A stretch of 64,000 bases of DNA from Prosapia bicincta (lineage: Eukaryota > Arthropoda > Insecta > Hemiptera > Cercopidae): assembly GCA_036971475.1 (NCBI GenBank), contig JBAIZL010000005.1, positions 239,096,690-239,160,689 of the forward strand, read 5' to 3'. Under the pieces are notes generated by a model. It saw nothing but the letters and a program-made list of their open reading frames with translations. It had not been told where the DNA came from and did not search any database. Below are positions 1 through 64,000 of this stretch, in pieces (position 1 is the stretch's first letter; every line of letters starts with the position of its first letter). The position numbers were made by a program, and so were the translations under genes.

Positions 1-1
1 G

Positions 2-55
<54 letters not shown>
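1..55. repeat. (AT)n microsatellite
   Basis: An alternating AT run lies at the window edge, directly beside a palindrome of Penelope-terminus type. Confidence 0.95.
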
Positions 56-59
<4 letters not shown>

Positions 60-99
60 AATAAAAAATATTTCGAATAATTTAAATGAATATATTTAT

Positions 100-275
100 T
101 CACAGCTTTTCGCCGATAAAATAGTACCAGCATCTTCAGGAAAATAATTATCTAATAAAATATTTTTACAAAATTCAGAATTTTACAGAATTTTTATTAG
201 GTAATATTTTATTAGATAATTATTTTCCTGAAGATGCTGGTACTATTTTATCGGCGAAAAGCTTTGAATAAGTAT
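100..275. repeat. Palindromic Penelope-type terminus (two hammerhead-like cores, head to head)
   Basis: Two inverted arms of about 70 bp surround a short A/T loop. Each arm carries CTGAAGA, a pairable stem and GAAAAGC: minus strand 105-139, plus strand 228-262. The layout matches the ends of the Penelope element at 22.2-26.6 kb, but the sequence is clearly another subfamily. No coding sequence accompanies it, so it is probably a solo terminal-repeat remnant. Confidence 0.6.
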
Positions 276-360
276 ATTCATTAAAAGTATTCTTGTTTTT
301 GAAATATTTTTAATTTATTAACTATAATACAAGAAAACATATCACCATATTAAATATATA

Positions 361-590
361 TATATTGGACGTTTTTATTTTTATTCATCCAATGAAATTC
401 AAAGGAATTTTGTTTAACCTATAGTGGATGACAATGGATGTTAATACAGTTTTTTCAAATATTTATTCATTATTTAAATTTTAAAAAAACTTGATGTCCC
501 GGTCGGATTTGAACTGAGAAACTATATGTTCGAAATCCAGCACTTTGGCATTGGACCAACCTTTTCATTGCTAGATATAAAAAAAAGATG
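361..590 (-). repeat. tRNA-derived SINE-like repeat, copy 1
   Basis: The minus strand has a tRNA-like head at about 490-570, with a B-box-like AGTTCAAATCC and an anticodon-arm-like segment. A tail follows that recurs at 17.6-17.86 kb. Tail pieces (a 'gtggatga' and 'tattttatt' block, then 'aggagagtgtgaacta') also recur near 5.86, 6.22, 9.75, 10.8 and 13.0 kb. A dispersed family is clear; the tRNA origin is an inference from the weak B box. Confidence 0.5.
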
Positions 591-1745
591 TTTGAGATGT
601 AAAAAAGATGCTTTTTATTAAAGATGTACATGAAATTATAAGAGAAAGGAACCTTGCAATAATGAAGCAATACAAGAGATGGATAGATTGAGAAGGTATA
701 GACCACCATCAGCTTCATAAATTAGAAACGAAGAAAAAGAAAGCGAGTAAATAGTAACAAACAAAACAAAATAGTGAAACACCATATATTACATATAGAG
801 AGAGAGAAAGGAAATATTGTACGGAAATTAGCTTTCTATTTTGCCACTTAATATTGATTTTTTGTATTTATAATAATTGTAATTATAAAGTAAACAGTAA
901 ATAAGATGAAGTTTTTTTTGTTGACAACATTTTTATATATTACTAGTTTAAATTATATTTTGGAATGGGAAATTGGACAGTCTTAAACGAATCTGGATAT
1001 TTGCCGAGGCGCCACCTGTGAGGTATCCTCGTACTAACCTTATGTTGTACCTGTAGAAAATAAAAATTTTTTTTTTTTCATCAGTGGAAGACAGTTTCTG
1101 TCTCAGTTAGTTTTTTCAAATTTACAAAATTCAAAGTCCGGATAGTCATAAACTAATGTAAATATGATTCATTAAGTTTCACCGAACGTAATGAAATACA
1201 AAATTTAAGAAAAGGTTTTCATTTTTACAGCATGCACGGTTTAGAAGTAAATTTTAAAATTTCGATAGAAAATATATTGAATGGTTTCAACTAATACTAC
1301 AACCATTAAATGTGGCAAACAGACAGCTGAAAGTGTTTTAAATAGCCAGAATCATGATTAAGTTAAAGTGTGACGTCTGCATGATTGTAGAGAGGATCGA
1401 GTGTTCTGCGGCAGAGGGGAAATGGGGACGTTTCTTAATCTTGGAAGAACAATAACGCCCTTCAGAAATAAGGGGGTGATTATGAATAATACATAAGAGC
1501 CTATTAAAAGGGTTAAAGAAGGGTCATAAACCTCCCCGGTTGGGAAATAAGTAAGGATCATAGTATCAGGCGAACAGGAAAATTTCAACCCCTTTACACC
1601 ACCTCCTAAATTGTTTTTTTTTCAGTCAGGAATGTCACCAATATGACTACTATCGCCTAAGAAAGATAAGAAACATAGTGGATACAGGTAAAACTAGGGT
1701 ATAGGAACGTAAGACACCTGGTAGACGATATAGGAGGGATCACAG
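591..1745. other. No gene recognised
   Basis: This is AT-rich sequence with a slightly GC-richer part from about 1360. Two short open frames show no recognisable domain. I see no element termini. Confidence 0.5.
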
Positions 1746-2465
1746 TAGGTGGAGAGTCGCATACCTCAAGTAATACCACTCTCTATCGGGGCCATAATGA
1801 ACTGTCTCCCGCAATCCGGCTCCTAGTGTGATAAATGGACGAGGAAGAGGATACAGCGGTATAATGGTGGGTGCAGAGTCGCGTACCTTCATTAGACCTT
1901 CTTTCTAGCGGGGTCATAAAGAACTGTTTCCCGCAATCCGGTACCTAGTGTGATAAATGGACGAGGAAGAGGATACAGTGGTATAATGGTGGGTGCAGAG
2001 TCGCGTACCTTCATTAGACCTTCTTTCTAGCGGGGTCATAAAGAACTGTTTCCCGCAATCCGGTACCTAGTGTGATAAATGGACGAGGAAGAGGATACAG
2101 TGGTATAATGGTGGGTGCAGAGTCGCGTACCTTAATTAGACCTTCTTTCTAGCGGGGTCATAAAGAACTGTTTCCCGCAATCCGGTACCTAGTGTGATAA
2201 ATGGACGAGGAAGAGGATACAGCGGTATAATGGTGGGTGCAGAGTCGCGTACCTTAATTAGACCTTCTTTCTAGCGGGGTCATAAAGAACTGTTTCCCGC
2301 AATCCGGTACCTAGTGTGATAAATGGACGAGGAAGAGGATACAGCGGTATAATGGTGGGTGCAGAGTCGCGTACCTTAATTAGACCTTCTTTCTAGCGGT
2401 GTCATAAAGAACTGTTTCCCGCAATCCGGCTCCTAGTGTAGAAAAATGGATGAGGAAGAAGATAA
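1746..2465. repeat. Tandem array, 122-bp unit, about 6 copies
   Basis: The anchor word at 1819, 1941, 2063, 2185, 2307 and 2429 is spaced exactly 122 bp. The central units differ by only a few bases; the first unit (from about 1746) and the last are more diverged. The unit is GC-richer than its surroundings. Every frame is interrupted, so it is not a coding repeat. Uniform central units with worn edges suggest unequal exchange or another homogenising process. Confidence 0.95.
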
Positions 2466-3193
2466 GTGAAAATATAATAAAATTAGGACTCTCCCTCTTA
2501 CGGGAAGCCTAAACGTAGAGTGAGAGAATATTACGGCCAGGCACTGAAACCTTTGGTAGTACAGGTTTGGAGGTGTCTAGAAAGCTGACTTCAAACATTC
2601 GCACTCTGTCCAAAAATGTTAATACTAAATCGATTCACGGGTATTGTAAATAAGTCAATCTTGGTTTACTGCGTCGCTACAACCTAGCGGGTCAAATTAA
2701 TTCGGCGAACATTTATGCTGATGAGATATTACGCTAAAGACATTTACAAGTAAAAACCCAACATTGAAGAGGTCACATTGGATATGCTTCGTCCTTAATG
2801 CGTTCCGAAGCCCTTTTACCAAACATTATCTTCTTGATTATTCACATCACAAATATTCCAGACATTCCACGTATTGAAAATAAAAATTCATTATTTTTTT
2901 CATTTCATGCATTTTTATCAACCAATATTTTTGTTTAGTATAATACCTCCTCCTTCGTTCACATAAAATGAAATCCCACGTTCTCCTTCCTTCTACGGAT
3001 TTCCAGCCCCAAGTGAAGCCGATACCTCGGTATCCATGGTAAGCCGCCGCAAGGATTTGCCATTAAGAGTCTTCGTTATGCTGACTCACACATGATCCTC
3101 AACCTGTTTCTGTGCTGGTTGCTATCGTTTCAGTAGGATAAGCTCTACATTCTCCTCTGTCTCCTGGCAAGATGGCATTACGGATAGCAAAAG
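2466..3193. other. Spacer between two tandem arrays
   Basis: This is single-copy-looking sequence of intermediate GC content. I found no domain, RNA gene or element end. Both arrays and this spacer may belong to one larger repeat, but no boundary is visible. Confidence 0.4.
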
Positions 3194-4398
3194 TGCTTGA
3201 ACCTGTAAAGATATTGCTACGTAGCATATTTTCTATTCTGACACGAGTTGCAAATGTTGCCACCGCACGAAAGATATCCCCATACCCAGACCTTTCCAGC
3301 TGGCTCTGCTGTAAAGTCTCCTGGCCGCTTTACATAACGAAGCGCCAACATGCTTGAACCTGTAAAAGCATTGCTCCGTAACATAATTCTTATTCTGCTA
3401 CGATTGGCAAATGCTGCCATCGCATGAATGATATCACGATACCCAGACCTTTCCAGCTGGCTCTGCTGTAAAGTCTTCTGGTAGTTTTACATAACGGAGA
3501 GCCAACATGCTTGAACCTGTAAAAGCATTGCTCCGTAACATAATTCTTATTCTGCTACGATTGGCAAATGTTGCCACCGCACGAAAGATATCACAATACC
3601 CAGACCTTTCCAGCTGGCTCTGCTGTAAAGTCTTCTGGTAGTTTTACATAACGGAGAGCCAACATGCTTGAACCTGTAAAAGCATTGCTCCGTAACATAA
3701 TTCTTATTCTGCTACGATTGGCAAATGTTGCCACCACACGAAAGATATCACAATACCCAGACCTTTCCAGCGGCCTCTGCTGTAAAGTCTTCTGGTAGTT
3801 TTACATAATGGAGAGCTAACATGCTTGAACCTGTAAAAGCATTGCTCCGTAACATAATTCTTATTCTGCTACGATTGGCAAATGCTGCCACCGCACGAAA
3901 GATATCACAATACCCAGACCTTTCCAGCGGCCTCTGCTGTAAAGTCTTCTGGTAGTTTTACATAATGGAGAGCTAACATGCTTGAACCTGTAAAAGCATT
4001 GCTCCGTAACATAATTCTTATTCTGCTACGATTGGCAAATGCTGCCACCGCACGAAAGATATCACAATACCCAGACCTTTCCAGCGGCCTCTGCTGTAAA
4101 GTCTTCTGGTAGTTTTACATAATGGAGAGCTAACATGCTTGAACCTGTAAAAGCATTGCTCCGTAACATAATTCTTATTCTGCTACGATTGGCAAATGCT
4201 GCCATCGCACGAATGATATCACAATACCCAGACCTTTCCAGCTGGCTCTGCTGTAAAGTCTTCTGGTAGTTTTACATAACGGAGAGCCAAGATGCTTGAA
4301 CCTGTAAAAGCATTGCTCCGTAACATAATTCTTATTCTGCTACGATTGGCAAATGCTGCCATCGCACGAATGATATCACAATACCCAAACCTTTCCAA
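3194..4398. repeat. Tandem array, 157-bp unit, about 7.7 copies
   Basis: The word tgcttgaacctgtaaa starts at 3194, 3351, 3508, 3665, 3822, 3979, 4136 and 4293, exactly 157 bp apart each time. Units differ by a few substitutions. Some variants are shared by adjacent units, such as the 'agcggcctctgctg' form in units 4-6. Short frames cross single units but none runs through the array, because 157 is not a multiple of three and stops recur. Confidence 0.96.
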
Positions 4399-5560
4399 TA
4401 CTAAATAGTTTATATCCTACGTCCGTCGTCTTTTTTATTAGATAATGTCCTCTGATTCAGCGTTATATCCTTCCACATTTCTTATGGAAATAACTGAATT
4501 AAGAACCTCCTCCCCTCAGATAATACATTTAAGAAGTACGCTTTCCTTGTTGCGAAGATTGTACGAAGAGGCAATAAACAAAGGGAGCAAACAGGAGCGA
4601 CTATACAATAAAAGCTACTTAGGATTAACAGCCCGTCGCGGCGTGAGAAGTACGTGGCGAAGAATAGTTAATAACCGAGGTGGTTTGATCGATCGTCTGG
4701 AAATGTCAGCGGGTCACGACCTGTCGTCGACGTGACGTGTCGAGCATATTTCTCGGAGAAACCCATTAGAACAGACATCCTTGCCAAGATGCTGTTTGTA
4801 CGTTGGCATTGGGTACGTGAACCTGAATGCTGTACCCGTCTGCCAAGTATAAGCTCAACATTAAAAAACTATACCTTTTAATATCTGCATAAACCAAACA
4901 AACAGTCTGTACAGATCGAAACTTGCATAACTTACAGAGAAACAAATTTTCGAGGATTATTAGACCTAAATAAATGTTAAGTAACATAAAGCGAATATCT
5001 GTCAACAGCGAGCATATTAAGTCTATAATTGTGAGGTGACAAAATACTTTGCATAAAGATAGGAACAGATATTTTTCCTAGAGTGTCGAACATCCAACAT
5101 AGTCTGCTTCTATGAAGCACAGACTTTCCTTTACGTAAAGGCAGGGGTTAATTAGACTTACACAGTCAAGACTAAGTTATATAAAGACAACCCTCTTGCG
5201 CTAGGTAAGTTATAAATAATCATGACAAGGCGGAGCCAGAACTACTCCAATCTCTAGGGGATGTAGTCGCCGACTTTCCTGTTTCACTAAAGGTCGTGGA
5301 CGAAATTAGAAAATTAAAAGAAACGTCAAGCTTTGAAGAGGTAAAAAAATGATTTTTATAAAATGAAGAACCAAACAAGTATAGCCTAAACAAGTTGAGC
5401 TAAAAATAATAAATATAAGAAGGGAATGGAAAAAACTTTAAAAAATAAAAGAAAAAGTAAAATTTGGTGAAACAGGGTAATTCTAGGGCTTCAACTAGAA
5501 TAACTAAAACAAAAAATATAAATAAAAAATATTTAAAGTCAATTCCTACTAAGGTAAACA
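4399..5560. other. No gene recognised
   Basis: A 96-codon open frame at 4445-4735 has no recognisable domain. Its GC content matches the flanking array region rather than the AT-rich bulk. Nothing else is supportable here. Confidence 0.4.
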
Positions 5561-5902
5561 CAGAAAAATGTCATTAGTTTTCTTTTTATTAAATAATTAC
5601 AATTATTATAAATAAAGTAACAATCTATTCCTTAAAACAGCTGTTCTGCCTATAGTAAAAAAAATCAGCTGTCAAGTCAAATGGGCTGGAATAGCTATAA
5701 AATACCTTGACCCTTTTGTGAAAAGTTTTTCTTCAGTATAAACCTAACATTGTATGGTTTGAAAAAACAATAATAACAATCAAGTGACATCGAATACAAG
5801 TTTTGGAGTGAAAGAATCCCACAAGTTCCCACAAGAGTCCTTCAACAAGTTGAAGTTGAGTGGATGAATAAAACGTATTTCATTAACGATTACAAATTTG
5901 AG

Positions 5903-5960
<58 letters not shown>

Positions 5961-6175
5961 GCGGCCAGAGTTGGTTCTCCTGAGAGGTTTATTCCTTGAG
6001 ATACAGGTCTCGAACCAAGGTTCGTAGTCAAGGGATAAACCATTACTCTCTTACGGACAAGGTGTGGTAAAAGGAAAATAGGCGAAGAGTAAGAAAAAAG
6101 GCTTGTCAGGGGAACAGCAGCGGAGGAAAGGTAAGGTCCGTGAGAACACACACACCTCCCCCCCTCCCCCTACAT

Positions 6176-6220
<45 letters not shown>

Positions 6221-6240
6221 AGGAGAGCGTGAACTAATAG
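5560..6240 (-). repeat. Interspersed repeat with SINE-like tail, split by (AC)n
   Basis: Sequence at 5560-5900 resembles 9430-9830 and, in the other orientation, 13000-13480. An (AC)n run (5905-5957) and a second AC/AT run (6176-6220) separate the tail pieces. Between them the minus strand at about 5990-6060 has a perfect B-box-like GGTTCGAGACC within a tRNA-like segment. I read this as a SINE-like copy enlarged by microsatellite growth or a nested insertion. Confidence 0.45.
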
Positions 6241-8190
6241 TAGGAATTGAATGAAATGAAATTTTCCCGTGGCACTAAGAGGCTAGGAGGAACAGAACTC
6301 GTGTTGGCATAGATGCGATCCCAACCCATTACTTAATATAAGGCCATAATGCAAATATTTTAAAAAGATTAAATTCTAAACAAACACTAACACAGCTTCT
6401 TGTAATATACAAACGCAGGGCATGTTCAGATAAACAGGGTAATGGTCCCACTAGCCTTGGCATACAGCACATACGCCCACTCTTATTGCTAGCAACGTAC
6501 AATGTTCCACTACTCTCTAATTAATTTTTCCTTCTACTAAAAATCCCCGCAGGACTGTTGAAAATGTATTAAGCGTAAATTAAGCTATCACTAAATGTAA
6601 ACCTCCCACGTCAGTATGTGCACAAGCCCACACTCATTAACCCTACAATGTGGTTTCAAATATCAGGGGTCGTTCCAAATTGTAAGGGAAACGCAAATTA
6701 ACGCACAAGGAATCATAAGGTTCATCAGACATTCATATTACCGTAAAAAATAACAGTTCATTCAAATACAATTTGAGAAATATAGAAAGTTTAATGTTTA
6801 AGGGATGAAATTATTACCAAAGTATAACGTCTAAACTGATTATATTTTATATACTTCTACTTTTACAGAACAAAATCTTGGAGCTACCAAATAAAAGACA
6901 CATTATTTCAGCTGTATTTCAGTATCCGTTTTTTAGGATTTAATTTTATACTAATAAAACCGTCGATTTCTTTAGTAAAAACTTTTATAGCGACGCCTAC
7001 AAAAACATTGGATGACAAACATACAAGTATAAATTCTATCAGGTTACGCTACGAAACACCCAAAAGTGAATTAAATGTTAACTCATATTTTCATATAACA
7101 GCTGATTTTATGTTATACGTTATATTGTAAAGCAATTGCTTTAACACGTAGGTTACGTTACATTATTTATTGAACGTGGTTAAGGAAAAAGGTTATTATT
7201 ATATAGTTTTGATCAGTTAATAAAAATATTAATATATTTAAAATTTGATAAATCTCAATACAAATAATTCAATATTACGATAACAATAAGTTATGTATTT
7301 TAATCCAATTGTTGAAGTGAAAACATTCTTAGACGCGTCTGATACATTTTAAAAACTGATATAAATTGTTAAAAAATTTGTATTTAGTAAATATCTAATT
7401 AATCTTTTTTTAATAATAAAAATGAAAATTATATATAAAAACTGAATGAAAAAATGTAAACTCATATCTCCTGCAATTTTCATTGAAACTTTTGCAAAAC
7501 TAAAAATTCAAGAGTTGTTATTTCACATGTTATTTGTAGTTCAAATTTTGGTGTTAAATGTAAACATTCTGTATTATTGTTTCTTATACTATAACAAATG
7601 TTTAGGTTATGTTCCATTACGCAAAATTAAATGTTTTTCTAAATTGAAGTTATCTGCAGACGTGGCTATACACGTTTTCACTTCTGTGGCACTCCCTCAA
7701 GTCTCATACCCTATTTTTGTCTGTAAGAACGAAACGTTGTTATATCAATCATAAGAAATGATTGTACTGTTGTCGCTCATAAAGAACAAGACCACAGCGA
7801 GCGAGGTTTCGGAGATCAACTCTCTTCGAAGGATTATTAAGTTTCTATTTAACCTTTCATAGGCTAAAAAAATATTCTAAATTTGTCAGTTTGACCAATT
7901 TCACACAAATTTCAAAGATCCCTATGCCCGAAAAAGACTTCAAAGCGCGTAGCTTCGTTTGACGACGCTCGCTTACTTAATAAATAGAGCTTACAAAGAA
8001 CTTAAAGACTATATCCACGACTTGTATCCAAGAGCATTTGTAACATACAATGAGCTTTTTAACGAACTTTAGAAGAATACTTTGTCGAATTGCATTTTAT
8101 GAAAACTTAGTTTGCTTTAACCCTTGTTATTTCTTGCAAGTCTTTATCCTCATTTCCAAAATAACAACCATTCTGTAAAAGCTTTCTTCT
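6241..8190. other. AT-rich, mostly repeat-derived; no gene
   Basis: A stretch near 7050-7180 again resembles the dispersed family at 5.6, 9.5 and 13.4 kb. A 102-codon open frame at 7446-7754 shows no domain and lies in sequence of the same composition as its flanks. Confidence 0.4.
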
Positions 8191-8194
8191 TCCG

Positions 8195-8850
8195 TGGCGC
8201 TAGAGTCCGGTGAAGACCTTGGCCTTTTCAATGAGCCTTCGCTAGATAGCTCGATCCTGTGCTGTTGCTTCTCAGTTCCTCACATTCATCAGGGTTCTGA
8301 CATCTTGAGCTACGCAATCCATCCATGTAAGTCCTTATGCTCTCATCTAATAGGCTTCTCATCACTCTCTTCCTTCAGGACCACATGCCCTGCCCAGCGC
8401 AGTCTTCCAATTTTTATTACTTCCCTATATTGGCTCCACCAATCAGCTCGTAAAGCCACAATTAATTTCTCCTCCTCCTTCACTACCCACCAACACCCAC
8501 AGGGCCAAGAATCCTCCTGAGGATCTTCCTCTCGAAGATAGTCAGGTTGTTTTCCTCACTCCTCGTTAATGCCCAAGCTTCATGAGTTAGTACGGGTCGG
8601 AGTTGTTCTACTAACATTCTGGCTGCGTAACCTAAAGTAGGCTTTATGGGCATTGGCTATCCTTTTATTCGCCTCAATGGAGACCTTAGTGTTGGAACTG
8701 ACAATGGATCCCAGATAAGTAATTTAATTCACAACTACAGGGTTGGCACACCGTAAATACTTCGTTTTGTCTGCACTTATCTCGCCCATCACCTCGCACA
8801 CAAGATATGCAATGCCTCTTCTAAGGCCATCAAAGTTCTGGCTATAAATT
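8195..8850 (-). pseudogene. LINE reverse transcriptase C-terminal remnant
   Basis: Minus-strand translation in broken frames gives motifs typical of the region after the catalytic core of a non-LTR retrotransposon RT. These are ADKTKYLRC, then ITYLGSIVSS, then IANAHKAYFRLRSQ, then LTRSEENNLTIFERKILRRILGP, then a stretch containing IGRLRWAGHVV. Stops and frameshifts interrupt it, the catalytic YxDD region is absent, and no 3' tail was identified. The plus-strand open frame over the same bases is a shadow. The clade is uncertain; these motifs occur in several arthropod LINE groups. Confidence 0.75.
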
Positions 8851-8939
8851 CTGTAAACGTACTTAAATGTTCATTGAGTGATTTTTATATTTGTAACGTA
8901 TTTAAATCAAGTAGACATTAAAATCACTTACACTGACAA

Positions 8940-9310
8940 CATTTATCTAATTTTTTTTAGAATGGCGTAAAATAACACTTAACCCCCCCCCCCCCTTAAA
9001 GGACTTTCGATACTGTACTTTCCTCATCGTTTTTAAGCCGTCACGGTGAATTTGACAAACTATCGACGTTAATAGCGTTGTGGAGCATTCAAGGACACGA
9101 ACCGTCGAGTTAATAAAGCGAGCGCCGAGATGAGCTCTTCTGTCAACAAAGTTTATTTGTAGAATGCAAACAACGACCATCCATAAACCTTTGCTGTACA
9201 AAGATAAATTCTCTTTCTGTTTCCATTTCAATTTTAGATACAGTTTAAGCTGGGAAGGGGGAGGGGAAGGGGCCATATTGTTGTGGCGGCTCCGCGTCGG
9301 CTATTACATT
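8940..9310. other. Locally GC-rich stretch with poly-C
   Basis: A C11-12 tract near 8983 is followed by about 300 bp richer in GC than its surroundings. This ends in a purine-rich run and a 'gtggcggctccgcg' segment near 9285. It could be a piece of promoter, first exon or old transposon. No motif decides between these. Confidence 0.25.
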
Positions 9311-9429
9311 TAACCATTTCACAGACCAATTTGTAAGCCTTATTTGACATGTCTTTCTATTGCCGATATATTAAAAATTATAGCACTAATACAAGTAATA
9401 TAAAAATCCCTACTTAGATCAGGAAAGGC

Positions 9430-9830
9430 AAATTTCATTTTAGTTACTTTTCTTAAATAATTACAATTAATATAAATAACAAAATAGCATAACCTATGCG
9501 TTAAATCATTTGTTCTACCACATAAACTATAACATAAAATCAGCTGCTTTATGAAATCATATGTTATCACTTGTTTGAACCCAAAAGGGACGGAATAACT
9601 ATATTACATTTCTTGAACTTTTGTGAAAAGTTTTCTCCCTTATAAAACTAAAATTAATTAATTTAAATTCAATTATTATTTTAAAAAAATGTATTAACAT
9701 CAGGTGTAATCCGCTGCAAGTTTAAAAAAATGTATTTGAAGTGGAATGGATGATTAAAAAGTATTTTATTAACGATTGAAAATATGAACAAGATATATAT
9801 ACAAGGAGAGTGTGAACTAATAGAGGGAGT
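9430..9830 (-). repeat. Interspersed repeat copy (same family as 5.6 and 13.4 kb)
   Basis: It shares with 5560-5900 the blocks 'taaataattacaatt', 'ttgtgaaaagtttt' and the tail ending 'gtgtgaactaatag'. There is no long open frame. It is probably a SINE or a deletion derivative of a larger element. Confidence 0.5.
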
Positions 9831-10137
9831 TGAATGCCTAAAGCAATTACTTTATACTACTTTAATATTCAAGGAAAGCTTCTTAACAACCAGGAGAGCC
9901 GTATCCACTTCATTAAACCTACAATTTTTGTTCTACTCTCCTATCTCAGTAAGGGATATAGCGGTGATATGAAGGAGTGCCGGGCTACCTTAAGAACGCA
10001 ATCCTCCACACTTCCTACATCAGGGATATTCTCTATTTTACCTTGCTAAAAATTCACCAGGCTCTCTACATTCCTCACTGACAACTGCTTCCTTGTTTGT
10101 AACCTCCAGCTTTAGGAACAAATACATTTCTTGGTAC

Positions 10138-10166
10138 ACACACGCGCGCGCGCGCGCACACACACG

Positions 10167-10207
<41 letters not shown>

Positions 10208-10311
10208 GCGCGCACACACACATACACACACCACACATTTACTTTTATACATACACACACACCACAATCATTTACTTTTATACATACACACACACCACAC
10301 TCATTTACTTT

Positions 10312-10372
<61 letters not shown>
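10138..10372. repeat. (AC)n / (CG)n compound microsatellite
   Basis: Alternating AC runs are interrupted by a CG-rich block (10143-10157) and three near-copies of a roughly 32-bp 'cattt acttttacacatac' unit. The Cys/Val and His/Thr open frames over it are artefacts of the repeat. Confidence 0.95.
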
Positions 10373-10809
10373 CACCCTAACTTACGATTAGTTCCTGGCA
10401 AACACTGGAGTAGTTCGCAGAAGTAATGTAAATTATTATGAGGAATATGCTTAGAAAATATATATTGATGTTTTTACACTATGATCTTCATCTTGGGCAA
10501 CAGTCAGGAGAGATTATTTTATACTCACAACAAATGCTCAATGTGGGAGGTAAAGGTGTCTCCCAAATAAACAGAGGACATCTTGAGGGCAGCAGAACAA
10601 CATCTTACAAAGTGGGACAAATGGTCACTTTAATTTAAAAGTAAACATATATTTGTTTTTGTAATGCTAATATTTAGTCTTAATAAAAACCTTAAGGTAG
10701 ACTGTAAACAGTTGAGATTTTAACTGAAAGATTAGATTTGCTAATTATTCATTTGTTGTTTTTTACAGACCTGGTTATTTATTAAATCCCTTCTGTTAGT
10801 TCACAATCT

Positions 10810-10813
<4 letters not shown>

Positions 10814-10870
<57 letters not shown>

Positions 10871-10879
10871 TTAATATGA

Positions 10880-10932
<53 letters not shown>
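10814..10932. repeat. Two adjacent (AT)n microsatellites
   Basis: Runs at 10814-10867 and 10886-10932 are separated by a short unique piece. They abut a Penelope-type terminus. Confidence 0.95.
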
Positions 10933-10935
<3 letters not shown>

Positions 10936-10948
10936 TTGTTTAATATTC

Positions 10949-10982
10949 CTGATGATGTTGGTACTGTTAGCCAACGAAAAGC
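10949..10982 (+). ncRNA. Hammerhead-like ribozyme core in a Penelope-type terminus
   Basis: CTGATGA is followed by one extra T, stem arms GTTGG and CCAAC around a 9-nt loop, then GAAAAGC. CUGANGA and GAAA boxes flanking helix II are the hammerhead signature, and such motifs are known in Penelope-like elements. The AAGCTT after the box could form a very short helix III. Activity is unproven because of the extra base next to helix II. Confidence 0.5.
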
Positions 10983-11061
10983 TTTGAAATGTAAATTCAA
11001 TTATAATTCTTGTATTTGTATTTTGACTTATGTTCTTTATATATATATATATACCTAGTAT

Positions 11062-12655
11062 TGGAAAACATTGGGCTATGGGCCGACTGCAATAAAATGA
11101 CAGTTAATCCTGAGAAAACAATTTTTCAGTTTTTCACTCTCTCCACCAAGCCCCCAACCATTGAGCTCAAATATAAAAAGAGTTGCCTACCAGAGTCTAA
11201 ATTGTCCAAATACTTAGGTGTTAATCTGGACACTAGACTCTCATGGAAAAATTACATACAAGAGGTTGCTGAGCGCGCTAGCAAGCGAACAAATTTGTTA
11301 AAAAGACTAACTGGTACAAAGTGGGGTTGCACGCAGGACGTTCTTGCCACTGCTTATAAGACCTATGTCAGACCCTCCATGGAATACGCTTCAGAAGTTA
11401 CGTCACTGGCCAGTCAACCGAATCTGCGAAAGTTAGATAAAATACAGAACAGTGCCCTCAGAATCATCACCGGCGCAGCTTTCTCAACGCCCATTTGTGC
11501 GATGGAAATGCAAACCTGCATAGAACCATTGCAAAAAAGGCGCGAAAAACTAACACTTAAATTTTGGGAACGCTCAAGAAGAGTAAATCACCGATACTGG
11601 ACTAACTATAGAAAGGCTGCACAGAGACTAAAAACCCAGCTAAGCCCACTACAACACGCTGAAGAACTTAGAAGAAGGTATAGCATCGGTGAATCAAACC
11701 CAACCCCGCTCAAAACTTTCAACAAGCCGACTATTGCCATGCCTCTCAAAAGTTTGTCATTACTAAACTTTAAAACCCCCAAGCATCTTGCACTCCCAGA
11801 AGAACTAAAGATTTCTGCCCTTGAGACAATCCACACTTTATATCCTGAACCAGACTGGCTGCACATCTACACTGATGGATCTAAACTCAATCCTACTGGA
11901 GCTGGGGCTGGAGCTTTCTCCAAGCTATTTGAAATCAGCCAGGGCGTTGGGGCAAACACAAGTAATTTTGATGGGGAAGTAACGGCAGTGCGACTGGCCG
12001 CAGAGGCTCTTGCTGCGCATCACCCAGCAACGAACCACCAACGAGCTGTTTTCTTTATAGACTCTCAAGCCGCCATAATTGCAATAGCCGACAACTCTTC
12101 AACAGACTGTTCGAACATATTCCACTGCCGAGAAGCAATCTCACATCTTTTGCAAAATGAATGGTCAATTAGCTTTCAGTGGATCCCAAGTCACGTTGGC
12201 ATCACAGGTAACGAAAGAGCAGACGACCTTGCAAAAAATGGAACGCAAATGCAACAACCATATGCAGAAACCAGCCTCACCTCTGCCAAACACCTTATTG
12301 ATGCAATCCTTAAACGCTCAATTAAAAAAGATCATGAGGAAGCCAGCAGGGGGAAACAGTGGGCATCACTTAGCAGTCGCGGTCCTTTGGTGCCCACAAG
12401 CGATAGAGCAACTGCCGTGGCTGACTTTCGACTTCTGACAGGACACGACTATCTCCAGGCCCACCTCTACCGTTTTGGCCTAGCGGAATCCGATAGAGCG
12501 GTGTCCGCTCTGTCTCAATGGTGTCATGAATGGGGACCACATTTCAACCTGTCCTGAACTGGACGACCCAGCTGTCCAGAACCGGTCGTTACTGGGAGGC
12601 TCGACGCCGAATGGTTCAACAGCCAAGGGCGGGCATTGGATAAAGTAAAGTAAAG
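11062..12655 (+). pseudogene. 5'-truncated LINE: RT C-terminus, RNase H and TAAAG-type tail
   Basis: A long open frame (to 12557) begins inside an (AT)n run, so the true 5' part of the element is missing. The first 200 or so residues match the post-catalytic part of a LINE reverse transcriptase (SKYLGVNLDTRLSW, then YKTYVRPSMEYASEV). An RNase H domain follows with all four expected acidic positions visible: YTDGSK, GEVTAVRLA, FFIDSQAA and NERADDLAK. Near the end the frame slips: the next frame carries the expected C-terminal H/C motif (GDHISTCPELD), so one indel separates them. The tail 'ataaagtaaagtaaagtaag' precedes (AT)n. RNase H plus such a tail fits the I/Jockey-related groups. It is a dead copy, but a fairly young one given the long open frame. 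Confidence 0.85.
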
Positions 12656-12659
12656 TAAG

Positions 12660-12854
12660 TATATATATATATAGAATATCAAATGTGTTTTCCTGTTAGA
12701 ATATTTTTAAGATCAAATAATATACACAAATACAGGAATATTTAATTTATTGAATAATAAACTCAAAGCTCTTCGTTGGTTTACATTACCAACATCCTCA
12801 GGAGTTACAATACTAAGAAGCCATATTCCTGTATTTGTGTATATTATTTGATCT

Positions 12855-12911
<57 letters not shown>

Positions 12912-12945
12912 AAATATTCCTGTATTTGTGTATATTATTTGATCT

Positions 12946-13000
<55 letters not shown>
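12660..13000. repeat. Penelope-type terminal repeats interleaved with (AT)n
   Basis: A terminal segment, 'gatcaaataatatacacaaa' and onward at about 12710-12741, recurs inverted at 12825-12856 and again at 12913-12946. Each recurrence is followed by an (AT)n run (12858-12907 and 12950-12997). The minus strand at 12768-12801 has a hammerhead-like core: CTGAGGA, one T, GTTGG/CCAAC, GAAGAGC. No coding sequence remains. Confidence 0.7.
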
Positions 13001-13001
<1 letters not shown>

Positions 13002-13470
13002 ACAATTGCTATTGTTAATAAAATACTTTTTATTCATCCACCCAAGTTCAAATATATTTCAAAATATTTTTAGTAAATGACAATTAATATTAATACATTT
13101 TTTTCAAATATTATTTCATTATAAACACAAGAAATATTTACAGCTAACAATTATAAAAACCTTAATCTTAAATGTGTTTCAATGTCATTATGTCATCTTC
13201 TTCAGTGATGCTATCACAAACAGAACGTTAATTAAAAAATATATCCTATTGCTTGTAGTATTAGTTCATTAATTAAATTTAATAACTTGATTTTAGGGAG
13301 AAAAACTTTTAAAAAAGGGGCAAGATATGCAATATAGTTATTTCCTCCCATTTAGTTTAAAATAAGTGGTAATGTATGATTTCATATAAATGCTAATTTT
13401 GTGTTATAGGTTATGTGGTAGAGCAGCTGTTTTACCCATAGGTTATTTTACTTTATATTAATTGTAATTT
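13000..13470 (+). repeat. SINE-like repeat copy with a second hammerhead-like core
   Basis: It shares blocks with the repeats at 5.6 and 9.5 kb in inverted orientation. Inside it the minus strand at 13176-13205 reads CTGAAGA, A, GATG...CATT, GAAAC, another hammerhead-like arrangement with a different helix II. Confidence 0.45.
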
Positions 13471-14325
13471 CAATAGAACCTCTATAATTGAATTATCGTC
13501 ACCTTCTGTAATTCGTCACAAGTCACAATAATATCAAACATCGTCTGCAAGTCTGCACTGTCAGGTAGTATATGCGCCAGGCATCAGATAAGGCCGATAA
13601 CAGACATAGGTTTTGGATTACTGAGAAAATCTCTCAACACATTCATTGTTTTCACACATCTCACACGCATGATAAAATGTAGAAAAATTCTTCAGTAATT
13701 AACTGACCAAAGCATAGTAGACAGCGTTAAGTTGCATTATAGGTTCTACTGTAGTTTATACAAATTGCATTCTACAGTTCAGTTGTCATTTTATAATTTT
13801 TTCCAACAGTGGTTATATAAAGGGGAAATGTCTTAACACAGTAATTATAAAACTTAAACATTGGTTGATAAGTATGACATTCTACAGTGGTTACGAAAAG
13901 GCGAAAGTGCAGTTAAGCTATCGTTAGAATTCGGAATTCATAGAACGACAGTAAATGACATCAAAGAAAATAGCAATAAAGTTGAAGATTTTGTGGCAAA
14001 ATAGAAGTCCTGATGGAGAGGTTAACGAACGAAAAAAAATGACAACACCCATTCACATTCAGCTTGGTGATACGATGTGTATCTGGTTGTAATTAAGATC
14101 TATACTGCAGACTACTAGTGTTTTTATAATGTTGTGTAATAGTGTTGCTCAGTTTTTCGGATAGGCATAGTACAACATTAATAACATTAATAACACTACT
14201 CACTACGTATTTATTTGCTTTACCCACAATTACATGCTAATTTCACGACTTTTATAATTCACCTTTTTCTATAATTCATTTTTCTTAGTCACAAACTAGA
14301 TCTACAAATTAGAGAGGTTCTACTG
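13471..14325 (+). mobile_element. Decayed Tigger/pogo-type DNA transposon
   Basis: The termini CAATAGAACCTCTATAATT and, inverted, CAGTAGAACCTCTCTAATT are a terminal-inverted-repeat pair of Tigger type. Plus-strand sequence at about 13870-14010 translates to a helix-turn-helix segment (YDILQWLRKGESAVKLS, EFGIHRTTVNDIKE) like the DNA-binding end of Tigger/jerky transposases, then a stop. The catalytic part is missing and no TA duplication is left. It is 855 bp long: an internally deleted, inactive copy. Confidence 0.7.
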
Positions 14326-14371
14326 AATTTAATAAAACGTAACTAGAATAATAATTTTTAAAGACCTTTAA

Positions 14372-14480
14372 AAATTAAAGTTGCTTGTCGTAATCATGTT
14401 GAATTCACTTATTAAGCTATAATTAAATAATACTTAACCAAGTGAATACATAAGGGCTTACTTGCTGACGCGTTGTACAA
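14372..14480. repeat. Partial copy of the palindromic repeat at 37.53-37.72 kb
   Basis: The blocks 'aaagttgcttg', 'taattaaataata' and 'gtgaatacataagggctt' are shared in the same order with 37531-37620. Here the second arm is missing. Confidence 0.6.
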
Positions 14481-16052
14481 ACACTACACAACAGATAAAG
14501 AAAACATGTTAAATGACCACACACATTTTGAAGCCAACACCTTATTCCATTACTTAGTAAACAACCAATTTTACCTACCCCCACTACACTGATAGATTCG
14601 TTTTATTATGATTATTATTATTACTTTAAATGTCTAAACCTACCAAAAGAAAGTAATTCCAAGGATAGATTTAAAAAGTCCAAAAATCGGTTTATCATTC
14701 AGTGATAAAGGTAAATACTAAAGAATTTGAAAGGTACAAGTAATTAGGGTTAGACTTAAACACTAACAATTCACTAATGTATTATTAGTTTCAGTTTATA
14801 TTACACCAGCTTCTTGCACCTAATTATCGTGATGTGGCCATGAAACTAATTTGGATAACAGAAATTATTATTGAGTGTATTTTTTAGTATTTTAAACTGT
14901 TCTCACTAGGTAAGTGCTAATTAACAATATACATCGTTCACTTAGTTTGTTTAATACAGTGTATTTCAAGTCACTCCCTATTTGATCACTTAGTTACCCT
15001 CTAAAATACCAAGAGCACCTCCAAGATAGGTGTTCTGGGAGGGGGTGTACAGTGGCAAAAAAACATGGGGTGGTATGGGGCAGAAAACGTTCAAAAATAA
15101 AAGCCTGGAAATGAAACCTTTAGCTATTCTTTTACTTAAAAATCACAGGAAATTTGGGATTTTTTCCATCAAAACATCCATTTTATCTGAATTTACAGTT
15201 ACCAAAATTATTATTTTGTACATAATACAAAATATTGTTCAACTTTCAAAATTTCATCAAATGGCTTGGTCTGACTAGGACGACACGGAATCATAGTACA
15301 AAGACTGTTAGTATAGCTGAGCTGGTACGGAACTAGTGCACGACTTATAACATGTCAGTGTTGTCTATGCTGGGTGGAACTACCAATGTTATCAAATGAA
15401 TTTCTACACGTATCATTGCATAAATGTAAAAACAATATACATTGCTTTATAATAATACATTTTTATAAGTAAACTGGGATGAATTTAAATTTTCTGAATA
15501 TGATTAATATATTTCTAAAAAAAATAGTACCCAAATTCTCAGAGAGGGGGGCAATTGCCCCTCCCCTGGAGCCGCCCTTGTAAAATACTCTGCTAGTATC
15601 AAAGAGTTTATACTAGTGGGAAGTGGTAATGATCCTTCTGGATCAATATTTGTGCAAAAGTTTTAAGGCAAGCAGAATGAATCATTTGAGATAATGGTGG
15701 TTCAGAAGTTTAGAGGAAGAAAAAGGTTGGGAAATATACTTGAATGGCTTTAGTATGGTAAATTATTTGTTAAGGAGTATCTAAATTCAGAAAGGTTAAA
15801 GTCATTCAGTTAGAGAGTGTCAATGGATCTACCGATTAGAATGAGCTTTCAAGGTTTTGGAAAACAATTCTGATTAGCTTATTAAATTCCTAATAAAAGG
15901 CGCACTGGACTCGGTCATCAGAGAAAACTTTCTTAAGCCTTAAAATGTAAACCTTTCAAAGAAAAGATACATTTAAGAAAATTTTAATCTATCTGACAGT
16001 CTAATCAATTAGCACAGAGAATATATATTGAAGAAAAACATTAAACATTATA
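14481..16052. other. No gene; possible DNA-transposon end near 15585
   Basis: The sequence at 15540-15582, 'gggggcaattgcccctcccc' and then 'tggagccgcccttg', looks like the G/C-rich inner edge of a transposon end read on the minus strand. I could not find its partner. The rest is AT-rich with no recognisable coding sequence. Confidence 0.3.
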
Positions 16053-17222
16053 CAGGGTGTCTAGTAAAATAGCTTGAAGAAATTCCCTGAGTTTTCCCTG
16101 ACTTTTCCAGGATGTCTAGTAAAATAGCTTGAAGAAACTCCCTGAGTTTCCCTGACTTTTCCTCTTTTAGATGTCTATAGAAAGCCCAGTTTAGATTGGG
16201 CCCATTGATATCTGAAGGATCTTGGATAAATCCAGACTTTGAAGAACGAATTGAGTAACTCTTTTGCTTTTGTGTCTGTAAGGAACACAGAACCAAAATA
16301 TCGAGCTTTTAATTCATCCGTCTCTTCATCCCAATACCTAACACTCAAATCCATTTGGGCTCTTTGTGATATTTTGTTTAAACTTTCATCAATACAATTA
16401 CAAAGTTAGAATTTGAATTTAATGATGTCAGTAACAGGTCTTTAATATAATTTGATAAACCGAATACAACACTATAGGAAATTTTATCTTTCCCCAATCT
16501 CATGTTCTGTGCAATGGTGCTATCAGGGAACATCCTTAGAAAGAGGCACACACTACCTTCTGCATTGCGTAAAGAAGTGTTGCATTTCTAAATTCACCCA
16601 CCATATAATCTCTGCTTCAGTCACTTCATCTTTTAGTTTATATTTATCCTAAGGAAGGAGGGGAGGTAATGACGACATCTGCATGACGCGCTTGCCCGCT
16701 ACGGCAATGAAAACTGGAACCTTCCATGTTGAAATAAACAGTGTACAAATAATCACCGTCAAATAAAACACATACTATCACGAGTCTAGACAAATAGCTG
16801 GCTACGAATGTTTACACAGCGTTCTGTGTGGTCAGAAACAGACTGAGTTATCTGTTATCCCCACCTGTCCATATGATAACAGAACCAATGCGCACCCCAA
16901 GGCCACGGTCCAGGCTAAAACCTCCCCGCTGTACCAACTCGACACGTTTAATATTTATTGACATAAGTCCTGAAGTCATAGCATTGGGCTTATCAAATTA
17001 ATAATGGGCATCTAAATAAAGAAGTGTTATTTCCTGACTGCCCTGCCCCTAAACCGCTGGCTTACAGTACCAAATATTCGAGAGCAATGGCCACTAGTTT
17101 TGTTTCTAATCAAAATAAATATTTTCCCGATTTTTTAAAATTTTCCCTGACTTTTCCCTGAATTTTCCAGAATCTTAAAATCCCCTGACTTTTCCAGGTT
17201 TTCCCGGTCACTAGACACCCTG
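16053..17222 (-). mobile_element. 1170-bp DNA transposon with CAGGGTGTCTAGT termini and transposase remnants
   Basis: CAGGGTGTCTAGT at the left end is matched by its exact complement at the right end. Both ends also carry several 'ccctgacttttcc' subterminal repeats. TTATA sits directly outside each end, a putative 5-bp target duplication. Minus-strand translation from about 16650 down to 16180 gives broken but linear transposase-like pieces: EAEIIWWVNLEMQHF, an MFPDSTIAQ-like stretch, NKISQRAQMDLSVRYWDE, KARYFGSVFLTDTKAKELL, then after a frameshift INGPNLNWAFYRHLK. These resemble a large arthropod transposon protein group usually left as hypothetical; the superfamily (hAT-like or KDZ-like) is unsure. 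Confidence 0.75.
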
Positions 17223-17582
17223 TTATACATTTAAAGTTTGTAGTGTGTTTATTTGGAAATAACAGACTATACAAAATATTTATTTATCAAAGATTATGAA
17301 ATCAGAAGAGTAAATATTGTGAAATGAAAATTGCCAAACAGAATTAGCCAAGACTTTAAACAAACAAAATGCAGTATTTATGTTATTAAAATTTTTGTTT
17401 AAGACATTTCAGCTAAATATTATTTTTATAAAGTAGATCAACATATGTTTCAAGTTATATTCAAACAACTAGATGCAATGTTTGCACTTGGAATTATCTG
17501 ATTTAGTCATTGCTTGCCACTTAAAAGATTCTGTGCAATCTTAATGTTGGGGTTTCACACCGTAAGGAAAGCAGCATGGATA

Positions 17583-17860
17583 CTTTTAATTAAATTCTTT
17601 CTGTTAGCTCACACTCTCCTCATATATATTTTGTACAAATTTTCAATCGTTGATAAAATACGTCTTTATTCAGCCAATCAAGTTCAAACACATTATTTTT
17701 TACCTATAGTGGATGGTAATAGATGTTGATAAAGTTGTTTTCAAATATTTATTCAATAATTAAATTATAAAAATTTGAGAGGTCTTGCCCGATTCAAACT
17801 GACAATCTTCATGTTCGAAGTCTAGCTCACTTCCAATACCTAGGAGCCAACTTTCCAATA
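17583..17860 (-). repeat. tRNA-derived SINE-like repeat, copy 2
   Basis: It aligns with copy 1 (361-590). The tRNA-like head lies at about 17790-17850, with the A-box-like TGGCTCCTAGG and the B-box-like AGTTTGAATCGG. The tail runs down to 'aggagagtgtgagcta' read on the minus strand. Confidence 0.5.
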
Positions 17861-19480
17861 CCTAGAAATTTTGTTTCTGAAAGATGTATATGAACTCTCC
17901 CCCTCTCTGGTTGTCATCAAAACCTTCCTCTAGGGTAAAAAATGGATGAAAACAGATAATTAAGGAAACAAACTAGGAACAAGCAAACAATGATAAATTT
18001 TTTCTTTGTTGATCTCCGTAGGAACTTACTTTAAAAATAAATTTGTATATTACTTGTTTTATAATTATCTTGTCAGTGTGCTTCTACTAGTTACTAGAGG
18101 CAGAGTAGTTTTGGTGTCTTCATTTGAGAGTATATTTTTATTTATGCGTATCTACTCTCTACCAAGGTTAGATCTTAACAATATACTATTGTACAAGGGA
18201 GACTAAGGAAAAACAAGTAATATAAAAAAAACGTTTTTTAGTAAATTTCTACCCAAGTCAAAGAAAAATTTAATTTTAGTTTATTTTTATTTTATAGTTT
18301 GAACTAATATAAATATGTATATACACATGTCCAAATAGCAATATTATGTGGCAAAGTAGAAAGCGAATTTCCTTGCAATTTTCCTTTTTATGTATGTTTT
18401 TGTGCTATTAGTTTTGTTTGTTACTATTTACACACATTTTTTTTTCACTTCGATTGTGTTGCTTGCATTTCTTTTCGCTTTCCTCTTGCATTGTTCATTT
18501 GTGAAGCAATGTTCGATACCTTTAATCCAGTTTGTTTGTTTATTTTATTCTTTTCCTTCATTTTTAATCTTTGAGAATTATTTGTGATATTGTGTGGTAT
18601 GGCAACAGTTTAAGGTTGTACAATTGAGGTTTCGATGACAACCAGATCAGATTTTAAAAACATTCAATACTTCTCTGAATGAATGGCAATGGGTGAATCA
18701 TATCTACCTAGAGTAGAAATGCAGAGGTATAATGCTCTATAGGTAGAGGAGCTCTAAGAGGTGCCTAGTTGTTATTCTCCCTATAGTGCTTCTACTCCTA
18801 CATGATCCCCAGAGGATTTAAAAGCTTCTCAGAACTCAACTCATCCTCCCTACCTTCTTGTCAGACCATCTGGTGAAAAACACTGAACATGTCCCACATC
18901 ACTGCAACTTTTTATTTAAATTACAAATAAAATATTTATAATTTTCTTCAAATTATACATAGAATACTAAAAGTAATTAACCCAAACCTGAACAATATGC
19001 TCCATAAATTAATATATAAATATAATTTTGAAACATTCATTCTTTTATTCAGTTATTTTGCATCAGATTTTTTTGCTTAAATACAAAATATTTTGTAGAT
19101 GTTAGGACTTATTTTCTTTTAAAACATTATGCAGATTTTTAGAAATTTATTGATATAATTTTTTTATTTAAAGTTGCAGTGATAAGGAATACAGTTTAGT
19201 AAGGTTTGTCACCTACTGCAAGTGAATCTGCAGGATGACTCAAATTTCGAAAGGGTACTTAATCCACTGGGTATAGTGTAGGAGCAGAAATACTTCAACA
19301 GCGTATGAGGCTATAGTTATTGTGAAAATATGTTATGAAAAAATGTTAGTTTTTGTGTTATATGAGTAGTGCAGTTTGTAAATATAGGAATTTTTGGACT
19401 AGATAGGACACTGACAGACTTATATCTAGTGGCAATAGTCCAAAACTGCAATCTCCAGCAAATAAATAAATAGACACTCT
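17861..19480. other. No gene recognised
   Basis: AT-rich sequence with short chance open frames, all hydrophobic because of T-rich codons. No repeats with clear ends were seen. Confidence 0.4.
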
Positions 19481-19860
19481 TAAAAACAAATCACACTATT
19501 GAAATATTTCGATCATACAATGATCTTTTTCAATCAAAAAAGAAGAAATGACTGAAGTGAACCACAGATATGAATAAAAGATTAAATATTCAAATGTCAC
19601 AGATTTATAGTTTAAGATGTAGTACTATATGTTATTTATATAAATATTTATAATTTAAACCAGATATAGTCTGTCAGAAAGTAGTTAGTATAAATAACAT
19701 ATAGTATTACATCATAAACTATAAACATGTAAATCTGTGACATTTGAATATTTAATCTTTTATACACATCTGTGGTACACTTCAGTCTTTTCTTCCTCTT
19801 TTTTGATTGAAATATTTCATGGTATGTTCAAAATATTTCAATAGTGCACTGTGTTTTTAA
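19480..19860. repeat. Long imperfect palindrome with decayed hammerhead-like core
   Basis: Left arm 19480-19643 and right arm 19687-19860 are inverted copies with about 15-20% mismatch over a 43-bp centre. The left arm on the minus strand (19506-19533) reads TTGAAAA, A, GATCA...TGATC, GAAAT. It resembles the other Penelope-type termini with a damaged first box. Confidence 0.7.
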
Positions 19861-19999
19861 GCTCTACTAGGACCTATAAATATTGAGATTTTTTGGTGCA
19901 AAAAATCTAAATACTCTTTACCAACCAAAACTAACCTAAATATATATATAAATATCACAATATGTATTCTTGTGTATTAATAAAGAACCAAGTCAAAAT

Positions 20000-20003
<4 letters not shown>

Positions 20004-20080
<77 letters not shown>
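20004..20080. repeat. (AT)n microsatellite
   Basis: An uninterrupted AT run. The 850 bp to its right (to about 20930) show no gene. Two related segments, at 20600 and 20661, share 'gaccaa(c/t)tg(g/a)cc'. Confidence 0.95.
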
Positions 20081-20083
<3 letters not shown>

Positions 20084-20929
20084 TACTGCCACTGATTTAT
20101 AGACGTCAGAACAAAACACACAAAAATTACAATAAAAACTCGATTAACCGTGGCCATGATGGTTGAGCGAATAGACGGATGACAGAAACACTGTATTATT
20201 CCTCTGAAACTTAACCTCAATAAATTATATTATAGACAGATATCACTCTCACAGTAATGTAATATATTTGGGAGCGAAAAGAAAATAAACACGATTGTAA
20301 TAGCAAATGATACTATTTATTACATGATAAAAAGATTCGCACAGTAGCTACAAATGTAGCAAAATAATGTACAGTAATATAAATATACAGGTGAAATAGT
20401 TCGTGTACATCAACAAACAAAGCGAACGCGTCACTGCACCTTAATACTTTAGCTGCCGGCCACAATATCGGCGTTTTTATACAAAATTGCCAAAATATTT
20501 TAAGCTCATTTTTAAATAATGTGTTCTTATACTTTGTTCCCTTATCATATCTAAGTATGAATATATGGTTCTTATCATAATATTTATAAAAATACTTGTC
20601 GGACCAACTGGCCGAACATAGTTTTTCCTACCGTAAATGAAACGTAAATAAACTCCGTGTCAGACCAATTGACCTGACATTGTTTTTGATTTAATTAAAT
20701 TTTATTATCTGTGCAACACTGTTTTGATATTTTTTGTGTTTTGTGTTAGCAAGAAACAACAAAACCATAATTTCATGACCCGGTTACCCAAATAATAAAC
20801 TGACTGGTGATAAAAGTGTTTTGGCGCCTATCACTAAGACACGTAAACGTGTCACATGTGATTGATTTGTGAGTATAAATATTTTGAATATAGAACTAAA
20901 GTGTAATATATTCTCTCTCTGATAAGTAA

Positions 20930-22124
20930 TGCTACAGGTCTAGTAAATACTATCCAAGATTCATACTAAGTAAAAGTTTTAACACCAAATAATTTACTTG
21001 TTAAGGAATTTACGTTATAATTTACTTCCTAGTAAGGATGAGTAGTACTAATAAACATAAAGCGTTAAGAGGTCTGACGGTATTCGGTTCAGGGTACTGG
21101 CCGTCGCGTCAATTCGATGACGGTTAACAGAAACTGACTGTGGAAAACCACATAAAATATCAAATATGAAAAAGCACTTAACAACATTCATTTTGCCCAA
21201 ATTTATCAACAAAAAAGATCTATACTTGAAGAAACTTTATCCTCAGACACAGGACCTACAAGTGATAGTCGGTTAAAACTCAACTGGGATTGATTAATAA
21301 ATACAAAATAGACCTGAATCAGTTGCACTTGTTCCAGCACCTGCAGAAAAAAGGTCTCACCAGATGTGGAGAAGGTATGCCCCACTAATCCAGAATGTTG
21401 AGGAAGAAGGTACCCCAGGGGAATTGACAGTAGAAGAAGAAGTAAACAATTATCTGGGGGAACCATAAGCCAGTCCAGATTGTGATGTTGGGAAGTATTG
21501 GGCAGTACAAAGTGACAACTACCCTCATTTAAATGCAATGGCAATAAAATACATGTCTGCCCACTCGCGACAGTGTTTTCTGAAAAACCTTGCTCAACTT
21601 CAGGAGTTATCATATATGACAAGCGATGAAACTAGCTTGACCCACAACGTGTTTAAATGCTTGTGTTTTTGAACAGAAATGTACATTACCTGCCAGACTT
21701 TTAAATATTAAAAACTATCCTATTTGTATTAATTTTTTACTTTTTATGTTGTTCGTTTGTTTTTAATTTTTGTTTTGTTTTGAGAGACAATGTAAATAGG
21801 CTTAGGTATTTTTTCAAACATCATAAAATAAGTAAAGTTCACATTTTTACCTTTAAAATAAGTCATTACTTTTATCTAATATGTTTTTATGCTTTTAAAA
21901 ATTCCTATTGATAAATCAAGGTCGTAGGTTTTGTGTAGAATATTACATTAAAACAGAACTTTTAAAAGGTTTTGCCATATGACCAAGATGGTAACTAAAT
22001 TAATTATTAGAGAACTAGCATGTAAGCTAATATAACTTGAAAGAATCGAGAACCGACTAAAGAATCGAGAATCGAACGGAAAATTTTAGAATCGGAATTG
22101 AAAATTTTAGGAATCGGCCCATCC

Positions 22125-22128
<4 letters not shown>
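20930..22128 (+). pseudogene. hAT transposon remnant (BED finger end fused to dimerisation end)
   Basis: Plus-strand frames give SNMKKHLTTF near 21165, the tail of a BED zinc finger. From about 21400 comes the C-terminal hAT dimerisation region: VEEEVNNYLGEP, stop, SPDCDVGKYWAVQSDNYPHL, NAMAIKYMSAHS. A frameshift then leads to ATVFSE and finally VFKCLCF. The catalytic middle is deleted. The right end, 'ggaatcggcccatccctaa' (22110-22128), is the hAT terminus also found at 46.95-47.65 and 61.83-62.18 kb. The left end was not located. The minus-strand open frame at 21206-21622 is a shadow. Confidence 0.75.

Positions 22129-22199
<71 letters not shown>
22127..22199. repeat. (AT)n microsatellite at a Penelope 3' end
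   Basis: A 73-bp AT run lies directly between the hAT terminus and the Penelope terminal repeat. Confidence 0.95.
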
Positions 22200-22202
<3 letters not shown>

Positions 22203-22255
22203 AAAAACAACACAGGTTATTCAAATACAAGAATATTTATTATTTTATATCCAAA

Positions 22256-22289
22256 GCTTTTCGTTGGCAAACATTACCAACATCATCAG
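22256..22289 (-). ncRNA. Hammerhead-like ribozyme core, Penelope minus copy
   Basis: CTGATGA, one T, GTTGG / 9-nt loop / CCAAC, GAAAAGC, placed 3' of the RT frame. It is the same motif as at 26510-26543. Hammerheads at this position are known in Penelope-like elements, where they are thought to process the tandem transcript. Confidence 0.55.
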
Positions 22290-22380
22290 GAATGAAAATT
22301 ACAATAATGTAAGCTATAGGCCTAAAACATATGTTTATTTAGAAATAGAATTGTTGTTAAATTTATACAAATTGCTAAAT

Positions 22381-24796
22381 TTATTTTGTTGCTGTAACAT
22401 TATAGACATTGAATATAGTATCAAATTTAGAATGTATTTGTATTTGTTCTTTTATTAATTTGTTATTATTATTGTGTTTATATATTTCAAATGCTTCATA
22501 TATATTCATTCTTAATCCCTTATTAATTTCTTTTATAAGTCTCATATTATCTATATTTGGAAATTGGTGCTTATTATTAATACAATGATTTGCGAAATTT
22601 GATTTATATATTTCTGGATTAATGTAGGCATTTAAATGTTCTTTATATCTTTCTTTTAATTTTTTCTTTGTTTGACCTATATAAGCTTTATTACAATCTT
22701 TGCATTCTAATTTATAAACACCTCCTTTTTCATGCATATTAATTGTTTTAATATTGTTATTTATTATGTTTATTATTTTGTTATTAGTTTTGTATGCAAT
22801 TTTGATATTTGTATTTTTAAATAATTTGGTGATATTTTTTATTTCATGGCCTATAAATAAAAATGAAGTCCATATTGTATTATTATTATTATTATTGCAA
22901 ATTAAATTATTATTTTGTTTATTAAAAATATTATAATTAAGTTTGTCAACAGTTTTCTTTTTATAACCGTTTTCTAATGCAATTTGATAAATTATGTTTT
23001 TTTCTTTTATTTTATTTTCTTCATTCATGGGTATTTTATGCATTCTATATAATAAGTTATATAAAGCAGCCATTTTTTGATTATATGGATGATTAGATTT
23101 ATTTGGTATAATTTGGTTTGTCAAAGTTGGTTTACGGTATATCATATATTCAAATTTTTCATTTTTTCTTATTATTGTTAAATCTAGAAAATTTATTTTG
23201 TTATTTGTTTCAATTTCATAAGTAAATTTGATTTTATTATTAATTTTATTTATTTTATCTAAAATATTTGTTAAATTTATATTATTATTGTTTGATATAT
23301 ACATTCCATCATCTACATAGCGAAGCCAATAACCAGTTTTATCATATATTTTTATAATTTCATTTATTTTATTATCTAATTGTTGTAAAAATATTTCAGA
23401 TAATATATTTGATAATGGCGAGCCCATAGCAAGACCATCCTCTTGTTTATAAATTTTGTCATTATATGAAAAATAATTTTGATTTAATATTATTTTGAGT
23501 GTATTTAAAATTTCTAATGTTAATTTTTTATCTTTCTCATGTTCCAATTTAGATTTTATAATTTCAAGAGTTTCATTTATAGGTATGTTTGTATACATAT
23601 TTTTTATATCTAATGATATTAATTTTGTATTTTCATTAATTTTAATTGCATTTAGTTTTTCAATAAGATTAATAGAATTTATTATAGTATGATTATTATT
23701 TAGTTCTATTTTTTCTTTAAGAATATTTACCATAACCTTTGATATTTCATAAGATGGAGCTTTTATAAAATTTATTAATGGTCTTATTGGTTTATCTATT
23801 TTATGTAATTTCACAAGTCCATTCAATGTTGGAATTTTTGGATTATCATTTATATAGTTGCTAATTTTATTTTTATTGAATAATTTGTATGAAGATTTTA
23901 TAATATTTTTAATTTTATTTTGAAATTTATTTGTGGGATCTTTATATATTTGACAAAATTGATTATCATTTATGTATTTTTCTGTTTTTGTTATGTGCTC
24001 ATTTTTATCAATAATGACAATAGCATTACTTTTATCTGCCTTTACTGTAATAAGATTATTATTTTGTAATTTTTGTTTTAAATCTTTAATTTCTGAATAT
24101 TGTTTCTTATGTGTTTTATTAACTGTATTTTTTTTTAATCAATTTTTTAATTTCATAAGCTGCTTCGATTCTGGTATTTTCTTGTAAGCTTGTATTTAGT
24201 TTACTAATAGCTAGTTCTGTATCTACTATAATATTATTAATATTATTATTTATGTCTGTTTTTATATTGGTTTTATTGTTTTCAAGCAGTTTTATTTCAT
24301 TATTATTAAATCCAGTATTTGATAGATTAACTACATTAGGGTGAAAATTATGATATTTAATTTCAGGTACATCTTTTATTTGTTTTTCTAACTTCAAATT
24401 TTTAAGTTTTTTGTTTATTCTATTTATTTTTATATTTCTAATTTTATTTACAAATAAATTGATTTTATTATATTTTTCTTCCCATTTTATGTTATGCATA
24501 ATAGAAGCTAATTTTATATGTAGCTTATATATTTCAATTGTTAAAGTATTTTTCTTTTGATACAAGTTTTTAATTTCATTCTTAACCCATAATTTTTCAG
24601 CTTGTTTACATGTTTTTTGAGCTATATTATTTTTGTTTTTTATTGTAATTTTTGCGTATTTGGGAATTATATTATTTATAATACATTGTTTATTAAAGTA
24701 TATATTACAGTTAGTATTCATTAGTTGAATTTTACGTTTTTCAAATAAATTAATGTCTTTTGTTAAGGCAACATTACAATTATTAATAGAAATCAT
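22381..24796 (-). CDS. Penelope reverse transcriptase with GIY-YIG endonuclease (one frameshift)
   Basis: This single frame of about 805 codons is broken only once, by a slip in a run of nine A (minus strand) near 24130. Either side reads smoothly, so the break is recent or an assembly slip. The N-terminal 225 residues are Lys/Asn-rich and helical. The RT core follows with GLAMGSPLSNILSEIFL and the catalytic YVDDGMY. The C-terminus has a GIY-YIG nuclease: GGVYKLECKDCNKAYIGQT, then KKKLKERYKEHLNA, then the FANHC segment. RT plus C-terminal GIY-YIG is diagnostic of Penelope-like elements, which reverse-transcribe at a nicked target. The length is normal for the group. Codon use is extremely A/T-rich. 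Confidence 0.92.
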
Positions 24797-25220
24797 TTTA
24801 AAATATATTAGTATAGAATAGGCTGTATTATATTGTAAATATTTGCTTCTAGTTGTATATTATAAAATATTTGTTTGATCCAGTATCAACTTGTAAAGAT
24901 GAAAATGTTCAGTATAATTACTTTAGAAATGATAAAAATTATATATTTTGAGTTGTTTATAATATCTTTTTCAAATATATGTAATAATACACACAATTAT
25001 AGATATTTGATCAATTAATCAGTATGTTAAATATTAAATATGTTATCAAAATTTTTTTGAATTAATAATCAAGTCTCAAGTCTAACCTACAATTATAACA
25101 CTTACATTGATTGCACAACACTTTTTATATAACCCTGTAAGGTTAATTTTATATAAATATAAAATACGTTTTCTTGTTTAATAATTTAAAAACAACACAG
25201 GTTATTCAAATACAAGAATA

Positions 25221-26625
25221 TGAGAAATTGTAAAAGATTATGAGGTTAAATTGGAACATGAGAAAGATAAAAAATTAACATTAGAAATTTTAAATACACT
25301 CAAAATAATATTAAATCAAAATTATTTTTCATATAATGACAAAATTTATAAACAAGAGGATGGTCTTGCTATGGGCTCGCCATTATCAAATATATTATCT
25401 GAAATATTTTTACAACAATTAGATAATAAAATAAATGAAATTATAAAAATATATGATAAAACTGGTTATTGGCTTCGCTATGTAGATGATGGAATGTATA
25501 TATCAAACAATAATAATATAAATTTAACAAATATTTTAGATAAAATAAATAAAATTAATAATAAAATCAAATTTACTTATGAAATTGAAACAAATAACAA
25601 AATAAATTTTCTAGATTTAACAATAATAAGAAAAAATGAAAAATTTGAATATATGATATTCCGTAAACCAACTTTGACAAACCAAATTATACCAAATAAA
25701 TCTAATCATCCATATAATCAAAAAATGGCTGCTTTATATAACTTATTATATAGAATGCATAAAATACCCATGAATGAAGAAAATAAAATAAAAGAAAAAA
25801 AACATAATTTATCAAATTGCATTAGAAAACGGTTATAAAAAGAAAACTGTTGACAAACTTAATTATAATATTTTTAATAAACAAAATAATAATTTAATTT
25901 GCAATAATAATAATAATAATACAATATGGACTTCATTTTTATTTATAGGCCATGAAATAAAAAATATCACCAAATTATTTAAAAATACAAATATCAAAAT
26001 TGCATACAAAACTAATAACAAAATAATAAACATAATAAATAACAATATTAAAACAATTAATATGCATGAAAAAGGAGGTGTTTATAAATTAGAATGCAAA
26101 GATTGTAATAAAGCTTATATAGGTCAAACAAAGAAAAAATTAAAAGAAAGATATAAAGAACATTTAAATGCCTACATTAATCCAGAAATATATAAATCAA
26201 ATTTCGCAAATCATTGTATTAATAATAAGCACCAATTTCCAAATATAGAAAATATGAGACTTATAAAAGAAATTAATAAGGGATTAAGAATGAATATATA
26301 TGAAGCATTTGAAATATATAAACACAATAATAATAACAAATTAATAAAAGAACAAATACAAATACATTCTAAATTTGATACTATATTCAATGTCTATAAT
26401 GTTACAGCAACAAAATAAATTTAGCAATTTGTATAAATTTAACAACAATTCTATTTCTAAATAAACATATGTTTTAGGCCTATAGCTTACATTATTGTAA
26501 TTTTCATTCCTGATGATGTTGGTAATGTTTGCCAACGAAAAGCTTTGGATATAAAATAATAAATATTCTTGTATTTGAATAACCTGTGTTGTTTTTAAAT
26601 TATTAAACAAGAAAACGTATTTTAT
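25221..26625 (+). pseudogene. 5'-truncated, inverted Penelope copy
   Basis: The plus-strand frame starts inside the RT at the residues EHEKDKKLTLEIL, continues through YVDDGMY and breaks at about 25800 by one extra A in an A-run. It resumes through the GIY-YIG domain to a stop at 26418. It is almost identical to the minus copy; visible differences include YMIF for YMIY and NIEN for NIDN. A hammerhead-like core (26510-26543) and a terminal repeat follow. The junction with the minus copy at about 25220 lies inside the terminal repeat. This is the head-to-head truncated arrangement often seen at Penelope insertions. Confidence 0.88.
26510..26543 (+). ncRNA. Hammerhead-like ribozyme core, Penelope plus copy
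   Basis: It is the same sequence as in the minus copy. A third copy at 26730-26761 (minus strand) is cut off inside the CTGATGA box by an (AT)n run. Confidence 0.55.
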
Positions 26626-26639
26626 ATATAAAAAATATT

Positions 26640-26642
26640 TTA

Positions 26643-26681
<39 letters not shown>

Positions 26682-26761
26682 CAACACAGGTTATTCAAAT
26701 ACAAGAATATTTATTATTTTATATCCAAAGCTTTTCGTTGGCAAACAGTACCAACATCATA

Positions 26762-26794
<33 letters not shown>
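26640..26794 (-). repeat. Truncated Penelope terminal repeat between (AT)n runs
   Basis: About 85 bp of the same terminal repeat (26675-26761) lie between AT runs at 26653-26674 and 26762-26794. The break falls within the ribozyme-like core. Confidence 0.85.
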
Positions 26795-26796
<2 letters not shown>

Positions 26797-26799
<3 letters not shown>

Positions 26800-29010
26800 T
26801 CGGCGCCGCTTATTGTGATCATAGTTGTCAGAAGCATATTTGATAACAATAACCGAACGATAACAATAACCGAACGCTTAATCACGATGTAGTCTACAGC
26901 CGTACTGCATTGAACTCACTGTATTATTGCCACAACTGTTTGTTCTGAACGATATGTAAGCCTATCATTACATCAAGTAATTCTAATTCTGTAACACTAT
27001 AATTAAACTGTACTTACCAAATTTTGATGCTATTCCGGACAGTTTTATATACAGTAATAGAATTTCTGTAATTTAGTTTTCTACTTGTTAAAATTAGTGG
27101 GCATATTTCATGTCAGTTTATTTTATTCCACTGTAGATTTTTTTTTAAACACTGAATCTAATATAATTGAAAAAAAATACAGTATATAGAACTACGTAAA
27201 ACACTTGATCAAAACAATTTAACACATAAAACTTCATTATAAAACACTTCAATCTTATTTACACTTCAAATTTACATTTACTTCTTCTCGAAGAGTTCCT
27301 CTATATGTGACTGTCTGTAGTCTTCTCGTAAAATATTGTTTATAAATTGTTCATATTCATAATGTTTGTTGAAATTTTCTGCTTTTTGTTGAACAAACTG
27401 CCTTAGAATCACAAGAGCTTGGTGAACTTCCTGCTTAGATCTTTGCGGTACACATTTATCATTTTCATCATCATCGGTGCCTTCTTCTTCTTCTTCAGTA
27501 ACTTTTGATGTTCAAGGAACTACCTCACAAATATCGTCTTCAGTCATTTCCGCTGCTGTTTCAATACTATCGTCAACTTCCATCCACTCAGTATATTCTT
27601 TTAAGGACAAATAGAAAGGCTTCAAGTTCTCTTCAGAGTCTTTCTCAGATGTAGCTTGCTCTTGATTTTCTTCAACAAAAAACCACCTTTTCTAAAGCAA
27701 TTTTTCACAGTTTTTTCAGAAACTTCATTCCAAGATTTTGCTATCAGATGAATAGCATCGAGTAAAGAAGTTTTTTTAGCCAATTCATTTGAGGTAAGGG
27801 TTTGAAATTCATCTATATTTTCTATAATTCTAGCACGCATCTCTTGTTGATAAAAACTTTTGAGATTTTTAATTATGCCTTGGTCACATGGCTGAATAAT
27901 TGATGTAGTATTGGACGGAAGGTAAATCACTTTGATGTGTTTTAGCGTTGTGCTTATGTCATTATGAGCAGTGCAGTTGTCTAGTAGAAGGACAATGTTG
28001 CGTTTGAGGCTGGTATCCCATTTAGTCAGCCATTCATTAAAAATTTTTGATGTCATCCAAGCATTGAACCATCCATCTGTGGCTTTAAAATCCTGTTTTC
28101 CTATTTTTTTGGCAAGATCCTCAGCTTTTAGACGCATTAGTGGGCCGTCAACTCGAGCATCTTTTTCGCGAACATTTTTAAACCACAATTTCAAAGCTGA
28201 TTCCACTTGCGGATCCTTCCCAGAACGATGTCTTTTGTTGTCAACATTTGCATTACACTTTGATAATAACAAGATTTTTTCTTTGTTGTTCAATATTTTA
28301 CATAAGAGAGGTTGAGAAACGCCAAGTTGAGAAGCAGCGTTTCTTTGGCTCATTTTTGGTAATTTACTGTACCTATCTAGAATATCAAGTTTTTGTTTAA
28401 GACTTAAATCGTGTCGTTTCTTTTGAGATTCGGACATCTTGCTATACTGTCCTTTGAAACTTCAAGTGACACTAAACTCTACAAAACATACGAAAAAGAT
28501 CTTTAAAAATTAAGTTATGTAAAATCACACTGAAATACTGTAATAAACGTTCATAAAAATTCACTGTTAAAAAATACAGTAGGACTGTACTGTAAATGGT
28601 TCAGTAGTAACATCAACTAATGTTATCAAACAACTAAAGTCGACTCAAGCGAGGCTAGGGTGTTTGCGTAAACAAACAGTAAGGGAGCCATTCTGAGAAC
28701 TGTGCTAAGTGCTGAAACCGTTATAAAGTATTTCTGTCATTCTAAAAATAAACATTCTATGAATTGGGCGTCATTGTGTGTTGCACGTGCTGTTTACACT
28801 ACTTTGTAGACATTTTTACTTGGTCTATGCTAGTATACGTTGACGCATATGATTTTGAATGGCAAATTAAATGATAATAATAAGCGAACAGATGATTACA
28901 ATAAGCGGCCTAATTACAATGTATTAATATACGTCCATGTTTGTTTTTCACTGAAACGATAACAATAACCGAATGATAACATTAACCGTGATCACAATAA
29001 GCGGCGCCGA

Positions 29011-29013
<3 letters not shown>
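26797..29013 (-). mobile_element. Tigger/pogo-type DNA transposon with intact terminal inverted repeats
   Basis: CAGTCGGCGCCGCTTATTGT at the left is matched by its exact complement at the right, and the match runs for about 25 bp. TA follows the right end; the left flank reads CA, so one side of the target duplication is mutated. A second, inner block ('gataacaataaccgaa') is also repeated at both ends. Length is 2217 bp. The single gene is on the minus strand. It sits between Penelope terminus debris and another (AT)n run (29014-29056). Confidence 0.92.
27278..28437 (-). pseudogene. Tigger-type transposase, internally deleted and frameshifted
   Basis: It begins with a CENP-B/pogo helix-turn-helix (LSLKQKLDILDRYSKLPKMS, then QRNAASQLGVSQPLLCKIL) and the second DNA-binding half (DARVDGPLMRLKAEDLAKKI). 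It then jumps from TDGWFNAW straight to the late catalytic core. The second acidic residue (LLLDNCTAH) and third (NTTSIIQPCDQGIIKNLK) are present; the stretch with the first Asp is deleted in frame. A slip in the A-run near 27680 breaks the frame. The other frame then continues through EWMEVDDSIETAAEM, one in-frame stop, and an acidic tail ending ELFEKK at 27278. It cannot be an active enzyme. Confidence 0.88.
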
Positions 29014-29059
<46 letters not shown>

Positions 29060-29149
29060 GTTAATATATTACTAAGTAAGTAATTTAATCCACCATTAAG
29101 TGCAATAATTTTACCTTGAGTGATGAGGCACCTTTTGGTCAACTGACCA

Positions 29150-30164
29150 TTGTCGAATCACAAGATTCACAAGATTCAAAAAATCACGAGTTCTGAGTGA
29201 GCTGGAGCGTTGTCGTGATGGAAAAACCAGTTATCACTTATCCACAACTCTGGCCTTTTGCGACGGACCTTCTCCCCTCAGACATTTCAGGACTTCAATA
29301 TAGGTAATCTGGTTGACTGTAGAGCCTTCAGGGAGGTACTTGTAGTGAACAACACCCTTAGCATCAAAAAAAACTGTCAGCATCACCTTCACATTCGACC
29401 GAACTTGGCGAGCTTTTTTGGGTCTTGGGGGCGTTTGACTCACCCATTCGGATGATTGGACCTTCGTTTCAATGTCGTAACCATACACCCATGATTCATC
29501 ACCAGTTATAATTCTTGACAAAAAATTCTCATCTTCATTTGAAAGATCAAGCAGTTCCCGACGAACCCGGACGCGATTGGCTTTTTGGTTGTTAGTCATC
29601 ATTTGTGGCACAAATTTCGCAGCGATGCGGTGCATCTTCAATTTTTCAGTCAAAATCTTGTAACAAGATCCAACTGCTATCCCACACTCTTCGGAAAGCT
29701 CCCTAATCGTCAGATGTCAATTTTCGCGCACCAGGGTGTTGATTTTGTCAACGTGTGGGTCGTCAGTTGACGTTGAAGGACGTCCAGGACGCTCATCGTC
29801 ATTAATCGACTGTCAACCACCCTTGAAACGTTCATGCCACTTGAAACATGCAATACGCTTCATGGCAACATCGCCGTAGGCCGTGTTAAGCATGGCAAAT
29901 GTTTCTGTTGCGGATTTCCCTAGTTTTACACAAAATTTCACAGCAATTCGTTGCTCCTTCAGGCTGTCCATTTTACAATCCGACAAATGAAAAAAACACT
30001 CTTTACTAAACTGTGTGTAACTCATCAACTAATGAAGATATCTACGACTGAAGTACCGTGTTTTAATCAGCTGATTTATACGAACCTAGCTACACCAAGC
30101 GGATTCTCCTGAAACTAACTAACGCGAAATTCAAACAGTCCGCGTATTTTTTGTACAGACCTCG
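29150..30164 (-). mobile_element. Mariner element, truncated at its 3' end
   Basis: The right terminus (minus-strand start) reads 'cgaggtctgtacaaaaaata' and is flanked by TA at 30165-30166, as in mariner elements. The opposite terminus is missing. The coding remnant fills the interior. Confidence 0.82.
29170..30028 (-). pseudogene. Mariner transposase pseudogene
   Basis: The N-terminal helix-turn-helix region (EQRIAVKFCVKLGKSATETF, then CFKWHERFKGG) is followed by two in-frame TGA stops, at about 29815 and 29717. It continues through LTIRELSEECGIAVGS and the catalytic segment TGDESWVYGYD (first Asp). A frameshift near 29270 leads to FFHHDNAPAH (second Asp), and then a stop. The third Asp region is gone. 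CGA-to-TGA decay explains the stops. Confidence 0.88.
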
Positions 30165-30166
30165 TA

Positions 30167-31499
30167 TTATTCTCTATGTCTGCATAACACTTTTGCTAAC
30201 CAGGCCGATTGTGTATTGTTGAAAATGTGTGTGTGTATGTGTGTGTGTGGGTGGTGTATTCTTTTTTATGTTATGGTTTTCTTTTTTACAAAACATACCT
30301 ATGATAAATAGCAATCATGTAAAAAGCTTTATAAAAATTAGTAAATCTGAAAAGCATTCTGCTTACAAAGATTATGGAATAGCAGAAGGTTAACGAATTC
30401 AAAAAATTTCAATCACAATTCTGGATAGCTAATTAAATTCCTAACAAAAGGAGTAATGAACTTGAACATCCAAAACAAAAACTTTCTTAAAACTCCCTCA
30501 AGTCTTAAAATGGAAATGTTTTAAAAAAGAGGTTTATTTAAAAAGAATTTGAAAAAAAAAGTTTTTTTTAGTGATGACATATATATTGTCGATTAAATTA
30601 GGATAATATGGCAAACCTTTCAATGCAGTTACTAACTGCTAATAAATTGGTACCACTATACAGTGAGTAACAGTGCAACTCTTAAATTATAAATGGAAAT
30701 TTCATACTTTTTGGCTCTGACGTACGTGTCATTTTTACCTTCTATTAACTTATTCCCTCCCATGAACGAAACATCTTGTCCCTGCGAAATGTGTTTTGTA
30801 TCCAGGCACACGGCCAAAACAACATAGGACTTTTTGTCATAGATTTTTGTTGTTGCTCAAGAAACTACATGTTTTTTTTGTTGAATTGTTAGTCTGCTTG
30901 ACCCTTGTTAATTTATTATCGTCTTTATGGTTCAGATAAGTACATCCAACGCATTTCTCATATCTAAGCAATTGTTTTTTTAGTGCAACACAATTCAGGT
31001 AGCTTGATCACTTTGATACAACAAATTAATTTGTGCAGCTATATCACTAAGATCGCAAATTCGCAAAGTCTTAAAGTTATTCTTTTACATGGAAAAGTTT
31101 ATATATCTGAAAGCCTAATTTAGCACTTTAAGCTACATCTTTATGTCATCCAGCAAAAGGAAAGCAGTAACAGACATCAATGAATTAAATGATGCATTTC
31201 AATTGATGTTACAAGAATAATAATTACAATGATTAATTTTTTTTTTTAATTTAAGGTGTATTACTTGTAAATACAAAGAAATAATAAATTACAATGTTAT
31301 TTTATAAAAAAGACTGCATAAGACAAAAACAAAAAAATGTATAACGTCTGGTGAGGTTAAATTATGCAGAATATACTAAAATAATACAATTTTAGATAGG
31401 TTTTCTTGAAATGCCTAAAACTGAATTTTTAAGCTCATCAAACACAACATACATACAACTAATTATCAACTCCTAAATAACATCTGAAAAGAGCCCTAC
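30167..31499 (-). other. trio intron or 3' flank; no exon seen
   Basis: This stretch is AT-rich and contains a short (TG)n at 30222-30250. I saw no SH3-, DH- or kinase-encoding exon here or further left. Confidence 0.4.
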
Positions 31500-31599
31500 C
31501 TTGTCAGAGTCTGTTGTATTTCCAGAACCAAAGGAGGCCAGAGAATTGCGATCCAGGTTTTCTACACTTTCATCCAGGGATGTTGAGTCCTCCAGATCT
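31500..31599 (-). CDS. trio: trio exon: Ser/Thr/Asp-rich segment after PH1
   Basis: One base completes the Arg codon from the previous exon. The exon then encodes DLEDSTSLDESVENLDRN and SLASFGSGNTTDSDK and ends in phase 0 at AAG|gtaggg. The acceptor is tttttacag. This low-complexity acidic stretch sits between PH1 and the SH3 domain in Trio proteins. It is the most 3' exon visible: either the next intron is longer than the window or a short isoform ends nearby. Confidence 0.85.
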
Positions 31600-33364
31600 C
31601 TGTAAAAATAACATACTATTTGTAAGACATGCATTTCCCATAATAATAAGCTGTATTATTGATGTTATTATTACTGTTACTATTATTGTTATCCTCCTCA
31701 TCAGTATCATCACATATTTTTGTTTAAAAAGTTATGGTCTTTTCTCTAATTTAAAAGAAAAGTGTTATCTTAAAGGTAGAACACTGAGACCTCAGGTTTA
31801 ATCTAAGAGAATCAAAAGGTTTTAAAAAATTTTAAAACAAACACAAAATAATCAAAGAAAATATATAAAATGTATTTTTTTGTTTTTGTTTTATGGTGAT
31901 GAGTGAAATTGGTTATTATTGCTTTTAACAGATATGAATATCGATACAATAAGGACATAAAACTGACTGGTAAGGATATAGGTAAGGATTATCCCTTACT
32001 GGTGGAGAGTAGTATACCAGAATTCCTTTCTTTTGATGTGGGAAATTTTAAAAAAAATTAATATAGTTTTTTAAGATTATTAACTTTTTTTCAGTAAACA
32101 TATTTTCCTTTCATCTCTATTATTCTCTTGTCTTTCTCTCAATTAACTTATTGCCAACCATTAACAAAGCATCTTGTCTCTAGACAATGTATATACTGGA
32201 AAAACGGACTTCGGTTTCCTAGTGAATTTATGTTTTTATATTTAGTCAATTTGTTAAATATTTAGTCTGCTTGACCCTTGTTAAGTGTTATCGTCTCCAT
32301 GGTTCAGATAAACACGTATAACACCTTCCACATGTCTAAGCAATTATTTTTTTTAGCAGAAGACAATTTAGTTGTCAAGATCACTTGATGCGATGAATCA
32401 ACTCACGCCGATAGATTGCTCAGATTGAGAATAATTTAGTTTGCATTGGGTTACACTTCATAAAAAATACATTTAATGGTCTGAACATTTAGTAGGAATA
32501 AGATTAGATTCAAAATTTAACAACTTTGTTATTAAATATAATTGAGAGCAAATACAGTACAATTCTATTAAATAAAAATAATGGGGGTAGACCTCATTTC
32601 AGACATACAAAATTTCGAATAACATGCTGAGACATACTTCTAGTAACCCATTCACGTATATTGATGAGGTGGACTTAAGATGGCCGCACAGTAATCAGTA
32701 TAAGTGTGGCTTTAGGTACTCTTTAATTGATACAATTCAAATACTTCTCTCAAAAGGGAACTAGCGAAATTAGTTTTTAAAAAGTTGGTACTCCTTCATG
32801 CTAGTTAGGTTCTTTTCTTTTTTAATTAGTAAAAAAATAGAAACTCATGTATGTTAATTGTGAAGTTGTTGCTGCTTACAGTAATGTCATATCACATGAA
32901 AAAAAATGATGAAGAAATTTTAAAGAAAGCCAAACAATTGTTCATGGCAAAAAAGTTGATTTGTATGAAGTCCATTTGACAGTGGATAAACTCCATGAAA
33001 TAAGCTCAGAAGTCAGCCGACTGTGCTTTATGAAATAAATACAAAGTGTTTGAATTTTCAGAAATTGAGCGCCTTTAGGGTACCAATAATAATAACACAA
33101 AACAAACCAAATTCATTAAGAATCAGAGTCCCTTGGCCGTTATGAAGAAGAAAGAGATCTATTATTAGTACTTTCATGGTGGACATGATTAATGATAGTT
33201 TACATTCACATTAATAAATTATTCTCTCAGAATAGTGATAGCTTATACTGTATTTGCAAAATTTAAGGCTTATATACTCTTTGTGTGACAACAATTATAA
33301 GTATTTTTAATTAAAATTATCTTTCTGACTCTATTAAATATTAAGAAAGGTTGGCTGCCTATAC
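31600..33364. other. trio intron, left part
   Basis: AT-rich sequence with no recognisable element end or exon. The ORF at 31514-31801 on the plus strand overlaps an exon and is a shadow. Confidence 0.5.
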
Positions 33365-33885
33365 CAGGGGTCTTCAACCTACAGCCCATGGGCCACTTCC
33401 GGTCCGCGAAAGCTATCATACTGAAAAAAAAAAATTATATTGGTAATATATTTCTTAAAGGTAAAAGTCAAAATAGTAAACTCAAAATCTCACCAAAAAT
33501 TAATTTTTAATAAACAAACACACTAGTTCACAACAGACTAGTTTCGGCAACGATGTCACCTTCCTGTGTGCTTGGCTACTACTGTCGTACTACTACTTAG
33601 TCATAACTAAATATATTTCCTTTTAAGCATTTTTACTATTAAATATGAGTACAGTACTCGTCTCTCACTTGCCAAGTCTTTTCTCTATAAGTGTAAAACT
33701 AGCTGTAAACATGTAAAAAGCTATGCAAGATAATCTCAAAAACCACCACTGAGCTCTTGATTAGAAAAAAAGTCGTGGATGTATGGGGGGGGGGGGCTAG
33801 ACTTTCTGCCCGGAAATATTGCCGGCCCTTTCCTCCAAATGTTTTCGATGTGGCTCTTTGAATAGAAAAGGTTGGAGACCCTTTG
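33365..33885. mobile_element. hAT-type MITE with perfect 8-bp target duplication
   Basis: Left end CAGGGGTCTTCAACC and right end, inverted, CAAAGGGTCTCCAACC. The 8 bases GCCTATAC occur immediately outside both ends (33357-33364 and 33886-33893), the length expected for hAT insertion. It is 521 bp long and non-coding. Its interior holds a decayed hammerhead-like segment (33541-33567, minus), so a Penelope terminus was captured or inserted earlier. Confidence 0.92.
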
Positions 33886-34174
33886 GCCTATACCATTGAG
33901 GTTTTTTTAATTAGGATATAAAAAACTACATCCTATTTTCACATGGTTTTAAAAGTTTTTTTAGTCCTCTAAGAACAGACTATCACCTTTAACTAATTTT
34001 AATACTCTTGCTGCAATGACATATACTGAACATTATCAGCTAGATAATAGCTAACATAAATAAAAAGTAACCCCCATTTTAGTATGGCGAATACTGTTTC
34101 AACTGTTAAGGAAAATAAAAAGCTTTTAATTGTTTTCCACTGTTCGTAATACTTTTTTGTCCAGTTAAGCTCAC

Positions 34175-34314
34175 CTGCTAGACCTTTGGCTTCCGGCTTT
34201 AAGTTTGGCAGGACTTTTTGGAAGACTAAGAGGAAGGGCAGAGCTAAAGTATGTTTCCTGGATGACTTCTCTTAACTTCTTCACCCAGGCCTGTTTCATA
34301 TCTAGAGATGACGC
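34175..34314 (-). CDS. trio: trio exon: end of PH1 and basic linker
   Basis: It encodes ASSLDMKQAWVKKLREVIQE, the C-terminal helix of the first PH domain, where the Trp of QAW is the near-invariant PH-helix tryptophan. A linker rich in Ser, Pro and Lys follows. The acceptor is cttattag, the donor AG|gtgagc. It starts in phase 0 and ends two bases into an Arg codon. Confidence 0.93.
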
Positions 34315-34609
34315 CTAATAAGAAACAAACAAGTAATTTCATTAATTCTCTGTTATTCATTTCTAAAAATAGAAAAAAACCTAAGCAGTATACTAGCACT
34401 GATAATAGCAATCTAATCTGATTAAGCAATCACATGCCAATGGACTTGAAAATATTTACTACCATGACCTGAAACAGTTTCACTACCTGTATTTAGCATC
34501 TGCATTTAAAAAACAATATTACATTAAGAATTAATAAACTACACTAAAAAGTCAAATAAGAGTAGCAAGTTTTTTTTTTAGTAAAGAATATTTTCAGTTT
34601 TTGTGTTGT

Positions 34610-34890
34610 ACATCTTGAGGTTTTTCTACAATTACACTTTTGATATTTTCTGTTCAATGTTGTGAGTCACAGACAAAACTGTTGCTCAGGTGTGTTGCAT
34701 TGATGTGAGTCTGTGGTGTATTGGTGTTCTGTGGTGTAGTACTGGTTGTAGAGTAGTTGTTGATTATATGTTCAAATATAGTTACTCACAGCATTGAAGA
34801 ATGCGCTGACCTAGTGTAAAACGCGTCTGCTGAAAAATATCAGTAAGTAGTGTTTTTTTTTTTTTTTGCCAAATTGATACCAAAAGTATA
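34610..34890 (+). repeat. Penelope-type palindromic terminus, relative of 50.6-51.09 kb
   Basis: The end block 'gccaaattgataccaaaagt' and the inner block around 'acgcgtctgctgaaaaatat' match 51.0-51.09 kb; the left end also matches. At 34794-34826 it reads TTGAAGA, A, TGCGCT/AGTGTA (six consecutive pairs), AAAC, a hammerhead-like core with two box positions changed. Confidence 0.6.
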
Positions 34891-35389
34891 TGTACAATAT
34901 TTATGTATTATATTTTTATCTATTACTTACTAACATTTTCTTCACTAATGACTGACAACTAGACAACTCTTAATAAGTACTAGATCTTTAAACACTAAGA
35001 GATTTTTTCCAAAACAAAAAGTTGATGAGGTAATTTTTCCAAGATGTGCTAGAAGATGTAAGTAGTCTGAAATAATGTTCATTATTCTGCATCGTGATAT
35101 GGTTTTTGTCTCTATACTGATCTATTATATTTTAGGTTATTGTGTTAATATATTAAAAATGGCTTATCATGAACAAAGTATAGGTAATCAAAAGTTGTTT
35201 GAATTGTATTTAGATTGAAAAAGTGGTCAAGGTATTTCAAACAAAAGGCAATGTGATTTGGAAGGGTGAGTAAGACCAAGTTAAAAGTTGAGGCCTTTAC
35301 TCAACATTGGCAGAGGAGTCTTCATGTTTAATGTTGAACAAAGAATTTTTATAATTGTATAAAATAACATGTGACAATGTTTAATTTAA

Positions 35390-35990
35390 ATAAATGAAAC
35401 CTTTAAACCACAAATAACTTTTTCCTTTATTGAAAACCTTATGTAGATTTCAATTGCATAACAATCATCCTCAGAGGTAATTTATAATAAAAATACATTG
35501 AAGCAACATGTTTCATCAAATATATACACCGGTAACTACTTCGTCAAGCCCATTTCACATTGTCCGACCAATCACGTTGCAGTAAATTCCCCCCTCTGTA
35601 ACTAGTTCTGGTCTCTCAACTTCTGTGGTGAAAAGTTACCGTTACACATATTTCAATTTAGGCAAAATACAATAATTAATTTTAATTTTACAAAATAAGA
35701 CTACAACTAGATCCTAATTAATGAATATTAATTGAGAGATCAGGATAGGCCCTTTGTCACAATTTAATGAATTATTTTCTTCATATTTATGTATATGCAT
35801 ACTTTCAAAACTATCCTACAGACCTTTTGAATTAAAATTTTTCACTAATTTAAAATCATTTATTTCTAAAGAATGTTTGGTGTTTAAGATGTGTTCTGCA
35901 ATACTTGAATTTTTATTTGCTCCATTCAGAAAGGTTTTACCATGATTGATAATTGAACTGTTTCTATAGTGCAACAGGCACTCTTCTCCA
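35390..35990 (-). pseudogene. Second Penelope family: endonuclease C-terminus and terminal repeat
   Basis: The minus strand from about 35940 to 35700 translates to SSIAEHILNTKHSLEINDFK, then LVKNFNSKG, stop, DSFESMHIHKY, then GPILISQL. This is the conserved tail after the GIY-YIG core in Penelope proteins. A terminal region follows with a hammerhead-like core at 35446-35474: CTGAGGA, T, GATTG/CAATT, GAAATC. Its sequence differs from the 22-26 kb element, so it is an independent family. The plus-strand ORF there is a shadow. Confidence 0.75.
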
Positions 35991-36215
35991 GGCCCTTTGA
36001 CTTTCTCTCATTTCCCAAAGTTTAACTCTTATTGAAAGAAAAGCCATACTACTCAAGACATTAAGAAAAACGTAAAACAATGAACATTTCATGAAAACAA
36101 AGTTTGGAGGTTTATTTATCTGAAAGGGCTAAGGAACAAGTTAAATTAACTTAGTCCTGGATATTTTTATACAAATTCACAGTAAATTAAGTGAAGAATT
36201 AACTGAGAAACATAC

Positions 36216-36317
36216 CTTGAGAACAATGCGGTAATCTGAGATAGGTGCACGTCCTGTCCAAACAGCAAACTTACACTCATCTCCTTCTATGTGCTCTGTC
36301 ACACCTAGTTCAGACGT
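36216..36317 (-). CDS. trio: trio exon: PH1 middle strands
   Basis: Encodes TSELGVTEHIEGDECKF, AVWTGRAPISDYRIVLK, which form central beta strands of the first PH domain. It is 34 codons with both ends in phase 0. The acceptor is atgtttcag, the donor AAG|gtatgt. Confidence 0.95.
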
Positions 36318-36422
36318 CTGAAACATTTTAATAACATAAAATGTCAATTAATGTTTTCAGTAAAGTATTGTTTTAAGTAATGAACTATTTGAAATTATTG
36401 CCGATAATTATAAACAGATGTA

Positions 36423-36783
36423 CAGTAGAGTCTCAATAATTCAAGGTAGATGGGACTGAGATCCCCTCGGATTATCAAAAACTTGGATTACATGGAAATA
36501 TGTTCCTGTGAATTAGAAAAATGAGGATTATTAATGAACCTTAATAATATAGGTAATAAAAAATCCACTAAAGTTTATATAACTTTATAAGAACGTTTCT
36601 TGGACAACCGACTCATATCCTTTCCATACCGTATTGATATAAACATTTCTTGGAAGCCCAACATCATTTTTTATCAAAATGAAGAAATAGCCTTCAACAG
36701 TCCAAATTTAACGGCTATTTGAAACAGGTTCGAATTTAACGTAAGCTCGAAATATCAGGACTCGGAATAACAGCACTCTACTG
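36423..36783. mobile_element. Pogo-type MITE with TA duplication
   Basis: CAGTAGAGTCTCAATAATTC at the left and, inverted, CAGTAGAGTGCTGTTATTCC at the right, with TA directly outside each end. It is 361 bp and non-coding. It lies in the trio intron between the PH1 exons. Confidence 0.85.
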
Positions 36784-37033
36784 TACTTCATAATTCAAAA
36801 TAAAATTTTGTCTTTGATATTGACATAAAAAAATACTTGAAGGCGAACAAATTATTAATGTCTAAAACTAAGATTACAGTCTCTAGGTGAAGTCAGGGTG
36901 AAATGTTACAAGTAAGTCTGCTTAGCAGTAATATCTTATGTTGACTATAACAATGTGCTGTATGGTTGTTTCTCTCTACTTGCAAATATTAACTATCATC
37001 AGTTTTAAGTTATATGTGACTAAACAAATTTAC

Positions 37034-37294
37034 CATGAGTTTGTTTTTGTACAGGTACTTTGCTTTCCCACTTGAATCTTTTACTTCTTTACTGAACACG
37101 AGATAGAGCTCAAACAGGAAACAGTGTCGCTCTCTGCCCTTGCGGATAAGTTGCTTTGGATCCCAAACATGCAATGCATCTTGCAACACAACCTCTCCAA
37201 GTTCATCTAGGCTTATGTCACAACCTTCTAATAGGGACAAGTGCAAAGCGTCATTAGCTTTCTTTGGTACATTCAACATCACTTCCAGACCATC
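37034..37294 (-). CDS. trio: trio exon: DH1-PH1 junction and start of PH1
   Basis: 87 codons beginning DGLEVMLNVPKKANDALHLS (last helix of DH1) and running through VWDPKQLIRKGRERHCFLFE and LYLVFSKEVKDSSGKAKYLY (first PH strands). Both ends are phase 0. The acceptor is tgtttcag, the donor ATG|gtaaat. In Trio the DH1 and PH1 domains act as one unit that promotes GDP release from Rac-type GTPases at the membrane. Confidence 0.96.
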
Positions 37295-37530
37295 CTGAAA
37301 CATTGAATAAACAGATTAAATGTCTTTTTGTAATGCTTGAAATATAATGAGAGTAAGAATAAAATATCTGGTCAGTCAAAGAAACAAAGTATTAATAAAA
37401 ATGCCTAATGTAAACAAACTTTAAAAATTAATTGTTCATAGATAAATACTTATGAACAATTTCAGATAGTAATAATTATCAGACCATTTCACTTCCCAAG
37501 TGGACCGAGGTGGTAAGGATGACTTAAAAA

Positions 37531-37720
37531 GAAAAGTTGCTTGTTGTAATCATCTTGAATTCACTGATTAAACTATAATTAAATAATATTTAACAAAGTG
37601 AATACATAAGGGCTTCTTTGCTTTGCTTCGTAAAAGGAACGATTGTTTTGAAACGCATCAGCAAATAAGCTCTAACGTATTCACTTAGTTAAATATCATT
37701 TAATAATAGTAAAAAGAAAA
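37531..37720. repeat. Palindromic MITE-like repeat
   Basis: Arms at about 37561-37620 and 37655-37715 are inverted copies sharing 'agtgaatac' and 'ttaaat' blocks. A partial copy occurs at 14372-14480. It is non-coding. Confidence 0.6.
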
Positions 37721-37980
37721 GTTGTTTTTATAATTATCTGAAATTATAGGTAATCATACCCTTGGTTAGACATTACATTCTACTATGAACAGAATTAGTA
37801 GAAGCCAGTAGCAACCGAATTTCATGTTCTATAGTAAACTGATACAATGAACTACTTGTTAAGTCAGAGGCATGGACAACTCAACATCTTAGTATAAAAT
37901 ATCGAGTGAGAAATAATTTTTGTCAACTAAATATATATAAAAAATGATAATAATAATAAAGGAGAAAATAGATTCAGTAG

Positions 37981-37982
<2 letters not shown>

Positions 37983-38011
<29 letters not shown>
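37983..38011. repeat. (TG)n microsatellite
   Basis: A perfect TG run in an intron. Confidence 0.95.
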
Positions 38012-38013
<2 letters not shown>

Positions 38014-38019
38014 TAAACT

Positions 38020-39767
38020 GTGTTGTCTAAACTCTTTGGTGTTAATCTAAAAACTTATAGCTGTGAAGCCATAATCTATCAATAAGAATAATTGTCTTAA
38101 AATATTTTGCAACACTCTTTTAGTATCAATTTACTCTATTTTATTTACTCAATAAATTTTTACCCTCTTTCTGATTAACATTTTAAATGATAAATGAATA
38201 TAACACACAAAAATAATTAAAACCACCCAAAACCCTATTGCATTCTAGTTAGTAGTAAGCATATAATATTGAACATAAGTAAAATGGGAATCAGATAGGT
38301 CCAAAAGTACACAGATGTTCTCCCTATAAATCTATGAAGAGGCACTGGAATGTACACCTCAGTACATCTTTCATGTTACAATAGTGCAGTTAACCCTAGT
38401 ACATGTATTATGTTCTGTTTTATAATTTGTATTTCTTGAAGGTTTATTTATAAATGATGAATTTAGGTAGTGGTTAATAACAAGGTTTGTTTGTGGAAGA
38501 TATTGTGTCAGACTTGTTAGAACATCATGTAAAACCAGCAGATTAAATTAAACACTTAAAAACTGTATATGCAAAACAGCTTACTCAAGATCTTGGACTG
38601 AAATGACACAAAAATGTAAATAATATTAAAGAGACAATTTTGTTTACTAATGTAAGGATAGTAATATTATTATAAGTACTCAAATATAATTAAGGTTGAA
38701 AACAAAATTTATTGGGGGCTTTTACTTTGTATTGAGACTAGCAAGTAAAAAATTACAATTTTTATTTATTTTTTACGGCTATAAATGATAAATTCTTGAC
38801 TTTAGTCTACAATACCTTTTTCTTCACCGGTACAAACATAGGCCATGTTTTTCTCTTTGAATTTTCCTTATGTTTTCTGAACATTATGAGATAAAGTCAG
38901 AACACAGTTGACTTTCTCACTCACACTACTACACACCTTCTATTGCATAAATTCACTGTAACAATAATCATTTTAGTCTTGGCTATCTTATCTTTAACTG
39001 CCAATAGCACACAGATTACAACTGGTGACTGGTCCGAGTAGAAACAATATTCTATTGAATGTACTAGGCCTACAGGCATTGTTTGATGTAAATATAATTT
39101 CACACAATTATCCACACTGATGTGAATAAGATAAACATTTCCTCCTGTAATTACAGCTTTACTGAAAGTTAACTTTGACTTTTATTTGTTGTAAAATGTA
39201 CTTCTTTTAATGCATTACAACACTCACAGCCATCTTGACAAGCTTGATCAGTCAATTTGTTTGATCAACTATTTCTGTTATCAAAATGAAGACATTTTTA
39301 TTAACTACAACTTATCTATTGGCTTGCATTTTGGTATTGTTTTTAACAGTTCTAGCATTATTAAAAGGGTATTTCATTCGTCATAAATCTAGCATCATTC
39401 ATACAAGTAAATTTACTTACAAATATAAACACACACATATATATATATGTATATATAAAATGTATACATATTTAGTAACTAATACAGACACATACACAAT
39501 TTGGCATGTTGAATACTACAGATATTTAATTTGTTTGTCATAAAACCATACTGATATTATTGACACAATGAGATATATTTTGTACATAAACAATTTTTGT
39601 GGGTTGGGTATTTTCACTACTGCCCAAAAAAATTTAATTAAAATTTTTTAATAAAGTTCTATATTCAGAATAAATTAATAATATTCTTGGATATAAGTTT
39701 CCGGATAGTTGAATTTTGTTGTAACAGCCCCCCCCCCCACCCCATTATCTATACTAAACCAACTCAC
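38020..39767. other. trio intron; no exon or element seen
   Basis: AT-rich sequence. A plus-strand open frame at 39286-39543 starts with a hydrophobic run but has no splice or domain support and low-complexity 3' codons. I do not call it a gene. Confidence 0.45.
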
Positions 39768-39992
39768 CTTAATCTCGCCTTGTCCTTCATCACAGCATGA
39801 CTGCAAGTCCTTAAGAAGCAATTGATACTTAGTTATCCTCTGAACAGGTTTGATTAGGTAAGCAGCTATTGGATGTTCGACTCGGTGTTTTTTCTGTAAT
39901 TCTTCAAAAAATGTACCACCATGCTGGACCAACAATGAATTTGATTCGGTTTTATTTTTACAATACTTGACGTACATGTCAAACTTAATGGC
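39768..39992 (-). CDS. trio: trio exon: DH1 core with the conserved GTPase-contact helix
   Basis: 75 codons, phase 0 at both ends: [14 protein letters not shown], then [37 protein letters not shown]. The [13 protein letters not shown] block is the signature conserved region of Dbl-homology domains that contacts the GTPase switches. It is fully intact, so this exchange domain is predicted to be active. The acceptor is tgatttttag, the donor AAG|gtgagt. Confidence 0.97.
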
Positions 39993-40889
39993 CTAAAAAT
40001 CAAAAATAAATCATCTTGAACAACAACAACTTTTGATAATCTACCTAAGCTCATATTATTTGATATATTGCTATTACTTGAAGTTTGTGTTACTAAAACA
40101 ATATCTTAAATCAAGAACCCTTTTTTATCAATCTACCCCAAATTTGGTTTAAGCAGTCTTCCAATCTAAAAAACAATAATTTTATATTATCAGACTTTAA
40201 AACAAAACAAAAACAAATACAATTCCTCATGACTCCTCCCATATAAAGGCTTAGATGTAAATAATGTCCAATACACCATAAAACAACCAATTCCAATGAA
40301 ATAAGAAATTGTAATTATAATATTTGCTCATAAAAATGTTATATACAGATTGTCTAAACATAATAATAATAAACGCCCAAAGACATGAAGAATATAGGTG
40401 AACCAATAGTCCAGTACGCTGCTTGTAATATCAAGTTTTTTGATTAGTGTTGCCCCAGAAAAACAATTAAATGACTAAGCTCAGATTACAACTCCTTAAA
40501 ATTTATAAGATAAGAATAATATCAACAAGACACCAATTCAAGAAACCGACAAAACTAGACATAATATAATTTCAATCACATATCTTATGGTAGATATATA
40601 TTTCCTCCCAAAAACACATTATTGATGTCAAAGAAACTTATACAGTTGTATATATCTGTGAAAATAAAAAATTTAAACAACCTGTGATGCATGATTTGAA
40701 AATATGAAAGTTAGGTACACCTGAGATAAATATCATTCCATACCTTCTTATCTGATATCAAGTGCTTCTGAAATGTAAACAATTATTTATGTGTCTAAAC
40801 TATGTAAATAGTCTCGATTATTAACAAAGTCTGTTAAGTCTCCTAATCTACTCAGTAACTCTACCATAATTATTCTCATATTTTTTTGT

Positions 40890-41398
40890 AGAAGACAGAA
40901 CCGAAGAAAAGGGACAGACCTCAATTTTCGGAAGCCAATAGGCTTCCGCAACGCTACTAAAAGGTCACATTGTAAGAAAAATTTTACTTATGACTATTTA
41001 TTGTCATATATCGTAAATAATAATGAAATAAATAATTTATCAGAAGAAAAAAAACATTTTGAATGCTTTTCAGCTAATATTATGACGTCACAGTTATCGG
41101 AAGCCAATAGACTTTCACAGTACCGCTAGAAGATACCATTGTAAAAAATTACACTTTTGCCTATTTATTGTTCTATATACATTCTGTCGAGTAAATGGTA
41201 TGTCTCTCACACCAACAGTGTTATAATGACACCAAGTAGGGTTGTCTGAATCATCATCATCTGACTCACGTTCATGTCTGTAGATATAGGTTCACCATCT
41301 AGATTGGCGGCATCAATGTCACTGGACATATAGGCTTCCGCCGCACCCGAGAAGCCGCCACTTGGAAGCCGATAGGCTTCCGCCGCAGCCAACGTGTT
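40890..41398 (-). pseudogene. piggyBac-type transposon end with transposase N-terminus
   Basis: TTAA at 41395-41398 is followed on the minus strand by CACGTTGGCTGCGGCGGAAG, a typical piggyBac-like terminus. Minus-strand frames give MSSDIDAANLDGEPI near 41330. After a frameshift comes ESDDDDSDNPTWC and GVRDIPFTRQN, matching the acidic N-terminal segment of piggyBac transposases. A palindrome of the form GGAAGCCNATAGGCTTCC recurs, some copies partial, near 40934, 41098, 41330 and 41372. Two roughly 85-bp direct repeats follow at 40930-41015 and 41096-41180. The other terminus was not found. Confidence 0.75.
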
Positions 41399-42027
41399 AA
41401 TGAAGGAGAAAAGTGCTCTCAGGCAAAAGTTGAGAGAGACTAACTGCATTGTAACTCCTAAGCTATTCTATCAAACAGCTAGACAATGGATGTTCAACAG
41501 TGATGGGAGAGTTGTGCCCATGCAAAAGTATTTTCACTCTTCACAGCCAGGTCTCTTCAAATTTTCAAACGTAATCTTTTAATTTTAAAGCATGGAACTG
41601 TAGAGTTCTTAAAGATGTAAGTTATTTGGGAAACTATACTGTTACATGATCTCATGGTAATATTCTATTCTTATCTTCACTGCGCTCATCTGTTATTAGG
41701 GTTTCATTTGTCTACTAAGCTACATAATTTTCTTGTTTTATCTACAGTATTGTATTTATTTGCTCAAATAAAAAAAATAATAAATTATTTAGCATAATAT
41801 ACCAACTTGAATAAAATTATTAGATCATATTGCAACTGACTTTCATAAAACTAATCTCTTCTACATTTCTACAGTTATGTGCCTGAAAATGAGAAACTTA
41901 TACTTTTTTTAAATCAAGTATGATTTTTCTTCATGTACATTTAATGTATAAGTGATGAATGTAGCCACAAAAAGTGTTACTAAAATTACAATACACATAA
42001 CACACATAAATATATAAAAATACATAC

Positions 42028-42271
42028 CCAGGTAACAAAACAATGACCCACATCTTCCGGCATCGTTTCATATTTTTCTAATTCCTTCAGGAAAACATCG
42101 TGGTGAAAATCTCGAATATCTTCAATATTACCAAAAATGATTGACTCTTTCCCTTGTATGCCAACTGGAACATTATTATGATTTCTCATCTCTTCCAAAA
42201 ATACTTTAATGCAAATGTCCAAATCTTTCACATAAGTTCTTTCAGTCTGTAACAGCTCTGCCATTATAAAT
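42028..42271 (-). CDS. trio: trio exon: start of DH1
   Basis: One base completes Glu, then [20 protein letters not shown] and [20 protein letters not shown], ending ...VGHCFVTW. The first block is conserved region 1 of DH domains: a Glu-rich helix that binds the GTPase, with the key Glu in ...QTER... present. The acceptor is tgtttcag, the donor TGG|gtatgt; it ends in phase 0. Confidence 0.97.
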
Positions 42272-43030
42272 CTGAAACAAATTAAGAATACATTATGTTT
42301 TTGTTAAAGATTATAGGAATTAAAACTAGACTATACCTCAATCTGCAATTACAAATAAAGTCCTGCTTTATTCAATATTGCTGCACTTTCTGAACTGTTA
42401 TAAGAAAAGACTAGCAAAAACTGTAAAGAGAAATAAATGTCACTGTAGTTGTGGAAACTTTATGTAGATTTTCATGTTGAAAATTATTTTATGAACCTGA
42501 TGAGAAATGAAGTTAGTTACATTCTAATTACACATGCAGAATGTCTTTTAGGTAACAGAACTAAAGTAAATGCTGTGTGAAAAATATTACCTCGACGATG
42601 TGTGTGGAACACAAAATGATTACAACTAAAAGTGCTTATAGAATATATAACCCAAATTACCTGAAAAACACCTCTTTGGTTAGGATAAACAAAGCAATAC
42701 AGAGATTGTAGTTACAGCTTTGAGGGTGGCAAAATGTTTGGCTATAAAATTACTACAAACTTAGGGTAATTCGTAGATGAAGTGCATCCTGATGATAAAT
42801 CATGTATTAAACACCAATGTTCATATTCAAACCACTGGTGATCTACAGTGTTAAGTTCCCTAAAAATAGGAATCTAAGATCAGGAGTATTTTGTTTATTA
42901 TAACTGGGCGAGGAATAATCAAAATGTGTAATTTTTAATTGGCACTGAGGAAGGTAGCATGTAATCATTCAAATCAATTTTTAAATTGAAGTCATTTGTT
43001 TGTCATAGCAAATCATCGGTAATGAAATAA
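42272..43030. other. trio intron
   Basis: AT-rich intronic sequence without recognisable features. Confidence 0.5.
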
Positions 43031-43288
43031 TCGGTAATTATTAAAATCAGTAACTACCACTTCGATCTGATACATTTTTTTTCCTAATCAATTTGACCTT
43101 GCTGAACACGAATCTGAAGTTATTTTTAATGGCAAACACATATTAACCTAAGAAAACCAGGTCAGGTCAGGTCAGGTTAGGTTGTTTTTTTTAATGTGTT
43201 TGCAGTAAAAAATACATCAGATTCGTGATCAGGAAAAAAAATCTGGCAGATCGGAGAGGTAGTCGCTGATCTTAATAATTACCAAATA
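43031..43288. repeat. Palindromic MITE with telomere-like centre
   Basis: Arms at about 43031-43144 and 43189-43288 are inverted copies sharing 'ggtaattattaa', 'gatctg' and 'cgaatctga'. The 45-bp centre contains AGGTC repeats running into AGGTTAGGTT, close to the insect telomere unit TTAGG. It is non-coding. Confidence 0.7.
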
Positions 43289-44787
43289 ATTCTCAATACA
43301 CCCAACTGGAGATATAATGAGCTACACAAATAGAAAGGCTGTTTATGTTTCTAAACAAATAATATGTACTTTCAAAGAGCTGTCAGTGCCAAATACAAAG
43401 GCACTTAATGAGGGAAAAATCACAGTGTTTTAAAGACTGTTATCATTATCCTGCCTCAGGGAGTCATTTAAAACTATGACAGGGAGTCATGAATGCCAGA
43501 AACTATACTAATTAGTTGTGATTTGCACAAGATACTAATAATGTGTGAAATATGAAGTAGCAGACGTCATGGTAAAAGTGATGGCTCTCCATCATTAGTG
43601 TTATGTTAGACCATGATATTATGAAGGATGCCAAATCCCCTCCCATAAAATTATTTTCAATTTCAAATCCATCTAAAAATACTGATTGTTTTAAAAATAA
43701 CAATTCCCAAAACAGTGTCAGTTTATCATATTTGTAGGTCACTGAGTCTGTTTCACAAACTTACTTTTAGGTATGTGATAAGACTTCTAAAATGACTTGT
43801 TAATGTATCAGCCACTGGTTTTGTTACAGCTACTGAACCAGAAAATCCAATTAACTCTGACGCTATAATTAACTTTTCTCAAGTTTTGTTTCAACTGATA
43901 CTGTCTGGACACACAATAGCTCAATAAGTGATAATCAAACCAGATATATATTTTAAACAACCTCAATTTGTGTCTCTTTCCTGTGCTTGTTGAAAACAAG
44001 AGAAGGATGCAACAAAAATAAGTTCCTTATTGAAAATACTCATCTTCTACCAAGATTTTACTGAACTGAAGCTGACTGTATACAAAAAGTACAATAACAT
44101 ACCATAAAGGGATTTAATAATGTTCTTTAATAATGATTGTTCGTTCATAGCCACCTTATTAATATTTACGACTAATCAGACATCTTGAAAGCCTTATCTG
44201 TTTGTTGGAAGTATACCCAATACTATGGCATATTTCTAACAACCACCCTTTTATGTCTTTTTTTCTAGAAACTATATATTATGAATGTTGACAAGCATCA
44301 CAGATGTTTGAATGCCATAATAACTACTGTCCGAAACAATCCTGTTGAGTTCATTGAAAAGAACAGCAGGATTTTCTGAAAAAAAATTCATTAGCCAATA
44401 TATCTTTTTTCCACAAGATTGTCTCCTTTAATGAGTTTTTTGCATTTTCTACTGAAACAGTTGACTGCAGTTTTACTTAAAAAATCAATAATTTGTTGTT
44501 ATAAGACATTACATACTTCACACTAATAAGTTGGATTTATGATTCCACTGTTGGGACAAACCACTTCCTTTTACTCAGTGAACATCAACATTTTGTAGAG
44601 TAAAAAAAGGTTTGATGAATAAATCAGCTTTCTAATTATTTATTAAACATTATTAATAAAAAACAATAAAATATCTTAGAAAATAAAACATTAAAAAAAA
44701 ACAATTTTTATATATCTTAAATTTTAACGTCTTTTATTAAACGATTTTAATTTGTTAACCTCATTTTAAACATGTTTCTTATTCAGT

Positions 44788-44790
<3 letters not shown>

Positions 44791-44838
<48 letters not shown>
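44791..44838. repeat. (AC)n microsatellite
   Basis: A perfect AC run followed by a purine-rich GA stretch. Confidence 0.95.
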
Positions 44839-44839
<1 letters not shown>

Positions 44840-44987
44840 AGAGAAAAAGAGTAAGAAGGAGAGAAAGAGGAGAGGGACAGTAAGAGAGGAGGAACAAGAG
44901 AATTTAATTGCTTTTTGCTCAACTACAATAATTAATGTGGGTGACTAGCTCAAATAATTTAATTCTTGAATTAGAATTACTGCTTAC

Positions 44988-45152
44988 TCTTTTCTTCTAG
45001 CTGATCTTCGTTTTTCTTCATTCAATTCCTTTAAGTCCTTGGTAGAATCCTTGACTTTTGATTCAAGGGACGGATCAGAGTTTCGATCGATTGATAAATC
45101 TTGTCGACTTTCTCCTTCTACTTGTATGCCAAGTGTACCTTCCAGCTGGCCT
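44988..45152 (-). CDS. trio: trio exon: linker between last spectrin repeat and DH1
   Basis: It starts one base into a codon and encodes GQLEGTLGIQVEGESRQ, a Ser/Asp-rich middle, then the conserved basic helix DLKELNEEKRRSARRK that leads into DH1. The acceptor is gattttgcag, the donor AGA|gtaagc; it ends two bases into Glu. The order and phases match the flanking exons exactly. Confidence 0.95.
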
Positions 45153-45159
45153 CTGCAAA

Positions 45160-46950
45160 ATCAAAATTTGTATGAATGAAATAAACAAAGATATAAAAGA
45201 GTTCTGAAAACATTTCATGATGCCCAATAACCACAAACAAGTTGCAAATAATGTTATTAAAGAGTATCTTTGATTGAGTTCAAAATCTTCTGACATTTTA
45301 AGTCTTTTACCATTGTGCACTAGCAAATAAAACCTCCACATACAAAATTGTTTCACAAAATGTATCAGATATGGGTTACCAAAGTCTGTTACAGAGAAAA
45401 AGACAAGAATAGTAAATTATTTTTAATTTTTAGTATCAAATAGTAACAATAGCTTATTGTATTGGTTTTCACTTATCTTTTATGTTAAGTAAGTTGTAGT
45501 TATATAGAGTAAAGGGTGGTTGAATTCACTGAGAAGACAACAGTAGAAATGCTTTTAATAAATAAAACATTTATTCTGTATGTGTAGTCAATTTACTAAA
45601 GCAGTTATAAACCAAACTTAAATAATATTTATAGGTATTTTATTCAAAATGGTAGTATTAATGACACAAATTAAATATTAAAAAAAAATAATAATAAACC
45701 AATCTTATTTAAAAAAATAAAATGATTCAATCTCAATATAATAAATTTCATAAACAACATATTTATATTTATGTAGTCAACCAAAACTCCAATTTTTTTC
45801 AAAAGGAATTTTAAAACCTTGCTGGTGTTTATTATAAAACTGTACCTATAAAAGCAGTAAATTTTTAAACAGGCTATTTCCCCAAAATCATTACTGCCAT
45901 TTTTAATAGTAGAAAACCCTACATAAGTTTCTTAATGTTAAATTGCTTACAAAACATTTAAAATAAAAAATATCTCATAAACAAAACTTTTAGAAACTAA
46001 ATAGAAAGGTTGGTTATATTTGAATTTGAAAATTTATTATTATACTAACAGTCAATTGAAACAAACATACATAATACAAAACATAAAGCATAAAATTAGT
46101 GCTTTTGTTTATGGGTTTTTAAAAATTAATATCGACATTTGTTAATTATCAGGTTTTACATTTTTATAGATCTTGTGACTTCCTGTTTTTTGTTCAAATG
46201 AGCAAAAAGTCAATAAAGATTCAAATAAAAAAAGTTAAAAAAACATTAAATTTAAACCTAGATAATCAGTTTTCTGTTAAGTCTGCGTTGTCAGAGATAT
46301 GTCTGAAGATTTATGATGCAAACAGGTCAAGGAATAACTAACAAAAAAACTCATAAAATATAAATTGGGATATTGGCAAAACCTTACACAAAACTTCAAC
46401 AAAATAGAATTAATTATCAGGGCTATTATTTTTTGTTGTATGGATGTTTGCAAACATTTCATTCTAAAATTTAATTTAACAATATTTTTAGCAAAAACTG
46501 AATAACTAATCAGTTACTATTCTATTTTCAATTGAAGTGCACCAGAAAATGTTAACACAATTTATATGCTTCTTAAAGTCAGATTGCGCAATTTTTATAC
46601 CTCCATTTCTTCAACAGCACTGAGCTATTTAAAATAATTTCTTCAACAATTACAACAAAATTTTGAAGAAATCTTTTGCACATTGAAGTTTTGGCAGTTA
46701 TTAACAGTTCAGGTAATAAAGTAAAAAACTTATTGTTTTCATACATACTGAGTTGGAAATCACTCAAAGAAAATAATAAATCAAACAGATTTAGGACTAT
46801 TAAACTCATTTTGTTTTAATATAATTAAGGCAACTAAAACATTAACATGGGAAACATTGTAATACAACCATTTTCTAGTTTTGTTCTTTTAAAAAGATCA
46901 TTAATTTCTAACGCCACCTAAAGCAGGAATAAAACATAAAGGACAAAATA
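45160..46950. other. trio intron; no exon or element seen
   Basis: Very AT-rich sequence with only short chance frames. Confidence 0.5.
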
Positions 46951-46954
46951 CAAC

Positions 46955-47645
46955 TAGGGAGAGCCGATTCAAATTCTCGATTCCTCCATTGATTAAAGTG
47001 CCAATTCTGATTCTTGTTTTATTAACTGTTAAAATATGTGTGCGGTGTAATTTATTGGAAAAATAATTAACTATCAACTATGCCTCATTAATGTATTAGT
47101 TGCTTTGAATTAATTAAACGATTAAGCAAATGCCGATTTGAGGTAGTGAAAATATTATTATAATTTATGATGCAACAACAAAGATGATTAGAAGCATTTC
47201 CAGGCCCTTTGTTAGTCTCTGCTCTTCTCCCCGTCTCTGGCCCCCACTACTCTGCCACCGCTTCATAGATATCAAAACAAAACACAAATAAGATGTCGTT
47301 CCAATTTCTCCAGTTATACAAACTGAAAAGGCTATTACTGACGTTATATTGTAATTATGAATTGAAGTTCACATTTGTATTTTTAAAAAAATCATTACGT
47401 CTATCCGATATGTTTGTTATGCTTTTAGAAATTCCTACTTATAAATGAAGGTTGAATGTTTTGTGTTGCCTATTGCATTAAAACGTAACTTTTAGAAAGC
47501 TTCACCATATGACCCAAATGATAACTAAATTCATTATTATAGAATATCATTTAGGCATATATAACTTGAAAGAATCGAAAATCGAAATAAATATTTTAGA
47601 ATTGGAATCGAAATTGAAAGTTTCAGGAATTGGCCCATCTCTAAT
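46955..47645. mobile_element. hAT-type non-autonomous element
   Basis: The left end TAGGGAGAGCCGATTCAAAT and, inverted, the right end TTAGAGATGGGCCAATTCCT form terminal repeats. They share the terminal family of the hAT remnant ending at 22128. Subterminal 'gaatcgaaa' blocks recur. No transposase motif was seen. The target duplication is unclear. Confidence 0.65.
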
Positions 47646-48070
47646 ATAAACTACAAGAAATTCTAAGTGAAGACTAGTTACAAAGAAAAGAACTTAAGTA
47701 ATATATTCTATGGTTTGCTACACCCAGGTATTTGTAAAATGTGAGCCTAGTTGAGAGAACATTCTCTTTATGGTGACGCAAGCATGTATGACTTAAAACT
47801 TATCTGTACAAAAACAATAATGCTGTAAAACAAATATCTAATGTTTGAAATAAGTGAAATGTAAGTAAGTTTAAATATATATGTTAATATTTAATGTATG
47901 GGTTAGCATAAGAAACAAAAAAACCCTGAACGTTCTATTACACCCATGTTCCGGCACCTGCATGTTCTATTACAGTGCTCTCAATTTAATTTTAAGCCAC
48001 ATTTAAATTTAACTTCAACCAATATTACAGATCATAAAAATTTGTTTAACAATCAAATATAATGTTCTAC

Positions 48071-48270
48071 CTATATTTATCCATACGAGAACTGAAGTCC
48101 TTGTATCTGTTGTCCACTGCAGCAACCCATTGCTTGATAGCAGCAGCATGAGCGTGGCCTTTCTCTACCAAACTGTCTGCTAACTGGATCAACAACTTAA
48201 CACGCTCTCTTGTCTCTTTTGCTGTTGCTTTGAATTCATTATGTTCTGCCAACAATTTCTCTGTTTCTTC
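48071..48270 (-). CDS. trio: trio exon: last spectrin-like repeat
   Basis: Phase 0 start: EETEKLLAEHNEFKATAKET, then RERVKLLIQLADSLVEKGHA, then IKQWVAAVDNRYKDFSSRMD, ending with two bases of Arg. The heptad pattern and the central Trp in KQWV are typical of a spectrin repeat helix. The acceptor is tgttaatag, the donor AG|gtagaa. The next upstream exon is 12.6 kb away, the largest visible intron of the gene. Confidence 0.96.
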
Positions 48271-48274
48271 CTAT

Positions 48275-50597
48275 TAACACATTATATCCTAAGTTAAATG
48301 AGAGTTAAAGGAGATGGAATTTTTAATTTTTAAAATAAACCTCCACACATAAACAAAGTATTTGTGTTACCTGTTTCACAACTTTTGTAGTTATAAACTA
48401 ATTGATGTTCACAACCAATCTAATTATGTTTTTACTAATCCTATTATGTGATTTTAAAAAAAAAAATTCACAATGAGGTGAATTAAAGACCAAAGTCCAG
48501 CCAGTAGTTTATTCTAGAGTAAGACTGGAGCAGCCCTCCGCATGGCTGGCAATCCAACTAACTTTACTGTTTATAATTCATTTATCCTAGATCTTTCTAA
48601 ACCTAATAAGCTGAGGATGGCCCCATCAAGTTCAAAATTCTATAAGTGAATTTATTTGCATTAATATGTTTCTTTTTCTGCTCGCAGTGATGTACAAAAG
48701 CTGCACAATACCACTTACTCAGTTAAAAGTGCGTACAAGTTTGGGAGCCAGCATTAAGGTATAACTAGAAATTATAACTAGCAATATCAAACCTACTTCA
48801 GGGAGCTACCTTAGCTGCCAGCTTAGTTTTACTTTTTAAAATTAATTATAATAATTTCTACAGATGAAATAAACTTCATTATATATAAGATCTTTTTAAT
48901 TCTTCCCAATTTGTATTTTCCAGTGAAAGTGCGTTAATATATATCATTTGAAAAATAGTTTAACCTGAGACCTGTCATTCATCTCAGAGATCAACAGGGA
49001 AATGATGGCCTGAAACCTCTGGTAATTGTTTTATAGAATAGTAATCTGTAGATTAATCAAGGCATAGGCACCTTATATGACACTGTCCATAACCCAAGAA
49101 GGGTTATTACTCAAAATTCCTTTTGAAGGGGGAGTTCTAAATTCTTGTTTATAGGACAGCATCAGAAATTAAACCTCCTACTGGCATGGGTACATCAATA
49201 TTTAAAATAATAAAATGCTTTATACTTGCTTTTATAAAATAATTATTACTAGCTCACCTATACCTGTAAACATTAATTAATTGCTAGAATTAATTATAAG
49301 ATAAGTACTCATATTTCCGACTTAATCAAACTGTTTAACATAATTTTTTTTATTATTCCGATAACCTTGGAAAACACATTGTGAATAATGAAATCTGATT
49401 ACACATATTAAGTAACACTGTAAGTCTATACAATATTTTGTAAATGTTGTAGTTCCAATATATGGTCAGTTGAATAGAATCATAGGCACGAGAATGAAAC
49501 TTATTTTTACAGATGGAAGTATGACAAAGATTAATATTTCTCTTGCCATTCATTGATGATAATTATAACATTAACCCTTAAGACTGATGTTAAGGTTTTA
49601 TGAATTGAAAAAAGCAAGAAATTATTTACTTAGTTTTTTTAAGTTAAATTTCAAACAAAAACTTTCAGCTTAAATTATCAAATGTCAAGTAATCTCTACT
49701 TTCAAGATCTATTTCTGATTGAAATTTATTTTGTCAGTTTAAAGTTCAAAGTTTAAACATTCTGCCCCTACATTAGTTGTAATTCCCTTATTGGCTTTTC
49801 AATACTCTGTATTACCTTGAAGATGCCTTCAGTAAGGTTGAAACAATTGCAATTCTGAGAAACTGTTTTCTTACATTAATTTTTGTGCATAAAGGAATTG
49901 TGCCATGCTATTCAGGTTATTAATTCTAAAGAGAGTCCAGATATGCAACAACGTATCATTTGAAATACAAATTTACAATATACGATACATCGCAACAGGA
50001 AACAGTCCTAACACGTAAGTTAATAAGTAAAAGAAAATCACAACACTACAAGTCCTCGTTTCCAATAAGTCACTGACAGATTTAGAACTCTTTAACAGTA
50101 GGTGGAATAAACTATTCCTGTGAAAGTAAACTATCAGTGACAAAAGAGATGTGTTGAGTGGTCACCTTCTAGTACGGCTGCACTATATCGTTACTATTAT
50201 CAATCACAATATTACAACCTTTACCCCTGAGATACAGATGTTGTACTTCAACAGAAATAGTTACCAAATAATACTGTTACGTAAGGTAAAAGAAAATTAA
50301 TAATTGATTTTTTCTAGGTGGCCAATAGTTGAATTAAGTACTTGAGCTGCCAGTTATTGCAAAAACCTAAATTACCTAATTATTACTAATTTATAGAATA
50401 TCTAAATACGCCAAAAAATAAGCAGTGAGAGGATGTAACGTAAATCACTTGGTGAAAAATAAAATTTACAAATTTAAAAACTTTTTTCCAAACAAAGAAT
50501 TTTGTTTTAAAAACACAAATAGTGTTTTGATAACAAATAACAGGCTTGCAATCCAGTCTACAATCAAATACAATATAATAACTTGCAGTTTTTATAT
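48275..50597. other. Large trio intron, proximal part
   Basis: AT-rich; nothing recognisable. Confidence 0.5.
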
Positions 50598-51090
50598 TCT
50601 ACAACTTGAGGTCTTTTTATAAATAACTACTTTTGGTATCACTTGGCAAAAAAACCACTATATGTTTGAGTACAGTTTTCTGATTCCTATCTTTTCAATA
50701 TTTTCCTCTGTTGACGCTTTTCGGAGTAACTCGATTTTCAAAACTTGAACCTTACTTTTGAAAAAAAAGAGTACGATTCAAGTTTTGAAAATGGAGTAAG
50801 TCCGAAATGAGTTAACAGAGGAGAATATTGTAACGTTAGGGATAGCAGAAAACGGTACTCAAACATATAGAAATATTCCCAGAAATGAAGATGAGTATAT
50901 TGATAATTTCAAAAAACCATTACTTACTGATATTTTTCAGCAGATGTGTATCACACTAGCTCAGTGCATTGTTCAATGCTGTGAGTCACAGACAAGACTC
51001 AAGCATTGAACAATGCGCGGACCTAGTGCAAAACACGTCTGCTGAAAAATATCAGTAAGGTTTTTTTGCCAAGTGACACCAAAAGTAGTA
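50598..51090. repeat. Nested foldback element with two hairpins
   Basis: The outer ends 'ctacttttggtatcacttgg' and, inverted, 'ctacttttggtgtcacttgg' enclose 461 bp (50628-51088). Inside, hairpin 1 (50658-50874) has arms of about 95 bp over a loop of about 25 bp. Hairpin 2 (50930-51057) has arms of about 58 bp. Hairpin 2 contains a decayed hammerhead-like core on the plus strand (51006-51039: TTGAACA, A, TGCGC/GTGCA, AAAC). The relative at 34.6-34.9 kb also shares about 25 bp outside the outer ends. I interpret it as a Penelope-type terminal structure, although a DNA foldback transposon is possible. Confidence 0.75.
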
Positions 51091-51099
51091 CAATATAAT

Positions 51100-54000
51100 A
51101 CATAGGTAAGTGTGTATACATTTAAAATGTGTAAGTATATAATAGTAATGCTAGTTCAAGATTGAAATAAAGAATGTAACCTTCAAGATAAAATAGTTTG
51201 AATTTAAAAACATCAAAATAAGACTAAGGTTGATTGGCCTTTATCATAAAAGATAGGCATGTAAATAGAAAGAGAAATCAATTGTTTGTTCTTAGATAGA
51301 ATGTGGCCTATAATATAAAAAAAACTTTGCAACAATTTCAATTTGATACTTTTTCTAGTCTAAAGCTAAACAAAGGACGCTAAAATTGATAATGTAAACT
51401 TTGTTAATAGAAAACAGAACACCTTGCATGGTTATACAAGACTATTATCCATTTAAAGCTAACTCCAGTAGTCTTGAATATACAGAGTAAACACAGTTAA
51501 TATGACTCAGAGAAATGAAAATATTAATATTTACTGCCTTCTAAAAGCATCGCATTTCTATCTCTTTGCTTTGTTGTTTTTGACAGGAATAAAATAAGTA
51601 AGTCTTTTCAGATTATTTGAAAACACAGATGAGTTCCAACTTGTAAACTGAATCTGGGCCAAACAGTTAAAGTTATCTGGTCCTGAATTCACATTATTTC
51701 AATGGAATAAAAATTTGTTTTTACTAAAAAAAAAGTTAATTAATTTAACAGATACAAATATCTCAAATGATAAATTTATACAAAATATTGTAAGCAAATA
51801 TCATCAAATATACAAAGATTGTAGGGGGTTTTAAAGTTGGCGAAATATTCTTAGTTTATTAGTAAAGTTAAAAAAAAATAAAGTTTAATATAAAACATAT
51901 AATAATTAAAAAAATGTTATCAAAAAACTATTTAGCAATAAAATAAAAATAGAAAACTGACAAACTCTTAAGAGCCACTTGTGCTTACCAGAATCTCGGA
52001 GGTAAAAAATTAAAATTCAAAGATTTTTGTTTCATTCTGAACAAGGTATATAAAATAATTTTAATGCAGTTTGTTCTTGAATATACATTGTAACTTAACT
52101 TCCTTTTAAAAACAATTTATACCATTAATTAGTCAAAATAACATTAAACCTCAGGCATTTTAAAATACAAATATTTGTTGATTCCATCTTCACGTGAGCT
52201 ACTAGCTCGTTTACTAGCTAGTTTTCCCTAAACCACTTGTAAACACTATCAGTGTGAGCGAGTTATAATGTAATTGGGTGTTGCCTCAATATTACAACAC
52301 ACACATTTTTCGACATCATAACTCCTAATATTCATCAAGTACACCCCCCTCACCATAATATCCTACTCCCATCCTAACCTACAAAAACCTTGAGGTCAGT
52401 TATGGTCTCTGAGTTGACAATGGGACACATCTCCAGAAATGGCTGTCCTCAACAAACATAAGTAAGTGCTACTGTAGGCAAGTTGTAAAATATTTACAAG
52501 TGTTTTAATACAAATTTGTGTACATTTTAAATATATACATTTTTATATAAAACGTTCACACAGACTTGTCTTGGTAAACAACTGGTATGTTTTTATAATA
52601 TAGAAGAACAAGATGATAAGAGCAAGGTTATAGGACGCAGAAGAAAAGAAACACATTAAAACATTCAATGTACTTTATGTGTCTATATTATAAAAGCAAA
52701 CAGATTATTACTAAGGCAGGTCTGTCATTCTCCTATATAACCATAAAATTTCAAATAAGTTTCAGCATTTCCAGAACAAAACTAAAAAAAATGTGGAAAT
52801 TTATTATCTTGTATACAAATATTTTACTAAACTAAAACTGCTCTTACAAATCTTTAAATCAAATTTATTGTTTCCCTTGAATTAAAAAATCACATCAAAA
52901 CCTAGTTGTAATTCACTATTCTAGTGACAACTTGAATAAAATCAATCTCAAGAACTTGAAACAAACTAATAAAATCTATTAAAAACTAAATACATTTTTT
53001 TCTTTAACACACTAAAATTTGGAAACATAAATATAAACACAAACTTGTTAACAATTTTTTTAAATTTTGGTACCAAACTAATTTACAATACACATGAAAA
53101 ACGCAATAAAAATAAATGATAATTATTGTTTTCAATGAAATATTTTACTAACTGTTTTCATATTTTATATGAAGAAATTATTTTCCAAATGATGATTTAA
53201 TTTGATCTCCCTCTTTTACTTTGCCAACAATATTTGTAAACAATCACCTTCATTTATTTGAACTTTTTTAACAAGAAATAAATCATATTATAGATGAAAT
53301 AAATAAAATATAAATAGCCTTTATGACAGTACACACATTTTAAAATAACTGCCAAAAAATTAAAAGTATTTTAAAATTACAACTGAACAATAGTTAAACA
53401 AATGTCAACAAAATTATCACACAATGGGATACACTTCACAGATTCCTAATTAATTTAATGTATCAAATCACATACTTGTAATTGTTCCTTTAAATCAACA
53501 TCATACCAAGTTGTTCGATTCTTGACCATCTCGCACAATAACATAGTAAACAACTCGAAGCAAAACCAGTGTGCATAAATCAAAGTGTTTCCATGGAAGG
53601 AAAGATAACTTGGCACAACTTCAACTGTGTTGCACTACTAAAAATAATGTACACTCAGACTAGTTCCACAGAAGCTTATACTTAGGTATAGCATAATTCT
53701 ATCAAGGTCACCCAAACTGGCACATACTGGCTGCTTTAATTGGCCAATTATCTCAGTGGTAAATATTTAAATACATCAATCCTTCAAATACAAATACTTC
53801 AAACAAATTTATATTGCTGTAAGCATATATTTTACAAAAATATTACATACTGTGACTAAATAAATTTTAATCTGTAACATAACCAAATCACATATATTAC
53901 CATTTAAAGCATCATGTCTAATCTTCAAAACAAAACAAAATATTATAGCAACTTCAATTAAACATGGATACTTCCAAAATATCTTTTTTTACAATTTTGT

Positions 54001-54575
54001 AAAACCAAATATTATTGAAGTTTTGTAACTAAAATATTAGAATATGGTTCCAAAATTTGCCTCTAGATTATGAGAAAAGGTAATCATTAAATAATAACAA
54101 AAACCCACTTACAATTTATAATTTATTTTCTGTTACTTACTCAATGAATGAGTTCTTTCTCACTCAATAACAAAATCATCATGAGTGAGTTTAACTACAC
54201 AAATTCTAAACTACAAGTGAAGTTACAGCAAGCTTATAACCTATATTTATACCATGGGTGAGGCCAAACACACAGTGTTCACAACTAACAAGCAGAAATC
54301 AAACATAATCACTTGGAAAATTATATTCACACATTATAACCTAATTCATTAATAACATTTACATTTTTATATTTATTAATCAGTAATGTTCCCTATGCAT
54401 CCAATACATTAAACCTAATAACTTTATTCACCAAGGAGATATCTACTTAGAAACAAATTTTCTCCAAATAATGTTTCACTATTACTCATTTTTCCTACCA
54501 GTTATATTATACAGTAAATCCCTTTTAACAAAACTGTGCTTAACTGAAACTAAGATTACTTATAATAGATTGAGA
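51100..54575. other. Large trio intron, middle part
   Basis: Very AT-rich, without clear repeats or exons. Confidence 0.5.
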
Positions 54576-54579
54576 TTAA

Positions 54580-55740
54580 CACGTTGACTGCCATGACGGT
54601 CATTGGTGACACACCCTGTATTTTTGCATATGGCCACAGCGGTCACACGTGACCAAAAATGTAAACCTAACTTTACATCATCACACAAGGCTGTCGGGCA
54701 AATTCACGATGTGTTTAACCATATGATGTGTCTAACACAGCCTCTATGTGTGTTCCTGCAAATTGGCTTTCAGAAAATTGTTTTATAATTATTTTTACAA
54801 AACTATAATTATTGGGAAACTAGAAGTTTAGAATTACAAGGAAATATGAAAAGGAAATAGTTTTTATTTACACTTCTTTGTAGAACTAGGTTCTAGAAGT
54901 GTTACCTTTGGTTTGATCCTACAAAAATTCACCTACAAAATTTGGACAATTCGAAAATTAGGAACTAAAAACTTTACGAACAAATTTTGTTGTTGTTCAT
55001 GACGAGCTGGATGTTAATCACTTATTACACTTTGAAATTACTTGTGACCAGACATTCTATTAATATAAGTTGTTAAATTGTTAACTTACACTTGGAGGAA
55101 ACGTTTTTGTTTTACAACTTCAATTTCAAAATATAATAAGTAAAAACTTTAATTTAAAACACTGTCTTCCTCCAATTCATAAGATCATATAAAATTCATA
55201 AAAACAGCTCAATTTAAAACATACTTGTATTGAAACAATACAAACATAAGTGTAAGAATAATGTTCAGATTATATTTACATTCTAATTATTCGAGAAAAA
55301 ATATTTTTAAACAAAAATACAGTTATGCTGAAAATTTTTAAAATAACAGAAAAATCTAGTACCTATATTTATTGTTTAAAAATATCTAAATTGTGAAAAT
55401 ATGTTATAGTATATATTTATACTTGAATTTATATTGAAAAACTACAATAAAAATATTAACATTTTACATTCATTCAGAAGTTCGCCCTTGAACGGGAAAT
55501 GTAAGCCTGACATTTGAACATAGTAAGCCCGACAGCGTGACAAACGCCTCGTAGTATAAATATTTACGTAGGGCCATGATGGTCCCCGGTGTCTGACAAC
55601 ATTATAAAATAAACCACTTTAAATGAATAAATACACTGGAATACAAAATGTTATTATGTTTTGTCATTATATAAACAAAGAAGTACAACAACAAAAATTG
55701 TGTTTGAAGGTTATTGGAAAACTGGTTGGCCGTCAATGTG
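54580..55740. mobile_element. piggyBac-type non-autonomous element flanked by TTAA
   Basis: TTAA at 54576-54579 and at 55741-55744 enclose 1161 bp. The left end CACGTTGACTGCCATGACGG is matched by the inverted right end CACATTGACGGCCAACCAG; the first 14 bases match at 12. Copies of a 'gccatga(c/t)ggtc' block occur near both ends. No transposase segment was recognised inside. It differs from the piggyBac remnant at 41.4 kb. Confidence 0.85.
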
Positions 55741-56039
55741 TTAAGAAAGTGAGATAAAAAGAGTACACAAAATAAAAGAACACCAAAACTGAAATCAGTT
55801 TGACTTGATAAGGCAATGTTAAGTAATTTGTGAGCCAAGGCAACTACTACTCATCCTCACAACATTGTGTAATATGTTACCCCTCCCCTCTCCTCCAACT
55901 TGGCCCTCATCATGCCCATGTTGCTTTATTTCAATTGTACTTTTCAATATTAAGAATGAAAGTTGTGACGCTAGTGACAGTATGTATGGATTACATACAG
56001 TTTAGAAGTTTAAAATTCTTTTCAGTAATGTTTAAATTT

Positions 56040-56380
56040 CTTATTTAAAAAAAAGGTGTTGATCTTGATTCCAAAGTCTCTTTAACTCTGAGATTTATTC
56101 CAATTGTGATAAAGTTATGTGTGAGGGAATTTTTATTTTTGCATTGTATTTCACAATAGTAGATGGTAAAAGGAAACTGAATTTATTTGGAGAGAAAATC
56201 TCAGCTGTATCATATGGCAATAGAAGTGTTTAAGACAAAATTGGAAGACATAACTAATGGCTACATTTATTACCAAATATTTAATGCTGATGAAACTGGA
56301 CTGAATTTTAAAATGTTGCTAAAAATATCTTTGGTCTGTGTCAAGGAAAAATCTGCTCTACAGACATAAAATGCAAATTC
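56040..56380 (+). pseudogene. Tigger/jerky-type transposase fragment
   Basis: The plus-strand frame reads MAIEVFKTKLEDITNGYIYY, then QIFNADETGLNFKMLLK, then KEKSALQT before a stop. The NADETGLNFKMLP-like segment carries the first catalytic Asp of Tigger/jerky transposases. Neither termini nor the later catalytic residues were found. It is a fragment of a family distinct from the element at 26.8-29.0 kb. Confidence 0.75.
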
Positions 56381-56936
56381 TGAAACAACTCTGCATCGAT
56401 TACTTTGGATAAGTGGGTACTGTACTGTATATGTAAAAAATTGTAGTTTTACTATTTTTTTTTTTTACCTACATATTTTAATAGAAATGTATAAAACTTT
56501 AAACAGTATATTCTGGTTTTTTCAAGTCAAACGTTTTTTTAAATAATAATTTTTAATAATATTCCCATTTACAACAGATATGTTTGCAATAGTACTTTTC
56601 ATTGGAATTTTTTCACTATGTCTGGCAGTGGTGGATAAAACATTCTTTTTATCAATTTTTTTTGCTGATTGTCAAGTACCTTTGAAATGTCTAGTTTTCA
56701 TTTTTATCAACTTTTTATCTGTAAATAGATTTCATGGATTTTATAAAAAAAAAGGTTTTTGTATAACTATTGAACCACGCCAAATATAGTGACGTTCACT
56801 TCTGATATTTTGTAAACCGTGTTATGACAACTTTGTCATAGAAATACTACAAGAAAATAAATTATTTATTATACTTGGTGTTTGTTATTACAGTAGTTCC
56901 TTATTGATATGATTCTTAATGTTTTACAACAATCTA

Positions 56937-58270
56937 CAGGGAGCGGCAGAAATACCTGACGGTTTTTAAATAAAAATAGCTTCAGTACTTATTCATATTT
57001 TTTAAAGTTTATTATTTGTTACACATTATAAAAGATGGCGATTAAAGAAAAACACAATATCATGATAAGAAAACACGGAAATACAACCTGTTATTACTTA
57101 AAGATAACATCACTTAAGTGGTGTCCATTCCTCGCCATGCATTCCTCCAGTCTTGAAATTAAACTGTCAAACACTTTTCCCAACATCTCGTTTGTTATGG
57201 AGGCGATTTCTTGAGTTATGGCTTCCTTCAAATCCTCCAGTGTACGGGGTTTGTTTGTGTAGACTTTTGATTTGAGGTAACCCCAAAGAAAAAAGTCACA
57301 CACACTGAGGTCAGGGGATCGTGCGAGCCAAGCAAAGTCACCATTCCGTCAGATACCACAGAACTTAGTCCTCAAATAATTAATGACAACATTTATTGTG
57401 TGAGAAGTGGCTCCGTCTTGTTGGAACCAAATCTTTCTAATAGCTAAACGTTTCCTTTCTAGTTCTGGTCTAGCATCCGTAGATAATGTTCATGGTTGAC
57501 TGTAACCGTACGCCCACCTTCCTCAAAAAAATACGGTCCGATGACACATTTCTTAGTTACTGCGCACCACACGGTAACTTTAGCACTATGTAAAGGGCGT
57601 TCGTGCAACTCTTGTGGATTCTCATTCGACCAATATCTAAAGTTCTGTTTATTAACAGAACAGCATAGCTATCTAGGTGAAAATGAGCCTCATCACTCAT
57701 TAGAAGAATTTTCTGGTCATCCATCAAATTGATGATTTGCTCTGAAAATGCCTGGCGATTAGCGTAGTAATGAGGTTGAAGTTATTGGACGATGGCAATT
57801 TTATACGCATGAAAGTTTAGATCATAGTGCAAAATACGTCTTACTGTGCGATCAGACATTTGAAGAGTGGCAGCTTGTCTATGCGGGCTTGTCAAGCACA
57901 GCTTGTCTCACTTGTTCAATGTTGTCCGGTGTTCTCACTGACCTTGGACGGCCTGTAGGCCTTTGTTTTAAAGATGAACCAGTTGTTCTAAAACTATCCA
58001 CCCGCAGTTTGATTGTTTCGGGATGGGATGCGTCCTCTATGACTCACATTAAAATGCCTACGAAACTGACATGTAGCAACAACTGAATCACCACTTTTAA
58101 AATACGTCTCAATGACAAATGTACAATGTACACCGGACCACTGCTCCATGGCTACTGAAATGGCGTAGAATGGCCTTGTCAAAGCGCCGCTCCCCACCAC
58201 CCACCTCCACACAACTGCTCGACTGTGCGCGATTGAAAATCGTCAGGTATTTCTGACGTCACAATCCCTG
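56937..58270 (-). mobile_element. Tc1/mariner-superfamily element with inverted repeats and TA duplication
   Basis: CAGGGAGCGGCAGAAATACC at the left and, inverted, CAGGGATTGTGACGTCAGAA at the right. Allowing for a 4-base gap, the shared 'cagaaatacctgacg' block aligns perfectly. TA lies outside both ends. The 1334-bp length is normal for a complete mariner-type element. Confidence 0.9.
57094..58200 (-). pseudogene. Mariner-type transposase pseudogene
   Basis: Pieces on the minus strand in shifting frames: RTPDNIEQVRQAV near 57920, LMDDQKILLMSDEAHFHLD near 57700 (first Asp), FQQDGATSHT near 57410 (second Asp), and RSPDLSVCDFFLWGYLKSKV near 57290 (third Asp). It ends at GHHLSDVIFK before the stop at 57094. 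All three catalytic Asp are visible, but several stops and frameshifts lie between them. The element is full length and dead. Confidence 0.88.
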
Positions 58271-58637
58271 TATATATGGCCCTCTATATATGACAAAATA
58301 TATATTACCAGTCTGAGTAAATATTGCATGCGAAAAATAAGTAAACTACTACTAGACCAAGTAAAAGTTGTCGCCAAAGAGGGGAATACTAGAAGCACTA
58401 CTATACGACCTAGTACAGTCTGCATACAAAAAATATATGACTACTACTACTGAGCCGCTAATATTTTTCTCTTCGAACCCAATGTTTATTCTGTTGGGTA
58501 GTAATTGCAAATGATGACCAGAACCATTTAATAGGGTTATAGCGTAAAAATTGATGTGTTTGGTTTATTACCTAATAAAGTCACCAAATGAGTGCAAATG
58601 TTAGAGGTTGTTAGATAAATGTTAGCTTTCTAGTATA

Positions 58638-59334
58638 GAGTGATTCATATAAAACTCATGATTTTCATTTTCCATTGTTTGAGTAGGAATACACCGAATC
58701 AGTTGATACAGGAGGTCTTGGAGTTTTGATTGCATGTGACACATTTGTCAGCAGAGAATTTGCTGATACTGAGTTAGGTGCGCAGTGTCAGCAAAGAGAG
58801 TGGTGGGTCCAATTTTCTTCCCACGCTATAATGAACAACAAAGAGTACAGACACATTTTCAGTGAATTTGTTTAGGAATTGGACGCAATTGAGCTTCATC
58901 AAGGGTACTTTTCAACAGGAGGGTGCTACTTTCCATACATCACGTGAATCCATGGTGCTGATCCAAAGTTACTTTGAACACCGTATAATTTTCAGGAATT
59001 TGTGGCTGTCAAGATCACCGGACTTGACCGCACCAGACTTCTTCCTGTGGGATTATTTAAAGGGAAGAGTCTATGCTACCTGACCTCGGACTTTGGATGA
59101 GCTGATGAACAATATTATACACAAAATCTACAGTACTGACAAACTGTTTAAGCAAAGTGCCGAAAACATGGAACGATGTATTCAGCTGTGCCTAAAGGGA
59201 AGGAGGACATTTTCAACACAACCTTTAATGGCCAATTCATCACCCAGAAATTCTGTACATGTAAGACACATTACTTGTATTTTCTTTTTAAAATAAACTT
59301 ACATGAAAATAATGAGGTTTTATATAAATCACCC
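58638..59334 (+). mobile_element. Second mariner-type element, internally deleted
   Basis: The left end GAGTGATTCATATAAAACTC and, inverted, the right end GGGTGATTTATATAAAACCT, with TA on each side. It is 697 bp, about half the usual length. It lies 366 bp from the other mariner-type element, in the opposite coding orientation. Confidence 0.88.
58862..59230 (+). pseudogene. C-terminal mariner-type transposase remnant
   Basis: Contains FQQEGATFHTS, where the second catalytic Asp is replaced by Glu. It continues with WLSRSPDLTAPDFFLWDYLK (third catalytic position present) and RVYAT, a stop, then PRTLDELMNNIIHKIYS. The N-terminal half with the first Asp is missing. The gene belongs to the same broad group as the neighbour at 57.1-58.2 kb but differs clearly in sequence. 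Confidence 0.85.
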
Positions 59335-59339
59335 TAAAT

Positions 59340-60875
59340 GGGCAAAGATTATGCAAGGAAATTCTGGCACACCTATATGCATGTTAAGAAAATCAACTCT
59401 TATTATTATTCAATTATGAAACATTAATTTTACATCAACATTTAGGATATATATCAACACTTTCAGAAAAAGAGGTAGTTTGAAGAAAATACATATAATA
59501 TATGTGAAAGAAAATAATATACAGGTTATGGGATTCTAAAGTAACAACAAAACTTTAGGATTGGAAAACAAAAACTGGCCATAGTTCCTTTAATTTAAAA
59601 AATTATCTTATAAGAAAGAAGACGAAATATTATTGGGATTACTTTTAAAAAATACTAAAAACTGGTAGTAATAGGGAAAAATCAATTTTGAAATTTCTTA
59701 TAAAAGCCATTTTAACATTTTGTAAATACCTTTTATGTAAAATATTTTAAGATGCAATAATCGTCTTACATGAAACATACTTTACAAGATATAATATGAG
59801 CCCAGAGAAGAAAAAAAATTGGTTACTTCCTATTTTATTGATTGAATTACACGGCTCTTAGCTCTTTCAACAATTAATGTCGCAAACCTTTTCTCTTGTT
59901 CTACCTCCTCTACTGTATTGTAGATGTTGTCTGGACCCAGTTTAACATCTGTTCTTTGAACTGTTCTGTATTCAGGAAACACTTTCCTATTGTTTATTTA
60001 ACGAAACAGTTCCTCTTTGACCCATGGTTCATTTATTTAGAACCAACTTGCTAACACTTTGATAGTTCATTTCAAATTTAATAACATTTTTTCCTCATTA
60101 CTCACTTTTTTTAAAAGGGCAATTTTATAAGTTTGTAAGCAGCAATAAAAAGAAATTCTAAATGCTATCCAAATATTACCTTGAAAAGTTAGCTGATGGT
60201 CATTTAGCCAGAAGCCAGTCTTAACCTTGTAGAAGCCTTGCATACACAAGTTATATATTGTAAACTTAATTTCTGTAAACTTAGTGATGCATTTCATCGA
60301 TAAAATAAATAATGCTCCACCTATGCTAGGAATCACATGGGACAGTCAGAATAGTTCTCAATCATCACATGAGAATTTCATGTGACAATGTACAGCCTCC
60401 TTTGATGATCTTGATTGATCAACACTATTTCTCAATAATCTCATTCTGGTTATTTGGTAGAATCATTCTGACTACATTTTAATTTTTATATTTTCTAAAA
60501 CTAATTAATTAATATTATACCTTTCATATTTAACCCCAACATTACTTCATTTTATAACCAATTTAAATATCTTTAACCTTTCATTAATAACTCTTTTTTC
60601 ATTAAATCTTTAATTAGCACACTAAAAACATTTCCCTTGTAAAATTAATGACTATTTTTTAAATTTAAAGATTCATTTTCTTGTAATACCCTGGAAAGAA
60701 AAAAGGTCAAGTCAAATAAAAGTTGGGTTAAAGAGAAGGGCATAATGATCCCTTGGTCCTATGACAAAAAATTCACTATCTCTGCATAAACTTGACAGAA
60801 AGCAGGAGAGGTGTCTGGGAAAAGGATGGCATTATGAATGGCATTATGAATGAATGATTAACCACATAAACTAAC
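59340..60875. other. trio intron, distal part
   Basis: AT-rich; nothing recognisable. A conspicuous near-palindromic TGATCA-rich stretch lies at about 60360-60430. Confidence 0.45.
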
Positions 60876-61060
60876 CTGAGTTGCTCCAACACTGGTATGG
60901 GTGGAAAGGTAATGTTCTCCGGTCTCGTGGATCCACTCCATAGCCTGTTGTGCAGAGCGTTCAAAAAGAATAAACTGCTGGCATTGGTCAAGCCGTTTCT
61001 TACGTTGGCTCCAGTGTTCTAAGACCTTGTTTTCCTGGCTTAAGAGTTTATCCAAGATTA
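60876..61060 (-). CDS. trio: trio exon: spectrin-like repeat
   Basis: Two bases complete Val, then ILDKLLSQENKVLEHWSQRK, KRLDQCQQFILFERSAQQAM and EWIHETGEHYLSTHTSVGAT, ending in phase 0. Trp residues at HW and EW mark helices of a spectrin repeat. The acceptor is gatttcag, the donor CAG|gttagt. Confidence 0.96.
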
Positions 61061-61069
61061 CTGAAATCA

Positions 61070-61830
61070 AATCAATATACATTACAAAATAGTAATTGTT
61101 ACATACAAAACGGTTGTATTATTTAGGTAAACAACAAAATTTTAATTAAAACCTCTCTTTGAATACTAAAATAATATAAAATTAGAGTATAATTTTTTGA
61201 TTATACGGATTAACTGGGATTAAAAGTTATTTGGTAAATCAAATAGCTAAAAAATAAAAACTCAATCCATATATATGAGGTTGGCAATAAGGATAATCCG
61301 TTTTAATTACGAGACAAGTCTGGTGGGGCTATATCAACATCCAAATCTACTGAGTCTAGATTACTCTTACACCAATCAAAACTGTTTAACTCACTCAAAT
61401 AATAATCTGATGAATACAACACTTTATTTGCAACTGTTCACCTGAACAGATAGATGACATTGCTTGAAAACAATTTCCTTTAAAAACATTTAGACTCAGA
61501 TATATTCAACATATTACAACACTAAACTGGAAATTGTCGTGGACAGAATTTACTAATAATAAAATGTTTATTTTAGGTGTAATGTTTACTTTATGATATG
61601 TTACTATGGGTATAAAAACATTATAAACAAGTTGTAATTTATAATTACAATTTCTTGATATAGTTGTCCTGTACAACAACTTGCTATATTACGTAAATAG
61701 CAAAATTCACCAAATTATTGAGGTTATTGTATTTTTCATTCCTTTTTTAAAACATGAGGAGAACTGATTTTAAAAACCAGAAAAAATTCCTTGTCAATTT
61801 TGAGGAAACTGTCTTTTGCAATAAACGATT
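61070..61830. other. trio intron
   Basis: AT-rich; no feature recognised. Confidence 0.5.
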
Positions 61831-61833
61831 TTT

Positions 61834-62178
61834 AGGGATGGGTCAATTCCTAACATGGGTCAGACGCTAGAGCTAGACCTTGAACTGGAAATGCTTCCGA
61901 TCGTCTTTGCTGTAGTGTCATAAATAATAATAATATTGTTGTTATCTCAAGTTGGTATTTATTTTAATTTATTCAAAGCAATTAATATACATGTATAAGA
62001 TATAATTGATAGTTAATTATGTTTCCAATAAATTACATCACATACATAGTTAAACAGTTAAAAAAATAAGAAACATAATCGGCCTTTTAATCAATGGATA
62101 ATCGAGTAACAATGATTGCTTGATACCATTAGAATCAACAATTCCTGGAATCGAGAATCGGAATCAGCCCAGACCTAA
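61834..62178. mobile_element. Short hAT-type element, same terminal family as 46.95 and 22.1 kb
   Basis: The left end TAGGGATGGGTCAATTCCTA and, inverted, the right end TAGGTCTGGGCTGATTCCGA. It is about 345 bp, non-coding, with no clear target duplication. Confidence 0.6.
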
Positions 62179-62433
62179 TTATTATATTAAGTTACCATGC
62201 CATATTAATAAATAGAACACTCTATTTAATTTTAAGTAACATAATTTTTTATGAAATTATACCAGAGGTTATTTTTGTAACTTTCAATGCCATGTTTAAT
62301 TAGACATGTTTGATAGGGACTCTAACATACAACATCAAAAGTAATTCAATCACTTCGATGAGGCTGACCTATAAGCCTCACTAAGTTCTAGTGTAGGCCT
62401 ACATAATATCACGTTATTTAAAAAATCTGTTAC

Positions 62434-62677
62434 CTTTGACCCTACTCTCTGATCCTGCCTCAGTCCCAGAGTAGTTGTAGTACTGAAGACTCCTACTTGT
62501 ATATTTAAGAAAGGTTTCAGCTGTTCTCCGTGCTAGTGTGCAAGCTTTCAAGAAAGCTTCTTTTTGTTCTTGGTGTTTATTGATGAGTTGTGCAACTCCT
62601 GCACTTTGCACACCTCCACCACACCAGTCTTCGTCTCTTTTGTATTCTCTTTCCAGGCTATCCAATACTGAACAAAC
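62434..62677 (-). CDS. trio: trio exon: spectrin-like repeat, 5'-most confident exon
   Basis: Phase 0 start VCSVLDSLEREYKRDEDWCG, then SAGVAQLINKHQEQKEAFLK and ARRTAETFLKYTSRSLQYYN, ending one base into Val. The acceptor is gttttcctcaag, the donor AAAG|gtaaca. This is the EYK-DDWCGG repeat region of Trio. The open frame continues to the left of the acceptor for some codons, so the exact 3' splice site has a small uncertainty. Confidence 0.93.
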
Positions 62678-63185
62678 CTTGAGGAAAACATCAATTGATA
62701 TTAATATTTCATAAATATATATTACTCTGTTACCTTTATTATCAAGAATTTTTTAAGTGCTTTAAATAATGATATTAAATATATATAACTTTATTGATGA
62801 TATTGAGGTAAATATTAAGACTACCTTAAATATCAGTACACACTAGTTTATAGCTGTTCACTTGTAAACTGTGACCAATTGAAAAAAAAGCTAGGCCTTT
62901 TCAAAAACATTGGTTTGTGTAGTGTGTGTTGCAGTTAAGGCCATCGCTAAGGAATTGCAGGCATTGCTATCATTTAGAAAACTGATATAAGTAAATTTGT
63001 TCAAAATTTTATTTAAATGACCTGGTTAATACCACAAATCAAATAAAATAAATTTTATAGCAACCTTTCGGGCTTGTCAAATCTACATTATTATAATACA
63101 TATAATATTCCACATATTATACTGTATGTAGAACGTTGTTTTGCTTCCTCTAGCCCCCCCCCCCCCCGCCTATGATCGCCCACCG

Positions 63186-63320
63186 AGGTCAAGTGCCAGC
63201 TTACGTGACCAGCTATAATAATCTAGAATCATTTCGGCAACAATGCCACCTTCATCAGCTTTAACCAACCACTAATGAAGGTGACATTATTACCAAAACT
63301 AGTCTGGATTATTAATCTAG
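63186..63320. repeat. Penelope-type terminus, palindromic, with hammerhead-like core
   Basis: Two inverted arms share 'aatccagactag' and 'gaaggtg(g/a)cattgtt' blocks. The minus strand at 63231-63258 reads CTGATGA, A, GGTGGC/GTTGCC over a 3-nt loop, GAAAT. The opposing arm (63275-63300, plus) has lost the first box. Confidence 0.65.
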
Positions 63321-63962
63321 TATTTAGTAAGGTTTAATTGCACTCTTTAAATAAATACCTTTGGTCTTTTGATGGTATTGTATTAAGTGCTTTTTTATTG
63401 ATAGGTTAGATATTAAAATTAATTATTACCAAGTATTTATAATTGAAAATAATAGGACTCATATTATTTCAGTGGTTTTTCAAGTTTTAAATTAATAATT
63501 GTGAAATGAACCTATTAAATTTCTGAAAATAGAGAACTATTTTTCTAAAATTATTAAATGTTACCTTTACCTTTTATTGAATTTTAAATGAAGTGTTAGT
63601 GACTATTTCATAATAGAATGTATAAGAAAGAATCTTATAGGAGTACATGAGTAATATATGTTGCTTTGTGTTTTCATTTTTGTTATCACAATCATTTGTA
63701 TCAGGCTTTTGAGTTTTAAACACAACAAAAATTTTAGAGAATATATGCTAGAATTATATATATAGCAGGCAAGACTGGAGTTGAGGGTCAGTATAAATAT
63801 GAGTTAAATAAGAGTTAACGCCAAGACATGCCTTATTACTGTTATTTGTTGATTAACACACATTCTCAAGTCTAAGTAAAAAATTTTATTAAAACTATAA
63901 AAATACTGGGGTCTAATGGCTTTTTGAGCCAAACAATATTTTAAAAGTTGCAATTATATTAC

Positions 63963-64000
63963 CTTCAAAACACAAAGTATTTTCTTAAATGCCATCAATG
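63963..64000 (-). CDS. Possible partial trio exon at the window edge
   Basis: A good donor (TTTTGAAG|gtaata) closes an open frame, LMAFKKILCVLK, ending in phase 0. That phase would fit the start of the exon at 62677. Too little is visible to be sure; it could be chance intronic sequence. Confidence 0.3.

Follow-up and report, generated by a model that had tools for sequence, protein, structure and literature searches.

Predicted minimal hammerhead motifs with one extra core base in Prosapia bicincta, and their link to a Penelope-like element

Motif census of the window

Hammerhead-like cores recur across a 64,000 nt stretch of the Prosapia bicincta genome (GCA_036971475.1, JBAIZL010000005.1:239,096,690-239,160,689, forward strand; hereafter the window), raising the question of whether they are hammerheads, what carries them and what the single extra base beside helix II signifies. 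A sequence-only reading had listed 14 such sites. We scanned the window, blind to insert length, for a strict motif (CTGANGA, an insert of 0-3 bases, a stem II of 5 bp or more that includes a G-C pair, a loop of at most 14 and GAAA or GAAG). It was found at 8 places, 228-262(+), 10949-10982(+) and 26510-26543(+) on the plus strand and 105-139(-), 12768-12801(-), 22256-22289(-), 35446-35474(-) and 63231-63258(-) on the minus strand, compared with a mean of 0.049 and a maximum of 2 in 1000 dinucleotide shuffles. All eight carried an insert of exactly one base; in the 1000 shuffles insert lengths 0-3 were equally common (12-13 each). An earlier run of 200 shuffles had given no insert-0 matches, and a random-sequence test revealed no bias in the scan. 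GAAA was present in seven strict sites and GAAG in one, 12768-12801(-). When GAAA, U16.1 and H17 were also demanded, together with 3 bp or more in helix I, five sites remained against 0.002 expected: 228-262(+), 10949-10982(+), 26510-26543(+), 22256-22289(-) and 35446-35474(-). Four of these are copies of one family (A), which lowers the independent count, yet two unrelated families pass. Helix I with U16.1-H17 was also present, with 5 bp, at 12768-12801(-); helix I was lacking at 63231-63258(-) and 13176-13205(-), and U16.1 at 105-139(-). An intact CUGANGA/GAAA core was missing at 63272+, 33541- and 26730-, which are decayed or cut, and at 19506-, which has a U3-A8 core.

Overall, 11 of the 14 listed sites were supported, two were not hammerheads and 13176-13205(-) fell in neither group; one copy beyond the list, 63272-63304(+), was found. 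We take the supported sites for minimal type I hammerheads in which helix III comprises one or two pairs, and most of the motifs look like self-cutting RNAs carried by Penelope-like elements (PLEs), as predicted from their sequence. The two rejected sites, 34794-34826(+) and 51006-51039(+), lack C3, have AAAA in place of GAAA and share a repeat whose 50923-51059 part is palindromic. Two core changes were found at 6 sites, against 1.67 per shuffle, with inserts of 0, 1, 1, 1, 2 and 2; 34794+ and 63272+ are among them. At 13176-13205(-) a 4-bp stem and an insert of 1 occur without helix I. Stems of exactly 4 bp were found at 2 places in the window, 13205- and 29713-, against 0.055 expected (14/1000 shuffles with insert 1, 55/1000 with any insert); because such sites are rare in shuffles too, 13176- was not counted as chance. 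The hammerhead families of Rfam gave no match in the window, either at gathering scores or at E <= 5. The microRNA matches of the Rfam scan lay below gathering scores, several of them inside hairpins or (TA)n, and a weak covariance-model match at 54110-54202(-) (E 0.015) contained no hammerhead core when read.

Family A and a Penelope-like element

The sequence-only reading had connected the motifs to PLEs, and for family A this link was confirmed: an open reading frame with reverse transcriptase (RT) and GIY-YIG parts lies directly upstream of two copies, and its relatives are mostly from insects. The frame, at 22381-24859(-), comprises an N-terminal part (24119-24859) and an RT + GIY-YIG part (22381-24138), and is broken once, between 24119 and 24138. 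The latter part had 115 relatives at E <= 0.001 among 7996 candidates scored; of the organism-named ones 10 of 11 were from insects and the weakest from a fungus. A Pfam scan of both minus-strand pieces gave no match. At E <= 1, RVT_1 was detected in 18 and GIY-YIG in 11 of 26 aligned members, the window piece itself having neither. The C-terminal part of the protein alignment has conserved Y, G, R, H and E columns, which we take to be GIY-YIG. The window element joins a telomerase-like RT to a GIY-YIG endonuclease, as PLEs do. A second, 5'-truncated copy at 25224-26418(+) consists of two overlapping open frames (RVT_1, 3.1e-8); it is head-to-head with the minus copy and 98.3% identical to it over 1436 aligned bases. 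In both copies a hammerhead (22256- and 26510+) lies about 90 nt 3' of the stop codon. As expected of PLEs, the pseudo-LTRs are partly tandem or inverted with an optional tail, the tail lengths being only partly of two classes. PLE relatives with DNA outside the window were found neither in viral contigs (queries, the window protein and alignment A1) nor in genome contigs (query, alignment A2).

Family A has seven members in the window, which align with the PLE pseudo-LTR. They belong to one element family and are therefore not independent observations. The copy at 22256-22289(-), 3' of the frame, has a complete core and helices I and II; that at 26510-26543(+), 3' of the plus PLE copy, is identical to it in sequence, with a predicted cut after 26546. 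Tail-to-tail with the latter is a truncated copy, 26730-26761(-), whose 5' end is lost within CUGANGA. A short pseudo-LTR piece holds 10949-10982(+), with a helix I of 3 bp; a non-LTR RNase H frame starts 25 nt 3' of this motif. The copy at 12768-12801(-) has a helix I of 5 bp, GAAG replacing GAAA and an altered cleavage site, G15.1. The copy at 228-262(+) has a helix II of GCUGG/UCGGC and a helix I of 3 bp, and head-to-head with it lies 105-139(-), in which U16.1 is changed to G. U is the insert at 22256-, 26510+, 10949+, 12768-, 228+ and 105-, and most family A copies have a helix I of just 3-4 bp. Counted from the predicted cut, (TA)n starts in one pair of copies at +53 and +52 and in another pair at +91 and +88, distances reminiscent of the tail of 30-40 bp that PLE insertions may have (PMC11167929). 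Two copies fall outside these classes: 26510, where TA repeats first occur at +103, and 139-, where a reading by eye puts them at about +45. By hand count, the first base of the 5' pseudo-LTR piece of the minus copy, 25146-25221(-), is the 17th 3' of the predicted-cut equivalent.

The remaining supported sites differ from family A. Family B, at 35446-35474(-), is a separate, complete motif in which helix I is ACCU/AGGU, helix II GAUUG/CAAUU and helix III AU/AU; the insert is U and the site AUA. Family C consists of relics: 63231-63258(-), with insert A and helix II GGUGGC/GUUGCC but helix I gone; 63272-63304(+), head-to-head with it, with insert A, two core changes and the self-complementary ACUAGU followed by C; and 33541-33567(-), in which CUGANGA is decayed and helix II, GAAA and ACUAGU-C are retained. 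The family E candidate, 19506-19533(-), sits in one arm of an inverted repeat and has a U3-A8 core, insert A, helix II GAUCAU/AUGAUC, AUAU followed by U, and helix I UUGA/UCAA. A U3-A8 core scan adds this site against an expectation of 0.017 (helix I 4 bp) or 0.035 (3 bp), the variant having been tried only after the site had been read. A covariance model built from the seven family A copies recovered all of them at E <= 2.5e-13, but 35446- at E 4.4 only, and it left the C and E sites unlisted. Family-specific motif patterns gave 0 matches in genome contigs and 0 in viral contigs. The window holds two PLE coding stretches, both at the family A element and none beside families B, C and E.

Helix pairing, dimers and the extra base

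Helix II had been said to stay paired despite sequence change. In family A 100% of the cells were paired, including a U-A to C-G exchange, but the two rows carrying the exchange are sister copies and the controls for covariation were mixed. The covariation score was matched by 14 of 500 shuffles, but pairs with two-sided change were matched by 55/500 and further pair types by 345/500, and sliding the structure by +2 gave an equal number of two-sided changes. The mixed-family alignment misplaces GAAA onward in families B-D, and pairing was counted in family A. Helix III has one or two pairs in the monomer and is longer only in the dimer, in 2 of 6 predicted dimers: those of 26510 and 10949 form a AAAGCUUU duplex, and the other four sequences tested form different duplexes. 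The helix III bases are self-complementary in families A (AAGCUU), C (ACUAGU) and E (AUAU), and in the predicted minimum-energy folds of the monomer helix I is not formed. A minimal helix III over a self-complementary loop in three families suggests that these motifs may cleave as dimers.

PLE hammerheads, their cleavage as dimers and, in a viroid hammerhead, one extra base in the core are already published. Lunse, Weinberg and Breaker reportedly described in 2017 hammerheads that 'cleave RNA as dimers'. The pseudo-LTRs of PLEs are described, in the available parts of two reviews, as carrying minimal type I hammerheads that possibly self-cleave through dimers, and the window copies share their pseudo-LTR position, RT/GIY-YIG partner, open helix I, almost absent helix III and presumed dimer (PMC7761336, PMC6155905). 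Newt and axolotl hammerheads have a one-pair helix III and a palindromic tetraloop, a layout shared by families A (AGCU) and C (CUAG), and cleave better as dimers; unlike the window copies they lie in tandem satellite repeats, and the available part of that source mentions no extra base (PMC7229834).

The hammerheads of this window have the extra base in common: one unpaired base precedes helix II in each supported site that is readable there, U in families A and B and A in families C and E. The sequence-only reading had extended this to every readable copy, which does not hold for the rejected 34794+, best scored with an insert of 2. It had also called the base unusual, but there are precedents. 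Of the viral-contig hammerheads found under similar criteria, 45 of 51 have no insert; one of these viral-contig hammerheads, L035, has a one-base insert. De la Pena and Flores reportedly described a viroid hammerhead with an extra A in 2001. In the hammerhead of chrysanthemum chlorotic mottle viroid the extra A adjoins helix II. The plus-strand hammerhead of this viroid has, according to the available text, one extra A and an otherwise standard core (PMC3705267); it is a single viroid, whereas the window has the base in four families. Known hammerhead alignments have inserts there of no more than one or two nt (PMC10085705), and the extra base is therefore compatible with hammerhead membership. 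A one-base insert stands before helix II in each of the families here; for the published PLE sets of Cervera (2014) and Lunse (2017) the comparison covered their titles and descriptions in reviews (PMC7761336, PMC6155905). Its constancy across four families in one genome is possibly new. In the Anolis PLE Poseidon PAc, of the same element class, the ORF is said to start where stem II does, C3 and G8 lying ahead of the start codon (PMC11167929); A9-U-G would there read AUG, which would imply an extra U. That hammerhead overlaps the ORF start, while those of the window lie 3' of the ORF stop.

Proposed mechanism and alternatives

The best explanation, in which we have high confidence, is that PLE-borne hammerheads pair as dimers and cut tandem transcripts into unit-length RNA. 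The motif, the paired helices, the position behind the ORF and the copy ends were computed, and we infer dimer formation, cleavage and a life-cycle role. In a transcript through tandem copies two hammerheads would meet and pair via their self-complementary helix III bases, lengthening the one-pair helix III of the single copy, and each would cut after U16.1-H17, freeing unit-length RNA. The RT + GIY-YIG protein would then insert copies at AT-rich, often (TA)n, sites, and insertion would yield 5'-truncated pieces that retain the hammerhead and vary in tail length. Against this explanation, the only PLE studied in vitro inserted as before when its hammerhead was mutated, and its ribozyme required the protein (PMC11167929).

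Chance matches in AT-rich, palindrome-rich DNA are a highly improbable account of the set, given 8 strict sites where 0.049 were expected, 5 of them having helix I and the cut site (0.002 expected), but they fit 34794+ and 51006+, in their palindromic repeat, and may fit 13176-, without helix I; 19506- lies in an inverted repeat and was found with a core variant tried post hoc, and dinucleotide shuffles lose inverted repeats, the weak sites exceeding them (6 versus 1.67; 2 versus 0.055). The copies without a PLE ORF (105/228, 10949, 12768, 35446, 63231/63272 and 19506) could instead be non-autonomous retrozymes spreading as small RNA circles rather than broken pseudo-LTRs. These loci are short, no frame of at least 120 aa overlaps them, and animal retrozymes, in the available part of one account, have type I hammerheads and yield RNAs about 170-400 nt long (PMC7229834). 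We consider this improbable, since retrozymes are described, in the portions available, as tandemly repeated, their helix III being stable in invertebrates (PMC7229834, PMC7761336), whereas 0 of 35 tandem-repeat rows of the window contain a motif, helix III here has one or two pairs and the family A pieces match the PLE pseudo-LTR.

Concerning the extra base itself, it is very unlikely that helix II is merely one pair longer, with U pairing with G12 and the core shifted: the extra U of families A and B could wobble-pair with G12, but the extra A of families C and E forms no standard pair with it, and G12 is a catalytic residue in known hammerheads. That the base is a functionless accident, kept by descent from one ancestor, is plausible, if somewhat short of probable. 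The inserts of one or two nt in known alignments (PMC10085705) and the insert of L035 agree with it; against it, the insert is always exactly one base, U or A, although helix II, the loop and helix III differ between families. We tentatively propose, as possible rather than likely, that selection has fixed one unpaired base between A9 and helix II in the PLE hammerhead, where it offsets the absent helix III in the dimer, and has kept it in at least four families of one genome with differing helices II and III, including one with the U3-A8 core.

With the motifs read as PLE-borne hammerheads, the head-to-head and tail-to-tail copies and their ends provide material for the poorly known insertion mechanism of PLEs. 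Should the extra base prove general and functional in PLE hammerheads, copies that the Rfam models miss here even at E = 5 could be sought with a model that includes it, and the working of a hammerhead that all but lacks helix III could be tested directly.

Hammerhead motifs and their families

We scanned the window with 0-3 bases allowed between CTGANGA and helix II, a site being strict when its stem had at least 5 bp. The scan returned 8 strict sites, and 1000 dinucleotide shuffles gave a mean of 0.049 (maximum 2). At stems of at least 4 bp there were 10 sites against a shuffle mean of 0.104 (maximum 3). When GAAA, U16.1, H17 and a helix I of at least 3 bp were also required, five sites passed compared to 0.002 expected: 228+, 10949+, 26510+, 22289- and 35474- (start or end coordinate with strand). 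A variant that allowed GAAG and required at least 4 bp in helix I found 26510+, 35474-, 22289- and 12801-, with 1 match in 60 shuffles. With two core changes allowed, 6 window sites including 34794+ and 63272+ were found versus 1.67 per shuffle, an excess to be read in light of the fact that these shuffles destroy palindromes.

Seven copies aligned with one another past the motif, and were termed family A (105-, 228+, 10949+, 12768-, 22256-, 26510+ and the truncated 26730-); a single model built from them recovered 7/7 at E 2.5e-13 or better. Family B comprises only 35446-, with helix I ACCU/AGGU, helix II GAUUG/CAAUU and site AUA. Family C comprises 63231-, 33541- and 63272+, the last absent from the sequence-only reading; their helix II hairpins are alike, with ACUAGU then C in 2/3. 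Family E is 19506-, whose core UUGAAAA has U3 and A8 replacing C3 and G8 and whose helix I is UUGA/UCAA. According to PMC3088659 this exchange is found in several natural examples, and activity in vitro is cited for it. A U3-A8 site with such a helix I is expected 0.017 times per window, the core variant having been chosen only after the site was read. The site belongs to an inverted repeat with arms at 19479-19649 and 19679-19861; the first arm holds it, and the second has a decayed version of the motif at 19807+. Because the family A model found 35446- only at E 4.4 and listed no C or E site, kinship between families is read from the motif alone.

When each of the 14 sites proposed as hammerheads by the sequence-only reading was read, 34794+ and 51006+ were rejected, as C3 and GAAA are missing; both lie in a repeat, which is palindromic at 50923-51059. 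This repeat family spans 34784-34900 and 50911-51096, with the palindrome inside the second copy, and 50911-51066 scored below the gathering score of a microRNA model, a score owed to the hairpin. The status of 13176- as a hammerhead is undecided: its stem has 4 bp with one G-C pair, and helix I is absent. Sites of exactly 4 bp occurred in shuffles at 0.055 per window for any insert (extra bases before helix II) and 0.014 for insert 1, compared to two in the window (13205-, the same site, and 29713-), which makes chance an uneasy explanation too. The stretch holding 13176-13205(-), about 13126-13272, is absent from the related repeat 9536-9776, making an inserted element possible.

Penelope-like elements and copy ends

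A minus-strand ORF at 24859-22381 (one frame break) and a plus-strand copy at 25224-26418 showed a Penelope-like reverse transcriptase and GIY-YIG-like residues. The two copies lie head-to-head with 98.3% identity across 1436 aligned bases. The piece 22381-24138 had 115 protein matches at E <= 0.001 among 7996 scored candidates; its organism-named relatives were insects in 10/11 cases (including Schistocerca, Euphydryas, Bemisia, Cryptotermes, Zootermopsis and Leptinotarsa), the weakest match being a fungus (1/11). The plus copy was matched by RVT_1. GIY-YIG matched 11/26 aligned members at E <= 1, and the window piece itself gave no match at that threshold. A hammerhead lies about 90 nt 3' of each ORF, which bears out the proposed link to Penelope-like elements for the family A element.

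The 5' pseudo-LTR of the minus copy starts at the 17th base past the position of the predicted cut (hand count); this end was seen in that copy only, the remaining copies starting upstream of or within the hammerhead. Taken from the predicted cut to the first five consecutive TA or AT units, tails measured +53 (22289-), +52 (10949+), +91 (12801-), +88 (228+) and +103 (26510+), and by eye about +45 (139-) and +51 (26730-). An optional tail of 30-40 bp is described for Penelope-like insertion ends (PMC11167929). The short and long ends in this window are similar to that, although not all fall into two classes. Some hammerheads also stand in inverted pairs. Three are head-to-head: 139/228, with cores 88 nt apart, 63258/63272, with a gap of 13 nt, and 19533/19807, with a gap of 273 nt and a decayed second member. 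A fourth, 26510/26761, is tail-to-tail. The mode of insertion may have made these pairs.

Other elements share the window. An open frame with a non-LTR retrotransposon RNase H (11007-12557, plus strand) lies between the family A copies 10949 and 12768. DDE transposase frames occur on the minus strand at 27622-28461 and 29234-29716, with DDE_1 plus a Tc5/CENP-B type binding domain, and Transposase_1, the latter frame presumably of mariner type. Tandem arrays at 1748-2464 and 3176-4397 have periods of 122 and 157, and neither the strict nor the two-core-change scan found a hammerhead motif in them.

Pairing, covariation and predicted dimers

Pairing was counted on an alignment of family A (7 copies, 6 distinct rows). 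The earlier proposal that helix II varies yet stays paired held for pairing (100% of cells); a two-sided change was found at one pair, where the sister copies 105 and 228 have C-G for U-A. In helix I, 80% of cells were paired, with two-sided changes at two pairs. Of 500 shuffles, the real value was reached by 14 for covariation score, 51 for percentage paired, 55 for two-sided-change pairs and 345 for further pair types. When the structure was slid along the alignment, score and percentage were never reached, and slide +2 equalled the two-sided changes. Support from these counts is weak to moderate.

Helix III of the monomer consists of one pair, and the loop above it is self-complementary (AGCU in family A, CUAG in family C, UA in family E). 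PMC7229834 describes this layout in amphibian hammerheads, for which cleavage is better in dimers. When six sequences were folded to minimum energy, the helix II hairpin was kept, and helix I did not appear in the predicted monomers. Among the six predicted dimers, those of 26510 and 10949 were joined via AAAGCUUU, and the other four formed different duplexes.

The extra base before helix II

An extra base in every readable copy had been claimed. It was present in 8/8 strict sites, while inserts of 0, 1, 2 and 3 were equally frequent at strict sites in shuffles; at stems of at least 4 bp the insert was 1 in 9/10 and 3 in one (29713-). The two-change sites were mixed, with inserts of 0, 1, 1, 1, 2 and 2. 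The base is U in families A and B and A in families C and E. A shifted helix as its source was ruled out in C and E, since standard pairing with G12 is not open to an A.

Viral contigs served as the control; they were fetched by two equally specific patterns, one favouring insert 0 and the other insert 1, and then scanned with comparable settings (4 pairs or more, two of them G-C, the fixed tail CGAAACGTC, helix I not required). Among the matches listed (219 loci) were 51 motifs, some duplicates, with insert 0 in 45, one base in 4, two in 1 and three in 1. The 45 insert-free motifs indicate that the scan finds ordinary hammerheads where present; at strict criteria, the window has none. In one viral-contig hammerhead an additional T precedes helix II, and the tail resembles those of insert-free ones, so a one-base insert is not confined to Penelope-like elements. 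A precedent in PMC3705267 is chrysanthemum chlorotic mottle viroid, whose plus hammerhead has an extra A. In the Anolis element Poseidon PAc the ORF begins where stem II does, past G8 (PMC11167929), a start that on our reading would fit A9-U-G and hence an extra U.

Collectively, we read these motifs as hammerheads of the minimal Penelope type, which is a known kind. An insert constant across families is the one feature for which we found no description in the passages of the literature covered.
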